64,000 nucleotides of DNA from positions 975,453 through 1,039,452 of the forward strand of contig NZ_JH815203.1 of the NCBI RefSeq assembly GCF_000296465.1, written 5' to 3'. The translations under genes were made by a program, and so were the position numbers. Of the stretch, positions 1 to 64,000 are shown in pieces. The first letter of the stretch is position 1; every line of letters begins with the position of its first letter. Origin of the DNA: Barnesiella intestinihominis YIT 11860. Its GTDB lineage: Bacteria; Bacteroidota; Bacteroidia; Bacteroidales; Barnesiellaceae. The notes below the pieces were generated by a model, which was not told the DNA's origin, searched no databases, and saw only the letters and a list, made by a program, of their open reading frames with translations.

Positions 1-109
1 CTCTGCGCTCTCCTTTCACTATATTTGTAGAATATCGGATGCGGTTCGGCATAGTCAAGCCGAAAATGAAATTTTCGTTTGCCTCTGCGCTCTCCTTTCA
101 CTATATTTG
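1..109 (+). repeat. Promoter-bearing intergenic repeat, copy 1
   Basis: A 27-bp sequence occurs twice as an exact direct repeat at 1-27 and 83-109, and each copy ends in TATATTTG. Between them lies a 20-base block GATGCGGTTCGGCATAGTCA (about 38-57) and a small hairpin at 61-77 (CGAAAAT, GAA, ATTTTCG). The whole arrangement reappears, inverted and diverged, at about 33720-33850. Because both copies sit directly upstream of genes and keep -7 boxes, I read it as a mobile or duplicated promoter cassette. The left end may extend outside the window. Confidence 0.7.
78..109 (+). promoter_or_regulatory. dnaX promoter (Bacteroidetes -33/-7)
   Basis: TTTG at 78-81 and TATATTTG at 102-109 are separated by exactly 20 bp, matching the Bacteroidetes primary sigma-factor consensus. 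The predicted transcription start falls near 116, giving a very short leader before the dnaX ATG at 132. A second TATATTTG lies at 20-27, but its -33 region is at the window edge. Confidence 0.65.
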
Positions 110-131
110 CAAAAGAACTTAGAAAATCTAT

Positions 132-1910
132 ATGGACAATTATATCGTTTCGGCACGAAAATACAGGCCATCGACGTTCCGTTCGGTCGTAGGACAAAAA
201 GCATTGACTCAAACTCTGAAAAATGCGATCGACTCGAACAAACTCGCTCATGCTTATTTGTTTTGCGGCCCTCGCGGCGTAGGGAAAACTTCGTGTGCCC
301 GTATTTTCGCTAAAACAATCAACTGTTTCCACCCGACCGAATCGGGAGAAGCCTGCAACGAATGCGAATCGTGCCGAGCTTTCAACGAACAACGTTCCTA
401 CAACATCATCGAGCTCGATGCCGCCTCGAACAACTCGGTGGACGATATACGCACGCTCATCGACCAAGTGAGGATACCGCCTCAAATAGGCAAATACAAA
501 GTGTTTATCATCGACGAGGTGCACATGCTGTCGGCTGCCGCTTTCAACGCTTTCTTGAAAACGCTGGAAGAACCGCCGCACCATGCTATTTTCATTCTGG
601 CAACTACCGAGAAGCATAAAATATTGCCCACGATTCTGTCGAGATGCCAAGTGTACGACTTCCAACGGATTACCACTACCGACATAGCCGAACATTTACA
701 ATATGTGGCTTCACAAGAGGGTATCACCGCCGAACCGGAGGCCCTGAACATCATCGCCCAAAAAGCCGACGGCGGTATGCGAGATGCTCTCTCGGTATTC
801 GACCAAGTCGTCAGTTTTTCGGGCGGACACATCACCTATAAATCGGTTATCGAAAACCTCAACGTACTGGATTACGAGTACTATTTCAGATTAGTGGATG
901 CTTTCTTGCAAAACAACGTACCGCAGGCGTTGATGATATTCAAAGAAATACGGGACAACGGTTTCGAAGCCCAATTTTTCATCGGCGGACTGAGCCGTCA
1001 TTTCCGCGATCTGCTGGTCAGTAAAGACCCGGTAACCCTCCCCTTGCTCGAAGTGAGCGAATCGGTGGCCAAACGCTATGGCGAACAGGCGGAAAAATGT
1101 ACCTTACCTTTCTTATACCGTGCGATGGAACTGAGCAATCGTTGTGATCTTGACTATCGCATAAGCAACAACAAACAATTTTTGGTGGAGTTGACTCTAA
1201 TACAGATTTGCCAAATCACAAACCCTGTTACTAGCGCTCCCGAAAATCCCCCGTTGCAGAAGATAACGCCGGCTCCCAACGCCGGACAAACGGTAAGCCC
1301 AACGACCCAGACACCAAACACCACGACCTCTCAACAAACGGCAGGAACCACATCGGGAGTTACCCAGACTGCCGAACCTCAGGCTGCATACCGAGCCGCA
1401 ACCATACGGCCTACAACTTTTAAACGGGATATTCCGGCAGCTCCGACGCAAACAAGAAAAGCGGCTCCCCCGACTCGTATCTCTATACATCAGAAACCGG
1501 CAGAATCTGTCGCAGAGGAAAACACATCGACCGTACAAACCGTACTCGATACACCATTCACAGCCGAAGCCCTTACCACAGCTTGGCTGGAATACGCCAA
1601 AACCATACCGACAGAAGTCGTGCTCGTCAATACGATGCAGAGTTGCCGCCCACAGCTCGTCGACCCCAAGAATTTCGTAGTGTCGGTCGATTCCCAAATT
1701 CAAGTGGACCACATCAACGAGCATTTCCACGAATTGATGTCTTTCCTACAAAATGCCTTGAAGAACAACCAGTTCTCCATGCAATTACGTATCAACCAAC
1801 CGGGAGAGAAAGAAATTATTTTCAGTCCGAAAGATGTACTGATGAAGATGATCGAAAAGAATCCCGATATAAAAAACCTATACGACACGTTCGACCTCGA
1901 AATCGCTTGA
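132..1910 (+). CDS. dnaX: DNA polymerase III subunit gamma/tau
   Basis: This is the clamp-loader ATPase that loads the sliding clamp and organises the replicative polymerase in the cytoplasm. The N-terminal AAA+ module is clear: Walker A GPRGVGKT at residues 46-53, a zinc-binding cysteine cluster (C65, C75, C78, C81), Walker B DEVH at 128-131, and the sensor/arginine-finger motif SRC at 170-172. A long Pro/Thr/Gln-rich linker (about 370-500) precedes a tau-type C-terminal domain, a normal layout for Bacteroidetes DnaX at 592 aa. The ATG closely follows a consensus promoter. I saw no obvious gamma-producing frameshift site. It converges with the Lrp-family gene downstream, 62 bp away. Confidence 0.96.
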   Translation: MDNYIVSARKYRPSTFRSVVGQKALTQTLKNAIDSNKLAHAYLFCGPRGVGKTSCARIFAKTINCFHPTESGEACNECESCRAFNEQRSYNIIELDAASNNSVDDIRTLIDQVRIPPQIGKYKVFIIDEVHMLSAAAFNAFLKTLEEPPHHAIFILATTEKHKILPTILSRCQVYDFQRITTTDIAEHLQYVASQEGITAEPEALNIIAQKADGGMRDALSVFDQVVSFSGGHITYKSVIENLNVLDYEYYFRLVDAFLQNNVPQALMIFKEIRDNGFEAQFFIGGLSRHFRDLLVSKDPVTLPLLEVSESVAKRYGEQAEKCTLPFLYRAMELSNRCDLDYRISNNKQFLVELTLIQICQITNPVTSAPENPPLQKITPAPNAGQTVSPTTQTPNTTTSQQTAGTTSGVTQTAEPQAAYRAATIRPTTFKRDIPAAPTQTRKAAPPTRISIHQKPAESVAEENTSTVQTVLDTPFTAEALTTAWLEYAKTIPTEVVLVNTMQSCRPQLVDPKNFVVSVDSQIQVDHINEHFHELMSFLQNALKNNQFSMQLRINQPGEKEIIFSPKDVLMKMIEKNPDIKNLYDTFDLEIA

Positions 1911-1972
1911 CCGTTTACGAGCAAAAGATACGGAAAGGAAAGAAAAAGGCAGCGGGACAACTCATGGAAAAA

Positions 1973-2434
1973 TTAAAGCGGAATGCCATACTCATGCTTC
2001 ACCTCGTCCATGACAAAAGTACTCATGAGCGACCCCATGCTCTCTATCGTACCTAATACATTGATAATAAACTCCTGATAATATTTCATATCGGGAGCAT
2101 GTATTTTGAGCAGGTAATCGTAATCGCCCGAAATGTTGTAACACTCGGTCACTTCCGGGATTTCCCGGACGATGCGGGTAAACTCGGCGGCTATGTCCCG
2201 ATTGAGCCTACGGAGCTTGACGCTACAAAAGACGACGAAACCCCGATTGAGCTTCGCAGGATCGAGCACTGCCACATATTTTTTAATATACCCGTTGGCC
2301 TCCAAACGTTTCACCCGTTCAAAGACAGGTGTAGGCGACAAATTAACTTTTGCCGCCAATTCTTTGGTTGTCAAGCGAGAATTGTTTTGTAAGACTCGCA
2401 ATATCTGCAAATCGGTTTTATCCAATATTTCCAT
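1973..2434 (-). CDS. Lrp/AsnC family transcriptional regulator
   Basis: A 153-aa leucine-responsive-type regulator. The N-terminal winged helix-turn-helix is visible (begins MEILDKTDLQILRVLQ, with LTTKELAAKVNLSPTPVFERV as the helix-turn-helix core), followed by the RAM effector-binding domain containing EVTECYNISGDYDYLL. The start at 2434 is chosen because family members begin with this segment; an upstream in-frame ATG would add 29 unlike residues. It is transcribed away from the O-acetylhomoserine sulfhydrylase gene, across a shared 176-bp intergenic region. It may regulate itself and possibly that neighbour; the second point is inference from the divergent layout. Confidence 0.92.
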   Translation of the reverse strand: MEILDKTDLQILRVLQNNSRLTTKELAAKVNLSPTPVFERVKRLEANGYIKKYVAVLDPAKLNRGFVVFCSVKLRRLNRDIAAEFTRIVREIPEVTECYNISGDYDYLLKIHAPDMKYYQEFIINVLGTIESMGSLMSTFVMDEVKHEYGIPL

Positions 2435-2499
2435 AGAATAGTATTCTTTCGGGGAAGTCCCCAAGATTACAAACGATATATTTACTCTAATAATATCGG

Positions 2500-2516
2500 C
2501 AAATATAGTTATATTT
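2500..2516 (-). promoter_or_regulatory. Leftward -7 box overlapped by AT-rich palindrome
   Basis: CAAATATA at 2500-2507 reads TATATTTG on the minus strand, a perfect -7 box for the Lrp-family gene whose start is about 65 bp away. The box is overlapped by an inverted repeat, AAATATA-GT-TATATTT (2501-2516). AT-rich imperfect palindromes are typical Lrp/AsnC operators, so autoregulation is plausible. Confidence 0.5.
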
Positions 2517-2534
2517 TCCATATTTATAAAAATT

Positions 2535-2566
2535 CTTGTTCGATATATCTACAATATATAGCTTTG
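2535..2566 (+). promoter_or_regulatory. Promoter of the O-acetylhomoserine sulfhydrylase gene
   Basis: TAGCTTTG at 2559-2566 fits the TAnnTTTG -7 consensus. CTTG at 2535-2538, exactly 20 bp upstream, is a three-of-four match to the -33 TTTG. The predicted start near 2573 gives a leader of roughly 38 nt. Confidence 0.55.
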
Positions 2567-2610
2567 TACAGGACAAACAAATAGATATTTCAATAAAAAA
2601 ACGAACGATA

Positions 2611-3897
2611 ATGGCACAGAAAAAATTGCATTTCGAGACCTTGCAGCTTCATGTAGGACAGGAACAACCCGACCCCACAACCGATGCAAGAGCCGTCCCT
2701 ATTTATCAAACGACTTCTTATGTATTCCATAATTCGGCTCATGCCGCCGCCCGATTCGAATTGAAAGATGCCGGCAATATCTATGGCAGATTAACCAACC
2801 CGACCCAAAATGTACTGGAAGAACGTCTCGCCGCACTGGAAGGCGGAGTGGCCGCCCTTGCCGTCGCTTCGGGCGCAGCCGCCGTCACTTACGCTTTTCA
2901 AAACATTACTTGTGCCGGCGACCATATTGTCGCTGCCAAGACGATCTATGGCGGGACCTATAATTTGCTGGATCATACCCTACCTGCTTACGGCGTGACG
3001 GCAACGTTCGTCGATCCTGCCGACTTGTCGAATTTCGAGAAAGCCATACGTCCGAACACGAAAGCTGTTTTTATCGAGACTCTGGGTAACCCCAACTCGA
3101 ACATCATCGACATCGATGCCGTAGCCGAGATAGCCCACCGCCACAACATACCGCTCATTATCGACAACACGTTCGGTACGCCCTATCTGATACGCCCTAT
3201 CGAACATGGAGCAGACATCGTCGTACACTCGGCGACGAAATTTATCGGAGGCCACGGCACATCGTTGGGAGGTATAATCGTCGATTCGGGCAAATTCGAC
3301 TGGACGGCTTCGGGTAAATTTCCCCAATTGAGCGAACCCGACCCCAGTTATCACGGTATCCGATTCACCCAAGCCGCCGGAGCAGCCGCATACGTCACCC
3401 GCATACGCGCCGTTATCCTACGCGACACCGGAGCAGCCATCAGCCCCTTCAACGCATTCCTGCTTTTACAGGGATTGGAGACCCTCTCCCTGCGCGTGGA
3501 ACGTCATGTAGAAAACGCCTTGAAAGTAGTGGACTTTTTGTCCCGACACCCGAAAGTAAAACGGGTAAACCACCCGGCTTTGCCCGACCACCCCGACCAT
3601 GCATTGTACGAACGGTATTTCCCACAGGGAGCCGGTTCGATTTTCACTTTCGAGATAAAAGGGGGTACAGAAGAAGCCCATCGTTTTATCGACAACCTGA
3701 AAATCTTTTCACTGCTCGCCAATGTCGCCGACGTGAAATCGTTGGTCATTCACCCGGCTTCGACTACCCATTCTCAACTTACCGACCAAGAAAAAGAAGA
3801 ACAGGAAATTTTCCCCGGCACGGTGCGCCTCTCCATAGGAACCGAACATATCGACGACCTCATCGACGATTTGAAACAAGCGTTGGAAAAAGTATAA
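2611..3897 (+). CDS. metY: O-acetylhomoserine sulfhydrylase (Cys/Met metabolism PLP enzyme)
   Basis: A 428-aa cytoplasmic PLP-dependent enzyme of the Cys/Met metabolism family. It is expected to join O-acetylhomoserine with sulfide (or methanethiol) to give homocysteine or methionine. Hallmarks are the N-terminal [18 protein letters not shown] and [10 protein letters not shown] segments, the PLP-stacking region, and the Schiff-base lysine in [11 protein letters not shown] (about K210), plus the C-terminal [19 protein letters not shown] stretch shared by OAH sulfhydrylases. The start [16 protein letters not shown] is chosen over an in-frame ATG 75 bp upstream because that extension lies in the promoter/leader. 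It diverges from an Lrp-family regulator and ends at a strong hairpin. OAH versus other acyl-homoserine specificity cannot be settled by sequence alone. Confidence 0.93.
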
Positions 3898-3922
3898 TTA
3901 TAAATCAAAATCATAACGCGCC

Positions 3923-3959
3923 GAAACGTCCCCGCCCGATATACGGGCAGGGACGTTTC
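3923..3959. terminator. Strong hairpin downstream of metY
   Basis: A 16-bp stem (3923-3938 with 3944-3959) has one mismatch and a 5-nt ATATA loop. The arms are GAAACGTCCCCGCCCG and its near-complement. There is no long U-run, but the stem is very stable and sits 26 bp after the metY stop. Confidence 0.7.
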
Positions 3960-4248
3960 AAGTCTTATATCACCCCTTTTCACGGGTATCAATCACACAC
4001 CTTCACTTAAAAACCGTTCTTATTTTTTTACGAGAAGTATCACACAAGCAATAAATATGTTATCTTTGTAGTAAAGCCAAAATATTCTATCCCATACAAA
4101 AGGGGATAAAAATGTCGCTTTAAGTTTTTGAAAACACAAATACCGTAATCGATTCTTCACAAACCTATCCTCTTTTCGAGTTATGCCCGCTTTATATAGT
4201 TATCACAAAACACAGTTTAAAGAATAATTTATTTTAGAATCTACCGAT
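3960..4248 (+). promoter_or_regulatory. Intergenic region with -7 box for the metallophosphoesterase
   Basis: This stretch holds no gene that I can support. TATCTTTG at 4061-4068 is a perfect -7 box pointing towards the gene at 4249, but no clear TTTG lies about 20 bp upstream. If used, it gives a leader of roughly 170 nt, in which I see no recognisable riboswitch. Confidence 0.4.
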
Positions 4249-5424
4249 ATGACAAAGAAATCAATCATTGCAATAGTCGCAGGGATAGTCTTTCCCCTTT
4301 ACGCCATAGCCGGACAGCCCTCAGCCCAAATTACTCACGGCCCCTATTTACAGAATCTGTCCGAAGATGAAGTAACAGTCGTGTGGACCACCGATAAGCC
4401 TTGCAAATCGTGGGTGGAATTTAGCAAAAAGGAGGCCGGGAAAAGTTTCTACTCCCAACCGCCACGAAAAGCCTATGCCTCACAAGACGGGTTATATTGT
4501 GTCGACACGCTGCACCGGGTGACGGTCAAAGGACTCGAAAAAAATACGACCTATTTTTACAGAGTATTGTCGCAAGAAGTGAAAGAATTGCGGGCCTACC
4601 GTCCTGTTATGGGTTCCGTAGTATCCACCGACATCTGGAAAAAACCGTTGACCTTCACGACTCTCGACAACCATCGAGAAACCCTGTCAATGGTTATGGT
4701 CAACGACATACATGGGAATAACGAATTGCAAAAGAAACTACTGGGCATGGCTCCGCCACAGGACTTCGACATGGTACTTTTCTGCGGAGACATGTGTAGC
4801 CACATCAACCGGCAAAACGACATATTTACCAGCTTCCTCAACACCTCCATCGAGTTGTTCGCTACCCAAAAGCCATTCGTGTACGCAAGAGGCAATCACG
4901 AAACCCGCGGAGCATATGCCCGCAACTTCTCCCGATACTTCGCCGGCCCCAACGGTAAATTCTATTATGCTTTCACCTATGGACCCGTTCGCTTCATCGT
5001 GTTGGACTGCGGTGAAGACAAACCTGACACCGATGTGGAATACTCTGGACTGATAGACTTCGACAGTTATATGCTCGAACAAAAGGATTGGCTGTCTCGG
5101 GAGATAGACAACCCAGAGTTCAAGAACGCCTCCTACCGTGTGGTTATCTCACATATGCCTTTCACGAAAGGCGGTTGGTACGGTTCCGAACGGCTGCGGG
5201 AACAACTACTGCCCTTATTGGAACAGGCACAAATAGATCTAATGTTGAGCGGTCACGAGCACGCATTCGGATTTACCGACAAAGGAAATGCGGCCTCCTT
5301 CCCCATCATCGTGAACTCGAACAACTCGGTATTGACCTTGTTTGCCTCAAACCATTCATTGAAGGTTCAAGTAAAACAGGAAGACGGAAAAATCCTGTTA
5401 GAAAAAGAATTTCAGAAACAATAA
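4249..5424 (+). CDS. Secreted metallophosphoesterase (purple-acid-phosphatase-like layout)
   Basis: A 391-aa exported calcineurin-like phosphoesterase. A signal peptide covers about residues 1-22. A fibronectin/PAP-type beta domain (about 25-140) precedes the catalytic domain. The dinuclear metal ligands appear in order: NDIHGN, CGDMCSH, GNHETRG, SHMPF and SGHEHAF. The family hydrolyses phosphomonoesters or diesters; the substrate cannot be told. It is a single gene between a putative promoter and a strong bidirectional terminator shared with thrC, so it appears monocistronic. No lipobox or T9SS tail is seen, so a periplasmic location is most likely. Confidence 0.88.
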   Translation: MTKKSIIAIVAGIVFPLYAIAGQPSAQITHGPYLQNLSEDEVTVVWTTDKPCKSWVEFSKKEAGKSFYSQPPRKAYASQDGLYCVDTLHRVTVKGLEKNTTYFYRVLSQEVKELRAYRPVMGSVVSTDIWKKPLTFTTLDNHRETLSMVMVNDIHGNNELQKKLLGMAPPQDFDMVLFCGDMCSHINRQNDIFTSFLNTSIELFATQKPFVYARGNHETRGAYARNFSRYFAGPNGKFYYAFTYGPVRFIVLDCGEDKPDTDVEYSGLIDFDSYMLEQKDWLSREIDNPEFKNASYRVVISHMPFTKGGWYGSERLREQLLPLLEQAQIDLMLSGHEHAFGFTDKGNAASFPIIVNSNNSVLTLFASNHSLKVQVKQEDGKILLEKEFQKQ

Positions 5425-5438
5425 TAATATAGTCATAT

Positions 5439-5478
5439 AAATCAAACAGCCGGGGAAAATTTCCCGGCTGTTTGATTT
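5439..5478. terminator. Bidirectional terminator between phosphoesterase gene and thrC
   Basis: A perfect 16-bp inverted repeat (5439-5454 with 5463-5478; arms AAATCAAACAGCCGGG and complement) surrounds a GAAAATTT loop. Its A-rich left flank and T-rich right arm serve both strands. It separates two convergent genes. Confidence 0.85.
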
Positions 5479-5492
5479 ACGTAACAGAACCT

Positions 5493-6800
5493 TTATTGCT
5501 GATTGAGCAAAAAGTGCTTGAAAGCGTTGAAGCCGACCGGCATAAGGATACTTTGTTTTTCGCCCTGCATAAAGACTTGCAGTTTTTCGGGAACCGAAAT
5601 CGTCTCGCCAACAGCGGATTCGACCGTTTCGAGAAATTTAGCCGGATGTGCCGTTTCGAGACAGATACCTGTCTCGCCGGGCTGTAATCCGTCGACTAAC
5701 GCCTGATAACCACAGGCTCCATGAGGATCGAGCAAGTATCGTTCGTTACGGAAAGTTTCGCTCATCGTTCGACGAATCTGTTCATCGGTGTAACTTACCC
5801 CGCTTACCTCGGCACAAATCGCATCGTGCGAGCCTCCGTACAAATCGAGTATTCGCGCGAAATTACTGGGATCACCCACGTCCATCGCATTAGCGATAGT
5901 GGCGACCGAAGGCCGCGGCGTATAAACTCCCGTACGCAGGTATTGCAAAAATACATCGTTGCGATTGTTGGCCGCAATGAACCGTTTCACAGGCAGTCCC
6001 ATGCGTTTAGCCATCAAACCGGCAGTAATATTGCCGAAATTTCCGCTGGGCACACTGAACACGACTTCTTCGGGCTTCCCGACTAACCCGCACAACTGCG
6101 CATAGGCGTAAAAATAATAGAACGACTGGGGCAGGAAACGGGCCACGTTGATAGAATTGGCAGAGGTAAGATAGAGTTTCTCGTTCAGCTCCTTATCCAT
6201 AAAGGCATTCTTCACCAATGCCTGACAATCATCGAATGTACCGCTCACTTCCAATGCCGTAATGTTGCGACCGAGTGTGGTAAACTGCTTTTCCTGTATC
6301 TCGCTGACTTTCCCTTGCGGATAAAGCACGAATACTTTTACACCCGGAACATCTAAAAATCCATTTGCCACGGCACTGCCCGTATCGCCAGATGTAGCTA
6401 CCAACACATTGACCTGCCGCTCGCCCTCCTGTTTATTGAAATAGGCGAGTAACCGAGCCATGAAGCGCGCCCCCACATCTTTAAATGCCAACGTGGGTCC
6501 GTGAAAAAGTTCCAAACTATACCGGTTATCGGCCACCTTCACCAACGGAATATCGAAGTTGAGCGTCTCGTCGACAATCTCTTTCAATTTACCGGCTTCC
6601 ACATCTTCCCCGAAAAAGGCCTCGGCCACGACAAAAGAAATTTCGCGCAAGGTCATCTCTTTCATATTTTGGTAAAATGCCGGGGGAAACCGGCGAATCA
6701 CCTCAGGCATGAAAAGCCCCCTATCTGCTGCCAATCCTCTCACCACTGCTTCGCGGAGGGAAACCGGCGAAGTTTTTCTATTCGTACTGTAAAATTGCAT
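5493..6800 (-). CDS. thrC: Threonine synthase
   Basis: A 435-aa PLP enzyme converting O-phosphohomoserine to threonine, the last step of the pathway. It begins MQFYSTNRKTSPVSLREAV, the typical N-terminus. The PLP lysine lies in HGPTLAFKDVGARFM and the phosphate-binding loop in ATSGDTGSAVANGF; SVPSGNFGNI is also present. It is the last gene of the leftward thrA / YdeI-like / apgM-like / thrC operon, 14 bp after the preceding gene, and is followed by the strong terminator at 5439-5478. Confidence 0.96.
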   Translation of the reverse strand: MQFYSTNRKTSPVSLREAVVRGLAADRGLFMPEVIRRFPPAFYQNMKEMTLREISFVVAEAFFGEDVEAGKLKEIVDETLNFDIPLVKVADNRYSLELFHGPTLAFKDVGARFMARLLAYFNKQEGERQVNVLVATSGDTGSAVANGFLDVPGVKVFVLYPQGKVSEIQEKQFTTLGRNITALEVSGTFDDCQALVKNAFMDKELNEKLYLTSANSINVARFLPQSFYYFYAYAQLCGLVGKPEEVVFSVPSGNFGNITAGLMAKRMGLPVKRFIAANNRNDVFLQYLRTGVYTPRPSVATIANAMDVGDPSNFARILDLYGGSHDAICAEVSGVSYTDEQIRRTMSETFRNERYLLDPHGACGYQALVDGLQPGETGICLETAHPAKFLETVESAVGETISVPEKLQVFMQGEKQSILMPVGFNAFKHFLLNQQ

Positions 6801-6814
6801 CGCTCTTTTCTATT

Positions 6815-8026
6815 TTAATTTTTCCGAAAGAACTCTTTTATAAACTGCTCTCCTACCAGCACCCCATAAGCGCCGCCGGCTACATCGGACTCGCTGTACC
6901 GGGTGACTCCGTCGGGCTCCACCCCAGATTTGTAAATCACAAACGGGACAGGCTCGGCCGTGTGAGTGCGCAACCGGCAAGGGGTGGGATGATCGGGCAA
7001 CAAGGCTATCGTCACCGAATCGTTCATTCGAGATACGGCATCAATGAGCGGTTTTAAAACCCGACGATCGAGATATTCGACCGTGCGAACTTTCAAATCG
7101 ACATCGCCTTCATGCCCGGCTTCATCGCTGGCTTCGATATGCAAATATACAAAATCGTGCGTATGTAATGCCTCGATCGCCGCTTGAACTTTACCCTCGT
7201 AATTGGTATCATACAAACCGGTCGCTCCCTCGACTTCGACAGGCCGCAGACCGGCATATACCCCGATACCCCGAATAAGATCTACCGCCGAAATGACAAC
7301 GCCGCTCTTTATCCCATAACGCTCGGCCAGTGTCTCCATACGGGGCTTATAACCGGGAGACCACGGCCAGATGCTGTTCGCCGGATCTTTACCTTCGGCG
7401 ACACGCTTCCGATTGACCGGATGCGACGGCAGAATCTGTTGCGAACGCAATATCAACTCGTTCAGACGATCGGCTGTCGGAACGGCTTCGGGAACGAGGG
7501 AACGAACCATTACCTCACGAAAAAGCGTACCGGGAACATCGTGCGGAGGAGTACAGTCTACTCGCTTGTCTCCGCCTTTCAACTTCAACAGATGCCGATA
7601 CGAAACGCCTCGAAAGAAATTGGCATCCTCACCTCCCAATTCTTTCTGTAAAAAATCGATTAATTCGGCAGCTTCGGCCGTAGAGATATGTCCTGCCGAA
7701 TGATTCTTGATACGACCGTTTTCGATACAGACGAGATTACAGCGCATCGCCATCTCGCCCGACTCTATATCGACTCCCATACTCGCCGCTTCCAACGAGC
7801 CTCGACCCTCGAACACCCGGTCGAGGTCGTAACCCAATACCGACAAATTGGCGATTTCGCTACCGGGGTGATAACCATCGGGGACTGTCTTCAACAAACC
7901 ACAACGACCATGAGCTGCCAACCAGTCCATAGCCGGAGTATCGGCCGCCTGCAAAGGCGTTCGTCCACCCAATTTCCCGATGGGTTCGTCGGCCATACCG
8001 TCGCCCAAAACAATGATATATTTCAT
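6815..8026 (-). CDS. ApgM-like protein, proposed homoserine kinase
   Basis: A 403-aa member of the alkaline-phosphatase-superfamily, cofactor-independent phosphoglycerate mutase group (archaeal ApgM/COG3635 type). Visible motifs are VLGDGMADEP at the N-terminus, the catalytic serine region GSEIANLSVLGYD, DEAGHEGDVD, LLPDHPTP and RTHTAEPVPF, which supply the metal ligands. A subgroup found in threonine operons lacking ThrB is annotated in family databases as a proposed homoserine kinase. Here it sits between thrA and thrC, 14 bp upstream of thrC, and no GHMP-type thrB is in the operon. I therefore infer that it makes O-phosphohomoserine; phosphoglycerate mutase activity remains the alternative. 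Confidence 0.85.
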   Translation of the reverse strand: MKYIIVLGDGMADEPIGKLGGRTPLQAADTPAMDWLAAHGRCGLLKTVPDGYHPGSEIANLSVLGYDLDRVFEGRGSLEAASMGVDIESGEMAMRCNLVCIENGRIKNHSAGHISTAEAAELIDFLQKELGGEDANFFRGVSYRHLLKLKGGDKRVDCTPPHDVPGTLFREVMVRSLVPEAVPTADRLNELILRSQQILPSHPVNRKRVAEGKDPANSIWPWSPGYKPRMETLAERYGIKSGVVISAVDLIRGIGVYAGLRPVEVEGATGLYDTNYEGKVQAAIEALHTHDFVYLHIEASDEAGHEGDVDLKVRTVEYLDRRVLKPLIDAVSRMNDSVTIALLPDHPTPCRLRTHTAEPVPFVIYKSGVEPDGVTRYSESDVAGGAYGVLVGEQFIKEFFRKN

Positions 8027-8040
8027 AGGCCCTTTGTTTT

Positions 8041-8634
8041 TTATTTATTCTCATATATCTGCGACAGTCTTCCATTGTCGTTCCACTCGCCGTACATCTT
8101 GTTTCGACAAGTAAACCGGATAAATTTGTCCAAACGTCGCCGATACAAATCCGAATTATTTCTTTTCATTTGTATATTTCCTATTTTCACCCGCTTATAA
8201 AGCTCCGGAAACCGAGAGAAATTATCCATCGCCACAGGGTGTTTCCGCAGCTCTTCGACGATAATATCGTCTATCGTAAATTCCGTTTCAAGCAAATAGG
8301 GAAAAACCGCCCTTCCCGCATCAGTCATCGTCCCTTCCCGTTCGAGATACCTGAAACGAGCCTTGTTGAGCTCGGTCCAATTGCTTCCTTTTTTACGGGG
8401 AGTGAGCCGTTGCAACATCTTGTCGCCGACCCGCTTACAAGTAGAATCGATCCAGCCGAAACATAGCGCCTCATAGACAACGTCCAAATAGGGTAACCCG
8501 CAAGTGTGCACCCGATCGGAACGACAACACACTATCCAGACTTCATCGCAAGAATCGTGATTCTCGCTCAGCCAAGCCCGCAGCTGCTCTCTGGAACCGA
8601 CATTCAACTCATTACTTATTTCCATGCTTCGCAC
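8041..8634 (-). CDS. YdeI/OmdA-like protein in the threonine operon
   Basis: A 197-aa cytoplasmic protein resembling the YdeI/OmpD-associated (OmdA) family. Family-like features are REQLRAWLSENHDSCDEVWI, a LPYLDVVYEALCFGWIDSTCK block and TPRKKGSNWTELN, followed by a helical C-terminal half. The function of the family is poorly defined; some relatives are linked to bacteriocin or polymyxin resistance. A start three residues later (MEISNEL) is equally possible. It sits 14 bp from the apgM-like gene and 12 bp from thrA, so it is co-transcribed with threonine genes. This looks like hitch-hiking or an unrecognised link; nothing in the sequence ties it to threonine synthesis. Confidence 0.8.
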   Translation of the reverse strand: MRSMEISNELNVGSREQLRAWLSENHDSCDEVWIVCCRSDRVHTCGLPYLDVVYEALCFGWIDSTCKRVGDKMLQRLTPRKKGSNWTELNKARFRYLEREGTMTDAGRAVFPYLLETEFTIDDIIVEELRKHPVAMDNFSRFPELYKRVKIGNIQMKRNNSDLYRRRLDKFIRFTCRNKMYGEWNDNGRLSQIYENK

Positions 8635-8646
8635 TCGTTATAACCC

Positions 8647-11082
8647 TTATCGAATGTTGGCAATACCGATAATATCGGCAAAGACACCGGCGGCTGTAAC
8701 TTCGGCTCCCGCACCATATCCTTTGATGACCATAGGATATTCCCGGTAACGCTCGGTAGTCAGCAATATGACATTGTTACTCCCTTCGAGATGGAAGAAC
8801 GGATGAGCCGAATCGATTTCACGCAACCCCACCTCGACATCGCCGTGGTCGAGCGTGGCGACGAAACGGAGAACTTTACCCCGATCGGCGACTTGTCTAC
8901 GATACTGTTCGAACTCGGCATCGTATTGCGGTATCGCTTTCCAAAAATCAGCAAGGGAACCTTTGAAATAGTCATCGGGGATAAAGAGCTTTTTTTTCAC
9001 ATCGCTCTGCTCTACCCTGTATCCAGCCTCGCGCGCCAAAATCACCAACTTGCGGATAACGTCCTGTCCGCATAAATCGATACGAGGATCGGGCTCGCTG
9101 TATCCGGCTTCCTGCGCCATACGCACAGCCCGGCTCAACGGGACATCGGCTCCCACCACATTGAAAATATAATTGAGCGTACCGGAAACCACTGCCTCGA
9201 TTTTCAAGATCTTATCGCCGCTGTTGATGAGGTTGTTAATCGTGTTGATAATGGGTAGCCCCGCTCCAACGTTCGTCTCGAAAAGGTACTTCACATCACG
9301 CTTGCGAGCGGTCTGCTTCAATTCCCGATAGGAATCGTACGACCCCGAAGCAGCTATCTTATTGGATGCCACTACCGATACGTTGTGGTCGAGCAAAGTC
9401 TTATAAAGCGCGGCTATATCGGGACTTGCCGTACAGTCGACAAACACCGAATTGAAGATATTCATTTTGATAATTTCGTCCTTGATTTTTTCGGGCGAAG
9501 CAACCATTTCGGAACGATCGAGCAGCTCTTGACAATGCTCGACGTCAATACCTTCCCTATCGAAAAGACACTTACGCGAGTTGGCAATGCCCACTAACCG
9601 AAGCTGCAATGCCTTCGTTTCGAGCAACCGTTGCTGTTGCTTGCTGATTTGTTGCAACAAGTCCTTACCTACCGTACCCACACCTACAACAAAAAGATTG
9701 AGCACTTGCGACTCGGAGAGGAAGAAAGAATCATGTATGACGTTGAGCGCTTTGCGCAGGCTACCAAGTGCAATTACAAAAGATATATTGGTTTCAGAAG
9801 CCCCCTGCGCACAAGCTATCACGTTGATACCGTTACGACCCAAAACGTTGAACAGTTTTCCGGCAATACCGGGCGTATGCTTCATATTCTCGCCCACGAT
9901 AGCTACGGTGGCAAGATCTTTCTCGGCTTCGATCGCACTGATTTCTCCGACAGCCATATCATGGCGGAACTCTTCGCGCAATACTTTCACCGCCAACTCG
10001 GCATCGGCATTGCGCACGGCAAATGTCGTATTGTTTTCGGAAGATGCCTGCGACACCAAAAAGACACTGATACCCGACTTTGCCAGCCGGTTGAATATAC
10101 GTGAATTGATACCGATGACACCCACCATGCCCATACCCGACAAAGTGATGAGACACGTGTCGTTGATAGACGAAATACCCTTGATGGCCTTCCCCTCGGC
10201 ATGCGAATTGTCCTCGGATATGAGGGTTCCGGGAGCCGAAGGATTAAAAGTATTCTTAATGAATATAGGTATATTTTTGTGAAATACCGGATAAATGGTC
10301 GGAGGATAAATAACCTTTGCACCGAAGTTGCACAATTCCATCGCTTCGACAAACGACAACCGCTCGATGACATATGCCGTATTGATTACCCGGGGGTCGG
10401 CTGTCATGAAGCCATCGACATCGGTCCAGATTTCGAGCTGCGAGGCATCGAGAGCGGTAGCCAAGATAGCTGCCGTATAATCCGATCCCCCACGCCCCAG
10501 ATTGGTGACATCGCCATTGCTCTTGTCAGAGGCGATAAATCCCGGAACGACGGCTATACGAGGCAATGGATTAAAACCGGCTTTCACCAACCGGTTGGTC
10601 TCCTCGAAATCGACAATGTGTTTACCACACTGCATCTGCGTCTTAATGAACAGACGGGAATCGTAATGCTCGGCCCCGTCGATAACCCGGCTGACAATCA
10701 ACGAGGAGAGACGCTCGCCGTAGCTGACAATCGTGTCGAGGGTCTTTACCGACAAATCTTTAATGAGAGACACGCCTTTGAAAATATTTCCCAACTCATC
10801 GAGCAACGGCTCTACGAGCGACAGAAGTTCGTCTCTCTTGCGCGAATCGACAGCACCATGTATCATGGCAATGTGCCTATCTACGATTTCACGAAAACCG
10901 TGTTCATAAGCATTACCGCCTTCCACTGCGATTTTGGCCGTGCCAATGAGTTTATCGGTTATTCCCCCCAGCGCCGAAACCACTACAATAACAGGCTCCC
11001 GACAACTCTCGACTATATGTTTGACACTCGACATGCTCTCTACCGAGCCGACCGACGTGCCTCCGAATTTCAATACTTTCAT
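8647..11082 (-). CDS. thrA: Bifunctional aspartokinase / homoserine dehydrogenase
   Basis: An 811-aa fusion enzyme performing the first and third steps from aspartate to homoserine. The N-terminal aspartokinase begins MKVLKFGGTSVGS and contains GRGGSDYTAAILA. Two ACT regulatory domains (about residues 310-460) follow, suggesting threonine feedback inhibition as in other ThrA proteins. The homoserine dehydrogenase starts near residue 465 with the NAD(P) motif VVGVGTVGKDLL and contains SGTLNYIFN and YSEPDPRIDLCGQDV. Length and order are standard. It is the first gene of the leftward operon, with a candidate promoter just upstream. Confidence 0.96.
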   Translation of the reverse strand: MKVLKFGGTSVGSVESMSSVKHIVESCREPVIVVVSALGGITDKLIGTAKIAVEGGNAYEHGFREIVDRHIAMIHGAVDSRKRDELLSLVEPLLDELGNIFKGVSLIKDLSVKTLDTIVSYGERLSSLIVSRVIDGAEHYDSRLFIKTQMQCGKHIVDFEETNRLVKAGFNPLPRIAVVPGFIASDKSNGDVTNLGRGGSDYTAAILATALDASQLEIWTDVDGFMTADPRVINTAYVIERLSFVEAMELCNFGAKVIYPPTIYPVFHKNIPIFIKNTFNPSAPGTLISEDNSHAEGKAIKGISSINDTCLITLSGMGMVGVIGINSRIFNRLAKSGISVFLVSQASSENNTTFAVRNADAELAVKVLREEFRHDMAVGEISAIEAEKDLATVAIVGENMKHTPGIAGKLFNVLGRNGINVIACAQGASETNISFVIALGSLRKALNVIHDSFFLSESQVLNLFVVGVGTVGKDLLQQISKQQQRLLETKALQLRLVGIANSRKCLFDREGIDVEHCQELLDRSEMVASPEKIKDEIIKMNIFNSVFVDCTASPDIAALYKTLLDHNVSVVASNKIAASGSYDSYRELKQTARKRDVKYLFETNVGAGLPIINTINNLINSGDKILKIEAVVSGTLNYIFNVVGADVPLSRAVRMAQEAGYSEPDPRIDLCGQDVIRKLVILAREAGYRVEQSDVKKKLFIPDDYFKGSLADFWKAIPQYDAEFEQYRRQVADRGKVLRFVATLDHGDVEVGLREIDSAHPFFHLEGSNNVILLTTERYREYPMVIKGYGAGAEVTAAGVFADIIGIANIR

Positions 11083-11109
11083 ATCTGGTGAATTTCTATC
11101 GGTGTTACC

Positions 11110-11128
11110 TTCCCCAACCTATGGGGAA
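11110..11128 (-). other. Short hairpin at the predicted 5' end of the thr operon mRNA
   Basis: TTCCCCA and TGGGGAA (7 bp each) flank a 5-nt loop. The hairpin lies right at the predicted transcript start, about 28-46 bp before the thrA start codon. I could not find a leader peptide rich in Thr/Ile codons, so attenuation is not supported; it may simply protect the 5' end. Confidence 0.35.
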
Positions 11129-11135
11129 TCATACA

Positions 11136-11143
11136 CAAAGTTA
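11136..11143 (-). promoter_or_regulatory. thrA operon -7 box
   Basis: CAAAGTTA reads TAACTTTG on the minus strand, a perfect TAnnTTTG -7 element. It predicts a leader of about 47 nt. No good -33 TTTG is present at the expected spacing. Confidence 0.45.
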
Positions 11144-11682
11144 CAAAACTTAGTTAAAAGCCATACCCAATTACGGTAAATCGAGATAATGAAATAACGT
11201 CCTCCCCCCTAAGGGGTAGTACCCATAGCCGTAACCCCGAAGAAAAAATATGTTCTATATCGTAACCTTGTCATCAATATTATCATCTTTAAATCCTCTC
11301 AAACATGCAACAACCGAGGGATACAACCAAACTCTATCGACTGCCGCCCGATGTCATCTATTTTCTCTTTTATTGCAAAAGTAATCTATTTTTTATTTTT
11401 TGAATAAAAACAAGCACAAAATGATTTATAAAAATATCATTTCTTTTACAATTTTGTATTTTACAGACGTTTTTAAACGGCATTTTGAAAATGTCTTTTT
11501 GCCACATGAAAAGGGAGATAGCCGATAATAGGGAATATTTTGCCAAACAAAATGATATTTTCCCCCGCAAATGACTATTTTTGTACAACCAAACAAAAAA
11601 ATGTGGCATACCCGACGCAACCGAATCCTATTCGTTTCAGTCCGTATCCACTACTTTTTGTAAAGAAATAAATCATTGATGT
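11144..11682. other. Divergent intergenic region between thrA and ansA
   Basis: No gene is supported in this AT-rich stretch. Two small minus-strand reading frames (11370-11620) are lysine/phenylalanine-rich, overlap one another and lack a recognisable start context. A C-run/G-run hairpin (CCCC, TAA, GGGG) lies near 11206-11216. On the plus strand TATTTTTG at 11576-11583 is a perfect -7 box for ansA, predicting a leader of about 93 nt. Confidence 0.4.
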
Positions 11683-12729
11683 ATGCCTGAAAATATAACA
11701 TCGGTCCTTATCATTTACACCGGCGGAACTATCGGAATGGTAGAAAACAGCAAAACCGGGAGCCTCGAACCTTTTAATTTCCATCACCTTCTCGATAAAG
11801 TTCCCGAATTGCGACAACTTGGATTCTCTATCTCGACGGTACAATTCGAGCCCCCCATCGACTCGTCGGAAATAGAACCGGACTCGTGGGTAAAACTGGT
11901 ACACATCATCGCCGACAATTACGACTTATTCGATGGATTTGTCGTCTTGCACGGAACCGACACGATGGCATACACAGCATCGGCTCTCAGTTTCATGCTC
12001 GAAAATCTGAACAAACCGGTTATTCTCACCGGCTCGCAACTTCCCATCGGCATGTTGAGAACCGACGGCAAAGAAAACCTGATTACCGCCATCGAAATAG
12101 CTGCCGCCAAGAATACCAATGGCGATCCTCTGGTCCCGGAAGTGTGTATCTTTTTCGGCAACCATCTGCTGAGAGGGAACCGTACAACTAAAATAAGTGC
12201 CGAAAGTTTCAGCGCATTCGTATCGACCAACTATCCTCCGTTGGCACAGGCGGGGGTACACATTCACTACGACGAAAACCAAATCGCCCGCACCACATCG
12301 AAACCTCTGCGTCCGCACTATTTGATGAATACCAACATCGTAGTACTGAAACTGTTCCCCGGCATATCGGAACAAACCGTGCGCTCCATTCTAAACATTC
12401 CGGGATTGAAAGGTGTCGTGCTCGAAACGTTCGGATCAGGAAACGCTCCCGTGAAGGAGTGGTTCCTCTACTTACTGAAAGAGGCCGTGGACAAAGGCAT
12501 CGTTATCGTCAATGTGAGCCAATGTATGGGAGGAAGCGTACAAATGAGCCGATACGGAACCGGTTGCAAACTCGAAGACGTGGGCGTAGTGAGCGGTTAT
12601 GACAGTACAACCGAAGCCGTACTCACCAAACTTATGTTCTTGTTCGGTCACCGCTATTCCGCCAAAGTCGTAAAAGAAAATATGAATCGCTCGCTAAGCG
12701 GGGAAATCACATTGACGTTGCATAATTAG
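11683..12729 (+). CDS. ansA: Type I L-asparaginase
   Basis: A 348-aa asparaginase hydrolysing asparagine to aspartate and ammonia. It has no signal peptide, so it is expected in the cytoplasm, as for type I enzymes. The two catalytic threonine motifs are present: IYTGGTIGMVE near the N-terminus and LHGTDTMAYTASALSFML at about residues 87-104, followed by TGSQLPIGMLRTDGKENL. The start is the ATG at 11683; another ATG four bases upstream is out of frame. It is transcribed divergently from the threonine operon, and so supplies aspartate next to the genes that consume it; a regulatory link is not shown. Confidence 0.95.
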   Translation: MPENITSVLIIYTGGTIGMVENSKTGSLEPFNFHHLLDKVPELRQLGFSISTVQFEPPIDSSEIEPDSWVKLVHIIADNYDLFDGFVVLHGTDTMAYTASALSFMLENLNKPVILTGSQLPIGMLRTDGKENLITAIEIAAAKNTNGDPLVPEVCIFFGNHLLRGNRTTKISAESFSAFVSTNYPPLAQAGVHIHYDENQIARTTSKPLRPHYLMNTNIVVLKLFPGISEQTVRSILNIPGLKGVVLETFGSGNAPVKEWFLYLLKEAVDKGIVIVNVSQCMGGSVQMSRYGTGCKLEDVGVVSGYDSTTEAVLTKLMFLFGHRYSAKVVKENMNRSLSGEITLTLHN

Positions 12730-12798
12730 GCCAAGTAAAAAACACCGAGACACAAGACAACCGAATCAAAAAGAAGCAACAATCATCGGCAATCGGTT

Positions 12799-13239
12799 TC
12801 AAGAAAACCGTTCGAATTTTTTGGACATAACAATAATTATGAACGGTATGGCAAGAGCGATAAGTAGCAACACACAGGTACTCAGCTCTATGATTTGCGC
12901 CACAGACAGCGTAATATAGAGAAAGAGCAGCATAACGAGGTTCTTGATATGACCTATCATACCCGACATGAGTTTGTATGCACCTGCCTTATCGGTTATT
13001 TTGCAGGGATAGTTATACCATTGAGGCCGACGTTGCAAAAGGGTGAGTAATCCATACAACGCCAAAGCGATGACAGGAAGAAGAACGATCGTCCACGTGT
13101 CGCCCCACGAATCTATCTCGCCCCGGACATTCCAGTGCAAAGGGACTTCTTCCTTTCCTCCGGTCATTACCCGAATGGCTACTCCAAAAGAAATCATAAG
13201 GAAGAGTATCGAGGGTATTTCTTTTATCTGCTTTTTCAT
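12799..13239 (-). CDS. DUF1648 domain membrane protein
   Basis: A 146-aa integral membrane protein with about four hydrophobic segments (roughly residues 9-26, 50-65, 95-115 and 120-140). The region between the first two segments contains PLHWNVRGEIDSWG, the conserved DUF1648 signature seen in SdpI-like immunity and related proteins. It is the last gene of a leftward mntP-apbE-DUF1648 cluster, 17 bp downstream of apbE. Function is unknown, and the SdpI likeness is limited to this domain. Confidence 0.8.
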   Translation of the reverse strand: MKKQIKEIPSILFLMISFGVAIRVMTGGKEEVPLHWNVRGEIDSWGDTWTIVLLPVIALALYGLLTLLQRRPQWYNYPCKITDKAGAYKLMSGMIGHIKNLVMLLFLYITLSVAQIIELSTCVLLLIALAIPFIIIVMSKKFERFS

Positions 13240-13256
13240 GGCTTCAAGAGATTATT

Positions 13257-14279
13257 CTACCGCTCTATCTTTTCCCGCATTCCGGGCGTTGCCCAATAAT
13301 CTATCCGGGTAGTATCGCTACCGTTTTGATAGAGAAACAGAGCCTCGACCCCCGGCAAAGAATCGACCAATGCCTTACTGCGTTCCAATCCCATAACCAT
13401 AAAAGCGGTAGCATATGCATCGGCAGTCATACAGTCGGGAGCCATTACCGTCGCACTCAACAACGTGTGTTGTACCGGATAACCTGTTACGGGGTCTATC
13501 GTATGTGCAATCCGTTTTCCGTCCACCATACGATAATTGCGATAATTACCCGATGTAGCCAATCCGGCATCGGTTATCTGCACGATTTCTTCGATCGTTC
13601 CGGCTTCGCCATCGGCAATAGTGGGACGGTTCACCCCCACTCGCCACATTTTTCCTTCCGGATTTTTTCCACGGGCGAATACCTCGCCGCCTATTTCGAC
13701 CATAAAATCATCGATTCCCTTATCGAACAATAACTGTCCTATCACATCGCAGGCATATCCTTTGGCTATGGCCGAAAAATTGAGAGTAATACAAGTATCG
13801 GACTTTAATACCCGATGATTTTCAAGAGCCAATTTATTCATACCCACTTGCCGCAACAGGCTATCGACCTGAACAGAATCGGGAATAACCCCTTTTTTAA
13901 AACCGAATCCCCATGCATTGACAAGCGGAGATACGGTAGGGTCGAACGTCCCACCCGTGCGTGTGTATATACGCTGCGAAGCATTGAACACATGCTCGAA
14001 CCACCGGTCGGTCTCGACCGGTTCGTTGCGATTAACCCGCGAAATAATAGAAGTATCGTTAAACGGAGAAAGCGAAGCGTCGAATTGCAACAACCGGTTC
14101 TTGATTTCTTCGGACAACGATTCGGGATATTTATAGGTTATGTGGTAAAAAGTGCCGAATATCAGCCCCTCGTCATATCGATATGTGTTCTTGCCACAAC
14201 GACGTATGGTACTTGTCGACAGAAACACGACCAAAAACAGAACGACCGCCCACCACGAACGAGCATATCTTTTATCCAT
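13257..14279 (-). CDS. apbE: FAD:protein FMN transferase
   Basis: A 340-aa ApbE-family flavin transferase, which attaches FMN covalently to threonines of exported or membrane flavoproteins such as NqrB/NqrC and RnfG. An N-terminal membrane anchor (about residues 8-22) is followed by the ApbE fold with FDASLSPFNDTSIISRVN, GTFDPTVSPLVNAWGF, NFSAIAKGYACDVIG, FMVEIGGEVFARG and the C-terminal HTIDPVTGYPVQ metal/FAD site. A cysteine follows the anchor (TIRRCGKN) but is a poor lipobox. It lies 6 bp after mntP and 17 bp before the DUF1648 gene. The target flavoproteins are not in this window. Confidence 0.93.
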   Translation of the reverse strand: MDKRYARSWWAVVLFLVVFLSTSTIRRCGKNTYRYDEGLIFGTFYHITYKYPESLSEEIKNRLLQFDASLSPFNDTSIISRVNRNEPVETDRWFEHVFNASQRIYTRTGGTFDPTVSPLVNAWGFGFKKGVIPDSVQVDSLLRQVGMNKLALENHRVLKSDTCITLNFSAIAKGYACDVIGQLLFDKGIDDFMVEIGGEVFARGKNPEGKMWRVGVNRPTIADGEAGTIEEIVQITDAGLATSGNYRNYRMVDGKRIAHTIDPVTGYPVQHTLLSATVMAPDCMTADAYATAFMVMGLERSKALVDSLPGVEALFLYQNGSDTTRIDYWATPGMREKIER

Positions 14280-14285
14280 AACCTC

Positions 14286-14852
14286 CTAAAAAAACAAATG
14301 TTCCAACAAGATTTTCACGCCTATCCCTATCAAGATAACTCCCCCGACGACCTCGGCAAAGTTATGTATACGGCGACCGAACTGACGACCAATATAAACC
14401 CCGACCAAAGAAAAGGCAAATGTGACACCGGCAATAACTATCGTGGGCGTAATCATCGTCATGTTGAGAAACGCAAACGAAATACCCACGGCCAAAGCAT
14501 CGATACTCGTAGCCAACGAAAGACCCACCAACGTGCGCGTATCGGCAGGATCGATGCAACAGGGTTCGGACTCTCCTTTCCGGGGCCAGCCTTCATAAAT
14601 CATTTTCATTCCCAAAAAGAGTAAAACGCCGAATGCTACCCAATGATCGTAGGCTTCTATATAATTCTTAAACCCAATGCCCAAAAACCAACCGATAAGC
14701 GGCATAGCTCCCTGAAAAACCGCCATAAAAGCGGCTATCTTCAAAACACGGGATAACGTAAAAGGCTTCAAAAGGACACCCGATGTCAACGACACGGCAA
14801 AGCTGTCCATGCATAACCCGACAGCCAAAACAAAAAGCTCGAATAATGACAC
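14286..14852 (-). CDS. mntP: Manganese efflux pump
   Basis: A 188-aa MntP/YebN-family exporter with six hydrophobic segments in two related halves. Diagnostic acidic motifs are VGLCMDSFAVSLTSG in the first half and LATSIDALAVGISFAF in the second. The family exports Mn2+ from the cytoplasm. It heads the leftward mntP-apbE-DUF1648 operon and has a near-consensus promoter immediately upstream. I looked for an mntP-type (yybP-ykoY) riboswitch, but the short leader leaves no room for one. Confidence 0.93.
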   Translation of the reverse strand: MSLFELFVLAVGLCMDSFAVSLTSGVLLKPFTLSRVLKIAAFMAVFQGAMPLIGWFLGIGFKNYIEAYDHWVAFGVLLFLGMKMIYEGWPRKGESEPCCIDPADTRTLVGLSLATSIDALAVGISFAFLNMTMITPTIVIAGVTFAFSLVGVYIGRQFGRRIHNFAEVVGGVILIGIGVKILLEHLFF

Positions 14853-14876
14853 TTGTTATTTGATTATGTTTCGGCG

Positions 14877-14908
14877 CAAAGTTATCGAAAAACAGCGGAA
14901 TAATCGAA
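14877..14908 (-). promoter_or_regulatory. mntP operon promoter
   Basis: CAAAGTTA at 14877-14884 reads TAACTTTG on the minus strand, a perfect -7 box. CGAA at 14905-14908 (TTCG on the minus strand) sits at exactly 20 bp spacing, a three-of-four -33 match. The predicted leader is under 20 nt. Confidence 0.55.
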
Positions 14909-15225
14909 GAAAAATCGGCAATATCTCTATTTCAATATATTTTAGATTTTCGGCGGCTCGATACAACCATTTGAAGAATAAACTTTTAGCGAATTATTTG
15001 AAAATCAAAGACAATAATTTATTAACAGATTGAATTTCAGACACTTGAAATACAATACTATTCAATAATTCTTTCTAATATAGAATTAAAATAATTGTCG
15101 GGAAAGACAATACCAATAATCGAATTGTTGTATTTCATCTTTGCAAATAGTCCATTAAAAAAGACATAATCTCGCAAATTATAGCGACTTTTGTGATTGA
15201 AACTCATTGCATCAATTACAATACA
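14909..15225. other. AT-rich intergenic stretch before the KilA-N gene
   Basis: Nothing gene-like is seen. There is a 6-bp hairpin (ATTTCA/TGAAAT, about 15034-15051). The sequence becomes visibly more AT-rich than flanking genes, matching the lower GC of the next two genes and hinting at an acquired segment. Confidence 0.35.
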
Positions 15226-16032
15226 ATGGCAAAAATTACCGTTCAAAATACAGATATTAGCATTGTCAAGTACAATGAAGAAGACTACATCAGCCTTACA
15301 GACATGGCAAAAAGTCAATTGCAAGAGCATATTATCTTCCGTTGGCTTAGTCTTAAAAGCACTATCGAATATCTTGGCGAATGGGAAATGTTGTATAACC
15401 CCGATTTTAATTGTACCGAATTCGGTACAATTAAAAATGCGGCAGGGAGCAACAATTTCGTGCTTTCTGTGAAAACGTGGATAGAAAGGACCAGTGCAAT
15501 CGGCATTCGTTCTAAGGCTGGTCGCTACGGTGGCACATATGCACATCGGGATATAGCATATCATTTTGGCATGTGGATTTCTCCTAAATTTCAATTACTT
15601 CTTGTTAAAGAGTATCAGAGACTAAAAGCAGAAGAACACCAGCAACTCGGTTGGTCGGCCAAACGTGAATTATCTAAAATCAACTACCGCATACATACTG
15701 ATGCCATAAAGCAAAACCTTATCCCGCAGGAAGTTACACCGGTACAAGCAAATATTATTTATGCAAACGAAGCTGACGTACTGAATGTGGCGATGTTTGG
15801 TATGACAGCAAAACAATGGAGGGAAGCTAACCCCGAACTGACAGGCAATATTCGTGATTATGCTACTATCAATGAACTTATCTGCTTGTCGAATATGGAG
15901 AATCTCAATGCTGTATTCATCGAACAAGGTATGCCACAGAGCAAACGTCTTGTTAGACTAAACCAAATAGCCATTCATCAGATGAGCATATTGGAAAGTG
16001 GCAATAATTACAACCGTAAGTTATTGAAATAA
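15226..16032 (+). CDS. KilA-N domain protein
   Basis: A 268-aa protein with an N-terminal KilA-N DNA-binding domain (about residues 1-115), recognised from the YNEEDYISLTDMAK start, FRWLSLKSTIEYLGEWE, VKTWIERTSAIGIRSKAGRY and GGTYAHRDIAYHFGMWISP. The C-terminal half (about 130-268) is the helical region commonly found with it in Bacteroidales. KilA-N proteins come from phages and mobile elements and also occur as scattered chromosomal copies. The start MAKITVQNT is chosen over an ATG 33 bp upstream because it fits the family N-terminus. Base composition is AT-richer than the neighbours. Its coding sequence contains a perfect 32-bp palindrome. The DUF2867-like gene follows after 6 bp, so the two probably form one transcript. 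Confidence 0.88.
   Translation: MAKITVQNTDISIVKYNEEDYISLTDMAKSQLQEHIIFRWLSLKSTIEYLGEWEMLYNPDFNCTEFGTIKNAAGSNNFVLSVKTWIERTSAIGIRSKAGRYGGTYAHRDIAYHFGMWISPKFQLLLVKEYQRLKAEEHQQLGWSAKRELSKINYRIHTDAIKQNLIPQEVTPVQANIIYANEADVLNVAMFGMTAKQWREANPELTGNIRDYATINELICLSNMENLNAVFIEQGMPQSKRLVRLNQIAIHQMSILESGNNYNRKLLK
15405..15436. repeat. Perfect 32-bp palindrome inside the KilA-N gene
   Basis: The left arm TTTTAATTGTACCGAA (15405-15420) and the right arm TTCGGTACAATTAAAA (15421-15436) are exact reverse complements with no spacer, centred on GAATTC. The in-frame peptide across it is FNCTEFGTIK, and because of the symmetry the opposite strand reads the same peptide. It could form a cruciform or act as a binding site. 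Confidence 0.95.
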
Positions 16033-16038
16033 AGAATC

Positions 16039-16476
16039 ATGAAAGGCGACAAGAATTACGATTATACAGATGAATTCAGCGATATAATTCATACTGAAAG
16101 ATTTATAAGTGCGGCAGAGTTGTCTGAACTGTTCTTTTCTGCCCCCAAATGGATAACCCTTTTGATGAAGTTCCGTAATGTCGTGATGAGACCTTTCGGA
16201 TTGAAAAAAGAAAGAAAGTTATCGGATTTGGTGCTTATCGAATCCGAGAATATGGCAACGGTATGCAAAAATGATAAACATCTTGATTTGGAAATTGTGT
16301 TTATGACCGAGAGCATGGAACGTGATAATCAACGCATATCTGTCAGCACAAAAGTCAGATTCCATAATAATTTAGGGAAATGTTATTTTGCCATAATCAA
16401 ACCGTTTCACAATTTAATTTGCAAGACACTCTTACAACGAGCAAAAAACAATATTGAAAAATCTCTTTACAGATAA
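16039..16476 (+). CDS. DUF2867-like protein
   Basis: A 145-aa protein without signal peptide or clear membrane segment. It resembles DUF2867 proteins: LFFSAPKWITLLMKFRNVVMRPFGLK in the N-terminal half, a middle beta-rich stretch, and the C-terminal IIKPFHNLICKTLLQRAK. Function of the family is unknown. It follows the KilA-N gene by 6 bp, so it is probably co-transcribed and shares that gene's AT-rich composition. The long gap and opposite orientation of the next gene end this small rightward unit. Confidence 0.75.
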   Translation: MKGDKNYDYTDEFSDIIHTERFISAAELSELFFSAPKWITLLMKFRNVVMRPFGLKKERKLSDLVLIESENMATVCKNDKHLDLEIVFMTESMERDNQRISVSTKVRFHNNLGKCYFAIIKPFHNLICKTLLQRAKNNIEKSLYR

Positions 16477-16648
16477 ATTATATTGCTTTTAACGAGATAA
16501 AACAGTCATAGCTTCACCTTTGCGTCATGGGTGGGTATCTTCACTTCACCCAAAAAGCGGGGGAAGCGCAGCCGTTCAAAGCTACGTTTCCTCCGCCATC
16601 ACACACATAACACAGTATATATAGAAAACACCTCACGGTGCAGATGGT

Positions 16649-17422
16649 TCACGGGACCGGTTCGGACGAAGTCAATTTGTAGGTTAATTTATCCAAATCT
16701 ACCTGCATGAGATAATAACCCTGCGGAGTATATGAGATATTTTCCCCATCGAGTTTCAATCGGCCGGGACCTCCATCGCCATACTGGTCGCCCTGCGCCC
16801 AATCGGGCAAAGTGGTTATTTTAAATTCTACCGCAGCATCGGGATTTCCAGCGACCACAAAATCGACATATCCCTCATACCGATTGTTCATTCGATAGGA
16901 TTGCAGCACGGGTGCTGCCGCAATATCCCAGTTTTGATAATTACCGGGGACATACAGTTTGGGATACACGATAGGTTCGTCATAGGCCGTCACCGTAATG
17001 TCGCGAGGAGAAGAAGCGACGGTATGGTCGGCTGTCAACTTGGCTACTACCCTGACGAACAAATCACAAGGTTCTCCCGGTTGACCGTCCAGAATAAGAG
17101 TCGCCATATTCAATCGGGCGACAGTCACCGAAACATAATCGGTATTCGATTCGGCTAATTGTATAGGATCGGGAAAATCTTTCCGGTTATCTATCTCCAA
17201 TGTGTAAACGGGAGCGGCGGGGAAACCATAGTCTCCCGACGACCATGAGAATGTCTCGGCTATAAACCCCGACGAGGCTTCGTTCAACACCAAAGCCGGT
17301 TGTGCAAGAGGCGCCAGTTCGGGTGCAGCCTGCAAGTCATATTTGGGAGTATCCACATCGTTACAGGCGACAAGTGCCGACAAGCCTATCCAAACGGATA
17401 ATTTAATAAAAGAAGATTTCAT
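16649..17422 (-). CDS. SusE/SusF-like outer-membrane lipoprotein
   Basis: A 257-aa surface lipoprotein with a lipobox ending at the cysteine of SALVACNDVD. The N-terminal half resembles the SusE domain (LVLNEASSGFIAETFSWSSGDYG, YTLEIDNRKDF). The C-terminal half resembles one starch-binding-type Ig module (YVPGNYQNWD, YEGYVDF, FKITTLPDWAQG, YYLMQVDLDKLTY). SusE proteins bind glycan at the cell surface. With 257 aa it carries only one glycan-binding module, fewer than classical SusE/F. It is the last gene of a leftward SusC-SusD-SusE set, 20 bp after susD. Confidence 0.85.
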   Translation of the reverse strand: MKSSFIKLSVWIGLSALVACNDVDTPKYDLQAAPELAPLAQPALVLNEASSGFIAETFSWSSGDYGFPAAPVYTLEIDNRKDFPDPIQLAESNTDYVSVTVARLNMATLILDGQPGEPCDLFVRVVAKLTADHTVASSPRDITVTAYDEPIVYPKLYVPGNYQNWDIAAAPVLQSYRMNNRYEGYVDFVVAGNPDAAVEFKITTLPDWAQGDQYGDGGPGRLKLDGENISYTPQGYYLMQVDLDKLTYKLTSSEPVP

Positions 17423-17442
17423 AATTCTGTCGTTTTTTACCG

Positions 17443-19047
17443 TTAGTAGCCATAGTTTTGTTGTATGCCGGGGTTGGCAGCGATTTCCTTTGCCGGAATA
17501 GGATATAGATTATATTTGGTATCCAGCGATTTACCGGCATATACGCCTCCTTTCCACGGCCACAAATAATTACCGGAGGTGAATTTTTCGAACCGAATCA
17601 AATCGGTACGACGATGCCCTTCCCAATAAAGCTCACGCATACGTTCCTGCAAAATTTCGTCGAGTGTGATATCGTCTACCGAATCGTATTGCGGCATGCC
17701 TGCCCTATCCCTCAAATAGTTCATGTAGGTTCTCCCCGTTTCCCGATCGGCAGCTCCCCGATATGCGCATTCGGCATACATCAGATAGACATCGGCCAGC
17801 CGGAACAAGGGGAAATCGGTATCGGGATAAGATTCGGCACGGCCTGCTGCATTGTCCCAATCGGTAGAGAGCAGATTGGTAAACTTCACGACCGAATAAC
17901 CGTCCTGATAGGTAGAAAGGTTGGTATTGTTAATACTCGCTCCTTCGCTGAAAAAGGCATAACGCTCGTCTTGCGGAGAGAATGAAAGTACCAGCGTAGA
18001 GGTAGAACGGGGGCCGGCCCAAGCATCGTTTACCCCATAATTTCTCGCCGAGATTTTACCTCCATACGAGCCTACGGTGAGATACATCGTACCCCCGTAC
18101 GAACGAATCGAATCGCTATCAAAAGGAACAGTCATAAGTATTTCGCTTTCATTGCCGCCCCTCGCATAACGGTCGTTATCGCCGCCGAACAAGTATTTAT
18201 ACGTTTCGGCCAATCCATGATTCGTCCCGGTATTGTGCCGAGCGATTATTTTTTCACACTCGGCGGCACACAATCCGTATTGCGGCGTACCGGTATAAAC
18301 CGCAGCATTGAGATAGAGTTTCGCCCGAATCATATTGACGGCATCGCGTCCTACCCTCCCATACTGAGGTTGTAAAGGAATAGACTCTTCTACGGCATTC
18401 AACTCGTCCAATATAAATTGATATATCTCGGCTCTCGACTTCTGCTTGGGAGCCTCCATGATTTTATTCTCCTCAGTCACAAAAGAGACCGCACCGAACA
18501 GATCGATAGCATGCCAATAGGAAAGAGCCCGCAACACCCGAGCCTCGGCCCGATAGGTCTGTATCTGAGCAGCGACATCTTCGGGGACATCATTGGCAGC
18601 CAGCGCTGTCGGGGTCGTATTGCGTAAAAAGTCGTTACATAAAGCTATCTGAAAAAACACGCGGCTATACATGACATATACAAAACCGTTGGCTGCCGAC
18701 CATGTGGACATACTCAGTTCGGGTAGTCCAGCATCGTTCCAACCTAACACGGCTTCGTCGGTAGGCAGTTCCTGCAAATTCCAATAGGCCCGCAGGTATT
18801 GCGCCTGTCCCTCGTCGAACCCTTGTATATCGGGATTACCGGCAGGGCCCTCTTGCCCCGACACGGCCAAACCGGCATATACTTTGGCTAACAACTGCGT
18901 GTAATATTGCGGATTGTCCTTAAAGTCGGACAACTGTATCACGTTATCGTCGATAGGTTTCAAATCGAGATCGCCCAAACAGGAAGACAAAGTCATCGAA
19001 AGAGCGACGCTCCCGCCTATAAAACATTTATATATAAAAGACTTCAT
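17443..19047 (-). CDS. SusD/RagB-family lipoprotein
   Basis: A 534-aa outer-membrane lipoprotein (lipobox at MTLSSCLGDLDLKP) of the SusD/RagB family, the lid that delivers glycan to its SusC channel. Family features include QAQYLRAYWNLQELPTDEAV, RAEARVLRALSYWHAIDLFG, YGRVGRDAVNMIRAKLYLNAAVYTG and the C-terminal ILQERMRELYWEGHRRTDLIRF. Tetratricopeptide-like helices cover the N-terminal half. It lies 19 bp after the SusC gene and 20 bp before the SusE-like gene. No glycoside hydrolase accompanies it, so the substrate cannot be inferred. Confidence 0.95.
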   Translation of the reverse strand: MKSFIYKCFIGGSVALSMTLSSCLGDLDLKPIDDNVIQLSDFKDNPQYYTQLLAKVYAGLAVSGQEGPAGNPDIQGFDEGQAQYLRAYWNLQELPTDEAVLGWNDAGLPELSMSTWSAANGFVYVMYSRVFFQIALCNDFLRNTTPTALAANDVPEDVAAQIQTYRAEARVLRALSYWHAIDLFGAVSFVTEENKIMEAPKQKSRAEIYQFILDELNAVEESIPLQPQYGRVGRDAVNMIRAKLYLNAAVYTGTPQYGLCAAECEKIIARHNTGTNHGLAETYKYLFGGDNDRYARGGNESEILMTVPFDSDSIRSYGGTMYLTVGSYGGKISARNYGVNDAWAGPRSTSTLVLSFSPQDERYAFFSEGASINNTNLSTYQDGYSVVKFTNLLSTDWDNAAGRAESYPDTDFPLFRLADVYLMYAECAYRGAADRETGRTYMNYLRDRAGMPQYDSVDDITLDEILQERMRELYWEGHRRTDLIRFEKFTSGNYLWPWKGGVYAGKSLDTKYNLYPIPAKEIAANPGIQQNYGY

Positions 19048-19066
19048 ATTTTTGTATTTTTAGAGG

Positions 19067-22045
19067 TTAATAGGTCAAAACGACACCCAACGTATAGGTC
19101 GTGGGCCGAGGATAAACATTATTGTCTATACCCGAAAAAACTTCCGGGTCGAGCCCCTTGTATTTGGTAATGACAAAAGGATTTTGTACCGCACCGTAAA
19201 CTCTCAGCCGCAACGCATCGTCCAACAGGTGTTTCCAAGTATATCCCAGCGAAATGTTGTCGCAACGCAGAAATCCGGCATTCTTCAAATAATAATCGCT
19301 CATGTATTGCTGGGTTTCGAATTTCGCCCCACGCCGCATGATATTGCTCAGGAAACCTGCGCTGTTGTACATCGCGCTATATATCGAATTTTGAGATAAT
19401 ACGTTGTCATAAACATAATTGCCCAAGTTGGCCCGCAAAGAGATTCCGAAATCGAAATTTTTCCAATTCATGGTCGAGTTGATACCGATAACGACTTTCG
19501 GGTCACGGCTGTGGTGAATATATTTGTCCGATTCGTCTATGACCCCGTCGCCGTTACGGTCGGCATACAATCCCTCGATGGGATTACCATCGGCATCATA
19601 TACTTGTTCATACAATAAATAACTGTATGCCGGATACCCTACTTTATGAGCCTGTACGGTATTGCCCGTACCTCCGCCTATACCTCCTACCGGAATGTAA
19701 TAATCGGCACTCTCGCTTTTATTCAGTTTGGTTATTTTATTGGAGTTCCAAGCGACGTTCATACCCAAATCCCAAGTAAAATCTTTATTATCGATAACTT
19801 TTGCTTGAATATTGAATTCGATACCCTCGTTGCGCAAACGTCCCACATTGGTGTATATCTCGTTCGTAAGGTTGGACCCTGCCGGAACAGGAATACGACT
19901 AATCAAATCGTTCGTCTCGCGATAATAGTAATCCAACGATCCCGTAATGCGATTATTCAAAAATCCGAAATCGATACCGGCATTCCACGTCGTAGTCTCC
20001 TCCCATTTAATATTGGGGTCATAGCCGTTAGGACGTATCGTATAATAATATTGGTCGCCGAACGGATAGGATGCCGTAGGATAACCGATCGTAAACAACG
20101 GCATATACGGGAAATAACTGTCGCTAATGTCCTGCTGTCCCGTAATACCATAGCCCAACCTCAACTTCAATTCGCTCATAAACGAAGTCGCCCGTTCCAT
20201 AAAAGGCTCGTTGATAATTTTCCACCCCAACGCAACGGCCGGGAATGCGCCCCAACGGTTATCTTTCGAAAAGCGAGATGTCGCATCGCCACGTAATGTG
20301 ACTGTAAACAGATAGGTGTCCTTATAGGTATAATTCACACGCCCAAAGAAGGAAATCAACTGTAAATGGTCGGTATAGGACGAGACGAACCATTGTTCCT
20401 TATCGGGCATCAATGTAGTGCGGGTTCCTCCATCTTTATAAAAACGTTGCCACGAATATCCAGCCATAGCGTCGAGCCTACTATGTATCGACTCGAAATC
20501 CTGTTTATAATTGAGATAGAAGTCGAGCAACAAATTCCGTTTGAGTTGCCTCAACCGTTCGTCTTGTCCCAGCCCTGTTTTTTTATTCTCCTTGTAAGTA
20601 AGAGGGGAGTCGGGAGTCATGAGATTATGTTGAATACTATGAGAGACATCGTATCCTAAATTCAAGTTGGCATGTAACGCCGGCAAAAAAGGCATTACAT
20701 AATCGAGCTGCAAGTTACCCACGCTGCGATAGACATCGGCTTTCATGGACCGTTCGTCGATAAGCGATACCGGATTTACGGGTGCGATACCTATAAATTC
20801 GTCGGTTCCGGGTTTCAACCATGTAAAATATCCGTTACCGATGGGCAGGTTATCGACCCGTACCGATTGCGACGGGTCGAAGGATACCGCGCCACCGATA
20901 GCACCTTCGTCGGCAAAACGGTTGTGCATATAAAAGCCCTTCACATTGGCCGTCACACTCAACGTATTGTCGAAAAATTTGGGATTCAACGTTATCGAAG
21001 CCGTCACCCTATCCATAGCAGAGGTTTTCAAAATACCATTCTGATTGGTATAGCTCACCGCAACCCGATACGGCAGAATTTTATACGTTCCACCTACACT
21101 CAGATTATAATCGCTACTGACCGACGTCCGCAAAATTTCGTCCTGCCAATTCGTATTGGCCGTCCCCAATAAATTATAAGCCGGGCTCCCTTCTCCGTAA
21201 TAATCGGTTATCACCTGACGGAATTGGTCTCCGTCGAGTACCCCCACTTTATTACGAGGTGTATTCACATACATATTGGCCGTAAAATTGATTTGCGGTT
21301 TTCCCGACTGTCCCCGTTTCGTCGTAATAATGATAACTCCGTTCGATGCCCTCGACCCATAAATGGCCGTTGCCGAAGCATCTTTCAATATCGTGAACGA
21401 CTCGATATTATCGGGAGAAATCATGGATAGCGAATTGGACATTCCGGTCACTCCCGAATTATCGACAGGAACACCGTCGATAACGATCAAAGGGTCGTTC
21501 GTCGCATTGAGCGATGAACCTCCACGAATACGGATATCGGCGCCACCCTCGGGTTTACCGCCGTTGAGAGTGACTACTACACCCGGTGTCTTCCCGACCA
21601 ACAAATCTTGTGCAGAAGTCGCTAAACCTGCATTTATCTCATCGGGTTTCACCAAAGTAACCGACCCTGTGGCATCGCTCTTGCGGACAGTTCCATAACC
21701 TATCGCCACGACTTCTTGCAAAGCCACAGCGTTTTCCTGCAAAACGATCGTTATCTGCGAACGATTGTTTACCGGAACCTCCTGCGTATTGTATCCCAAA
21801 TAGGAAACTACGAGAGTAGCATCGGGAACCACATCGAGACGGAACCGCCCATCGAGATCGGTCGCTACGCCCGCAGACGATCCCCGAACAATGACATTCG
21901 CCCCGATAACCGGCTCTCCCGAACTATCGACTACCGTCCCTTGCACGGCCATACGTTGCGCCGATAGCGACCACGACAGGCAACATAATCCTAACAGCAA
22001 CCCTGACCGGATTTTCATGTGTAGTTTTTCACAAACTTTTCTCAT
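19067..22045 (-). CDS. SusC/RagA-family TonB-linked outer-membrane channel
   Basis: A 992-aa TonB-dependent transporter. A signal peptide ending near SLSAQ is followed by a carboxypeptidase-regulatory-like domain (VQGTVVDSSGEPVIGANVIV, ATDLDGRF), the plug with VVAIGYGTVRKSDATGSV, RGGSSLNATNDPLIVIDG and ATAIYGSRASNGVIIITTKRG, then a 22-stranded barrel ending in an aromatic-rich TLGVVLTY. The start could also be the internal MKIRSG at 22018, which gives a more typical signal peptide; I kept the longer frame. It begins the leftward SusC-SusD-SusE unit. A terminator upstream (22196-22237) isolates it from the preceding leftward gene. Confidence 0.95.
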   Translation of the reverse strand: MRKVCEKLHMKIRSGLLLGLCCLSWSLSAQRMAVQGTVVDSSGEPVIGANVIVRGSSAGVATDLDGRFRLDVVPDATLVVSYLGYNTQEVPVNNRSQITIVLQENAVALQEVVAIGYGTVRKSDATGSVTLVKPDEINAGLATSAQDLLVGKTPGVVVTLNGGKPEGGADIRIRGGSSLNATNDPLIVIDGVPVDNSGVTGMSNSLSMISPDNIESFTILKDASATAIYGSRASNGVIIITTKRGQSGKPQINFTANMYVNTPRNKVGVLDGDQFRQVITDYYGEGSPAYNLLGTANTNWQDEILRTSVSSDYNLSVGGTYKILPYRVAVSYTNQNGILKTSAMDRVTASITLNPKFFDNTLSVTANVKGFYMHNRFADEGAIGGAVSFDPSQSVRVDNLPIGNGYFTWLKPGTDEFIGIAPVNPVSLIDERSMKADVYRSVGNLQLDYVMPFLPALHANLNLGYDVSHSIQHNLMTPDSPLTYKENKKTGLGQDERLRQLKRNLLLDFYLNYKQDFESIHSRLDAMAGYSWQRFYKDGGTRTTLMPDKEQWFVSSYTDHLQLISFFGRVNYTYKDTYLFTVTLRGDATSRFSKDNRWGAFPAVALGWKIINEPFMERATSFMSELKLRLGYGITGQQDISDSYFPYMPLFTIGYPTASYPFGDQYYYTIRPNGYDPNIKWEETTTWNAGIDFGFLNNRITGSLDYYYRETNDLISRIPVPAGSNLTNEIYTNVGRLRNEGIEFNIQAKVIDNKDFTWDLGMNVAWNSNKITKLNKSESADYYIPVGGIGGGTGNTVQAHKVGYPAYSYLLYEQVYDADGNPIEGLYADRNGDGVIDESDKYIHHSRDPKVVIGINSTMNWKNFDFGISLRANLGNYVYDNVLSQNSIYSAMYNSAGFLSNIMRRGAKFETQQYMSDYYLKNAGFLRCDNISLGYTWKHLLDDALRLRVYGAVQNPFVITKYKGLDPEVFSGIDNNVYPRPTTYTLGVVLTY

Positions 22046-22195
22046 ATCAGATACTTTTGATGGTTGAACTCATAGACGATTGACCCCGATTGCTCCAAAA
22101 GAGCGAAGCTCTCCCCACAAGCGTTTGTACCGTCTGTATCTCATAGAACAACACCTTTGCTGTTTTGTTTGCTCGCTAAGATTATTTCCCTTAAA

Positions 22196-22237
22196 AAACA
22201 AAGAACGCTCGGGAATTACCCCGAGCGTTCTTTGTTT
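22196..22237 (-). terminator. Rho-independent terminator of the lipoprotein gene
   Basis: A perfect 18-bp stem (22196-22213 with 22220-22237) with a 6-nt loop is followed on the minus strand by a run of Ts (22193-22198 are As on the plus strand). It lies 16 bp past the stop of the gene at 22254-23333. Confidence 0.9.
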
Positions 22238-22253
22238 CCATACAATCGACTGC

Positions 22254-23333
22254 CTAACTTTTCCTAACAAGAATATAACAATAGTCTTTATTCAATATGA
22301 GAGAATTGTTACCATAAGCCGTCTCAAAACGAGCAATGATCCCGTTATTACGACCGTTAGACTCATACAAATCGAACGCCGCTTGCGCATCGGCCAAGTC
22401 TTGTACCTTATCGCCGAAAGCATCGGTCACATACATTTCTTTCAACGTGCCTAACTTATAATCGGCATAGTTTTGCAAGAGGTCTTTCCAACGATCGATA
22501 GTTTGTTCGTTTTCAGGAATATATGCCGAAATTTCCAAAACGGTTTCCAATGTTTTGTCGGAATCGAAATTAACCGTATAGTTATTACCCTTCAAATCGA
22601 TCGCACTATCGAAATAGAGATATGCCATCGCCGTCCCGAAAAGTATTTTATTGCTGATCGCATAGAACTCTTGCAGAGTTTCATCGATATTCGCACCCAC
22701 ATACTTACCCAATGTACTAAAATCGAGAGGTAAATAATTGCGGCACATTTCTACACGGAATTTATCCTTATCCATGATAGGACAACAATACACTTTTTTC
22801 TGTATGCCGAATACAGGATATATCAACGTATTGGCTTCCAGAGTCAACAACGGAATCGTCTCTTCTGTGGTTTGTTTGATACCTCCCTCGCCCGTAGCGT
22901 AATCTTTAAATTTCGTACCGAGGAAAGTCCCTAATTTATAATCCCGGAAAGAAGATATCATACTTTCCCACACTTCAATCCCTTTGTTTTCGGAACTTCC
23001 GGTCAAAACCATTTCTATGGTAGCAATCATCGTTCCATCGAGTTTAAACGTCGCTTTGTATCGATTGCCTTTTTGATCCTGCACATACAGGATATTATTT
23101 TCCTCATCTTTCGAAGCATTTCCCACAGCAGCCCATATCTCGCTCACATCTTTGTCAACGTAAGCAGACAAATCGGAATAGGTCGTTTCAAAATAAGTTT
23201 TAGTATCCCCCTCAGGAGTTCCTCCTCCCGTACCGTCCCCGGGTTCTTCACCTTTTTTATTATCCTCACTACATGATAATAAAACAAGAGATGACATAAA
23301 TATACAGAAAAACCAAGCAAATTTCTTTCTCAT
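22254..23333 (-). CDS. Lipoprotein with internal duplication, unknown function
   Basis: A 359-aa predicted lipoprotein (MSSLVLLSCSEDNKK lipobox) with a Gly/Glu/Pro-rich spacer (about residues 28-44). I do not recognise a named family. Two repeats can be seen. The first (about 52-145) has DLSAYVDKDVSEIWAAVGN and FRDYKLGTFLGTKFKDY; the second (about 208-310) has TLGKYVGANIDETLQEFYAI and YADYKLGTLKEMYVTDA. Each repeat thus begins with an L-x-x-YV segment and closes with DYKLGT. It is single, terminated by a strong hairpin, and divergent from the PCMD/protease pair. Confidence 0.75.
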   Translation of the reverse strand: MRKKFAWFFCIFMSSLVLLSCSEDNKKGEEPGDGTGGGTPEGDTKTYFETTYSDLSAYVDKDVSEIWAAVGNASKDEENNILYVQDQKGNRYKATFKLDGTMIATIEMVLTGSSENKGIEVWESMISSFRDYKLGTFLGTKFKDYATGEGGIKQTTEETIPLLTLEANTLIYPVFGIQKKVYCCPIMDKDKFRVEMCRNYLPLDFSTLGKYVGANIDETLQEFYAISNKILFGTAMAYLYFDSAIDLKGNNYTVNFDSDKTLETVLEISAYIPENEQTIDRWKDLLQNYADYKLGTLKEMYVTDAFGDKVQDLADAQAAFDLYESNGRNNGIIARFETAYGNNSLILNKDYCYILVRKS

Positions 23334-23458
23334 ACTTCTTAAAACTTTAATAATTACTACTATTTTCCTTCTTCTCTTTCCATTATTACATTTTTTTCTT
23401 TACTTTGCCGATACAAAAATATAATATTATACTCAAAGTCATTTAAACAAATCGGATT

Positions 23459-24463
23459 ATGAAGAATTTTTATCTTATTTTAAGTTGCTGTGCCCTATTT
23501 TCTCTAACGGCACATAGTGAAAATTTCTCAGGAGACGACTTTAACGGAGCTTGGGAAAGCGACGGAGGTAACCAGAAAGTACAACCCGTAGGCTGGCATG
23601 CATTATATTCCAATATTAGCGGTTTCACATCGATGAAAGCCGGAACAGTTTCCAAAAGTGGAGACGACACCAATGCCTACCCCACCATCGAAAACACTTT
23701 CGCAGGCAGTATTATGTGGGGAACCAAAACGGGTTACGTCATTCCGGGAATCCTCTCATTAGGAACTCCGTGGATATATGTAAACACCACTTATTTCACA
23801 GCTGCAACAGGGGACTTGGGTGTAGACGGAGGTGTAGAATTTACGGGACGTCCCAGTAAAATCACCTTCAAAGCCCAATACTACAATGCTCCTACAAGCG
23901 ACATAGACGATGCTGCCCATATCAAAGTCTATCTATGGAAGGGCTCGGCCGAGTCGACCGATATCAGCGGAGCCAACCATACCGACGAAATGAGCGCTGT
24001 TCTCGCCGGGAATGCGGGTGCTACCTTGATAGGGTCGGGAGAATTGACCATCGATAACGATATAGATGCTTTCGAGACCAAAGAAATCTCTATCGATTAT
24101 ACATCACAAGAGATTCCCGAAAAAATGAACATCGTGTTCTGTGCATCCAACTACCTCAGTAAAAAACCGGAAAAACCGCTTGAAGTTGCCGAAGGAAATT
24201 ATCTGCAAATCGATGACGTTGCAGTCGTGTATAATTCTACCGGAATTGAAAATACCCAAAACGAAAAGTTGGAACTGACGGTTACCAGACAAGGTTTTTC
24301 GATAAACGATACTTCCGTTCAACCTATTACTATTTACGAAACAGACGGTCGATTGATAAATCAAGGGCTTGTAAATAACGGTCGATATGACTTCCCGTTT
24401 ATCCCGGGTAAAATTTATATAGTAAAAGTAGGGAATGCTGTTTTCAAAATTTGTGCCCTATAA
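23459..24463 (+). CDS. PCMD-like secreted protein with T9SS-type tail
   Basis: A 334-aa exported protein (signal peptide about 1-20). The middle (about 95-255) resembles the putative carbohydrate metabolism domain, PCMD: VEFTGRPSKITFKAQYYNAP, AHIKVYLWKG, TIDNDIDAFETKEISIDYTS and YLQIDDVAVVYN. The C-terminal 80 residues resemble a T9SS sorting domain, ending GKIYIVKVGNAVFKICAL. The biochemical role of PCMD proteins is not established. The subtilase gene starts 10 bp downstream, so both are probably expressed and secreted together. Confidence 0.7.
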   Translation: MKNFYLILSCCALFSLTAHSENFSGDDFNGAWESDGGNQKVQPVGWHALYSNISGFTSMKAGTVSKSGDDTNAYPTIENTFAGSIMWGTKTGYVIPGILSLGTPWIYVNTTYFTAATGDLGVDGGVEFTGRPSKITFKAQYYNAPTSDIDDAAHIKVYLWKGSAESTDISGANHTDEMSAVLAGNAGATLIGSGELTIDNDIDAFETKEISIDYTSQEIPEKMNIVFCASNYLSKKPEKPLEVAEGNYLQIDDVAVVYNSTGIENTQNEKLELTVTRQGFSINDTSVQPITIYETDGRLINQGLVNNGRYDFPFIPGKIYIVKVGNAVFKICAL

Positions 24464-24473
24464 ATAAAGTTTT

Positions 24474-26591
24474 ATGAATCGAATCTATATTTACGTCATG
24501 CTGTTCTGCGGAATCTTATTCCTCAACAGCATGACGTGTTTTGCAGCCAACGAAAAACTATCGGCCTCATCGCGCCAAACGCTCGATCAATTAATTCGCA
24601 CTGACAATCGATTGGAAAAATTATCCAGACAGGATAAAGATCTGCGACTCCTCGTTCAATGCGATGAACGTACGACCGGAAACGATTTACTGGAATGTGG
24701 CGTTTTATCGTATGTGTCATTGGGAAACGGATTCTACACGATATGTATTTCACCGTCGGAATTGTCTCGTTTTTTAGACTCTGACTTCGTAAAAAGAGCC
24801 GAGCTTCCTCGAAAAGCATCTTTATCCTTAGATGAAGCACGTACAGAAACGAACGTAGTACTGGTACAAAACGGGGAGTCTCTTTCATCTCCCTATACCG
24901 GAAAGAATGTCGTATTGGGGTTTGTAGACTCTGGATTCGACGTAACTCACCCGGCCTTCCGCTCGTCTGACAGCGAGACCCTCCGAATCGCAAGATTCTG
25001 GAATCAAATCGATAACAAACTACTGTCGGATAAAGAAAATATTCTTGCCGAAGGGACTGACAACGAAGAGCAAACACACGGAACCCATGTAGCCGGAATA
25101 GCCGGTGGCGGTTATTTCGGGACAATAGCGACCTCGGAGTCCACGACACTCGACAAGAATCCCTATTACGGAGTAGCTTATGATGCCGACTTAGTAATGG
25201 TAGGATCGACATTGGAAGATACCGATATTCTGAATGGTATTAAATATGTATTCAACTATGCCGACTCGATAGACAAACCGGCCGTAGTCAACATTAGCCT
25301 AAATACTTCTTACGGGCCGCACGACGGGACTTCGCTTTTCGATCAAGCCATCGATGCCATGCTGGGAAAAGGAAAAATTCTGGTCGGCTCCATCGGGAAC
25401 GATGCCAAAAACAAAACTCATGCTTCGATGGAACTCAACAATGCAGAGGCTCCTGTACTGACATTTTTCAAACCATCGGGATATGCCGCCAACACATTCG
25501 AAGTTTGGGGTGAATCGGACGGGTTTACCGTTACCGTTTCGTTAACCGACTCGCAAGGCGAAACCGTATGGAGTTGTACCTCGAACGGTACGGACCAATC
25601 GTTTTCCGTCCCTGCCGACTTCAACTATTCGGAAGGCGGAGAAATCGCCTACTATACCGAATTGTGGAACAACACGAGGCGCATGTATAGAGTCGCCTTG
25701 AATAATCTCAATCTAAAAGGTTACGACATACAAATAGGAGTAACGGGCGAAACCCAACACATCGATCTCTGGACCGACAAAAACAGCGGACAGTTCACCG
25801 ACAACGGGAAAAGTACACATGTCAATTTCGATGCCGACCGTACATTAGGGGAATTGGGAGGAACAGGAAAGAGAACCATTTCTGTCGGAAACTATACAAC
25901 CCGAAACGTATGGACAAATTTTTCGGGAAAGAAACAGTCCATGTTGATCGATTACCCGTTGAATAAAATCAACTACACTTCGAGCCGAGGTCCGGCTTCG
26001 GACGGCCGAGTAAAGCCCGACGTGACGGCTCCGGGAGGAATGATTTTCAGCGCCGTATCTTCTTACTCCGATTACTATAAGGAGAGTAGCGCCAACACTG
26101 TCGCCCGGGCAACGATAAACGGGAAAAGCTATTATTGGGGACAAATGACGGGAACATCGCAAGCCTCGCCCTTTGTCGCCGGAGTCATTGCCACATGGTT
26201 AGAAGCAAATCCAGAACTATCTCCCGAAGATATACAACTGATTTTGAAAAAGACTGCCCGCCAAGATTCCCATACAGGAGCATGTCCCAACTCCATTTAC
26301 GGATACGGGAAAATAGACGCTCTCGCCGGAATCAAAGAGGTGCTTTCACCGAGCGCTATCGACAACTTGTCGACAGACAAACTATACAAACTTTATCGAG
26401 ACGGAATTTTATTCACATCGCAAGCGGGTAAAATAAACCTCATATTATCGACCCCGGACGGAATCATAAGATACTCCGATAAAACAGATGTCGAGCCCGG
26501 AACCCGAATCGAATGGAGAGAACTCGGATTGAATACCGGATTGTATATCCTTCATATAAACGGTTTTTCGGAAAAGATATTTGTACCATAA
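24474..26591 (+). CDS. Subtilisin-like serine protease (S8) with T9SS-type tail
   Basis: A 705-aa secreted protease. After the signal peptide (about 1-25) and a short propeptide, the S8 catalytic triad is complete: Asp in GFVDSGFDVTHPAF (about 153), His in THGTHVAGIAGG (about 205) and Ser in GTSQASPFVAGV (about 561). A beta-rich insert (about 320-455) sits between His and Ser. The C-terminal 75 residues form a T9SS-like domain ending YILHINGFSEKIFVP. It follows the PCMD-like gene by 10 bp and ends at a clear terminator. The target is unknown; a partner relation with the upstream gene is inference. Confidence 0.93.
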   Translation: MNRIYIYVMLFCGILFLNSMTCFAANEKLSASSRQTLDQLIRTDNRLEKLSRQDKDLRLLVQCDERTTGNDLLECGVLSYVSLGNGFYTICISPSELSRFLDSDFVKRAELPRKASLSLDEARTETNVVLVQNGESLSSPYTGKNVVLGFVDSGFDVTHPAFRSSDSETLRIARFWNQIDNKLLSDKENILAEGTDNEEQTHGTHVAGIAGGGYFGTIATSESTTLDKNPYYGVAYDADLVMVGSTLEDTDILNGIKYVFNYADSIDKPAVVNISLNTSYGPHDGTSLFDQAIDAMLGKGKILVGSIGNDAKNKTHASMELNNAEAPVLTFFKPSGYAANTFEVWGESDGFTVTVSLTDSQGETVWSCTSNGTDQSFSVPADFNYSEGGEIAYYTELWNNTRRMYRVALNNLNLKGYDIQIGVTGETQHIDLWTDKNSGQFTDNGKSTHVNFDADRTLGELGGTGKRTISVGNYTTRNVWTNFSGKKQSMLIDYPLNKINYTSSRGPASDGRVKPDVTAPGGMIFSAVSSYSDYYKESSANTVARATINGKSYYWGQMTGTSQASPFVAGVIATWLEANPELSPEDIQLILKKTARQDSHTGACPNSIYGYGKIDALAGIKEVLSPSAIDNLSTDKLYKLYRDGILFTSQAGKINLILSTPDGIIRYSDKTDVEPGTRIEWRELGLNTGLYILHINGFSEKIFVP

Positions 26592-26596
26592 ATAAA

Positions 26597-26634
26597 AAGA
26601 AAGGGAGAAGATCAAAAAAACTTCTCCCTTTCTT
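26597..26634. terminator. Bidirectional terminator
   Basis: A perfect 14-bp stem (AAGAAAGGGAGAAG at 26597-26610 with its complement at 26621-26634) surrounds an A-rich 10-nt loop. It separates the convergent protease and Spy-like genes. Confidence 0.8.
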
Positions 26635-26656
26635 CATTATCCTATACATTACATTA

Positions 26657-27136
26657 TTACTCATGATGATGTTTCCCGCCATGCCATTTCATCATGGCTC
26701 TCGGGAATTTCATTTGGGCATTTTTGAATTTAAATAATTTTTCATTCGACAGAAAGGTTTTGAACTTGTCGTAATATTCCCGATCTATCTTTGCCAACTT
26801 CTCGTCCTTTTCCAGTAAAACTTCGGCCGCTTTTTCATACTCGACATCTGAAACAGCCGTTTCCGAACGTACTATTTTCCGAGCAAAAGTTCGAGCCTCC
26901 CTGTCTACCGTCCATTTTTTTCCTTCCATCTCTTCATACAAGGGAAAGAACTGTTTCGCCTCTTGTTCGGAAAGCCCGATCTGTTTCATCATAAAATCCC
27001 GACGGAATTTACAGAACCGGTCAAACTGTTCTTTTCGCTGTTGCTTCGCCTTGTCGTTATTCTTATTCTGTGCCGAAACCGAAACGGGCAATGCCCACAA
27101 TAAAACGGCCGATAATAATAAAATTATTTTCTTCAT
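26657..27136 (-). CDS. Spy/CpxP-like periplasmic protein with His-rich C-terminus
   Basis: A 159-aa exported helical protein. The signal peptide (about 1-22) ends near PVSVSAQ; the mature part is highly charged and helical (FRRDFMMKQIGLSEQEAKQFFPLYEEME, then KAAEVLLEKDEKLAKIDREYYDKFKTFLS), resembling Spy/CpxP/CnrX-like LTxxQ proteins. The start at 27136 has a good AGGAG Shine-Dalgarno nearby; a longer in-frame extension overlaps the upstream gene. The protein ends MKWHGGKHHHE, a potential metal-binding tail. It is the last gene of the sigma/anti-sigma operon, 13 bp after the anti-sigma candidate. A stress chaperone or metal sensor role is inference. Confidence 0.78.
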   Translation of the reverse strand: MKKIILLLSAVLLWALPVSVSAQNKNNDKAKQQRKEQFDRFCKFRRDFMMKQIGLSEQEAKQFFPLYEEMEGKKWTVDREARTFARKIVRSETAVSDVEYEKAAEVLLEKDEKLAKIDREYYDKFKTFLSNEKLFKFKNAQMKFPRAMMKWHGGKHHHE

Positions 27137-27149
27137 AACTACTTCTCCT

Positions 27150-27518
27150 TTAATAATCGCTATCGGTATAGAGCATTTCATAAGCCGTGTAATCATCGAC
27201 ATAATAAGCGATCCACTCGTCTTCTATCGTACTTCCATCTGTCGCCGAAGCCGTCATTTCCATATCAGGAGTTTCTCCTTTTTCCACCGAGAATATTCCC
27301 GTAAACATTTTCATCATAAGCCATATACCGGCAAACATGGCTGCCATATAAATCCACGGTCTTACCCGAAGCCATAACGAAGTTTGCACGAGTTCGGGAA
27401 ATTCCCTTTCCGGCAAACTTTCCGTCATCTTTTCGGTGAAATCGGCAAAATAATTGCCGGGCACTTTCATACCGTGCTTCCTACCGATTTCATCTAACAG
27501 GGGAGTTTTCTTTTCCAT
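27150..27518 (-). CDS. Putative anti-sigma factor (single-pass membrane protein)
   Basis: A 122-aa protein with one hydrophobic segment (about residues 54-72, WIYMAAMFAGIWLMMKMF). The cytoplasmic N-terminus (HGMKVPGNYFADFTEKMTESLP) resembles small Bacteroidetes proteins encoded just after ECF sigma factors, and the acidic C-terminus is expected in the periplasm. I see no zinc-binding anti-sigma HxxxCxxC motif, so the assignment rests on topology and position: 43 bp after the sigma gene and 13 bp before the Spy-like gene. Confidence 0.6.
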   Translation of the reverse strand: MEKKTPLLDEIGRKHGMKVPGNYFADFTEKMTESLPEREFPELVQTSLWLRVRPWIYMAAMFAGIWLMMKMFTGIFSVEKGETPDMEMTASATDGSTIEDEWIAYYVDDYTAYEMLYTDSDY

Positions 27519-27561
27519 AGCTTCACCTTTTGTTTGTTAGACACGAAAATAATGAAAAGGT

Positions 27562-28113
27562 TTAAACATGATCTTGCAGATATTCCTCTATTTTTTTCGC
27601 CGCATGGTGATACGATGCTTTCAATGCACCCACCGATGTTCCCAGAATTTCGGACATATCTTCGTATTTCATTTCGTCGAAATAGCGCATATTAAAAACG
27701 AGGCGTTGTTTCTCCGGAAGTTGCAAAACCGCCTCTTGCAAAAGCCTCTGTGCACGATCTCCGTCGAAATATTCGTCGCTCTCTACATGAGAGAGCAGGA
27801 AATCATCGGTATCGTCGGCCGTAAGATTCCGTCGTTCTCGTTCCCGTGCCAGAAAAGTCAATGCCTCATTCACTGCAATACGATAAAGCCAAGTCGACAA
27901 TTTGGCATCCCCTCTGAAATACTCGATACTTCCCCATGCTTTTAAGAATGTATTTTGCAATAAATCATTGGCATCGTCGTGCGAAAGTACCATTTTTCGA
28001 ATCTGCCAATATAACGGCTCACTATACCGGGCTACGACCCGTGCGAATGCCTGCCGCACAGTCGCCGGGTTCTGTAACTGCTCGATAACAATATCTTCGT
28101 TATAATCTTGCAT
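27562..28113 (-). CDS. ECF-type RNA polymerase sigma factor
   Basis: A 183-aa sigma-70 family ECF factor. Region 2 is visible (LYWQIRKMVLSHDDANDLLQNTFLKAWGSI, then DAKLSTWLYRIAVNEAL) and region 4 follows (LPEKQRLVFNMRYFDEMKYEDMSEIL, GTSVGALKASYHHAAKKI). It directs polymerase to a dedicated promoter set and is probably held by the membrane protein encoded next. Upstream, TAAAGATA near 28133-28140 reads TATCTTTA on the minus strand, one base from the -7 consensus. The genes form a leftward three-gene operon divergent from the ZIP transporter. Confidence 0.93.
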   Translation of the reverse strand: MQDYNEDIVIEQLQNPATVRQAFARVVARYSEPLYWQIRKMVLSHDDANDLLQNTFLKAWGSIEYFRGDAKLSTWLYRIAVNEALTFLARERERRNLTADDTDDFLLSHVESDEYFDGDRAQRLLQEAVLQLPEKQRLVFNMRYFDEMKYEDMSEILGTSVGALKASYHHAAKKIEEYLQDHV

Positions 28114-28226
28114 ATTCTCTCTTTTCAGCGGGTAAAGATACGTAGAGCCAACGGTTTATTCCTAACATATTTCATTCTTTTTTGTTATTTTTATTATTCG
28201 GTGAACTTCATAATGTTTTAATACAT

Positions 28227-28234
28227 TACCTTTG
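28227..28234 (+). promoter_or_regulatory. -7 box upstream of the ZIP transporter gene
   Basis: TACCTTTG matches TAnnTTTG. The expected start near 28241 leaves an 80-nt leader. No -33 TTTG is seen at 19-21 bp. The divergent region is short, so it is shared with the sigma-factor operon. Confidence 0.4.
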
Positions 28235-28321
28235 TTTCCGAAAAACCACGAAGGAAACGGACAATCCCCCGACAAGAGGATAGTGCGGTTTTCCTTTACG
28301 GTTTTATACAATCTCGAAAAT

Positions 28322-29116
28322 ATGGAAATAAATTCTATACTCTTGGCATTTCTCCTCACGATGATAGCCGGCCTATCGACCGGAGTGGGAAGCCTCATTG
28401 CATTTTTCGCCAAGCGAACCAATACGAAATTTCTTTCTGCGGCATTGGGGTTCTCGGCCGGAGTAATGATATATATATCGTTCATGGAATTGATGCCAGA
28501 GGCATTGGGTATGCTCAGCGAGAATTTCAGCCCACGCATGTCTAATATCTACATGCTGATCGCATTTTTCTCGGGGACATCGTTTATCGCATTGATAGAC
28601 TTCTTGATTCCCGAAGACGAGAATCCACATGAAATCCACCGCGTGGAAGAACTATCGGGACAACAACGATTGCACCGTACCGGAATACTGATGGCACTGG
28701 CTATCAGTATCCATAATTTCCCGGAAGGACTCGCTACATTCGCATCGGCACTGGGCAACATCGACATAGCTATTCCCATCGTCATAGCCATTGCCATTCA
28801 CAACATACCGGAAGGTATCGCTGTCTCCGTACCCATCTATCAAGCGACGGGCAGCCACAAGAAAGCATTTTGGTATTCCCTGCTTTCCGGTATGGCCGAG
28901 CCGGTAGGCGCACTCATCGGATTCCTGTTTCTGTTACCTTTTTGGACTCCCACGATTCACGCGCTTCTATTGGCATTCGTATCGGGTATTATGGTGTTCA
29001 TTTCATTCGATGAGCTGCTGCCGGGAGCCGAAAAATACGGTCATCATCACTACGGCATAGGAGGCGTCATCACCGGCATGGCAGTCATGGCCGCCAGCCT
29101 CCTGTTTTTCATCTAA
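28322..29116 (+). CDS. zupT: ZIP-family zinc transporter
   Basis: A 264-aa inner-membrane metal importer of the ZIP family, ZupT type, with about eight membrane segments. The paired metal-binding helices are clear: HNFPEGLATFASAL in segment IV and HNIPEGIAVSVP in segment V. The start MEINSILLAFLL is chosen because it opens directly with the first membrane helix; an ATG 90 bp upstream adds an unlikely hydrophilic extension. Substrates of ZupT are Zn2+ and other divalent cations. It is divergent from the sigma-factor operon and 125 bp before a TonB receptor. Confidence 0.93.
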   Translation: MEINSILLAFLLTMIAGLSTGVGSLIAFFAKRTNTKFLSAALGFSAGVMIYISFMELMPEALGMLSENFSPRMSNIYMLIAFFSGTSFIALIDFLIPEDENPHEIHRVEELSGQQRLHRTGILMALAISIHNFPEGLATFASALGNIDIAIPIVIAIAIHNIPEGIAVSVPIYQATGSHKKAFWYSLLSGMAEPVGALIGFLFLLPFWTPTIHALLLAFVSGIMVFISFDELLPGAEKYGHHHYGIGGVITGMAVMAASLLFFI

Positions 29117-29241
29117 CACCCGGATAATATCCCGCCCTCGAAAAATCACTACTATTGATGATTGTAAAGAAAATTTTTCTCTTGTTACTTTGTGCAAAAA
29201 TTCAAAGAGAGACTCGCTCTTTCAACAGTTAAACAAATCTT

Positions 29242-31647
29242 ATGAAAAATTTTCTGCTCGCGTTCATCTTGGGAACTTTACCATTTCTTGCAACCGGTAA
29301 ACCGATACCGGCGATTACCGATTCTTTGGGAAACCGCATATATAACCTGAATGCCATTACTATCATCAGTAACCCCAAATGGGATTCGAAACTGTTCGAG
29401 TTCCCCGGTTCCATCTCTTATCTCAACACGGGCAATCTCGACGAAATGAATATCCGTTCGGTCAAGGATATTTCTACCATCGTTCCCAATCTGTTTATTC
29501 CCGATTATGGCTCCAAACTCATTTCCTCGGCCTACATACGGGGTATAGGTTCCCGAATCAACTCTCCCGCCGTAGGCCTCTACGTCAATAACGTTCCCTA
29601 TCTGGATAAAAGCACTTTCGATTTCGACTTCATCGATATTGCAAGTATCGAAGTCTTGAAAGGACCGCAAGGGACTCTCTACGGAAGGAATACTATGGCG
29701 GGACTCGTGAACATAAAGACTCTCTCGCCTTTGGAAAAACAGGGCTCGAAAATAAAATTGAGTTTCGGGAATTACAACTTATGGGGAGTCGCCGCTACTA
29801 CCAGCCAAAAACTTACCGACGATTTCGCATTCTCGATAAATGCCCGCTACCGACAGGACGACGGCTACTTCAAAAACGAATATACCCGACAAAATAGCGG
29901 AAGTACCCGGTCGGGCGGTGGAAGAGTACAATTAGACTGGCGGGTAAACAGGCATTGGAAGTTGAGTTTCAGCGGTGACTACGAGGGTAGCGACCAACAG
30001 GGATACCCATATGCCGGTTATGACAAAACCCTGAAAAAGACCGGCAGCATCAGTTACAACGACGAAGCCTCGTATCGTCGCGATATATTCACGTCGGGTC
30101 TGTCGGTTCAATATCTCCACGACCGATTCATCTTCACATCGACGACGGGTTATCAATTCCTCGACGACGATATGCATTTGGACCAAGACTTTACTCTCCG
30201 CTCCATATTTACATTACAACAAAAACAAAAAATGCATGCGGTTTCACAGGAATTTGCCGTCAAATCGCACAAAGGCAAACGTTGGGAGTGGGTAGGAGGC
30301 TTATTCGGGTTTTATCAACAAACCCATACGAACGGCCCAGTAGATTTCAGACAAGACGGGATAGATTTGCTCATCACCAAACAGACCAACGACCAACTGG
30401 CGGCTCTCAAACAGAACCCTGCATTAGCGGGAATGCCCGATATTACAATAGATATAGATAACCGCAACCTGTATATCGACGGCATTTACAAAACACCGAC
30501 CTACGGTGCTGCCGCCTTCGGACAAGCTACGCTCAATCGTATTTTTATCGACGGTTTATCGGCCACCGTAGGCTTACGAATAGACTACGAACATACCCGC
30601 ATTTACCATCACACCCATGCGACCGAAGATCTCACAGGGCGTGCCAACGTCACGATCAATATGGGTAATCGCCCCCCGATGTCGATTCAACAGCCTTTTA
30701 TCCTACCCCTCGGCATCGATGGAAAGGAGTCGATGAACACGATAGAACTGTCTCCCAAATTCGAAGTGAAATACGCTATCGGCAATAAAAGTTTCGTCTA
30801 CGCCTCGGCAACCCGCGGTTACCGGTCGGGAGGATACAATTTCCAGATGTTCTCCAACTTGATACAATCCCAAATCCGGTCCAGCATGATGAGCGAACTG
30901 ATGAAGAACATGGGTAGCGGTGGAAACGGAGGTCGTCCCACACCGGGCCGCAGTGCTGCCGGAATGCCTGCCTTCGAAAACACGACCGACGTGAACCAAG
31001 CCATCTCGTATAAACCCGAACATAGCTGGAATTACGAAATAGGCGGCCGTTCCCAGTTAATCGACCATCGACTGTTTGCCGATTTATCTTTATTCTACAT
31101 CGATTGCCACGATCAGCAAATAGCTGCTGTAAGCGGATATGGCCGCATCACCAAAAATTCGGGACGTACCGCCAGTTACGGATTGGAGGCTTCGCTGCGA
31201 GCCACCCCGACCAACCGGCTGTTACTCTCGGCGACCTACGGTTACACCCATGCTACCTTCCAAGAATACAACGACGGGAAAAACGACTACAAAAACAATT
31301 TCGTCCCTTTTGCACCGGCTCATACGCTCGCCCTATCGGGCGCTTACACCCTGCCCTTAGACAAAGAGACCGACTTGACTTTCGATCTGCAATACCTCGG
31401 CCGAGGGAAAATATACTGGACCGAAGCCAACGATGCTGCGCAAAACTTTTATGGGCTGGTAAATGCATCGATTATCCTTTCGGGGAAATATGCCGATTTG
31501 AAACTATGGGGGAAAAATCTGCTGAATCAACATTATCAGGCGTTCTACTTCGAGACCATGAATGCCGAGAACTTGTCTACGCCCAACAGCTTCGTACAGT
31601 GCGGCCGCCCGATTACATTCGGCGCAGATATCACCATTAAGTTTTAA
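29242..31647 (+). CDS. TonB-dependent outer-membrane receptor (non-SusC type)
   Basis: An 801-aa receptor. It has a signal peptide (about 1-20), a direct plug domain without carboxypeptidase-like extension (VKDISTIVPNLFIPDYG, AYIRGIGSRINSPAVGLYVNNVPYLD, VLKGPQGTLYGRNTMAGLVNIKT) and a 22-stranded barrel ending in ITFGADITIKF. This layout is that of siderophore, cobalamin or metal-chelate receptors. An external loop near residues 545-585 is unusually Met/Gly/Ser rich (SSMMSELMKNMGSGGNGG). No SusD partner follows. The adjoining ZIP transporter hints at metal uptake, but that is inference. TTACTTTG about 55 bp upstream is a weak -7 candidate. Confidence 0.92.
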   Translation: MKNFLLAFILGTLPFLATGKPIPAITDSLGNRIYNLNAITIISNPKWDSKLFEFPGSISYLNTGNLDEMNIRSVKDISTIVPNLFIPDYGSKLISSAYIRGIGSRINSPAVGLYVNNVPYLDKSTFDFDFIDIASIEVLKGPQGTLYGRNTMAGLVNIKTLSPLEKQGSKIKLSFGNYNLWGVAATTSQKLTDDFAFSINARYRQDDGYFKNEYTRQNSGSTRSGGGRVQLDWRVNRHWKLSFSGDYEGSDQQGYPYAGYDKTLKKTGSISYNDEASYRRDIFTSGLSVQYLHDRFIFTSTTGYQFLDDDMHLDQDFTLRSIFTLQQKQKMHAVSQEFAVKSHKGKRWEWVGGLFGFYQQTHTNGPVDFRQDGIDLLITKQTNDQLAALKQNPALAGMPDITIDIDNRNLYIDGIYKTPTYGAAAFGQATLNRIFIDGLSATVGLRIDYEHTRIYHHTHATEDLTGRANVTINMGNRPPMSIQQPFILPLGIDGKESMNTIELSPKFEVKYAIGNKSFVYASATRGYRSGGYNFQMFSNLIQSQIRSSMMSELMKNMGSGGNGGRPTPGRSAAGMPAFENTTDVNQAISYKPEHSWNYEIGGRSQLIDHRLFADLSLFYIDCHDQQIAAVSGYGRITKNSGRTASYGLEASLRATPTNRLLLSATYGYTHATFQEYNDGKNDYKNNFVPFAPAHTLALSGAYTLPLDKETDLTFDLQYLGRGKIYWTEANDAAQNFYGLVNASIILSGKYADLKLWGKNLLNQHYQAFYFETMNAENLSTPNSFVQCGRPITFGADITIKF

Positions 31648-31651
31648 TTCT

Positions 31652-32060
31652 CCTTAACCCCTCTCCGCAGAACTTTGTTCCGCGGGTCTCCCTCATACCG
31701 CTAACGCAACACCCCATGAGGCTACGGAATACGGCAAGGGAGAAGGTTAGATAGTTCCAGCTTGCTGCAAAAAAATAAAGCAAAAAAGGCATCTCCCTCC
31801 TCCTCTGTGTTTTGCGACAGCAAAATACAGGGGAGGTGGCCGCAGGCCGGAGGGGTTGGTCTTACAAAAAACTCCTATTCTATCTTTCTCACCCCCTCTC
31901 CGTCGAAAACTATTGTTTCTTCTGCTCCCCCCCCTATCGCTATGCGACACAAGGGGGAGAAGCGTAAAATCTATCCTTACATCACAAAAGAGAATGTTTC
32001 TTTAACCCCCTCTCACCCATACCCTGTGGCATTGCAGGGCATTCTCACACATTCCTCCCC
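31652..32060. repeat. Cluster of REP-like GC-rich palindromes
   Basis: This intergenic stretch is not coding in any convincing frame. It contains several units with CCCCTCTC-type runs and imperfect hairpins: TCTCCCT/AGGGAGA (31687-31693 with 31737-31743) enclosing CCTCAT/ATGAGG (31691-31696 with 31716-31721); a 17-bp hairpin at 31799-31836; a C-run/G-run hairpin around 31925-31959; and CCCTG/CAGGG near 32022-32039. TTAACCCC(T)CTC recurs near 31657 and 32001. This resembles clustered extragenic palindromes. Confidence 0.6.
31799..31836. repeat. 17-bp hairpin of the REP-like cluster
   Basis: CCTCCTCTGTGTTTTGC (31799-31815) pairs with GCAAAATACAGGGGAGG (31820-31836) around a GACA loop. The only two non-Watson-Crick positions are G-U wobbles, so the RNA stem would be complete when read rightward. 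A smaller GGCC-GCA-GGCC hairpin follows at about 31838-31848. Confidence 0.75.
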
Positions 32061-32131
32061 AGCCGTGTCCCGTAATATCGCAGGGTATTGTGGCAATCGA
32101 TATAAAAATAATCCTTACTATTCACATACAG

Positions 32132-32162
32132 AAATGGCTGTTTCCTCTTGAAACAGCCATTT
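32132..32162. terminator. Terminator of the GH109-like gene
   Basis: A perfect 13-bp stem (AAATGGCTGTTTC with complement, 32132-32144 and 32150-32162) and a 5-nt loop lie 18 bp past the stop of the leftward gene. The T-run is short. Confidence 0.7.
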
Positions 32163-32179
32163 TCCCATATTTTATCTTT

Positions 32180-33529
32180 CTATTCGGCAAAAGTCAAGCC
32201 TTGCAATTTATCCCATTCTCCACGGGTAAAATCGGGTATCTGTACAGGAACGGAGCCGTTGCGAACGGAGTAGTCGGTCAACTCGACCAGACACGACCAT
32301 TCGGCTGCGTCGTAAACGTCCATATCGAGAGGCAAACCGTTTTTCAAGCAATGAATCAGACGATAATCCATAATGAAATCCATACCTCCGTGTCCGCCCA
32401 CTTTGCGAGCTTTCTCGCCGATCTCTTTGCAGAAGGGGTGTTCATACACTTTCAGCAGAGAGTCGAGAGTTTGCTGGCTGACAAACTCATGCGCATTGGG
32501 TTCCAAAGCGATCCCCGTAAGCGGATATTTCTGAGCGAAACCTTTCGTACCGCTTACCATGTGAATGCGGTTATAGGGACGAGGACTGGTAACGTCGTGT
32601 TGTATCATGATGGTTTTCCCTTTGGCGGTACGAATAAGAGTCGTGTTCATATCACCCATATCGATACGTGCCGTATCCTCGCCGGTAATACCATGTTCGG
32701 CTGCATAAAGATGCATACCCTTTTGCGCATTAGACATGGAAACCAACGTAGCCATGCGGTCGCCCCGGTGAATGTTCAATATCTGGGCGACAGGACCTAA
32801 TCCATGAGTAGGATAAGGATTACCGGCCTCCTCTTTCTGGGCTTTTAACCGCCACATGTTTTTATAACCGGTCGCCGTAGTGTCGTAATTATAAGAACGC
32901 AAGTCGTGGATATAAGCCCCCTCGGCATGCATCACATCTCCGAACAAGCCTTGTTGTGCCATATTGAGCGTTGCCATTTCGAAGAAATCGTAACAACAAT
33001 TTTCCAACATCATGCAATGGCGGCGAGTCTGTTCGGCCGTATTTACCAAATCCCAGCACTCGGCTACGGTCATTGCCGCCGGTACTTCCACGGCGACATG
33101 TTTTCCCTGTTTCATGGCATAGACAGCCATCGGAGCATGAGAGTGCCAATCGGTGCAAATGTAGACCAAATCTATGTCGTCCCTTCCGCACATCTCTTTC
33201 CAAACGTCCTCACCCACATAAATATCGGCGGCAGGAAGTTTGTGCGAAGTAAGTATTTCATTCGCTTTGTTTACATTCACCGAATCCAAATCGCATAAAG
33301 CGACAACTTTGGCATCGGGCAGATAGACATACCGTTCAATAGCTCCTCTACCCCTCGCTCCTAATCCAATAAAACCGACTCTCACCGTATCCAAAGGTTC
33401 GCAAGCCAACTTCAAAACACTTTCCTGTCCGGCAGGCCTCGCAGGTTCTTCAAACGGATTACGTGGTGTCGTAGTACAAGCACTACACAACAAAAGCGCA
33501 GACAGCGCATAAAACATTTTCTTCTTCAT
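32180..33529 (-). CDS. GH109-like Gfo/Idh/MocA-family lipoprotein
   Basis: A 449-aa predicted lipoprotein (LSALLLCSACTTT lipobox) with an NAD-binding Rossmann fold (VRVGFIGLGARGRGAIERY) and the C-terminal Gfo/Idh/MocA domain. The segments DWHSHAPMAVYAMKQGKHV, EVPAAMTVAECWDLV, LRSYNYDTTATGYKNMWR and GNPYPTHGLGPVAQILNIHRGDRM match the GH109 subgroup. Members are NAD-dependent alpha-N-acetylgalactosaminidases, the best known being the A-antigen-cleaving enzymes. The start at MKKKMFYAL is chosen for its signal peptide; an ATG 18 bp upstream is possible. It is monocistronic, with several candidate leftward promoters upstream. The substrate is likely a GalNAc-containing glycan, for example host mucin, but untested. 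Confidence 0.9.
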   Translation of the reverse strand: MKKKMFYALSALLLCSACTTTPRNPFEEPARPAGQESVLKLACEPLDTVRVGFIGLGARGRGAIERYVYLPDAKVVALCDLDSVNVNKANEILTSHKLPAADIYVGEDVWKEMCGRDDIDLVYICTDWHSHAPMAVYAMKQGKHVAVEVPAAMTVAECWDLVNTAEQTRRHCMMLENCCYDFFEMATLNMAQQGLFGDVMHAEGAYIHDLRSYNYDTTATGYKNMWRLKAQKEEAGNPYPTHGLGPVAQILNIHRGDRMATLVSMSNAQKGMHLYAAEHGITGEDTARIDMGDMNTTLIRTAKGKTIMIQHDVTSPRPYNRIHMVSGTKGFAQKYPLTGIALEPNAHEFVSQQTLDSLLKVYEHPFCKEIGEKARKVGGHGGMDFIMDYRLIHCLKNGLPLDMDVYDAAEWSCLVELTDYSVRNGSVPVQIPDFTRGEWDKLQGLTFAE

Positions 33530-33719
33530 GGTTATATTTTTCAGCATAAATAATAAATTTCCATCTCACCTCAAACTCCCAACAGGCCGAAAATAAAAAG
33601 ATTTATACCCAGCCCTATGGTGTCAAAAAGGTCTTTTCCGCCTTGTTTAGAGGCCAAATCAAAGATAGCGCAAGAGAACACAAGCAAACGAATCTGTTCC
33701 TATCCAAAAGCATTCTATC

Positions 33720-33850
33720 TCTGCATTTTACGCAAATATAGGGAAAGGTGAGCGCAAAGGCAATCAAGAAATCTAATTTCCGATTTGACTATGCCGAACC
33801 GCATCCTATATTCTTTTCTACAAATATAAGGAAAGGCAACCACTCAAAAA
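33720..33850 (-). repeat. Promoter-bearing intergenic repeat, copy 2 (inverted)
   Basis: Read on the minus strand this stretch carries CCTTATATTTGTAG, then the 20-base block GATGCGGTTCGGCATAGTCA, then TTTGCGCTCACCTTTCCCTATATTTGCG. The same elements occur in the same order and similar spacing at 1-109 in front of dnaX. The 20-base core is identical and the flanks are diverged. The leftward -7 boxes fall at 33821-33828 and 33733-33740, the latter keeping a 20-bp -33 spacing, so it may drive the GH109-like gene. Confidence 0.7.
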
Positions 33851-34396
33851 AAGAACTTGCTCATTTTTTCGCTAAGCCATATCTCATATTCGATAGAGTC
33901 AAAGATACATAAAGAAAAACTCATTATGAAAAACGACAACATTTTTTATCTATCGAAAGGCTTCGAAAGAGAAAAATCTCTTAGATATCTATAAGGTTTT
34001 AAATCTTTATCAAACTTAAAAAGTCCCCCCGAAAAAACCAACATTTTATTCGACTTTTAATCGTTTCGGTGATAGTATCGCCTAATAAAGTTTTATTAAG
34101 GATTCTTTCGAAAAGGAAATAGGAGGTTATGGCTCATTATCCAAGAATATGAAATTCCCGCATGACTTATTTTTTTGTACCGTATTTATATAGAAAAAAT
34201 GTGATTTCTTTTCGGTTTTTCGATTTTTGGACGGAGGATATTATGTATCGAGAATATATTTTTAGAAAGCCCGCCCCCTAAAATCTAATTTCTATCGAGA
34301 TGGTTTATAATTGTGAAAATATGACTCTAATTCTAAAAAATAAGTCAAAAGCGAAAAAAAGTGGAAGAATTAGTTTTCGATTTAAAAATAGAACGC

Positions 34397-34404
34397 TATA
34401 TTTG
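34397..34404 (+). promoter_or_regulatory. Promoter of the right-hand SusC/SusD locus
   Basis: TATATTTG is a perfect -7 box; TTTT at 34374-34377 lies 19 bp upstream as a weak -33. The predicted start near 34411 gives a leader of about 174 nt that is very AT-rich. No regulator gene or known riboswitch was recognised in it. Confidence 0.5.
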
Positions 34405-34584
34405 TACAAGTAAAAGATGAAAAATAAAACATAAACACTTAAAATAATAAAATATAACACAAACTTTTAACAGCAGTTTTAAACGTTGATTTAAACCACG
34501 AAAAACAAGAATCAACCATGATTAATTCAAATAAATTATAAACGAGTATTTACTAACCTTGATTATTAACAAACAAGCAGTATT

Positions 34585-37500
34585 ATGAGAAGACAGGTGC
34601 TACTTCTGTTATTTTCCTTATTTGCTATAGTAGGTTTCGCTCAACAACGCACCGTAACGGGGACCGTTGTATCTGCCGAAGACGGACTGCCCGTTATCGG
34701 GGCATCGATCCATGTCAAAGGATCCTCACAAGGAGCGACAACCGACTTAGATGGAAAATATTCTATTAAAGTCAATGAAAACGCAAGCCTAACATTCAGT
34801 TACGTGGGTATGCAACCGAAAACGGTGCAAGTTGGAAACCAATCTGTCATCAATGTAACTTTAACCTCGTCATCGACACAATTAGACGAGGTTGTCGTAA
34901 CAGCGATGGGTATTCGGGAAGAAAAGAAAAAACTGAACTTCGCCGTCCAAAGTCTAAATGCCGACGAGGTTACTGCCGGACAATCGGCAAACTTCGTAAA
35001 TTCTCTACAAGGGAAAATTGCCGGTGTACAAGTATCAGGGAGCGGAGGTTCACCCAATTCCAGTTCCCAAATCATCATTCGTGCGATTTCGTCCATCAAC
35101 TCAGGACAAAATAACGAACCCCTGTTTATTATCGATGGGATGCCCATGCGTGGAGGCGGTTCGTCGGCCGGTGACATCAACCCGAACGACATCGAAAACA
35201 TGACCGTATTGAAAGGTGCTGCTGCATCGGCATTGTACGGCTCGGAAGCAGCCAACGGTGTAATCCTAATCACCACGAAAAGCGGTAAAACCGGACAGAT
35301 CGTCGTGAACGGTAGTGCCAGCGTACAAATCGACAACAGCGTAAGAATCCCTAAAATTCAACAGAAATATGCTCCGGGAAATCTCGGTTTCTATAAAGAA
35401 AATTCCGTAAGCGGAGGTTGGGGTCCTCTTTTGAAAGAAGGGGAAAGAACCTACGATAACGTCGGAAACTTCTTGGGAACGGGATTGTATCAAAAATACG
35501 ATGTGAACGCTTCGGGAGGAACAGACAAATTCACAGCTTATGCATCGTTCAACTACACTTCTACCGACGGTGTTGTCCCCGAAGATTACAAGAATCGCAT
35601 GGGTGCTTTGTTAAAAGCAACTTTCACCCCTTCGAAATGGGTAAAAATCAATGCATCATTAAATTATATCGATACGAAATCCCGTTCATTCGGCAATAGC
35701 ATGAGTTCTATCTACACTTGGCCTATCAACAACGATATGCGAGTGTACAAAACGCCATTGGGAAAACCCGTTTACAGCATAGAAGACGGTGGTCGTTACG
35801 ACAATTGGAATGCCCTTACAGACGCCGATAAAATTGCAGCCGGAGTAAGCCCTTATTGGGGACGTTACGAAGACGGAGGGGAGACACAATCTTCACGTAC
35901 TATCTTAAACGGATCGATCGAATGGACTCCCATAAAGGATTTGACCTTCACCGGTAAAATCGCATACGACAAAGGATATACAACTTCCGACGCCTACGCC
36001 AAACCTCGTTTCGATAAAGACGAACTGGACGAGAGCGTTATTTCCAAATATCTCTACAAATTCGGTTCTTATAAATTCGAACCCAGCCGTAGCGAATTGC
36101 TCACGATACAGGGATTGGCCACATACAAAGTAGATTTGTTCAAAGATTTCAGCATGAATCTGTTGGCCGGAGCCGAAATCATGATCAACAAAAGCTATGA
36201 AGCCACTATGGCGGGACAGGAGTTCGTATTGGAAGGAGACTATTACAGTTTCAACAATACGAATACCGAAAACTGGCTGAAAACGGGCGACTATCCCATT
36301 TCCTACTTCCGCTCCAAGAAAAACAAATACGGGTATTTCGGAGAATTACGATTCGACTATAAAGGAATCGCCCAATTAAGCGGAACAGCCCGCTACGACG
36401 GTTCCTCTACCTTGAAACAAGCCGAAAAATCTTCCTACTTCTATCCTTCGGTAACGGCAGGTTTAATTTTCAGCGAATTGTTCCACATCAGTAACGATTG
36501 GTTCAGCTATGGTAAAATACGCGGAAACTGGGCACAAGTCGGGAAAGATGCTACTCCCAACAAATTTACCAAAGCCTATCGGGAAGCCTCTACATTCCCC
36601 GACGGAGGATATAGTGTCGACCCCACAGCTTCTTACGCGATTACGCTGGAACCCGAAATGACAAAGTCGTGGGAAATCGGAGCCGATTTAAGATTCTTCG
36701 ACAGCCGCACCCGTTTAGATGTAGCCTACTACTCGACTACGGTAAACAACCAAATCGTAACCGTGAGAGTTTCGCCTTCATCGGGAACTATTCTACAAGT
36801 CCGCAACGAAGGTAGTATCGAGAATCACGGTGTGGAAGCTACGTTAAGCCAAGACATTCTTCGCAGTAAAGATTTCGAATGGACCGCCAACCTCAACTTC
36901 GGGTTGAATCGGGGTGTCGTAAAATCGTTACCCGAAGACGTGAGCGAAATTCAAGGAACTCAGTTCAGCGATATCTATACTACCGCCTATCTAAACGGTT
37001 CGACGACGGGTATTTCAGGCAAGGACTATATGCGTGCTCCCGACGGACAAATACTTATCGACGAGGACGGATATCCCATTATCAACCCGGCCAAGAGCGT
37101 ATATATCGGTAACCGCGAGCCCGACTTCCTGATGGGATTGAGCAGTACGTTCCGATGGAAAGACTTGACTGTATCGTTCTTGCTGGACGGACGTGTAGGA
37201 GGAGACGTATATAACGGAACCGCACGCTCTCTCTTTACCAACGGTATGCACAAATCGTTGGAGAACTACCGTAACCGCGAAGTAGTCGTAAAAGGTGTAG
37301 TCGCACAACCCGACGGAACTTATGTACAAAACAACAAGCCTATCATTTTGAATCAGACCAACCTGAATACCTATTTCTATGGCGTAAGCTCCAATTTTAT
37401 CGAAGACGGTTCTTATCTCCGATTGAGTTACGTCACCGTAGGATATGATTTCACACGGTTCTTGAAAAAAGGGAATCCCTACATTAAAGGATTGAGAGCT

Positions 37501-37659
37501 TCCATTACAGGCCGCAATCTCTTCCTGTTGACCAAATATTCGGGTTCTGATCCGCAAATTTCAACTTCGGCAGCCTACGGTACAGGAACGATGGGTATCG
37601 ACAATATGTCTATCCCGGCCACCCGCAGTTTCAATTTCACTATAAACGCAACATTCTAA
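34585..37659 (+). CDS. SusC/RagA-family TonB-linked outer-membrane channel
   Basis: A 1024-aa transporter opening the large rightward locus. A signal peptide (about 1-19, ending GFAQ) precedes the carboxypeptidase-regulatory-like domain (RTVTGTVVSAEDGLPVIGAS, GATTDLDGKY), the plug (DEVVVTAMGIREEKKKLNFA, SLQGKIAGVQVSGSGG, PLFIIDGMPMRGG, ASALYGSEAANGVILITTKSG) and the barrel, ending ATRSFNFTINATF. It imports oligomers released at the surface, using TonB energy. The SusD gene follows after 12 bp. Its long leader and consensus -7 box suggest strong, regulated expression. The cargo is inferred from the downstream enzymes to be a cell-wall-type glycan or muropeptide. Confidence 0.95.
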   Translation: MRRQVLLLLFSLFAIVGFAQQRTVTGTVVSAEDGLPVIGASIHVKGSSQGATTDLDGKYSIKVNENASLTFSYVGMQPKTVQVGNQSVINVTLTSSSTQLDEVVVTAMGIREEKKKLNFAVQSLNADEVTAGQSANFVNSLQGKIAGVQVSGSGGSPNSSSQIIIRAISSINSGQNNEPLFIIDGMPMRGGGSSAGDINPNDIENMTVLKGAAASALYGSEAANGVILITTKSGKTGQIVVNGSASVQIDNSVRIPKIQQKYAPGNLGFYKENSVSGGWGPLLKEGERTYDNVGNFLGTGLYQKYDVNASGGTDKFTAYASFNYTSTDGVVPEDYKNRMGALLKATFTPSKWVKINASLNYIDTKSRSFGNSMSSIYTWPINNDMRVYKTPLGKPVYSIEDGGRYDNWNALTDADKIAAGVSPYWGRYEDGGETQSSRTILNGSIEWTPIKDLTFTGKIAYDKGYTTSDAYAKPRFDKDELDESVISKYLYKFGSYKFEPSRSELLTIQGLATYKVDLFKDFSMNLLAGAEIMINKSYEATMAGQEFVLEGDYYSFNNTNTENWLKTGDYPISYFRSKKNKYGYFGELRFDYKGIAQLSGTARYDGSSTLKQAEKSSYFYPSVTAGLIFSELFHISNDWFSYGKIRGNWAQVGKDATPNKFTKAYREASTFPDGGYSVDPTASYAITLEPEMTKSWEIGADLRFFDSRTRLDVAYYSTTVNNQIVTVRVSPSSGTILQVRNEGSIENHGVEATLSQDILRSKDFEWTANLNFGLNRGVVKSLPEDVSEIQGTQFSDIYTTAYLNGSTTGISGKDYMRAPDGQILIDEDGYPIINPAKSVYIGNREPDFLMGLSSTFRWKDLTVSFLLDGRVGGDVYNGTARSLFTNGMHKSLENYRNREVVVKGVVAQPDGTYVQNNKPIILNQTNLNTYFYGVSSNFIEDGSYLRLSYVTVGYDFTRFLKKGNPYIKGLRASITGRNLFLLTKYSGSDPQISTSAAYGTGTMGIDNMSIPATRSFNFTINATF

Positions 37660-37671
37660 CATCAAGGAACC

Positions 37672-39345
37672 ATGAATAAATATAAAGTTATCATATTATC
37701 GTTGTTAATCAGTTTCATGGGCGCAAGTTGCGAAGACTGGTTGTACGACAACGTCAACGAAGATGCCGCTCATGAAGTTCTGCCCCAACAGGTATTGCCT
37801 GTCGTGCTGTTCTACTCGGCTCAACTTCAATTCGACCATGCCGAATACGGCGCTTATCTGACCCAAACATTGACTACCGGCGGACGTAACCAAACGTCGA
37901 GTTTCGCATACAAATCCGGCTGGGGCGATTTCCTGACGATGAACCGTCACCCGCAATGGCGTCGCCACTTCTACGATATCGGTGTCAATGCCAAAGAAAT
38001 CATCGACGAGGCTCACGAAGCACAAGCGTGGAATCTGGAACTCATCGGCCGTACCCTTCGGTTAATGTCCACCCAAATGACAACCGACCTGTTCGGAGAC
38101 ATGCCTCGTTCGGAAGCCTATGAATCGAACAGTCCGCACTACGATACGCAAGAAAGCATCTACGAGTGGATGAATCAAGAAATAGAAGAGCTGATAGGCA
38201 TGTATGAAGATCCCACTTATACCGAAGCCGCGACCAATATACCTATCGATCAATCGATCGACCGTGTCTTCGCCGGAGATCTAAATAAATGGAAACACTA
38301 TACCTACGCCTTAAAAGCCCGGTTATTGCTTCGCAAATTGCCGAATTGGGAAAACAATGCGGCGACATGCCAAGCCATCATTACAGCTGTCAACCGGGCA
38401 CTCGAAGGTTGGGAAGATGTACTTTATCGTTTCGACGGCGGTAACGGAGCCCAAAATTCTCCGTGGGGCGAAGCCTTCGGATCGACCGAACAAGGAGGTC
38501 TCGGCTGGGAAGGACGTGGCAACATGTTGAATTCGGCTGTTCCTACCAAATATTTCATGGAAAATATATTGGGCGTATTCGAATCGCATAACAACCTGAG
38601 AGGCTGGGCGGAAGATCCTCGTATCCTCGCTTTCATGAGTGCACGGCCGGGTCCATCGGGAACAAGCGATTCCGGTACTGAAATGCGTTATCTCGATACC
38701 AATATCGGTATGGACGTTTCCTACAAAGTGGATAACTACCCCACCTTGTTCCCCGAAGTCGACGGCAAGAAAGTTTCGGTCTATACGCAAAACACAGGTT
38801 ATGTTCCCCTCTTCCTCGAAGAAGAACTCCTGCTTATCAAAGCCGAAGCTACTTATTGGAGCGGCGACAAGCCGACGGCCCGTTCATTGACCATGCAAGC
38901 TGCCGAAATTAATTTCGACCGATTCAATCTTTCCTCGATTTATGGAAGCAGTTATACCCGCTATCGCAATAACTATTTGGGAAATGAAACCGGAACAGGA
39001 AACTACGTAACTACCTACTTCCCTGCCGACGGATTCAACATCGGGCACATCATGCGTCAGAAATATGTTTGCCTCTATCTGCAACCCGAACAATGGACCG
39101 ATATGCGTCGCTACAATTACAGTTGCGAGGAGAACGGAATACAATATGACAATACCTATGTATACCCCGGATTAAAACGGCCCAATAATATTTATGAAGC
39201 TCATTGGGGAGACGATCCCAAAGCATGGATCAACCGTATCAACTACGACCCCGAAACAGAAGAAAAATACAACAAAGCCGAATTGGAAAGACTGGGCGCA
39301 TACAAAAACTATCAATGGTTGCGCAAACCTATGATCTGGCAATAA
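37672..39345 (+). CDS. SusD-like outer-membrane lipoprotein (SusD_2 type)
   Basis: A 557-aa lipoprotein (lipobox SFMGASCEDW). It resembles the SusD-like_2 branch: VNEDAAHEVLPQQVLPVVLF, the early YLTQTL segment, TDLFGDMPRSEA, WKHYTYALKARLLLRKLPN, EELLLIKAEATYWSGD and the late YLQPEQWTDMRRYN. It pairs with the preceding SusC as substrate-binding lid. It starts 12 bp after susC and is followed after 43 bp by a small lipoprotein gene. Confidence 0.93.
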   Translation: MNKYKVIILSLLISFMGASCEDWLYDNVNEDAAHEVLPQQVLPVVLFYSAQLQFDHAEYGAYLTQTLTTGGRNQTSSFAYKSGWGDFLTMNRHPQWRRHFYDIGVNAKEIIDEAHEAQAWNLELIGRTLRLMSTQMTTDLFGDMPRSEAYESNSPHYDTQESIYEWMNQEIEELIGMYEDPTYTEAATNIPIDQSIDRVFAGDLNKWKHYTYALKARLLLRKLPNWENNAATCQAIITAVNRALEGWEDVLYRFDGGNGAQNSPWGEAFGSTEQGGLGWEGRGNMLNSAVPTKYFMENILGVFESHNNLRGWAEDPRILAFMSARPGPSGTSDSGTEMRYLDTNIGMDVSYKVDNYPTLFPEVDGKKVSVYTQNTGYVPLFLEEELLLIKAEATYWSGDKPTARSLTMQAAEINFDRFNLSSIYGSSYTRYRNNYLGNETGTGNYVTTYFPADGFNIGHIMRQKYVCLYLQPEQWTDMRRYNYSCEENGIQYDNTYVYPGLKRPNNIYEAHWGDDPKAWINRINYDPETEEKYNKAELERLGAYKNYQWLRKPMIWQ

Positions 39346-39388
39346 ATAGAAAAGAATCGAAGTATTACAACAAATAATAACACTCGAT

Positions 39389-40219
39389 ATGAAAAACAAA
39401 GTAAAAATAGCGTCTCTTCTGCTGGCAATCGCCGGATTATCGGGTTGCGAAATCAACGACCCTGTAAACGATTGGGCAGACTTGGGACAACAAACCGCAT
39501 ACGTTTATTGGGAGCTGAAAGATGCCGTGAACGCCGGTAGCGACCTCGATTTCAGAGTTTACTATTATGCCGACGGCAGTACGATAGAGAAAGCCCAAGT
39601 TTGGTATGGAGTGAGCAGTACGATCAATCGTGCCGTTACATGCCCATACATCAGTTACACTTATACCGAAAGCGAGACCGACGAAGTAGTCGCCTCGCAT
39701 TTGGTGAAAGAGTTCGATCCTCAAACCGTGTCGTGGGACGATGCCAAGTCGTCCTACATTCTCGACGCCACTTTCCCGGTCTCCTCTTCATGGGCTAGCG
39801 TGACATGGGCCAGTGTAGGAAGTTCCGATTTTACCGAAACTTTATTCAAGACCTATTATCCCGGCGACTACGAGACCAACTTCCGGGAGGCTCTAACCAC
39901 TCAAATAGAGACCGATTACCACGGAAACATGAAAAAAATCGTTGTCGATGGATTCATGAAAATGACCGAAGAGGAATATGAGGCTCTCTTCACGAAAACG
40001 ACCAACGAAGCCAACGAAGAAGTATATGAAATCACCGACGAGAATAAAGCCCGGCTCGATGGCATCGTTGCAGCTCTAACCACGCCCGAACTCATCTTCG
40101 ACGGCAAAGAATACGGAGTAAACTACAATTGCACCTATACGTTGAGCGCAAAATTCCAAGTAAGCGACTCCAACGGTGTGATAAGCAATACCGATATTAA
40201 AAATATTACTGTCAACTAA
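39389..40219 (+). CDS. Surface lipoprotein of the Sus-like locus, unknown family
   Basis: A 276-aa lipoprotein (lipobox IAGLSGCEINDPVNDW). I do not recognise a named domain. Its middle is rich in aromatic residues and beta-strand patterns (TAYVYWELKDAVNAGSDLDF, YTYTESETDEVV), and it contains an acidic helical stretch (MTEEEYEALFTKTTNEANEE). By position after SusC and SusD it occupies the usual slot of a SusE-like surface glycan-binding protein. Spacing to the next gene is 17 bp, so it is in the same operon. Confidence 0.7.
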   Translation: MKNKVKIASLLLAIAGLSGCEINDPVNDWADLGQQTAYVYWELKDAVNAGSDLDFRVYYYADGSTIEKAQVWYGVSSTINRAVTCPYISYTYTESETDEVVASHLVKEFDPQTVSWDDAKSSYILDATFPVSSSWASVTWASVGSSDFTETLFKTYYPGDYETNFREALTTQIETDYHGNMKKIVVDGFMKMTEEEYEALFTKTTNEANEEVYEITDENKARLDGIVAALTTPELIFDGKEYGVNYNCTYTLSAKFQVSDSNGVISNTDIKNITVN

Positions 40220-40236
40220 TAGAAACGGAAAGAACA

Positions 40237-41889
40237 ATGAAAGCATTAAGAAATATAAGTTTGACGGTTGTCTTGTTGGCTTCGTTATCTGCTTGTGTGG
40301 AAAACGATCCCACTTACAATGTATATCCCAGTGACGATGTAGCGTTTACCTACCACATCACGAACGAAGGATACGAACTCGACTATCTGGTAGGTTCCAC
40401 CATACAGTTTACCAATACATCGGCCATCTCGGGTACATGTACTTGGGACTTCGGCGACGGGGAAACTTCGACCGACGTTAATCCTACCCATACATACAGT
40501 TTACCCGGACAGTACGAGGTAAAATTGACCGTAGGCGACGACTATACGACTCGTCCCTTGCTCATCAACGACATTAAACCTACGATCGTCGCCAAAACGG
40601 AAGATGATAAAATATGTGTCATCAACGATGTCGAAGTGACTTTGGAAGTGACTTTACGAAATCCGGCCGCATCGGAAGAACCGGAATATACATGGGTATT
40701 GCCCGAAGGAACGACCTTGCTCGATCACCCGGAAATAACAGGTAATACCTATACCGGCGAAAATCCGGGCCGATTAGTCTTCAAAAACATAGGTTCGCAA
40801 ACCATCACGTTGAAAACCACTCTCGGCGGACGTGCGCTCCAAGATGTAAAAGCCAATGTGCAAGTAGGTACGCCCAATACATCGAAAACGCTCTACTATG
40901 CGGTAAAAAGTGGAAACGTAATGGCCTACAAACTGGATTATAATGTCCCTGAGGGAAGTAATAACTCTCCCTTCGACTTAGGCGTAAAAGCGGGAGCTCA
41001 CCCTCTGAATATGCTGTTCCATAATGAAGTTCTATTCGTGCTCGACTGCGGTACTCAATTCTCGTATGTCAACGATGAAGATGGAACCCGGGGCGACGGC
41101 AAAATCACAGCGGTAGCCAAAGACGGGAGCAGTATGGAAACCGTGCTCTCCAACATCGGTAACGCCGCCTTCAACGATCCTTTCTACGGTTGGATAGACA
41201 ACGAACAAATCTATTTCGCCGACCGGAATACAGGTATCCGACGCATCGGTGTCAACGAACGTAACTTGGCACTCAGCACCAGCGATGCCAAATACGATTA
41301 TTTCGTTCAGAACAATCGGCTCGAATACTACGGTAACCCGTGGCAATACGGTGCAATGAATGCTTGCTTCGCCAAAGTGGACGGGTTGTGGTATTGGGGC
41401 AAAACATACGGCGGAGGCGGTATCTTCCGTTTCGCAGAAAGCGATATCAGCCCTGTGGACATCAGTCGAGGAACCAACCCTCCCTATGCTACGATTTTCC
41501 CCGATGAATTCGTGAAATCGTTCGTGATAGATGCCACCAATCAAATTTTATATGCCGTCATTCGAGACAAAGGCCTCTATGCCGTTCCTTTAACAGATAT
41601 TACGGCCAACGACGCGACAAAGACCAACACGAAAGCCGAGAGCAAATATCTCGTAGCGAGCTTCAAATCGGACAGCGAAGGAAGCGTAGGAGAATATGTC
41701 GATGTCTGTCAAATGGTACTCGACAGCTCCGACGGTTCGGTTTACTTCGGACTCCGTGCCGAAGAAGGCAGCTCGGAGACATCGGGAGTAAAACGCTGGA
41801 ATCCCACGACGAAAAAGCTGGAAACTATCGTATCGGGGGTCAATGTCTACGGTATAGCACTGAACAACGAGTTATCGAACCTATTCTAA
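40237..41889 (+). CDS. PKD-domain surface lipoprotein with propeller-like C-terminal region
   Basis: A 550-aa lipoprotein (lipobox ASLSACVENDP). A PKD domain is clear at about residues 45-110 (TIQFTNTSAISGTCTWDFGDGETS, THTYSLPGQYEVKLTVGD). A second Ig-like region follows (about 115-215). The C-terminal 330 residues contain repeated beta patterns (LYYAVKSGNVMAYKLDY, IYFADRNTGIRRIGV, ILYAVIRDKGLYAVPL, VYFGLRAEEGSSETSG) that suggest a beta-propeller. PKD modules mediate binding rather than catalysis, so a surface-binding role is likely. It is the fourth gene of the locus and is followed by a GC-rich hairpin before the first enzyme gene. Confidence 0.82.
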   Translation: MKALRNISLTVVLLASLSACVENDPTYNVYPSDDVAFTYHITNEGYELDYLVGSTIQFTNTSAISGTCTWDFGDGETSTDVNPTHTYSLPGQYEVKLTVGDDYTTRPLLINDIKPTIVAKTEDDKICVINDVEVTLEVTLRNPAASEEPEYTWVLPEGTTLLDHPEITGNTYTGENPGRLVFKNIGSQTITLKTTLGGRALQDVKANVQVGTPNTSKTLYYAVKSGNVMAYKLDYNVPEGSNNSPFDLGVKAGAHPLNMLFHNEVLFVLDCGTQFSYVNDEDGTRGDGKITAVAKDGSSMETVLSNIGNAAFNDPFYGWIDNEQIYFADRNTGIRRIGVNERNLALSTSDAKYDYFVQNNRLEYYGNPWQYGAMNACFAKVDGLWYWGKTYGGGGIFRFAESDISPVDISRGTNPPYATIFPDEFVKSFVIDATNQILYAVIRDKGLYAVPLTDITANDATKTNTKAESKYLVASFKSDSEGSVGEYVDVCQMVLDSSDGSVYFGLRAEEGSSETSGVKRWNPTTKKLETIVSGVNVYGIALNNELSNLF

Positions 41890-41910
41890 AAACAAAAGCC
41901 TGATAATTTT

Positions 41911-41933
41911 CCGCCGGTCTAACCGACCGGCGG
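41911..41933 (+). other. GC-rich hairpin between lipoprotein and enzyme genes
   Basis: CCGCCGGTC (41911-41919) pairs with GACCGGCGG (41925-41933) around a 5-nt loop, extended by flanking TTTT/AAAA pairs. There is no U-run after it. It may partly stop transcription or protect the 3' end of the susCD segment, setting different levels for binding and enzyme genes. Confidence 0.6.
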
Positions 41934-41958
41934 GAAAAAATATCTTAACTAATTAGAT

Positions 41959-44718
41959 ATGAAATACATCGCAAAAATAGCAATCGTACTGTTTACCTTT
42001 TGGTTAGCTATCCCGACAGTCGCTCAAACTCCTAAAAAAGAGGTCAGAGCGTTCTGGTTATCGACCGTATGGAGATTGACGTGGCCGAAAACTACCGTTA
42101 TCTCGAACACCGGAAATGCGCAAGAAATCCAAGAACAAAAAGACGAGTTAATCATGTTGCTCGACTCGGTAAAAGCAGCCAATGCCAATACCGTTTATTT
42201 CCAAGTGCGCGGCCGTTGCGATGCAATGTATAAATCCTCTTACGAACCGTGGTCGAGCGACCTCGTAGCGACACGAGGCATGGACCCGGGGTACGACCCC
42301 TTGCTGTTTGCTGTCGAAGAGGCTCACAAACGGGGTATCGAAATTCACGCATGGTTCAACCCCTACCGGTATGAGAGCGTACTGCACCAATGGGACGGAA
42401 CGCCTCAAAATTATCGGGAATCTCACCCGGAATGGCTCTTAGACTATTCGGACGGTTCTATCTTGAATCCGGCAATGCCGGAAGTGAGAGACCATATCAC
42501 CGCCATTATTCAAGAAGTCGTACAAAACTACGACATCGACGGTGTTGTCTTCGACGACTATTTCTACATGTCGGGGACGACCGACGACATGGACGACGAA
42601 TTATACCAGCAATCCAATCCCGACAACCTCTCTCGGGCTGACTGGCGGCGTCAGAATGTAAATAAACTGATCGCTCAGGTTTACCGAATGATTCAATCGG
42701 AAAAACCTTATGTGCGATTCGGTATCTCTCCCGCCGGTGTATGGTGCACCGATGCCACGATAGCCGAGCGATACGGCGTTACTCCTACCCCGGTAGGTTC
42801 CGATTGGGCGTACGACGATATCTTCTGCGATCCTATGGCATGGATACAAGAACACTCTATCGATTACATATCGCCGCAAATCTATTGGACGATAGGATCG
42901 AGCAGCGATTACACGCTTATCGCCGAATGGTGGAGCCAAATCGTAAGGCAATTCGGTTGTCATTTTTATTCGAGCCATTCGGCATCCGATTTGAGCTCGG
43001 CCAAAATGCCATCAAAATACGGAAAAACGACAACCGGTACGCTATCGTTCGATTTAAACGGAGAAAAAGTTTCTTCCAAAGCGCTCTCTCCCATCGAACG
43101 GAAAACAGCCGAAGAAAACGAATACATAGTCGATGGCGCAACCGCTTCGTTCAAAGGCTCCGAACTGGTCAATCAAATTAAAGTAAACCGCACATATGAC
43201 AAAACGGGAGCCCCGGGAAGCGTATTCTACAACATGCGCAAGGTAACCCATACTTCGGGAATGCTCTCCTTGTTGCGGTCGGACGTCTATAAATACCCGG
43301 CTCTGATACCGGCCATCAGCTGGAAAGCGACCTCCGATCCCGGATTAGTATCGAATATTGCTTTCACTAACGGTCAATTATCATGGACGGGAGCAGAGGG
43401 TATGCGATACGCCGTATATGCCGTACCGGAAAATGCGGCACAAACGACCGCTTGCCGGGATGCCCGCTATCTGTTGGGGCTCTCATACAGCACCGACTAT
43501 TCCATACCGACAGTTTATCGCACGGGGTATACATACGCGGTTTCCATCGTCGACCGTTACGGAAACGAGTATGCACCCTTGTTCATGGGAGCCACGGCAG
43601 GTACAAACGAAGCCGTGACATTAAATACTCCGGTAAACAACGGAACGGCCATAGGCAACTACGAATTCACGTGGAGCAGTGTCGCCGATGCGTCCTATTA
43701 TATAGACATTGCCCGCGACGATTTATTCACCGACCTCATACTCTCGCGGGAAACTACCGGTACTTCTTTCCCTTCGAGCTATCTGCCCGACTTGGAAAAA
43801 GGGACTTATTACTGGCGGATTCGTACACGAAAAGCCAACTGTTCGGACGGCATCTCTTCCGTATATGCATTCCAGTCCGGTCCGTTCGAAATAGAATCTC
43901 CGACCAAAGGAGCTACCGAAGTGTCTGTCACGCCTTCTATCACTTGGACCGAATATCCAAACGCTACGGAATACCGACTCGAAATAAACAAATACGACGA
44001 CTTCCGCTCTATGGGTAAAGTTCTCGACCAACGATATAGCGAACACTCCATTACCCTCCCCGAAGGCGTATTGGTGGGAAATACGAAATATTACGCACGC
44101 GTAACCGCATACGCAGGCTCGACAGAAAGTATCAGTAAAACGACGAATTTCACGACAGAATCGAAAGAGCCGTCCATACCGGTCATTCTATATCCCACGC
44201 AGGGAGCGACGGTCGAAGCCACGTCCTTACAAGTACGCTGGGCAGAAGAACCGTTCGCCAGCACCTTCCGTATCGAATTACACACCAACGACCAGTTTAC
44301 CCCGATACGAAACGTAAAAAGACAGACCGTAAACGCATTCACTTACGAAACGGAATTCGACAACTTGACCGACGGTACATGGTATCTGCGGGCCCGCTCG
44401 GAATATGTAGGAGGCGAAACGGAATATTGCGATACAATATCCTTCACTTTCAAAAATTCATCGGGTATGGAAACTCTCGAAAAGAGGGGTAAATGTTATG
44501 TCATACAGGGTGAGAATCCCGCTCTCGTCGTAGGAAACGACGCACGTCACATAACGGTCGATGTAGCTAACTTATCCGGGCAAATTATCGGGCGTTTCGC
44601 CGATATGGAAAATCCGGCAGCAGGAGACCGTATCGAATTGAGCGGGCTTGTACGTGGAGTCTATGCGGTCATCGTCCACATCGACGGAAAAAGAGAGATA
44701 TTGAAATTGATTCACTAA
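41959..44718 (+). CDS. GHL10-type glycosidase (DigH/YddW-like) with FnIII domains and T9SS tail
   Basis: A 919-aa secreted protein. After the signal peptide (about 1-23) comes a glycosyl-hydrolase-like 10 domain (about 27-360): EVRAFWLSTVWRLTWPKT, NTVYFQVRGRCDAMYKSSYEPWS, HKRGIEIHAWFNPYR, IDGVVFDDYFYMSG and IDYISPQIYWTIG. E. coli DigH (YddW) of this family cleaves denuded peptidoglycan glycan strands. Three or more fibronectin/Ig-like modules (about 450-830) follow, then a C-terminal sorting-like domain ending GVYAVIVHIDGKREILKLIH. The length is roughly twice that of YddW because of these additions. It is the first catalytic gene of the locus; a peptidoglycan substrate is by family analogy. 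Confidence 0.87.
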   Translation: MKYIAKIAIVLFTFWLAIPTVAQTPKKEVRAFWLSTVWRLTWPKTTVISNTGNAQEIQEQKDELIMLLDSVKAANANTVYFQVRGRCDAMYKSSYEPWSSDLVATRGMDPGYDPLLFAVEEAHKRGIEIHAWFNPYRYESVLHQWDGTPQNYRESHPEWLLDYSDGSILNPAMPEVRDHITAIIQEVVQNYDIDGVVFDDYFYMSGTTDDMDDELYQQSNPDNLSRADWRRQNVNKLIAQVYRMIQSEKPYVRFGISPAGVWCTDATIAERYGVTPTPVGSDWAYDDIFCDPMAWIQEHSIDYISPQIYWTIGSSSDYTLIAEWWSQIVRQFGCHFYSSHSASDLSSAKMPSKYGKTTTGTLSFDLNGEKVSSKALSPIERKTAEENEYIVDGATASFKGSELVNQIKVNRTYDKTGAPGSVFYNMRKVTHTSGMLSLLRSDVYKYPALIPAISWKATSDPGLVSNIAFTNGQLSWTGAEGMRYAVYAVPENAAQTTACRDARYLLGLSYSTDYSIPTVYRTGYTYAVSIVDRYGNEYAPLFMGATAGTNEAVTLNTPVNNGTAIGNYEFTWSSVADASYYIDIARDDLFTDLILSRETTGTSFPSSYLPDLEKGTYYWRIRTRKANCSDGISSVYAFQSGPFEIESPTKGATEVSVTPSITWTEYPNATEYRLEINKYDDFRSMGKVLDQRYSEHSITLPEGVLVGNTKYYARVTAYAGSTESISKTTNFTTESKEPSIPVILYPTQGATVEATSLQVRWAEEPFASTFRIELHTNDQFTPIRNVKRQTVNAFTYETEFDNLTDGTWYLRARSEYVGGETEYCDTISFTFKNSSGMETLEKRGKCYVIQGENPALVVGNDARHITVDVANLSGQIIGRFADMENPAAGDRIELSGLVRGVYAVIVHIDGKREILKLIH

Positions 44719-44784
44719 CAATCTGATATATTGAATTATGCAATATAATTTTTCATTTATTTATTCATTTAATTTATTTTTATC

Positions 44785-46242
44785 ATGAAAAGATTATTAC
44801 TTGGGATGGTTGCTGCATGTATGGCAACATCGATGGTCGCTCAAGATCCGGCGACGTATGAAAAAGCAGGTGAATACACATTGGAAAACTTGTGGATGAA
44901 AGCTGCCACTACCGGGAATAATATGGGAGTAGCCGATCAGTTAGGTGGAGCTAACGACTCCCGTGGTATGACAGTTAAAGGAGACGAAATGTTGTTTGCG
45001 TACAGAGCTGCTTTTACGGGTATCAAAATCTATGATTTGAAAACCGGAGATAAGAAACGTGATGTTCAATTCGACGCAGAAAAGTTTAAAATCACCTACA
45101 CTTATACCAAAATCGATACTATCGTAAACGCTCCCGGCGACACGACATTCCAACAGACACCAATGGAAGAACAAAAAACGCCCGGATTCCTTTGCAACGA
45201 TATTCAGGTAGATGATGCCGGAAACGTAGTTGTATTCAACATGTCCACTGCATTGAACGGCGAAGCTATCGGCGTTTGGAAAATCGACATGGCGAGCGGA
45301 GAGCCCACCAAAGTAATGGAATTGGCCAACAAAGATGGTCTGCTCGACGGCTATCGTGTCGACTATTTTGCCGTGAAAGGCGATGTTACGAAAGATGCTA
45401 TCCTCATGTTCCCGGTCAGCAGCGGGAAATATGTGATTCGTTGCGATATTAAAGACGGACAATTAGCCGGACAAACAGGTGACTATGAAGGTTATAATTT
45501 CAAAGTTATCGAAATCAAATCCTATTATCCCGCAGAAGCTGTCGATAACGGAACCGGACCTCGTGTTTCAATCATCGATAACGACTACTTCTATTTGGAC
45601 GGCTTCAATAGTGCAGCATCTCTCTACGACATGAGCGGTTCTTTGATCGAAAGCGTAGGTGATGCCCCCGAAGAATGCGCTATCAAAAACGTAGGAAACA
45701 ACGGTATCTCTGAATTTACATTGAACGACAAACCTTTCTGCGCATACGTAATTTCCAATACGGCCACGACTCCTGCCCAAGCATGGAATATTATCGAAAT
45801 GGGCGAAGGTCCTACATTTGCCGGTGCAACTTATTACTGGACATTCCCGCAAGGTGGTATGGGCGATATTTCGAACCCTGTTCGTACCGCATTGCCCCGT
45901 ATCGCCAAAGTAACCGACAAAAACGGTAAAGAAGCTGCTTATATCGCTGTCTACGCATCGGGTAGCGGAGCTGCCGTTTACAAAATGACTCCCGACGGAT
46001 ATGACAATGACTCTGAATCGGGTATCGCTAACGTAGCTGCCGACAACGTGAAGATATTCGTAAGCGGCGATGCCATTTATTTCTCTGGCATGGCAAACGC
46101 TGTCGTTTACAACTTCGCCGGACAAAAAGTAATGGAAGCTGCCGGTGTACAATCTATGGCCGCTCCTGCCGCCAAAGGCATTTACATTGTAAAAGCGATT
46201 ATCGACGGTGTTGAAAAAGTTCAAAAAGTCGTTGTGAAATAA
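44785..46242 (+). CDS. Secreted propeller-like protein with T9SS-type tail, unknown function
   Basis: A 485-aa exported protein (signal peptide about 1-19, ending SMVAQ). I do not recognise a catalytic family. The body alternates short beta patterns (GVWKIDMASGEPTKVMEL, GKYVIRCDIKDGQLAGQ, YFYLDGFNSAASLYDMSGSLIES), consistent with a beta-propeller. The C-terminal 75 residues look like a T9SS sorting domain (AVVYNFAGQKVMEAAGVQSM, GIYIVKAIIDGVEKVQKVVVK). Its AT-only leader and apparently strong use of GGT/GCT/CGT codons hint at high expression, by eye only. It is flanked by the GHL10 gene (66 bp) and a terminator-like hairpin. Confidence 0.72.
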   Translation: MKRLLLGMVAACMATSMVAQDPATYEKAGEYTLENLWMKAATTGNNMGVADQLGGANDSRGMTVKGDEMLFAYRAAFTGIKIYDLKTGDKKRDVQFDAEKFKITYTYTKIDTIVNAPGDTTFQQTPMEEQKTPGFLCNDIQVDDAGNVVVFNMSTALNGEAIGVWKIDMASGEPTKVMELANKDGLLDGYRVDYFAVKGDVTKDAILMFPVSSGKYVIRCDIKDGQLAGQTGDYEGYNFKVIEIKSYYPAEAVDNGTGPRVSIIDNDYFYLDGFNSAASLYDMSGSLIESVGDAPEECAIKNVGNNGISEFTLNDKPFCAYVISNTATTPAQAWNIIEMGEGPTFAGATYYWTFPQGGMGDISNPVRTALPRIAKVTDKNGKEAAYIAVYASGSGAAVYKMTPDGYDNDSESGIANVAADNVKIFVSGDAIYFSGMANAVVYNFAGQKVMEAAGVQSMAAPAAKGIYIVKAIIDGVEKVQKVVVK

Positions 46243-46283
46243 GCCCTTCGCGCTGAGCGACATTTAAAATCTATTTTTTAGAA

Positions 46284-46322
46284 GAAGGGCGGTATATGTA
46301 AGTTATATATATATCGCCCTTC
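46284..46322 (+). terminator. Terminator-like hairpin ending the first part of the locus
   Basis: GAAGGGCGGTATATGTA (46284-46300) pairs with the AT-rich arm ending CGCCCTTC (46306-46322); the only irregularities are two G-U wobbles. It lies 42 bp after the preceding stop and 185 bp before the next gene. No U-run follows. Confidence 0.65.
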
Positions 46323-46507
46323 CCTTTACCCTTCCCTATATAAAAGTTCAAAAAATATTCAATCTGCCTATCGTATCTCAAAAGTAAATGAGACTCCGAC
46401 AAACGGGAGATTCGAGAATAAGATTTGAAAAAGAAGCTGAAATTCATTCTATCCGTATCGATTAAAACATTTCTAAACCAATCCTTTTGTATTAAACGGT
46501 TGCCCCT

Positions 46508-48946
46508 ATGAAAAAGATTTTTACACTTCTCGCAATTTTTGCTTGTTTACCCATACTGCTCAGTGCCAAAGGCCCGGCAGTCATCGGTGGCAGCACCTAC
46601 ACGGCCGATACCCTCTCTCATTACAAAGTAGGCCCCGGAACTTATTACACCGCCATTCATTTCTATGGTCCCAAAGACATGAGAGCCTTTTATTTGGAAA
46701 TCGACGCTACCAATCCTTATCTCTCTTTCCAATCGGTCTTGGGTCGGGATTCGTTGGTTACGTGCGAAGGCATTACCAACATGGCCGCCCGAAAAAGCAA
46801 AGAAGGCAGCCGTTATTTCGCCGGTACGAATGCCGACTTTTTCGCCACTTCGGGAGCTATCGGAACTCCGGTACACGGATGTGCGGTAGAAGGCCAATTG
46901 GCGAAAGTTCCCGTATCTTCGGGCCCTCAAACATCTTTCACGACAAACGACGAATGCTTCATCTCGTTCGTCACTTATGCCGGAGAACTCACCCATAACC
47001 AAACCACATATACCATACACAACGTAAACGGAAGCCGAAGCACCGATCAATTAGTACTCTACAACCGTTATGTCGGGAATTATACTCATACCAATGCTTA
47101 CGGATATGAAATACCGGTAAGTCTCGCCGACGGAGAAAAATGGGGTCTGAACAAGACCGTGAAACTGAAAGTGGCAGGTACAGGATCGGCTGCCGGAAAC
47201 ATGGCTATCGCCGAAAACGGAGCCGTATTATCGGGGCATGGAACGTCTGCCGACTTTTTGCAAACCTTGCAACCCGGCGACGAACTGGAAATAAAAATAA
47301 TGCTCCAACTCGAAGACGGCAGTTATCCCGACATTAATTGCATGGTAGGCGGGGACCGTAAAATATTGGAAAACGGAGAAGTTCTCGAAACCGATTGGGC
47401 AGAGCTCCACCCGAGAACGGCAATCGGTTACTCGGCAGACCGTAGCAAAGTGTACATGCTGGTAGTCGACGGACGTCAAGGCGGATATTCCGATGGCGCT
47501 ACGACCAAACAAATGGCCGACATGATGAAATTCGCCGGAGCCGCCAATGCCATGAATCTCGACGGTGGCGGATCGAGCGGTATGTATATCGAAAAATACG
47601 GACAGGTGAACAGCCCCAGCGACGGACACGAACGCGCTGTCAGCAACGGTATCTTCGTGGTATCGAATGCCCCGGACGACAATACCGTGGCCGAAATCTT
47701 ATGCACTTCGGCCTACTACTCTCTCCCCAAAAACGGCATATTCACACCCCATTTCATGGGATACAACCAATACGGGTATCTGATAGATACCGATTTACAA
47801 GGCGTTACATTGCGTTGCGACGAGTCTCTGGGATATATAAAAGGAACCGACACATTCGTAGCTTCGGGTGACGGCAAAGGAAAACTATATGCGACTTACA
47901 ATGGCATAGAAACCTCCATCGATATAGTCATCAACGAGCCGCAAGGTCTTACGCTTCGACTCGATTCGGTCATCAACGACGGGCTTTATGAATATCCCAT
48001 CGAAGTAACAGCCATCGTTAACGGAGAGAGTATGCTCATTTCTCCCGATGTATTTTCATGGACCGTTCAAGACCCGACGATATGCGCCGTCACCGAGGGA
48101 CTTTTAAAGGGCATCGCGAACGGTAAGACCGATATATATTGCCGTCAAGACGACTTTACCGACACGCTATCGGTAACCGTACAAATTCCCGACAGGCGCA
48201 ACAGAGCGATAGACGATTTCTCGGATGCCTCGTCATGGGACATCACCAACTCAGCATTGAAAGACATATCGATCGTACCGACAGCACAGGGAACAGAATT
48301 GCGATATACATTCAGTTCAGGCCGCGCTCCCTATCTGCAAATCGCCAAAGACATTTACCTGTACAGTCTCCCCGACTCCATGCGAATCACGCTCAACACC
48401 GGAGCGACCCAAGTGAGTAAAATAGCACTGTCGATGAAAAACAATGCATCGAGTACTTCCACATTGACCGAATTCGAAAATATACCCCAAAATACCGACC
48501 ATGTTATCTCGATTCCCATGAACGGATATTTCGAAAACTACCGCGACATGTCGTTATATCCCGTGAAATTCCAAAGTCTGAAATTATTTATCCTCGGTTC
48601 GTCTCAAACGGCAGGGAACCAATATGCTATCGCACTCAAAGAATTTTCGCTCATTTATGACGGTATCACGGTAAACGTATCGAATCCCGAAATAGCTTCC
48701 TTGCTGCGGGTTTACCCCAACCCTGTCGAAGCAGGCGAATCTCAAATACATTTCGTTTTACCCCAAAATGCCGATGTAAACTGTGAATTGTACAACCTCG
48801 GCGGGCAGCTTCTAAACCGAGTAGAAATGGGACAAACACCGGCGGGAGAAATTACCCTGCCGATAGGTAATTTGGCGAACGGAACTTACCTACTGAAAAT
48901 ATATCGTAACGGCATCGCCGATAGCGTGAAAATCATTGTCAAGTAA
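46508..48946 (+). CDS. NAGPA/DUF2233 phosphodiester glycosidase, paralogue 1, T9SS tail
   Basis: An 812-aa secreted protein (signal peptide about 1-19). The NAGPA (DUF2233) domain spans about 65-400, with FAGTNADFFATSGAIGTPVHG, HPRTAIGYSADRSKVYMLVVDGRQGGYSDG and the active-site loop MNLDGGGSSGMYIE. Human NAGPA removes GlcNAc from GlcNAc-1-phosphate diesters; a bacterial member has been characterised structurally as a phosphodiester glycosidase. Big-2-like bacterial Ig regions (about 400-565), a carbohydrate-binding-like domain (about 570-725) and a sorting domain (LRVYPNPVEAGESQIHF to VKIIVK) follow. It is the first of three tandem paralogues, 21 bp before the second. Confidence 0.9.
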   Translation: MKKIFTLLAIFACLPILLSAKGPAVIGGSTYTADTLSHYKVGPGTYYTAIHFYGPKDMRAFYLEIDATNPYLSFQSVLGRDSLVTCEGITNMAARKSKEGSRYFAGTNADFFATSGAIGTPVHGCAVEGQLAKVPVSSGPQTSFTTNDECFISFVTYAGELTHNQTTYTIHNVNGSRSTDQLVLYNRYVGNYTHTNAYGYEIPVSLADGEKWGLNKTVKLKVAGTGSAAGNMAIAENGAVLSGHGTSADFLQTLQPGDELEIKIMLQLEDGSYPDINCMVGGDRKILENGEVLETDWAELHPRTAIGYSADRSKVYMLVVDGRQGGYSDGATTKQMADMMKFAGAANAMNLDGGGSSGMYIEKYGQVNSPSDGHERAVSNGIFVVSNAPDDNTVAEILCTSAYYSLPKNGIFTPHFMGYNQYGYLIDTDLQGVTLRCDESLGYIKGTDTFVASGDGKGKLYATYNGIETSIDIVINEPQGLTLRLDSVINDGLYEYPIEVTAIVNGESMLISPDVFSWTVQDPTICAVTEGLLKGIANGKTDIYCRQDDFTDTLSVTVQIPDRRNRAIDDFSDASSWDITNSALKDISIVPTAQGTELRYTFSSGRAPYLQIAKDIYLYSLPDSMRITLNTGATQVSKIALSMKNNASSTSTLTEFENIPQNTDHVISIPMNGYFENYRDMSLYPVKFQSLKLFILGSSQTAGNQYAIALKEFSLIYDGITVNVSNPEIASLLRVYPNPVEAGESQIHFVLPQNADVNCELYNLGGQLLNRVEMGQTPAGEITLPIGNLANGTYLLKIYRNGIADSVKIIVK

Positions 48947-48967
48947 AAAAATCAATATAAAAAAGTC

Positions 48968-51430
48968 ATGAAAAAGATATTCAGCTTCCTTCTTTCCGGG
49001 GTATTGTCTCTCTTTATTTATGCTTCGGGAATAACCATCGGAGGCAAAACCTATGCGGTAGATACCATCGTACACTCGCACGATATAGGTCCCGGTACGA
49101 AATATGCCTTTTACGATATACCCGCCTATCCGCTTAAATTCCATGTCATGGAAGTGGACCTTACCAATCCATACGTAGACATCGAGACTTGCCTTAGCGG
49201 AGACAAAGCCGTCGCAACGGAGACCCCGTCGAGTATGTCGGCCCGCAACAACCGTCCGGGGCACGAAGTCCTCGGTGCGACGAACGGCGACTTCTATCAA
49301 TACCAAGATCCCATCGAAATAGGAATCCCCCGCAGCGGGCAATACCGTCGGGGCGAATGCGTGACGAATCCGGTAGGGCGCGCCTCATTCGTCCTCACTC
49401 CCGATCGGGTTCCTTACATCGACCGTGTAAACTTCGCCGGAACCGTACGTTCCGGCGATAACAGCCACCGGTTACACGCCGTAAACATGCAACGTCTGGA
49501 ATGGGAAACAGAAACCGCCCCCAACTTCATGCTGCTATACACCAACGCCTACGGTACGGAAACTCACGCCACCACCGGCGGAACGAAGGTCATGCTGCAT
49601 GCCAAAGAGGGCGAATTGTTTTTCGGGGCGAACAAAAACATCGTGTGCGTTGTCGATTCGGTTTTCGCCAATCCGGGCATATCGCCTATTCCCGAACAAA
49701 GAGCGGTCTTATACGGAGTAGGCACAGCCGAAACCTTTTTGAAAAGCCTCTCGGCCGGCGACGAACTGACTGTCTTTTTAGGTACAGATCTTGCCTCGGC
49801 TCCGGGTTTGCTGACCGACTTCAAGGAACAAATGGGCGGAAGCGACCACATCATATTGAAAAACGGAGTCCCGGCCGACGTATGGGACGAAGAACACCCC
49901 AGAACATGTATGGGTATTTCGCAGGATAAAACCAAAGTCTATCTTATGGTAGTAGACGGCCGTCGGGCAGGATACTCGGCAGGGGCAACCCTCAGTGTAT
50001 TAGGCGATCTGTTCCTTGCCATAGGCGCATACGATGCTGTCAATCTCGACGGCGGAGGATCCTCGGCAATGGTTATCAACCAACAAATAGTCAATCGACC
50101 TTCCGATAATAAGGAACGAGCTGTCGGTAACGGCGTACTGGTCATTTCAAAAGCGCCGATCGACGATGTTACCGCCCGATTGGAATTCGAGCCGATTCAC
50201 TATATACTTCCCTCCTACTGTCGGTTTATCCCCCAAGTGACGGCATACAACCAATACGGATTGATCGTGAACCCCGACTTCAAGGATTATACGCTTTCCT
50301 GTTCCCCCGAAATAGGTTACATAGACGAGAGCAATGCATTCGTAGCTTACGGTAATCCGGGACACGGAACCATCACGGCAACCTACAATGGCATATCGGT
50401 GACAAAAGATGTAACCATACAAGAAACCGATTTCGCCATGCGTCTCGACTCCGTAATTTTGGACGGATACGAAGAGTATCCCATCGAAATATCGGCTATA
50501 ATCGACGACAAAGAATTCGTACTGAATCCGTCGACCCCTCAATGGGAGGTCGCCGACCCGGAAATATGCGGTATATCGAACGGCGTTTTATCGGGTCTGA
50601 AAAACGGCGTAACGACTGTAACCGGAAAGCTCGATGATTTTACCGGCTCTTTGAAGGTAAAAGTAGAAATACCGCAAACTCATATTCAACAGGCCGACCA
50701 GTTCACCTCCGGCTGGGAACTCACAAGTATCTCGGCGATAACCGACGTGGCTCTGACACCCCATGCGAATGGAGAAACAAACCTCGAATACACATACAAA
50801 AGCGGCAGACAGCCTTACATACAAATGGCTAAAACTTTCAGCTTTTACAGTATCCCCGATACATTCAGAATAACGCTCAACACAGGCGACACCAAATGTT
50901 CCAAAATAACCATGTCGATGAAAGGCGGACTTATGCCGACCTCGCAAATCATGGAATGGCCCGCAGTGAACCCCAACGAAGACTTCACCTATGAAGTCGC
51001 CATGAACGACTTCTTGGACGATAAAGAAGACCTCGGCAATTACCCCGTACAGTTCCAATATCTTAAATTTTTCTTGGATGCCTCCTCACAGACCGCAGGA
51101 CAAAAATATAAGATTCGCATCAAAAATTTCGATTTGGTATACGACAAAGTCACTTTGAGCGTCCCAAACATTGCATTGGCATCCGCGTTACGAGTTTTTC
51201 CTAATCCGGTTAAAGCCGGTGAGACAGACGTATATCTGCAAATCGAAGAACCGGCCGAAATATCGGTACAAGTGTATGACTTGAACGGGAAACTGCTCGT
51301 TTCGAAAGATTACGGCAAGTGCGAAAGCGGAGTCATAGCCATACCCATTTCGAGCCTGCAACCCGGCAATTATCTGCTGAACATCAACAAAGACGGTAAA
51401 AGCGATGTCGCCAAACTGATTATCAAATAA
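48968..51430 (+). CDS. NAGPA/DUF2233 phosphodiester glycosidase, paralogue 2, T9SS tail
   Basis: An 820-aa secreted paralogue of the preceding gene with the same domain order. Key segments are LGATNGDFYQYQDPIEIGIPRSG, HPRTCMGISQDKTKVYLMVVDGRRAGYSAG and VNLDGGGSSAMVI, so the NAGPA active-site loop is intact. The C-terminal sorting domain is LRVFPNPVKAGETDVYL through GNYLLNINKDGKSDVAKLIIK. Differences in the N-terminal substrate face suggest different specificity from paralogue 1. It starts 21 bp after paralogue 1 and ends 19 bp before paralogue 3, so the three are translated from one message. Confidence 0.9.
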   Translation: MKKIFSFLLSGVLSLFIYASGITIGGKTYAVDTIVHSHDIGPGTKYAFYDIPAYPLKFHVMEVDLTNPYVDIETCLSGDKAVATETPSSMSARNNRPGHEVLGATNGDFYQYQDPIEIGIPRSGQYRRGECVTNPVGRASFVLTPDRVPYIDRVNFAGTVRSGDNSHRLHAVNMQRLEWETETAPNFMLLYTNAYGTETHATTGGTKVMLHAKEGELFFGANKNIVCVVDSVFANPGISPIPEQRAVLYGVGTAETFLKSLSAGDELTVFLGTDLASAPGLLTDFKEQMGGSDHIILKNGVPADVWDEEHPRTCMGISQDKTKVYLMVVDGRRAGYSAGATLSVLGDLFLAIGAYDAVNLDGGGSSAMVINQQIVNRPSDNKERAVGNGVLVISKAPIDDVTARLEFEPIHYILPSYCRFIPQVTAYNQYGLIVNPDFKDYTLSCSPEIGYIDESNAFVAYGNPGHGTITATYNGISVTKDVTIQETDFAMRLDSVILDGYEEYPIEISAIIDDKEFVLNPSTPQWEVADPEICGISNGVLSGLKNGVTTVTGKLDDFTGSLKVKVEIPQTHIQQADQFTSGWELTSISAITDVALTPHANGETNLEYTYKSGRQPYIQMAKTFSFYSIPDTFRITLNTGDTKCSKITMSMKGGLMPTSQIMEWPAVNPNEDFTYEVAMNDFLDDKEDLGNYPVQFQYLKFFLDASSQTAGQKYKIRIKNFDLVYDKVTLSVPNIALASALRVFPNPVKAGETDVYLQIEEPAEISVQVYDLNGKLLVSKDYGKCESGVIAIPISSLQPGNYLLNINKDGKSDVAKLIIK

Positions 51431-51449
51431 ATCACTTATCCACAAAATC

Positions 51450-53930
51450 ATGAAAAAGGAACTATTCGTTTTCGCCTTATCTGCCCTATGCGGATTAAGT
51501 GCCGAAGCAACCATAAACATCGCAGGCGTGGAGAAACAGGTAGACACGCTGGAATGCCGTACGGTAGGGCCGGGCGTTCAATATGTGCGTATGCACATGC
51601 CCGAATATCCACTGGACGTCTATACCATGACTATCGATCTGAACAATCCGTATAACGATGTGGATGCTTTCATCGGGAAAAACCATGCCGGAAGTACCGA
51701 GGCCATGACCTCGGCATATACCCGATTGTCCACTCCCGAACATCAATCCATCGGGTCGATAAACGGTAACTTCTGGATTGTTTCAGGACAAAATATGGAC
51801 GACCGCCTACTGGGACAACCGCACAGCGGTTGTATAGTGAACGGAGAAATAGCCACTGAACCGAATGGCTGGAACCGAGCCGGACGAGGAGACGAAATAG
51901 AGAAATTGCAGGAGATAGGATTCGTCGTTCTCGACCAAGAAAAAAAAATGTGGATCGACGACATGAATTTCGAGGCGAAAGTCATAAACGCCGCCAACGA
52001 AAGTTTCGCCATCGCCGAAGTGAACCGTATCCGCAATGAAAACGAAATTGTACTTTACAACCACTTTACCGGACAAACGACCAGCGACATCGACGGAACC
52101 GATGTACTCATCAAACCCGTCGAGGGAGCATCGTGGGGGCTTAACAAGGACGTGGAATGCGTCGTAACCCGTATCGTGCAAAGCAAAGGCGGAACCGAAC
52201 TCGAAGAGGGTGAATATGCTCTTTCGGGAAACGGAACAGGTGCAGAGTTTCTAAACCAAATGAATGTCGGCGATAAAGTAAAGATAAATACAAAACTTAC
52301 TACCCGCACCGACAATCTGATTCCCATAGCTGAGCAAATGCTCACCGGTAACGCTCTCGTCATGAGGGAAGGGAAATTGACTCCCCGAAACGAAAACGAA
52401 GCATATAACTCGCAAACCTATTCGCGCTCGGGTATAGGCATGTCGCAAGACGGAAAGACGCTCTATCTGATCGTTATCGATTACAAGTCGAGCACTTCGG
52501 TAGGGACAAACACGGCGACGATGTGTTACATACTGAAACAAGCGGGAGCTTGGAACGTGGCCAACATGGATGCCGGAGGATCGGCTCAGATGATGTTGAG
52601 AGGTAATCTCGTCAACAACCCGGCCGACGGAAAGGAACGTCCGGTATCGAACGGATTCATGATCTTTACCAACGCTCCCGAAGACAACACGTTGAACAGC
52701 CTTGCTTTCGATAATTACAATTTGGAAGTTCCTTCCTACTCTTGTTTCGAGCCGACTATTCTGGGATACAACTCATACGGCGTATTGATCGATACCGATG
52801 TGCAAGAATTTACATTAAGTTGCGATGCCTCGTTAGGAACCATTTCTTCGGACGGAAAAAAATTCTATGCCTCGCCGAATGCGACTTCGGGTTACCTTCA
52901 CGTCACTTCGGGAACAGCGACAGGAAAAATAAAGGTAACTGTAAAAGAAACGGATATCGTCATGAAGAACAGTGAAATCATAGCCGACAAGGCTCACCCC
53001 TACTCTCTCGAAGTCATTTCTCATATCGGCGAAAACACGTTCACATACGACCCTTCGTCATTGTCTTGGAGTATCGAAGACCCGACTGTCTGCAAAATTG
53101 AAAACGGAATATTGACCGGAATAAAAAACGGAACGACGAACATTACCGGCAGCATAGGCAACTTCTCCGGGAACATGAAGGTAACCGTCGAAATACCGGA
53201 ATCCCCCAAAATCCCGGCCGATGATTTTTCCGGCTGGACTACAAAATCCATCAGCTCCATCACCGATGCCACCGTTACTCCTTCGGGGAACAATCAGGCC
53301 ATATTGGGATTCACTTACAAAACCGGACGACTCCCATACGTAGAAATGGACAAAGCGATTACCCTTTACAGTATTCCCGATACCTTGCGCATGCTAATCA
53401 ATAGTGAGATACCCGTGTCGAAAATACAAATAGCCTGCAAAGCCAATGGCGACAAAGAGCAGTATCTCGAATACGAAGGAATAACAGTCAATGAAGATTA
53501 TCTCATCAGCATTCCTCTGTCCGATATCACCGGAAAAAACAACAGAGGAGGATTTCCCGTCTCTCTGAATTATATCAAATTCTATATCAACACGACCGGG
53601 ACGATTAGCGGACAAGCCTATAAGATACATATCAAGGAGTTCTCTCTGGTCTATAACGGCATAGAAAGCGGAATAGACGAGACGGTGGCCGGTAACAAAA
53701 ACATGGTCGTCTACCCGAATCCAATAACGGGCAATACCCTCTTCTTACAGGGGGAGAACATCGTTCCCGGTTCGTCGATACGCATATACGACCGAGTGGG
53801 GGCATTGATACTGGAACAACTACTCGACGAAACAGGAATCGTAAACATCGGCGACCAACAGCCGGGTGTATACATCGTGAACGTGCAAAATGAGCTAGGG
53901 ACCCATGTATGCAAAATCGTTATTCAATAA
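51450..53930 (+). CDS. NAGPA/DUF2233-like protein, paralogue 3 with altered active-site loop, T9SS tail
   Basis: An 826-aa secreted paralogue with the same layout. The core is IGSINGNFWIVSGQNMDDRLLGQPHSGC, YSRSGIGMSQDGKTLYLIVIDYKSS and the loop ANMDAGGSAQMML. Compared with paralogues 1 and 2, the HPRT segment is replaced by QTYSRSG, VVDGR by VIDYK, and LDGGGSS by MDAGGSA. These positions are strongly conserved in the family, so activity or specificity is probably changed, and a binding-only role is possible. The sorting domain (MVVYPNPITGNTLFLQGENI to HVCKIVIQ) is intact. A TolB-like gene follows after 18 bp. Confidence 0.85.
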   Translation: MKKELFVFALSALCGLSAEATINIAGVEKQVDTLECRTVGPGVQYVRMHMPEYPLDVYTMTIDLNNPYNDVDAFIGKNHAGSTEAMTSAYTRLSTPEHQSIGSINGNFWIVSGQNMDDRLLGQPHSGCIVNGEIATEPNGWNRAGRGDEIEKLQEIGFVVLDQEKKMWIDDMNFEAKVINAANESFAIAEVNRIRNENEIVLYNHFTGQTTSDIDGTDVLIKPVEGASWGLNKDVECVVTRIVQSKGGTELEEGEYALSGNGTGAEFLNQMNVGDKVKINTKLTTRTDNLIPIAEQMLTGNALVMREGKLTPRNENEAYNSQTYSRSGIGMSQDGKTLYLIVIDYKSSTSVGTNTATMCYILKQAGAWNVANMDAGGSAQMMLRGNLVNNPADGKERPVSNGFMIFTNAPEDNTLNSLAFDNYNLEVPSYSCFEPTILGYNSYGVLIDTDVQEFTLSCDASLGTISSDGKKFYASPNATSGYLHVTSGTATGKIKVTVKETDIVMKNSEIIADKAHPYSLEVISHIGENTFTYDPSSLSWSIEDPTVCKIENGILTGIKNGTTNITGSIGNFSGNMKVTVEIPESPKIPADDFSGWTTKSISSITDATVTPSGNNQAILGFTYKTGRLPYVEMDKAITLYSIPDTLRMLINSEIPVSKIQIACKANGDKEQYLEYEGITVNEDYLISIPLSDITGKNNRGGFPVSLNYIKFYINTTGTISGQAYKIHIKEFSLVYNGIESGIDETVAGNKNMVVYPNPITGNTLFLQGENIVPGSSIRIYDRVGALILEQLLDETGIVNIGDQQPGVYIVNVQNELGTHVCKIVIQ

Positions 53931-53948
53931 CTTAATTCATTATAATCC

Positions 53949-54860
53949 ATGAGAGTAAATTTAACCATAATCCTGCTAGCATGTATCGCATCGCTATCGG
54001 GACAGAATGTAAAAGTTACCAAACATTACGAGATAACCCCTTCGGTCGGACAATCGGCCTTCTATCCGATACTTAGTCCCGACGGGAATCGAATCGTATA
54101 TACTTCTGAAAATTTTTCCGGCTTAAAATCATACGATTTTGCGTCAGGGAAAAACCAGATTATCACTACTGCCGAGGGAGCCGGGTTCGACCCGATTTTC
54201 AGCACCGACGGTTCAACGGTGTATTATCGGCCGCAAAGCATCATAAACGGACGTGTTCACCGATCTTTGAAAGAATATAACTTGATCGAGAAAGCCGAAA
54301 AACAACTTATCGCCCCAACCCGCGATTTGAAACGTCCGGTCGCCATCTCAGGCGGTATGGAAGTAGTGGCCGACAATAAACTTATGAAAAGTACAGGCTC
54401 TCAAATAAGCGGGAACTATGTCTATTCCATCATCAAAGAGGGAAAAATAATCGTGTGCGACGGTAAAAACACCCGCATATTACGTCCTTACGGCGACAAA
54501 GTGGAAAGTTATTTGTGGACAGCCGTATCGCCCGACGGATCCAAAATCGTGACTTATGCCATAGGCGTAGGAACCGTTGTACTCGATATGCAGGGTAACA
54601 TACTTGCCGAACTGGGCGACTACGAATCCCCTACGTGGTATGGCAACGATTTCGTTGCAGCCATGAAAGCGACCGACGACGGTCACCAATTTACTTCGTC
54701 GAAAATCGTATTGTTAGACTGCAACAGTAAACAAGTACACGATTTGACATCTCCTTCCGAAATGGGTATGAATCCGTCGGCCTCGGCCGAAGCAGGCAGA
54801 ATAGTGTACAGCACGGTCGAAGGAAAACTTTTTATGTTGGAATTGAATGTAACGAAATAA
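53949..54860 (+). CDS. TolB-like beta-propeller protein
   Basis: A 303-aa exported protein with a signal peptide (about 1-18). It contains PD40/TolB-type repeats: FYPILSPDGNRIVYTSENFSG, FDPIFSTDGSTVYYRPQS, WTAVSPDGSKIVTYAIG and NPSASAEAGRIVYST. This is a small propeller, usually a binding scaffold rather than an enzyme. No lipobox or sorting tail is evident, so it is probably periplasmic. It sits 18 bp after the third NAGPA paralogue and 10 bp before the amidase gene, firmly inside the operon. Confidence 0.82.
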   Translation: MRVNLTIILLACIASLSGQNVKVTKHYEITPSVGQSAFYPILSPDGNRIVYTSENFSGLKSYDFASGKNQIITTAEGAGFDPIFSTDGSTVYYRPQSIINGRVHRSLKEYNLIEKAEKQLIAPTRDLKRPVAISGGMEVVADNKLMKSTGSQISGNYVYSIIKEGKIIVCDGKNTRILRPYGDKVESYLWTAVSPDGSKIVTYAIGVGTVVLDMQGNILAELGDYESPTWYGNDFVAAMKATDDGHQFTSSKIVLLDCNSKQVHDLTSPSEMGMNPSASAEAGRIVYSTVEGKLFMLELNVTK

Positions 54861-54870
54861 CCTCATCGCC

Positions 54871-57255
54871 ATGAAAAAATATTATATCATTCTCATTGCC
54901 TTCTTGGGCTGTTTAGGCTTGCAAGCCAAAGATATGACCGGACTTAAAATTTACATCAATCCGGGTCACGGCGGTTATGACTCGGACGACCGCAATGTAG
55001 CCGTATATCCGTATGCACAAGGCGACACACTCGGTTTTTGGGAATCCTCGTCGAATCTGCACAAAGGATTGATGTTAAGAGAACTGCTACAAGAGCAGGG
55101 AGCTACCGTAGCGATGTCTCGCGTATTAAATCGGACGGAAGACGACCGAGGACTCGAAACCATCGGGCGGGAAGCCAGCGAATGGGAGGCCGACCTGTTT
55201 TTCTCCATACACAGCAATGCGACCGGCACGAGCCGCCGGGATAATTTCCCGATGATGTTGTTCAGAGGATATACCGAAAATCCGGTAAAGCCCGAGGACA
55301 AGGTAGCGGCAAAGATACTGTTCAAGCACCTTATCGAAAACCAAGTAACCTATTGGACTCAAACGGAAGAGTATGTCGTGGGCGATTTTGATTTCTATCC
55401 CGACTGGAACAATGCAGGATTGGGAGTCCTCCGAAAATTAACCGTCACCGGGTTTCTTTCAGAAGGTTCTTATCACGACTATGTGCCCGAAACATATCGT
55501 TTGCTCAACATGGACTACAAATGGATGGAGGCATGGCATTTCACCAAAGCTGTCATGGAATACTTCGACACAGAAGGATTCACAACGGGAAATATCGCCG
55601 GTGTTATTTATGATAGTCGCATGACCCGTACCGAATCGTACGTACAACACGGAAGAGACAAGCAAGTGCCATTATGTGGAGCCACAGTAACCCTGTTGCC
55701 GAACAATATAACCTATACGACGGATAACCTATACAACGGCGTATACATGTTTAAAAACCTCGCTCCGGGTAATTACCAGCTAAAAATCGCAGCGGAAGAC
55801 CATTACGATCGGACAATCTATGTAACAGTGACAGCCAATACAATAAGTTATACCAATGTGGCTATGGACAGAGTGAGAAATACAGCACCGGAAGTCACCT
55901 CTTACAGCCCTGTCATGGAAAACGAAACAGACAGCATCAACTGTACGACTCCCATTGTCTTGAATTTCAATTGGGATATGGACACGGAATCTGTACAAAA
56001 GGCTTTCTCGATCGACCCGCCGGTAGAAGGGAACATTACATTCGAGGATTCACAGTACCGAATGGTATTTACCCCCACTCGTCCTTACGAGGTAGCTACC
56101 CTATATACCGTAAAACTCGATAAAAGTGCAAAACACCCGGGTAATATGTCTATGACCGAAGATTTTTCCTTCACGTTCTTAACGCAGGGAAGAAACCAAT
56201 TGAAACTATTGGCAGCCAGCCCATCGGAAGGAGCGGTACTACACTATCCGAAACCGACGATCGAAGTAAGATTCGATAATGTTCTCGACCCTGTCAATAT
56301 TCGAGACCTCATCAAATTACAGGATAGTGAAGGAAACGATGTCAGCATCAACTTGCGTTCTGCCAAATACAACCAGTTAGGAGACTCCTACGGGAACTAT
56401 TATTTTACCACAGCTGCCGATTTGAAACAAGGACAAAATTATAAATTGAAAATAGATGCCTCGTTGCACGATGTGGAAAATATAGCGATCGTAGACCCCA
56501 TCGAAATCAATTTTACCGCCGGAGATGTAAGCCGCTCCGAAACAGCCGTCGAGGAATTCGAAACTCCCGATATGATTACATTCGATGCGACCCAAAGTAT
56601 CGGGACAACCACTGCAAAAGCGATTCGCTCTACCGCTCAAAAACTGTTCGGTAGCGCATCTTACAATTTCACATACACGTTCAATGCAGACGAAGCTCGC
56701 GCCGTATTCACAACAGCCGATACATTCGGAAGTTCCACTGTGGTCGACAATACCCAAACTATCGGTATGCACATTTACGGCGATCTTTCTTGCGACGAAA
56801 TATGGCTGCAACTATCCTCTGGAAACGATACACAAGAGATTTTATTGACGAATGTCGATTTCAGAGGCTGGCAATTCCGGGAAACCCGTTTGGACCAGCT
56901 GAATCCGGGAAAGGACTATCGCATAAGCGGCATAAAGATAACGAGAACAAAACCGTTCTTCTCCGAATCGGGTAGTTTCTTCTTAGACAATATGCTGGTA
57001 TATACCTCCTCGGATATTCACTTTATCGCTACATCGAAAGCCGTAAATGTTTATCCTAATCCGGCCTCCGATATATTAAAAATTCAGTCTGACACCTCCG
57101 TACAACGGTGGACCCTGTACAGCCTATCGGGAAGCTGTATCGCTACCGGTTCGGAAACAACGATAGATACCTCGAACATTCCCGCGGGAACGTACTTGTT
57201 GAAAATACAGACCGAAGGAAAAGAGTTCTGTTATCCGGTTTTGATTGTACATTGA
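54871..57255 (+). CDS. N-acetylmuramoyl-L-alanine amidase (Amidase_3) with Ig-like domains and T9SS tail
   Basis: A 794-aa secreted amidase that should cut the bond between MurNAc and the peptide stem of peptidoglycan. The zinc/catalytic set of Amidase_3 is complete: His in INPGHGGYD (about 34), Glu in LGFWESSSNL (about 59), His in FSIHSNATG (about 113) and Glu in FLSEGSYHDY (about 204). Downstream are a carboxypeptidase-regulatory-like domain (about 268-330), two Big_5-type Ig domains (about 335-545), a carbohydrate-binding-like region (about 560-710) and a sorting domain (VNVYPNPASDILKIQ to GTYLLKIQTEGKE). It is the last gene before a strong terminator. Confidence 0.93.
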   Translation: MKKYYIILIAFLGCLGLQAKDMTGLKIYINPGHGGYDSDDRNVAVYPYAQGDTLGFWESSSNLHKGLMLRELLQEQGATVAMSRVLNRTEDDRGLETIGREASEWEADLFFSIHSNATGTSRRDNFPMMLFRGYTENPVKPEDKVAAKILFKHLIENQVTYWTQTEEYVVGDFDFYPDWNNAGLGVLRKLTVTGFLSEGSYHDYVPETYRLLNMDYKWMEAWHFTKAVMEYFDTEGFTTGNIAGVIYDSRMTRTESYVQHGRDKQVPLCGATVTLLPNNITYTTDNLYNGVYMFKNLAPGNYQLKIAAEDHYDRTIYVTVTANTISYTNVAMDRVRNTAPEVTSYSPVMENETDSINCTTPIVLNFNWDMDTESVQKAFSIDPPVEGNITFEDSQYRMVFTPTRPYEVATLYTVKLDKSAKHPGNMSMTEDFSFTFLTQGRNQLKLLAASPSEGAVLHYPKPTIEVRFDNVLDPVNIRDLIKLQDSEGNDVSINLRSAKYNQLGDSYGNYYFTTAADLKQGQNYKLKIDASLHDVENIAIVDPIEINFTAGDVSRSETAVEEFETPDMITFDATQSIGTTTAKAIRSTAQKLFGSASYNFTYTFNADEARAVFTTADTFGSSTVVDNTQTIGMHIYGDLSCDEIWLQLSSGNDTQEILLTNVDFRGWQFRETRLDQLNPGKDYRISGIKITRTKPFFSESGSFFLDNMLVYTSSDIHFIATSKAVNVYPNPASDILKIQSDTSVQRWTLYSLSGSCIATGSETTIDTSNIPAGTYLLKIQTEGKEFCYPVLIVH

Positions 57256-57270
57256 CAAAGGATTAAGAAT

Positions 57271-57325
57271 ATACGGGCGATAAAGTATAAACGATCTGCT
57301 TTGTACTTTACCGTCCGTATTTTTA
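57271..57325 (+). terminator. Rho-independent terminator after the amidase gene
   Basis: ATACGGGCGATAAAGTA (57271-57287) pairs with TACTTTACCGTCCGTAT (57304-57320), with one G-U wobble and one mismatch, followed by TTTTTAT. It closes the NAGPA-TolB-amidase transcript. Confidence 0.8.
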
Positions 57326-57377
57326 TCGTACTATTTTTAACAGAATTTTGATACTTTACAGTAAAATAAGTATTCTA

Positions 57378-57409
57378 TTTGGAAAATGAAGAAAGATATT
57401 TTATCTTTG
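57378..57409 (+). promoter_or_regulatory. Consensus promoter of the amino-sugar kinase gene
   Basis: TTTG at 57378-57381 and TATCTTTG at 57402-57409 are separated by exactly 20 bp, a full Bacteroidetes -33/-7 match. The leader to the kinase start is about 185 nt. Confidence 0.75.
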
Positions 57410-57602
57410 CATAAGATGCAGAAATAGGTTGTGCCTCAGTAAAATCGATGCTAACATTGTTTCTACTTTCGAACGGCACTATTCTCATAAAAGATAAACG
57501 ACACTCGCCGATACGAAAATTAATTTTCATCACGGCCGTTTGTTTTATCTTTATAAAGAGTTGAATGATGCCAGAAAGCACATCTATCAAGATTTTTTAT
57601 TT
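57410..57602 (+). other. Leader of the kinase mRNA with 14-bp palindrome
   Basis: The leader holds no gene that I can support. GAAAATTAATTTTC at 57515-57528 is a perfect 14-bp palindrome that could be an operator for a dimeric regulator. TATCTTTA near 57545 is a weaker second -7 candidate. Confidence 0.35.
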
Positions 57603-58442
57603 ATGAAAGTTATAGCAGAAAGTGGTTCCACGACAACAGAATGGGTTCTCGTCGATGGAAAAAATGTTTTGGAAAGAAGTTTTACGGAAGGAATAAATCC
57701 CTTTTTCCAAACGAGAAGGGAAATAAGCCACAGTATCCGTCTCAATTTACCGGAAACTTTTTTTAAGAAACGATGGGAACGGGTCTATTTTTATGGCGCC
57801 GGATGTGCCAATCTGGATAAGAAAAACATTCTCGAAGCCTCGTTAGTAGCACAGTTCAAAACACCCATTTCGGCGGAAAGCGATTTATTGGCTGCCGCCA
57901 GAGGTTTGCTAATCGACAAACCGGGAATAGCCTGTATCTTGGGGACCGGTTCGAATTCTTGTCTATACGACGGAGAACGTATCATTAAAAACGTACGTTC
58001 CGCCGGATATATCTTAGGAGACGAAGGCAGTGGGGCTGCTATGGGACGACGCTTTTTAAGTGACTATTTAAAGAACCTTACTCCAAAGGATCTCTGCGAT
58101 GCTTTTCATGAAAAATTCAAAGTTACTCCGGACGAGATTATGGATTCCATATATAACCACCCTTTCCCCAACCGTTCGCTTTCTACTTTCTCCTATTTCT
58201 TGAAAGACCATCTGGACAACAAATATGCGTTCAATTTAGTCTATGAAGAGTTGATGAGATTCTTCCAGAGAAACATTATCCAATATGACTATAAATCATA
58301 TCCGGTTTATTTCATGGGTAATTTGGCCTATACCTACGCCGATATTCTCGATTTGGTAGCTAAGGATTTCGGATTGAATATAGAAAAAACGGAAAAAAGC
58401 CCTATGCAGGGACTCATCGAATATCACTCGATCTACGGGTAA
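57603..58442 (+). CDS. N-acetylhexosamine kinase (BadF/BcrA-type ATPase fold)
   Basis: A 279-aa cytoplasmic sugar kinase of the BadF/BadG/BcrA/BcrD ATPase family, which includes GlcNAc kinases and the MurNAc/GlcNAc kinase MurK. The actin-like fold is marked by phosphate-1 ESGSTTTEWVLVDG, phosphate-2 ILGTGSNSCLYDG and GDEGSGAAMGRRFLSDYL, and a late YFMGNLAYTYADI adenosine-type segment. The start MKVIAESGSTTTEW is chosen over an ATG 63 bp upstream because it aligns with the family N-terminus. It has its own promoter and terminator. It would phosphorylate amino sugars released by the neighbouring hydrolases after import; GlcNAc versus MurNAc cannot be decided here. Confidence 0.88.
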   Translation: MKVIAESGSTTTEWVLVDGKNVLERSFTEGINPFFQTRREISHSIRLNLPETFFKKRWERVYFYGAGCANLDKKNILEASLVAQFKTPISAESDLLAAARGLLIDKPGIACILGTGSNSCLYDGERIIKNVRSAGYILGDEGSGAAMGRRFLSDYLKNLTPKDLCDAFHEKFKVTPDEIMDSIYNHPFPNRSLSTFSYFLKDHLDNKYAFNLVYEELMRFFQRNIIQYDYKSYPVYFMGNLAYTYADILDLVAKDFGLNIEKTEKSPMQGLIEYHSIYG

Positions 58443-58470
58443 AGATATCTCATTATTTCGATTTATACTC

Positions 58471-58509
58471 ATATGCAGGATCGTATCGACAGATTCTGCA
58501 TATTTTTTT
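58471..58509 (+). terminator. Rho-independent terminator after the kinase gene
   Basis: ATATGCAGGA (58471-58480) pairs with TTCTGCATAT (58494-58503), with one G-U wobble, and is followed directly by a run of seven or more Ts (58503-58509). Confidence 0.88.
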
Positions 58510-58579
58510 CTTGTAAAAAAGAGAGATGAATTCATATTAAAAAATACTAAATATATGTTCTCGAATCAAAAACATATAT

Positions 58580-58587
58580 TATATTTG
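58580..58587 (+). promoter_or_regulatory. -7 box upstream of the golvesin-domain amidase gene
   Basis: TATATTTG is a perfect -7 element about 130 bp before the start codon. The -33 region is not conserved. Together with the terminator just upstream it implies a separate transcription unit. Confidence 0.5.
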
Positions 58588-58715
58588 TATGAACCATAAT
58601 AGAAAGGTATCTACTCATGAACTTTTAGCACCTAAAATAATGCTGTAAAAAGTTCTAACAAAGAGAAAATAGATTGACAAAAAAACAGGAACCGAAGTTT
58701 ATCCATTCGAAAAAC

Positions 58716-61700
58716 ATGAAAGAGAACCGATATATTTTATCATTTATAATTTTCTTATTAGGCTCACTATCAATCCATTCACAAACACATAGAGGCCTAA
58801 GAACGACTGTCGAAGAAGCACTTGTTTCTCTAAAACCCGAACACTTAGCCATCGGTGAAATAAAATTAGATACGCTTCTTTTAGAAAAGGGCAACAAACT
58901 TGTCGTTCAAATGAACGATGAATTTTCTTATCTTCCATTCAGAAAGGAACTCGTTAAACGAGCCTATGACACCATACGTTCTATTTTACCACCGGACTTG
59001 AAAAAGAAAAAACTTTTCATTCTTACCAGTGGCTATGAAATAAGCGAATTGATTCCTTTCGCCGACAACCGCAAAAGATTCGAAATTCATTGCGAGCGAC
59101 CGATCGTCAGCCCGATAAAATGTCACTACCTTCCTACAAAAGGTTTACTCAACAGACATATCGCTCTATGGCAAAGTCACGGATACTATTTCGAACAATC
59201 CTTGAACCGATGGGAATGGCAACGTGCCCGAATTTTCGAAACCGTGGAGGATCTGTACACCCAAAGTTTCGTCATGCCGTTCCTAACCCCCATGCTTCAA
59301 AATGCAGGAGCCTATGTATTTTCTCCTCGTGAACGAGATACAAACCGGCACGAACTCATTGCAGACAACGACAATGCCGATACCTATTTCGAAACAGGGA
59401 CCGAAAAGGTAAAATGGGAGAACGGCGGCACAGGATTCGCCCATACAGTCTCGGTCTATACCGGCACTCGAAACCCGTTCGACGACGGAAGTTTCAGACA
59501 AACAAAAACCACGACCGATCCTCGGAAAGAGATACAGGCCCATTGGTATGCTCCGATACCCCAAACCGGGAAATATGCAGTTTATATCGCCTACCGCACA
59601 GTCAAAAACAGTACCGACGACGCTTTATACACCGTATATCACAAAGGCGGAAAAACACAGTTCAAAGTCAATCAAAGTATGGGCGGCGGCACATGGATAT
59701 ATTTAGGACATTTCGATTTCGCCAAAGGTGAAAACGCCCATGTAGAACTCAGCAATCTTTCCCGAAAAAATGGAAAAACAGTCACGGCCGATGCGGTGAA
59801 AATAGGAGGCGGATATGGCAATATCGCCCGACGAGTAGACGATTCGCACATCGACGAGAATCCGGGAAATTCATCTATAAACTATTCCTATACGACAAGC
59901 GGTTATCCCCGTTTCACCGAAGCCGCCCGCTATTGGCTACAATGGGCGGGATTCCCCGAAAAAGTCTATTCCCCCAGTCAAGGGAAAAACGACTATACCG
60001 ACGATTACAAATGCCGGGGAGAATGGGTCAATTATCTGGCAGGAGGTTCGGACATACTGCCCGACAGTTCAGGATTGAACGTTCCCTTAGACCTCGCTTT
60101 CGCTTTCCATTCCGATGCGGGCACAACCAAAAACGACTCGATAATCGGGAGCTTAGGAATTTATTTTACCGGAAAAGGGAAAAAGACCTATGGGAAAAAT
60201 ACTCCCAGACAAGTTTCTCGTTATCTCACCGATGTCGTATTGACACAAATCGCCGACGACATACGAGAGACTTATGAACCGGAGTGGAACCGCCGAGGCA
60301 TGTGGAACAAATCCTATTTCGAAGCCCGTGTACCCGAAGTCCCTACCATGCTCCTCGAATTGCTGTCTCACCAAAATTTCGCCGACATGCGTTACGGGCT
60401 CGACCCACGATTCAGATTTTTGGTTTCCAGAGCTATATACAAGGGTATTCTAAAATTTATCGCCGAACAAAACGACTATGAATATCAGGTACAACCCTTG
60501 CCGGTAAATCATCTGAGAACGGAGTTCATCGGGACGCACGAAATAAAACTGACATGGCGTGCCGTCGAAGATCCGTTGGAACCGACAGCCACTCCCGAAA
60601 AATATATCGTCTACACCCGAATCGGAAACGGAGTGTTCGACAGTGGCACACTCGTATCGGACACTTCATACACGAAAAGTATAATACCCGATTCGATTTA
60701 TAGCTTCAAAGTCACAGCCGTAAATTCGGGAGGAGAAAGTTTCCCCTCCGAAACGGTGTCGCTTTGTCGCTGCTCGCAAGAAAAAGGCACGGTCATGGTT
60801 ATTAACGGCTTCGACCGGATAAGTGCACCCGACAGTTTCGAAATAGACACCCTCATGGCAGGCTTCGACACACGCAAGGACTTCGGAGTGCCTTACCTCT
60901 ACGACATCAGTTTCATCGGCGAACAATATGAGTTTCGACGAAATATCCCGTGGATAGACGATGATGCTCCCGGATTTGGAGCCAGTCGTGCCGACTATGA
61001 AACCCGCGTCATCGCCGGGAACACATTCGACTATCCGTATATACACGGCCGAGCCATAACGAATGCCGGATATTCTTTCCTATCGGCAAGCGACGAAGCT
61101 GTGACCGACCAACTCGTCGCCTTGAACGATTATCGTATCGTTGACCTCATTCTCGGAAAAGAAAAACAAGTGAAAATAGGCAGAGGCGTCACCGACAGAG
61201 CATTTAAAACATTCCCCGAATCCCTGCAAACTATCATTGCCGACTATTGTGAAAACGGAGGAAACATCTTCGTCTCAGGAGCCTACGTCGCTACCGATTT
61301 ATGGGACAACGGAGATGTGAATGAATCCGACAAACGATTTGCCAATGAAATTTTGCACTATACTTGGAGAACAGGACAAGCCTCGGTCAGCGGACAGGTG
61401 AAACCCGCAGCTTCACCGTTCCCTGCATTCGACACACTCCATGTCGAATACCACAATACGCTCAACGAAAATTGTTATGCGGTAGAATCGCCCGACGGGA
61501 TAGAACCTTTCGGAAAAGGAAGTTATACCATACAACGATACGGAGAAAACAACATCGGCGCCGGAATCTTCTATCGGGGACAGCGTTATAACACATGCAT
61601 TTTAGGATACCCGTTCGAAACCATCAAAACGGAAAAACAAAGGAATGAGCTGATGAATGCCATTCTATCATCTTTCGACCAAACAATAACCCATCAATAA
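58716..61700 (+). CDS. Amidase_3-like protein split by a golvesin-like domain, with FnIII and C-terminal domain
   Basis: A 994-aa secreted protein. The start at 58716 gives a proper signal peptide (ILSFIIFLLGSLSIHSQ); an upstream TTG in frame is less likely. An Amidase_3 fold appears in two parts: His in ALWQSHGYY (about 155), Glu in ETVEDLYTQ (about 178), then after an insert His in FAFHSDAG (about 465) and Glu in TMLLELLSHQN (about 548). The insert (about 215-375) resembles golvesin/Xly-type beta domains (GFAHTVSVYTGTRNPFDDG, GKYAVYIAYRT, WIYLGHFDFAKGENAHVELS). An FnIII domain (about 605-705) and a Rossmann-like C-terminus (about 715-994) follow. Such proteins are often mislabelled xanthan lyase. 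No sorting tail is seen. Confidence 0.85.
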   Translation: MKENRYILSFIIFLLGSLSIHSQTHRGLRTTVEEALVSLKPEHLAIGEIKLDTLLLEKGNKLVVQMNDEFSYLPFRKELVKRAYDTIRSILPPDLKKKKLFILTSGYEISELIPFADNRKRFEIHCERPIVSPIKCHYLPTKGLLNRHIALWQSHGYYFEQSLNRWEWQRARIFETVEDLYTQSFVMPFLTPMLQNAGAYVFSPRERDTNRHELIADNDNADTYFETGTEKVKWENGGTGFAHTVSVYTGTRNPFDDGSFRQTKTTTDPRKEIQAHWYAPIPQTGKYAVYIAYRTVKNSTDDALYTVYHKGGKTQFKVNQSMGGGTWIYLGHFDFAKGENAHVELSNLSRKNGKTVTADAVKIGGGYGNIARRVDDSHIDENPGNSSINYSYTTSGYPRFTEAARYWLQWAGFPEKVYSPSQGKNDYTDDYKCRGEWVNYLAGGSDILPDSSGLNVPLDLAFAFHSDAGTTKNDSIIGSLGIYFTGKGKKTYGKNTPRQVSRYLTDVVLTQIADDIRETYEPEWNRRGMWNKSYFEARVPEVPTMLLELLSHQNFADMRYGLDPRFRFLVSRAIYKGILKFIAEQNDYEYQVQPLPVNHLRTEFIGTHEIKLTWRAVEDPLEPTATPEKYIVYTRIGNGVFDSGTLVSDTSYTKSIIPDSIYSFKVTAVNSGGESFPSETVSLCRCSQEKGTVMVINGFDRISAPDSFEIDTLMAGFDTRKDFGVPYLYDISFIGEQYEFRRNIPWIDDDAPGFGASRADYETRVIAGNTFDYPYIHGRAITNAGYSFLSASDEAVTDQLVALNDYRIVDLILGKEKQVKIGRGVTDRAFKTFPESLQTIIADYCENGGNIFVSGAYVATDLWDNGDVNESDKRFANEILHYTWRTGQASVSGQVKPAASPFPAFDTLHVEYHNTLNENCYAVESPDGIEPFGKGSYTIQRYGENNIGAGIFYRGQRYNTCILGYPFETIKTEKQRNELMNAILSSFDQTITHQ

Positions 61701-61703
61701 GTT

Positions 61704-63572
61704 ATGAAAAGAATTTATCTTTCTCTCTCGCTTTTATTGCTTGTCATTATCGGTAGTAGAGCCGCAAACTTCAAATTCGCATTTCTCACCGATATACACA
61801 TTACCGCCGGAGATTCTATCCCTTACAACGATTTAGCCCGGTCGGTAAACCAAATCAACGATACTCCGGGCATTGAATTTGCCATTGTATCGGGCGACAT
61901 CACCAATATAGGAGATCGCCAATCGATGGAAGTGGTCAAATCGCTACTCGACCGACTGAATGTCGAATACCATATCATTCCCGGTAATCATGAAACGAAA
62001 TGGAGTGAATCGGGAGTAACCGATTTCGCAAGGGTATTCGGAAGCGAAAGATTCAAATTCGAACATGACGGTATCTTATTCATGGGAGTAAATTCAGGCC
62101 CTATCATACGAATGGCCGATGGTCACGTGGCGCCTCAGGACATCGACTGGATCAAAACGGAATTGGACAAAGCCGGTAAAGAAAAGCCCGTAATCTTTAT
62201 CACTCACTACCCCCTACAACCGGGCGATGTAGATAACTGGTACGACGTTACCGATGCCATACGCCCCTACAATATCCGCCTCGTCATGGGCGGACATTAC
62301 CACAAATATATGCAACTGGAATACGATGGTATCCCCGGTATTCTGTGCCGGTCGAACCTACGAGCCAAAGAGAAAACAGGCGGATACTCCCTGTGTGAAG
62401 TCACCCCTGATTCTATTTTCATTTACGAGCATAAAATAGGTAATGTTCCTACCCGTAAAGGAGCATACTCCATGACCGGAATGAATTATCCCAAAAGCAA
62501 TGCCGGTTATCCTCGTCCTGATTACTCGGTTAACAAAGAGTTCCCGCAAGTTTCGGAGCAATGGCTCGTCAGAAGCGGATATGAAATATTCTCCTCACCT
62601 GCCTATTGGGATAAAAAAGTTTACGTAGGCGATGACTCCGGGGCCATTTCCTGTTATTCGGCCACCGACGGCCGAAAACAGTGGAGTTTCAAATCGGATA
62701 TGCGTATCATAGGGACACCTGCCGCCGATAAAAACGTCGTCGTATTCGGCTCTGCCGACATGAATATATACGGTCTGAATGCATCCGACGGCCGACTGTT
62801 GTGGAAAATAAACACCGAAGCACCCGTATTGGGAGCAGTTACCATACGAAACGGAATCGCCTACATCGGAGGCAGCGACCACAAATTTCGCGCAATCGAC
62901 ATTAAATCGGGAACTGTCGTTTGGAGTTACGACGGCGTAGAAGGCTACATAGAAACCAAACCCCTCGTTTACGACAATCTCGTGATATTCGGAGCATGGG
63001 ATAAAAACCTCTATGCCCTCGATAAGAAAACAGGAAAAGAAGTTTGGAAATGGCACGAAGGGAAACCGGGTAGATTCTATTCGGCAGCGGCCGTTTGGCC
63101 CGTGGCGGCAAATGGGAAAGTATTCATCGCCGACCCCGAAAGAGTATTGACAGCTATCGATGCTTCTACCGGAAAAACCGTATGGAGAACCAAAGAATCG
63201 ATGGTACGTGAGACCGTCGGCCTGTCGGAAGACAAACGGAGAATTTACAGTAAAACCATGAACGACAGTGTCGTATGTTACTCTACCACTACCGACTTCC
63301 CTGAAAAAATATGGGCTTCGAATGTCGGATTCGGATATGAGCACGCCCCGTCCATGCCGGTTGAAAAAGAGGGTGTTGTTTTCGGCAGTACCAAAAACGG
63401 ATTGATGTTCGGGTTGGATGCCCACACAGGCAAAGTACTCTGGAAACACAAAGTGGGTAATTCGCTCATCAGTACACTCGTACCGCTCTCTAAAAACAAA
63501 TGCCTGTTTACTGCCACCGGCGGTGAAATAGGATTGTTGGTAATCGATTATAAAATAAACAAACACAAATAA
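61704..63572 (+). CDS. Metallophosphoesterase fused to a PQQ-like beta-propeller
   Basis: A 622-aa exported fusion (signal peptide about 1-20). The calcineurin-like phosphoesterase (about 22-260) has the full metal set: LTDIHI, SGDITN, GNHETKW, THYPLQ and GGHYHKYM. The C-terminal 350 residues form a PQQ/BamB-like propeller with repeats such as GAISCYSATDGRKQWSFKSD, MNIYGLNASDGRLLWKINTE and LYALDKKTGKEVWKWHEG. It starts 3 bp after the golvesin-domain amidase, so translation may be coupled. Phosphate removal from wall-derived sugar phosphates is a reasonable guess but not shown. Confidence 0.9.
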   Translation: MKRIYLSLSLLLLVIIGSRAANFKFAFLTDIHITAGDSIPYNDLARSVNQINDTPGIEFAIVSGDITNIGDRQSMEVVKSLLDRLNVEYHIIPGNHETKWSESGVTDFARVFGSERFKFEHDGILFMGVNSGPIIRMADGHVAPQDIDWIKTELDKAGKEKPVIFITHYPLQPGDVDNWYDVTDAIRPYNIRLVMGGHYHKYMQLEYDGIPGILCRSNLRAKEKTGGYSLCEVTPDSIFIYEHKIGNVPTRKGAYSMTGMNYPKSNAGYPRPDYSVNKEFPQVSEQWLVRSGYEIFSSPAYWDKKVYVGDDSGAISCYSATDGRKQWSFKSDMRIIGTPAADKNVVVFGSADMNIYGLNASDGRLLWKINTEAPVLGAVTIRNGIAYIGGSDHKFRAIDIKSGTVVWSYDGVEGYIETKPLVYDNLVIFGAWDKNLYALDKKTGKEVWKWHEGKPGRFYSAAAVWPVAANGKVFIADPERVLTAIDASTGKTVWRTKESMVRETVGLSEDKRRIYSKTMNDSVVCYSTTTDFPEKIWASNVGFGYEHAPSMPVEKEGVVFGSTKNGLMFGLDAHTGKVLWKHKVGNSLISTLVPLSKNKCLFTATGGEIGLLVIDYKINKHK

Positions 63573-63580
63573 TTTTCCCT

Positions 63581-64000
63581 ATGAAAACAATAAACTGTTT
63601 CATACCTTTTTCTGGTAAAGTTCAAGTTACCGAAACCATCAAAGGATTACGCAACTGCGAGTATGTGAAGAACATATATTTGCTATCTTCGGAAAAAAGC
63701 AAAGAGCAAATAGAAGGTTGTGAAATACTGGACATTCCGTCGCTCAATGCCTCGACCACTATGAAACTTTTGGCAGCGTACAGCGATGCCGATTTCACAT
63801 TGCTTTATACGAAACACACCACATTAGAGTTAGGATACTTCGCACTCGAACGTATGGTTCACATCGCCGAAGACAGCCAAGCCGGTATGGTATATGCCGA
63901 TTCCTACCATGTAATCGACGGTGAACAAAAGAAAGCCCCGGTCATCGACTATCAGTTCGGCAGTTTGCGAGACGATTTTAATTTCGGTTCCCTGCTGTTA
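63581..64000 (+). CDS. Glycosyltransferase-like protein, N-terminal part (cut by window end)
   Basis: An open frame of 140 codons starts with MKTINCFIPFSGKVQVTETI, 8 bp after the preceding stop, and runs off the window edge. It reads ...GLRNCEYVKNIYLLSSE... then LLAAYSDADFTLLYTKHTTLE, ALERMVHIAEDSQAGMVYADSY and DYQFGSLRDDFNFGSLLL. The pattern resembles large Bacteroidales GT2-like glycosyltransferases with a GT-A start (IPFSG, then an acidic YADSY). There is no signal peptide, so it is cytoplasmic. Only the N-terminus is visible, so the family call is tentative. It is co-oriented and tightly spaced with the phosphoesterase gene. Confidence 0.65.
   Translation, partial: MKTINCFIPFSGKVQVTETIKGLRNCEYVKNIYLLSSEKSKEQIEGCEILDIPSLNASTTMKLLAAYSDADFTLLYTKHTTLELGYFALERMVHIAEDSQAGMVYADSYHVIDGEQKKAPVIDYQFGSLRDDFNFGSLLL

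Follow-up and report, generated by a model that had tools for sequence, protein, structure and literature searches.

A surface module of Sus type beside a MurNAc-salvage operon in Barnesiella: a probable peptidoglycan-utilisation locus

Gene content of the locus

The window, a stretch of 64,000 nucleotides, belongs to Barnesiella. Between 34585 and 63572 it encodes 14 proteins, all on the + strand, with Pfam or TIGRFAM-type matches as shown in Table 1. The first part (34585-57255) is a conserved accessory module with the order SusC, SusD, two lipoproteins, GHL10, propeller, three NAGPA proteins, TolB-like protein, and Amidase_3. The preliminary description had listed these families, apart from the propeller and the TolB-like protein, together with a BadF-type kinase and an MPE fusion on one strand; this list stands, except for a second Amidase_3 protein discussed below. 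It had also described the genes as lying together. The grouping is indeed far above chance, and the block recurs in 14 regions; however, the genes do not form one unit, since the span is split by gaps of 265, 284, and 231 bp and the last unit runs on beyond the window end.

Table 1. Features of the locus and the evidence for each assignment
Feature	Coordinates	Strand	Evidence and remarks
SusC-type TonB-dependent transporter	34585..37659	+	TIGR04056, 650 bits; Plug and barrel domains; best solved match BT_2264 (5FQ6)
SusD-like_2 lipoprotein, first module marker	37672..39345	+	PF12771, 4.7e-24
LipoA, lipoprotein without known family	39389..40219	+	no Pfam match; lipobox by eye; matched in 14/14 regions
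LipoPKD, PKD-domain lipoprotein, candidate binding protein, second module marker	40237..41889	+	lipobox by eye
GHL10, predicted glycan-strand cleaving enzyme	41959..44718	+	PF02638, 3e-68; Cwp19 is the only solved match, 258 bits
Hyp485, predicted beta-propeller	44785..46242	+	T9SS-type tail barely above cut-off
NAGPA1, phosphodiester glycosidase domain and T9SS tail	46508..48946	+	PF09992; conserved motifs intact
NAGPA2, phosphodiester glycosidase domain and T9SS tail	48968..51430	+	PF09992; conserved motifs intact
NAGPA3, NAGPA domain with altered motifs and T9SS tail	51450..53930	+	PF09992
TolB/WD40-like propeller protein	53949..54860	+	family match
AmiA, Amidase_3 and Big_5 domains and T9SS tail	54871..57255	+	PF01520, 1.2e-10; 42.1 bits, cut-off 27
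Bacteroides promoter consensus match, AmiA-BadF gap	57378..57409	+	weak
BadF1, T. forsythia K1058-type kinase	57540..58442	+	match to solved sugar kinase
Golvesin-domain protein	58674..61700	+	Golvesin_C and fn3; by position the 'xanthan lyase' heading the T. forsythia salvage operon
MPE, calcineurin-like phosphoesterase fused to PQQ propeller	61704..63572	+	domain matches
Next salvage-operon gene (start only), glycosyltransferase-like by position	63587..64000	+	continues outside window

The susC and susD genes form a tandem pair with a gap of 12 bp, the arrangement by which a Sus-type PUL is recognised, and the glycan-degrading enzyme of such a PUL is represented, by family, by GHL10. The lipoboxes of the two lipoproteins were read by eye as LSGC-E and LSAC-V. 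In none of the 14 proteins did Pfam identify a linked sensor or regulator; such genes are common, though not universal, in Sus-type utilisation loci. With the Bacteroides promoter consensus, three matches were found in the window versus 1.4 expected; neither promoter nor terminator matches in the window were clearly commoner than in shuffles, and it holds no RNA families or tRNAs. Upstream lies a GH109 gene (32180-33547, minus strand). It is kept in genomes G004 and G005; in G003, the 4.3 kb of sequence available before susC do not include it. This gene, which is divergent and 1037 bp from the module, was not counted as part of the locus.

Ten active-site positions of Cwp19, a lytic transglycosylase (PMC6016235), are kept in the window GHL10 and in 11 of 16 module rows; PMC5765458 names thirteen such residues, of which these ten were checked, mapped by motif. 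In a comparison of 41 rows, the module GHL10s group in a separate clade (95/95). DigH is described as specific for denuded strands (PMC12288456), and the presence of GHL10 together with an amidase fits this preference. GHL10 folds are also similar to those of enzymes for other glycans, such as PgaB (PMC5765458) and GH156 (PMC6811678). The three NAGPA paralogues match their family with E-values of 2.4e-31, 2.2e-27, and 7.6e-23. NAGPA1 and NAGPA2 share the HPRT, DGR, and NLDGGGS motifs with the NAGPA/DUF2233 phosphodiester glycosidases (3OHG and the uncovering enzyme 6PKG); NAGPA3 differs, and has IDYK and NMDAGGSA instead in all five Barnesiella copies. No natural substrate of the bacterial NAGPA/DUF2233 forms was found in the literature searched. 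These domains are consistent with enzymes that may cut sugar-1-phosphate links to MurNAc.

AmiA contains H, E, H, and E at residues 33, 58, 114, and 198, presumably its metal and catalytic motifs. The Golvesin protein had been proposed as the second Amidase_3, a claim that could not be confirmed. Pfam gives Golvesin_C and fn3 only, and a PF01520 search of the genome identified five places, this gene not among them. Profile comparison gave a probability of 1.5% for Amidase_3, although the H and E motifs are in register, and the structure model failed (pLDDT 33). For the model of Hyp485 (mean pLDDT 66.5), most matches were to generic propellers of the WD40 type, at low TM-scores.

A secreted amidase and GHL10 could lyse cells, so that these surface wall hydrolases might be a weapon against neighbours rather than a means of feeding. 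In Bacillota, proteins with a proposed role in conflict combine NAGPA with other domains, sometimes one predicted to be a peptidoglycan peptidase (PMC12419801). A weapon would need neither a SusCD importer nor an adjoining salvage operon, and in the Pfam search of the span no immunity or delivery gene exceeded its cut-off; a SUKH-4 match inside the MPE propeller stays sub-threshold (17.5 versus 25.5 bits). This role is therefore considered very improbable.

The downstream salvage operon and the kinase

The Golvesin and MPE genes, 3 bp apart, open a predicted operon extending past the window end. The gene at 63587 is followed by DUF4922, SpoIID (2.1e-48), AmpG, NamZ (NamZ_N, 2.1e-87), an FAD/FeS oxidase, a NagX-like gene (MurT by position), BadF2 (MurK), MurQ (380 bits), and GDSL. 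The AmpG-family match (9.9e-47, 159.5 bits) is below that model's cut-off of 350. The AmpG/MurTKQ peptidoglycan-salvage operon of T. forsythia is Tanf_08345-08385 (PMC5388701, PMC7670621). Its gene order, xanthan lyase (Golvesin)-gtf-gtf-lytB-ampG-ybbC (NamZ)-murT-murK-murQ, is matched from 58674 onward; the xanthan lyase, both gtf, and murT were equated by position, without comparison to T. forsythia sequences.

BadF1 scored 27.1 bits in Pfam, below the cut-off of 31.5, and matched a solved sugar kinase at 6e-114. It is nearer to K1058 than to MurK, and has the K1058-type Arg at the distinguishing site, followed by Ser (Ala in K1058). In T. forsythia a K1058-type kinase lies upstream of the salvage operon, and it combines tight MurNAc binding with poor turnover (PMC10465942). 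Kinases at least 51% identical to BadF1 were found in 10 of 344 genomes, three with the module (G000, G004, and G325) and seven without it (G067, G172, G241, G286, G140, G313, and G027). In the other four of the seven module genomes a K1058-like kinase was absent at E<=1e-75. The kinase was accordingly rejected as a module marker. Homologues of MPE (36%) follow the module in G244 and, some 9 kb further along, in G080.

In three genomes of Barnesiella (G001, G007, and G008) the Golvesin-to-MurQ cluster is retained without the module, which is thus optional. Absence means no SusD match at 1e-15 in G007 and G008, and a missing GHL10 orthologue only in G001. In the stretch examined, these clusters contain no NamZ, MurT-like gene, MPE, or K1058-type kinase. 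A fourth Barnesiella genome without that GHL10, G006, has no MurQ match either. Based on the three clusters, the kinase, the Golvesin protein, and MPE were rejected as parts of the SusCD module proper.

That Barnesiella without the module keep most of an operon of recycling type would suit recovery of the cell's own envelope, in which turnover fragments released outside are re-imported and recycled; Cwp19 and DigH, too, work on the wall of their own cell (PMC6016235, PMC12288456). However, the module is rare (7/344) compared with MurQ (78/344), and T9SS tails on several enzymes and lipoboxes on the candidate binding proteins fit outward-facing work. In addition, sugar-1-phosphate-linked polymers are not known from the own walls of Bacteroidales. 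Own-envelope recovery is considered unlikely, and the wall of other bacteria is favoured as the source material.

Conservation and linkage to MurQ across the order

The module was found in 14 regions, with 21-62% identity outside Barnesiella. Both markers, SusD and LipoPKD, pick the same seven of the 344 genomes of the order. MurQ is present in all seven, versus 78 of 344 overall (P 2.5e-5 by genome, 1.8e-4 by genus). In four of six decidable lineages, no more than 40 kb separate SusD from MurQ (P 5.9e-6 under random placement); this count uses minimum distances across contig ends, takes G351 as negative, and treats lineages that are not fully independent. The lineages G325, G080, B. nordii, and G353 were left out, with minimum possible distances of 10-25 kb. 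In G049, murK-murQ directly precedes susC; in B. salyersiae, a second Amidase_3 protein and a second NamZ lie between the module and the salvage genes. All 13 of the 13 genomes tested have the T9SS gene sprA, but so do G008 and G352, in which searches gave no SusD; the presence of sprA thus does no more than allow for export.

Alternatively, the SusCD module might feed on some other phosphodiester-linked or amino-sugar polymer (teichoic-type, a sugar-1-phosphate capsule, or a PNAG-like glycan), with the salvage adjacency secondary. The number of NAGPA genes per region ranges from 0 to 5, and NAGPA genes occur in two other SusCD loci of the Barnesiella genome, accompanied by GDPD and GH3 in one and by an Exo_endo_phos protein in the other. 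In G318 and G351 the core is unlinked to MurQ (at least 162 and 74 kb apart, respectively), and G318 has GH31 and no NAGPA. Nevertheless, an AmiA homologue is present in 11 of the 14 regions, the exception being the sub-branch G318, G351, and G353, which also lacks MurQ linkage where decidable. The presence of MurQ in every module genome and the linkage described above also argue against another polymer. Moreover, G067 and G172 have a different SusCD pair immediately ahead of the same operon, flanked by a K1058-like kinase and the Golvesin gene. A substrate other than peptidoglycan is thus quite unlikely.

Proposed function and comparison with known systems

The salvage operon downstream, the association of the module with MurQ, and their linkage make peptidoglycan utilisation the best and a probable reading of the locus, in which a surface module of Sus type would work with an operon for MurNAc salvage. 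The peptidoglycan half of the preliminary description is thereby supported: a T. forsythia-type AmpG/NamZ/MurTKQ operon starts in the span, and module and MurQ are associated throughout the order. Counting against this reading are the unlinked core in G318 and G351, the missing amidase in G318, G351, and G353, the optional nature of the module in Barnesiella, the four module genomes without a K1058-like kinase, the similarity of GHL10 folds to enzymes for other glycans, and the absence of a regulator from the Pfam results. The analysis computed gene content, conservation, and linkage; the catalytic and transport steps are inferred from families. At the cell surface, the T9SS-exported NAGPA enzymes and amidase would free wall material of its stem peptides and of the polymers attached to it, and GHL10 would cut the denuded glycan strands. 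The pieces may be bound by SusD, LipoPKD, and LipoA, and imported by SusC. SpoIID and NamZ would finish the pieces in the periplasm, AmpG and MurT would carry the sugars inward, and MurK and MurQ would convert MurNAc to GlcNAc-6-phosphate.

The NAGPA enzymes had also been proposed to free teichoic acids or rhamnans, which they may do, judging by family membership. More specifically, and only tentatively, they might reverse LCP ligases by cutting the sugar-alpha-1-phosphate-6-MurNAc bond of Gram-positive wall polymers (teichoic acids, rhamnans, and others), leaving MurNAc-6-phosphate; MPE might trim leftover phosphate, and the substrate of the K1058-type kinase might be the sugar that the linkage unit releases. 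As MurNAc-6-phosphate is already the MurQ substrate, decorated walls would then feed salvage without the kinase step. If so, Barnesiella would specialise in scavenging Gram-positive walls, using one SusCD locus (the present one) for the wall and another (the NAGPA-GH3-GDPD locus) for teichoic-type polymer.

The locus provides candidates for the genes by which a gut commensal may capture wall material at its surface and take it up, and a context for the K1058 kinase. No SusCD system for peptidoglycan was described in the literature searched by title and abstract opening, with most subscription journals outside the scope. GHL10, NAGPA, and Amidase_3 are not classical polysaccharide hydrolases, and surveys led by such hydrolases may therefore miss the locus. 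Sus-type PULs share the tandem SusC-SusD-two lipoproteins; they contain classical polysaccharide hydrolases, whereas GHL10, NAGPA, and amidase are found here. In the BT_2264 system, 5FQ6 is the best solved SusC match, yet no 5FQ6-5FQ8 chain is among the nine matches of the window SusD. Compared with Cwp19 and DigH, the latter likened by description and not by sequence, the window GHL10 has a long additional C-terminal part. The ShfP-type calcineurin phosphoesterases (PMC11188070), likened by description, have calcineurin and a PQQ propeller in common with MPE. A ShfP figure legend gives PQQ and NAGPA among the joined domains (PMC11188070), whereas MPE and NAGPA are separate genes in the window.

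The T. forsythia salvage operon has the same order from Golvesin to MurQ, with a K1058-type kinase upstream (PMC5388701, PMC10465942). The MPE, the FAD/FeS oxidase, and the SusCD/GHL10/NAGPA/amidase module are added here. In the literature consulted on T. forsythia no outer-membrane importer is named, and the present locus offers a candidate outer-membrane step for this type of scheme.

Architecture and conservation of the module

The gene content, gene order, conservation, linkage and motifs of the module were observed directly. The window covers G000:C1:975453-1039452, in a genome of 3.44 Mb. Its intergenic gaps are 12-69 bp from SusC through Hyp485 (a predicted beta-propeller) and 10-21 bp from NAGPA1 through AmiA. 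Gaps of 265, 284 and 231 bp set apart these two runs, the kinase BadF1 and the Golvesin protein, which is followed by MPE, a phosphoesterase-PQQ fusion, after 3 bp. ORF and domain searches bore out the ORFs and domains of the preliminary description, with the Golvesin protein as the sole exception. This 1008-aa protein had been described as a second Amidase_3 protein; it has Golvesin_C and fn3 domains, and an Amidase_3 domain was not detectable in domain searches. In a profile comparison, its FHSDAG and LLELLSH motifs fell opposite AmiA's His and Glu motifs, with a probability of 1.5%. The protein may be a highly diverged amidase.

Coordinates of the module, its neighbours and related features
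Feature	Sequence	Positions	Strand
Module, SusC-SusD-LipoA-LipoPKD-GHL10-Hyp485-NAGPA1-3-TolB-like-AmiA	window	34585-57255	+
BadF1, K1058-type kinase	window	57540-58442	
Golvesin protein	window	58674-61700	
Further SusC/SusD pair, SusD_RagB type	window	17443-22045	-
Subtilase	window	24474-26591	opposite to this pair
Second GHL10	G000:C4 (L018, L048)	270901-272487	
SusCD locus with DUF6259, NAGPA, GH3 and GDPD-SGNH-DUF4855 fusion	L049 (G000:C1:512000-531999)	4088-19436	-
SusCD locus, two NAGPA genes flanking an Exo_endo_phos protein	L047 (G000:C1:1112000-1131999)	8594-19997	-
GH31 enzyme directly behind GHL10	L152 (compared genome G318)	418-2886	-

Inspection by eye found lipoboxes in SusD, LipoA and LipoPKD, and apparent signal peptides in the enzymes. 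T9SS-tail matches were above the cut-off for NAGPA1-3 and AmiA, barely so for Hyp485 (24.7 vs 23 bits), and below it for GHL10. SprA was found in the window genome and in all 12 further genomes tested; it is no marker of the module, because two genomes (G008 and G352) have SprA without a SusD match.

The module was found in 5/9 Barnesiella genomes, and also in Bacteroides salyersiae, B. nordii, five other compared genomes (G325, G049, G080, G244, G318) and two metagenome-assembled genomes (G351 and G353). Outside Barnesiella its proteins share 21 to 62% identity. SusD searches (E<=1e-90) and LipoPKD searches (E<=1e-25) agree on one set of 7 among 344 Bacteroidales genomes, spread over 6 of 194 genera. 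The gene-order comparison proposed in the preliminary description found SusC, SusD, LipoA, LipoPKD and GHL10 together in 12 of 14 regions, the remaining two (G002 and the B. nordii stretch) being cut by contig or stretch ends. The other genes were less constant: NAGPA (1 to 5 copies) and Hyp485 in 13 regions, AmiA and TolB-like in 11. G352 has NAGPA and GHL10 genes without a SusD match, on a contig that starts inside the block.

One branch counts against the peptidoglycan reading: the modules of G318, G351 and G353 lack the amidase, and G318 has a GH31 gene and lacks NAGPA. Linkage to MurQ is missing in two of these genomes and undecidable in the third. This branch may have a different substrate. 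Behind the modules of G351 (L148/L149) and G353 (L150/L151) there are five NAGPA genes, 4 or 5 in tandem.

Predicted peptidoglycan and phosphodiester enzymes

The window GHL10 matches Cwp19 (1.3e-75), a lytic transglycosylase (PMC6016235). Of the 13 active-site residues named for Cwp19 (PMC5765458), 10 were checked by motif mapping, and all 10 are kept in 11/16 module GHL10 rows. His replaces Gln82 in G318, G351 and G353, and Gly replaces Ser257 in three rows, one from G353 and the two L060 rows, which come from G352. The 16 rows form a single clade among 41 (support 95/95), with long branches flagged. An amidase in a GHL10 locus would make sense by analogy with E. coli DigH, because a specificity of DigH for denuded strands is described (PMC12288456). 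The second GHL10, 39-42% identical to the window enzyme, follows the distribution of the module GHL10 in Barnesiella, with matches in all five genomes that carry the latter and in 0/4 of those without it.

NAGPA1 and NAGPA2 keep the HPRT, DGR and NLDGGGS motifs. NAGPA3 has SRS or SRT, IDYK and NMDAGGSA in 5/5 Barnesiella copies, and the B. nordii copy has ADGK with GLDGGGSS. Given these altered motifs, NAGPA3 may have a new specificity, or bind without catalysis. The human uncovering enzyme takes GlcNAc off GlcNAc-P-mannose, exposing mannose-6-phosphate (PMC12024695); a corresponding cleavage of a GlcNAc-P-MurNAc linkage by a NAGPA enzyme would, by analogy, produce MurNAc-6-phosphate. This phosphodiester reading is bolder than that of peptidoglycan utilisation. 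A further point against the peptidoglycan reading is that NAGPA genes are not exclusive to the module locus: the window genome has ten, three of them in two other SusCD loci. The L049 locus is a candidate for handling glycerol-phosphate (teichoic-type) polymers, and the L047 locus has more phosphodiester chemistry.

Kinases and the salvage operon

BadF1 is closest to 8OQK/8OW7 (6e-114) and BadF2 to 1ZXO and 8OQW/8OW9. 8OW7 is K1058 and 8OW9 is MurK (PMC10465942, which prints 8QQK and 8QQW where the matches read 8OQK and 8OQW). The site distinguishing the two kinases reads R/K then S/A in 9/22 rows (two being second copies from the same genomes) and S-P in 13/22. In that source, K1058 acts on MurNAc with a KM of 28 µM and a kcat of 0.18 per s (MurK, 32 per s), and its authors doubt MurNAc as its substrate. 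A tie between the K1058-like kinase and the module was rejected: 7/10 kinase genomes lack the module, and the kinase is absent at E<=1e-75 from 4/7 module genomes.

Past the window end follow glycosyltransferase-like, DUF4922, SpoIID, AmpG-family transporter, NamZ, FAD/FeS oxidase, NagX-like membrane protein, second BadF kinase, MurQ and GDSL genes. MurQ (E<=1e-40) was found in 78/344 genomes and in 7/7 module genomes, with a P of 2.5e-5 when genomes are counted and of 1.8e-4 when genera are counted. The distance between SusD and MurQ ranges from 4 kb (G049) through 27 kb (B. salyersiae) and 31 kb (G244) to 36 kb (window genome); the two genes are unlinked in G318 and G351, and linkage is undecidable in four genomes. 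In G325, AmiA has the oxidase and a K1058-type kinase as neighbours. In B. salyersiae, this kinase sits before susC, and the salvage genes, in opposite orientation, run from TolB-like through a second Amidase_3 protein, a second NamZ, a sodium:solute symporter and MPE onward to MurQ. Three module-less Barnesiella genomes, G001 (L096-L097), G007 (L094-L095) and G008 (L090-L091), have an otherwise similar salvage cluster without NamZ and the MurT-like gene.

In two further genomes, G067 (L138/L139) and G172 (L140-L142), a different SusCD pair is flanked by a K1058-like kinase, 62-63% identical to BadF1, and by the Golvesin-to-MurQ cluster; G172 also has another NamZ, plus a sodium:solute symporter. 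The position is similar, but not identical, since the window kinase sits between the module and the Golvesin gene. Their SusD is of the SusD_RagB type, whereas the module SusD is SusD-like_2. This suggests that surface importers were placed beside the salvage operon at least twice.

We infer every catalytic and transport step, the localisation, and a foreign source of the substrate. Taken together, this is a coherent and accessory utilisation locus, probably directed at peptidoglycan, and joined to a salvage operon of known kind. In T. forsythia, xanthan lyase, gtf, gtf, lytB, ampG, ybbC, murT, murK and murQ are described on one transcript (PMC5388701), and this gene order is the same as that of the Barnesiella operon from the Golvesin protein to MurQ, with the Golvesin protein, both gtf genes and MurT matched by position.
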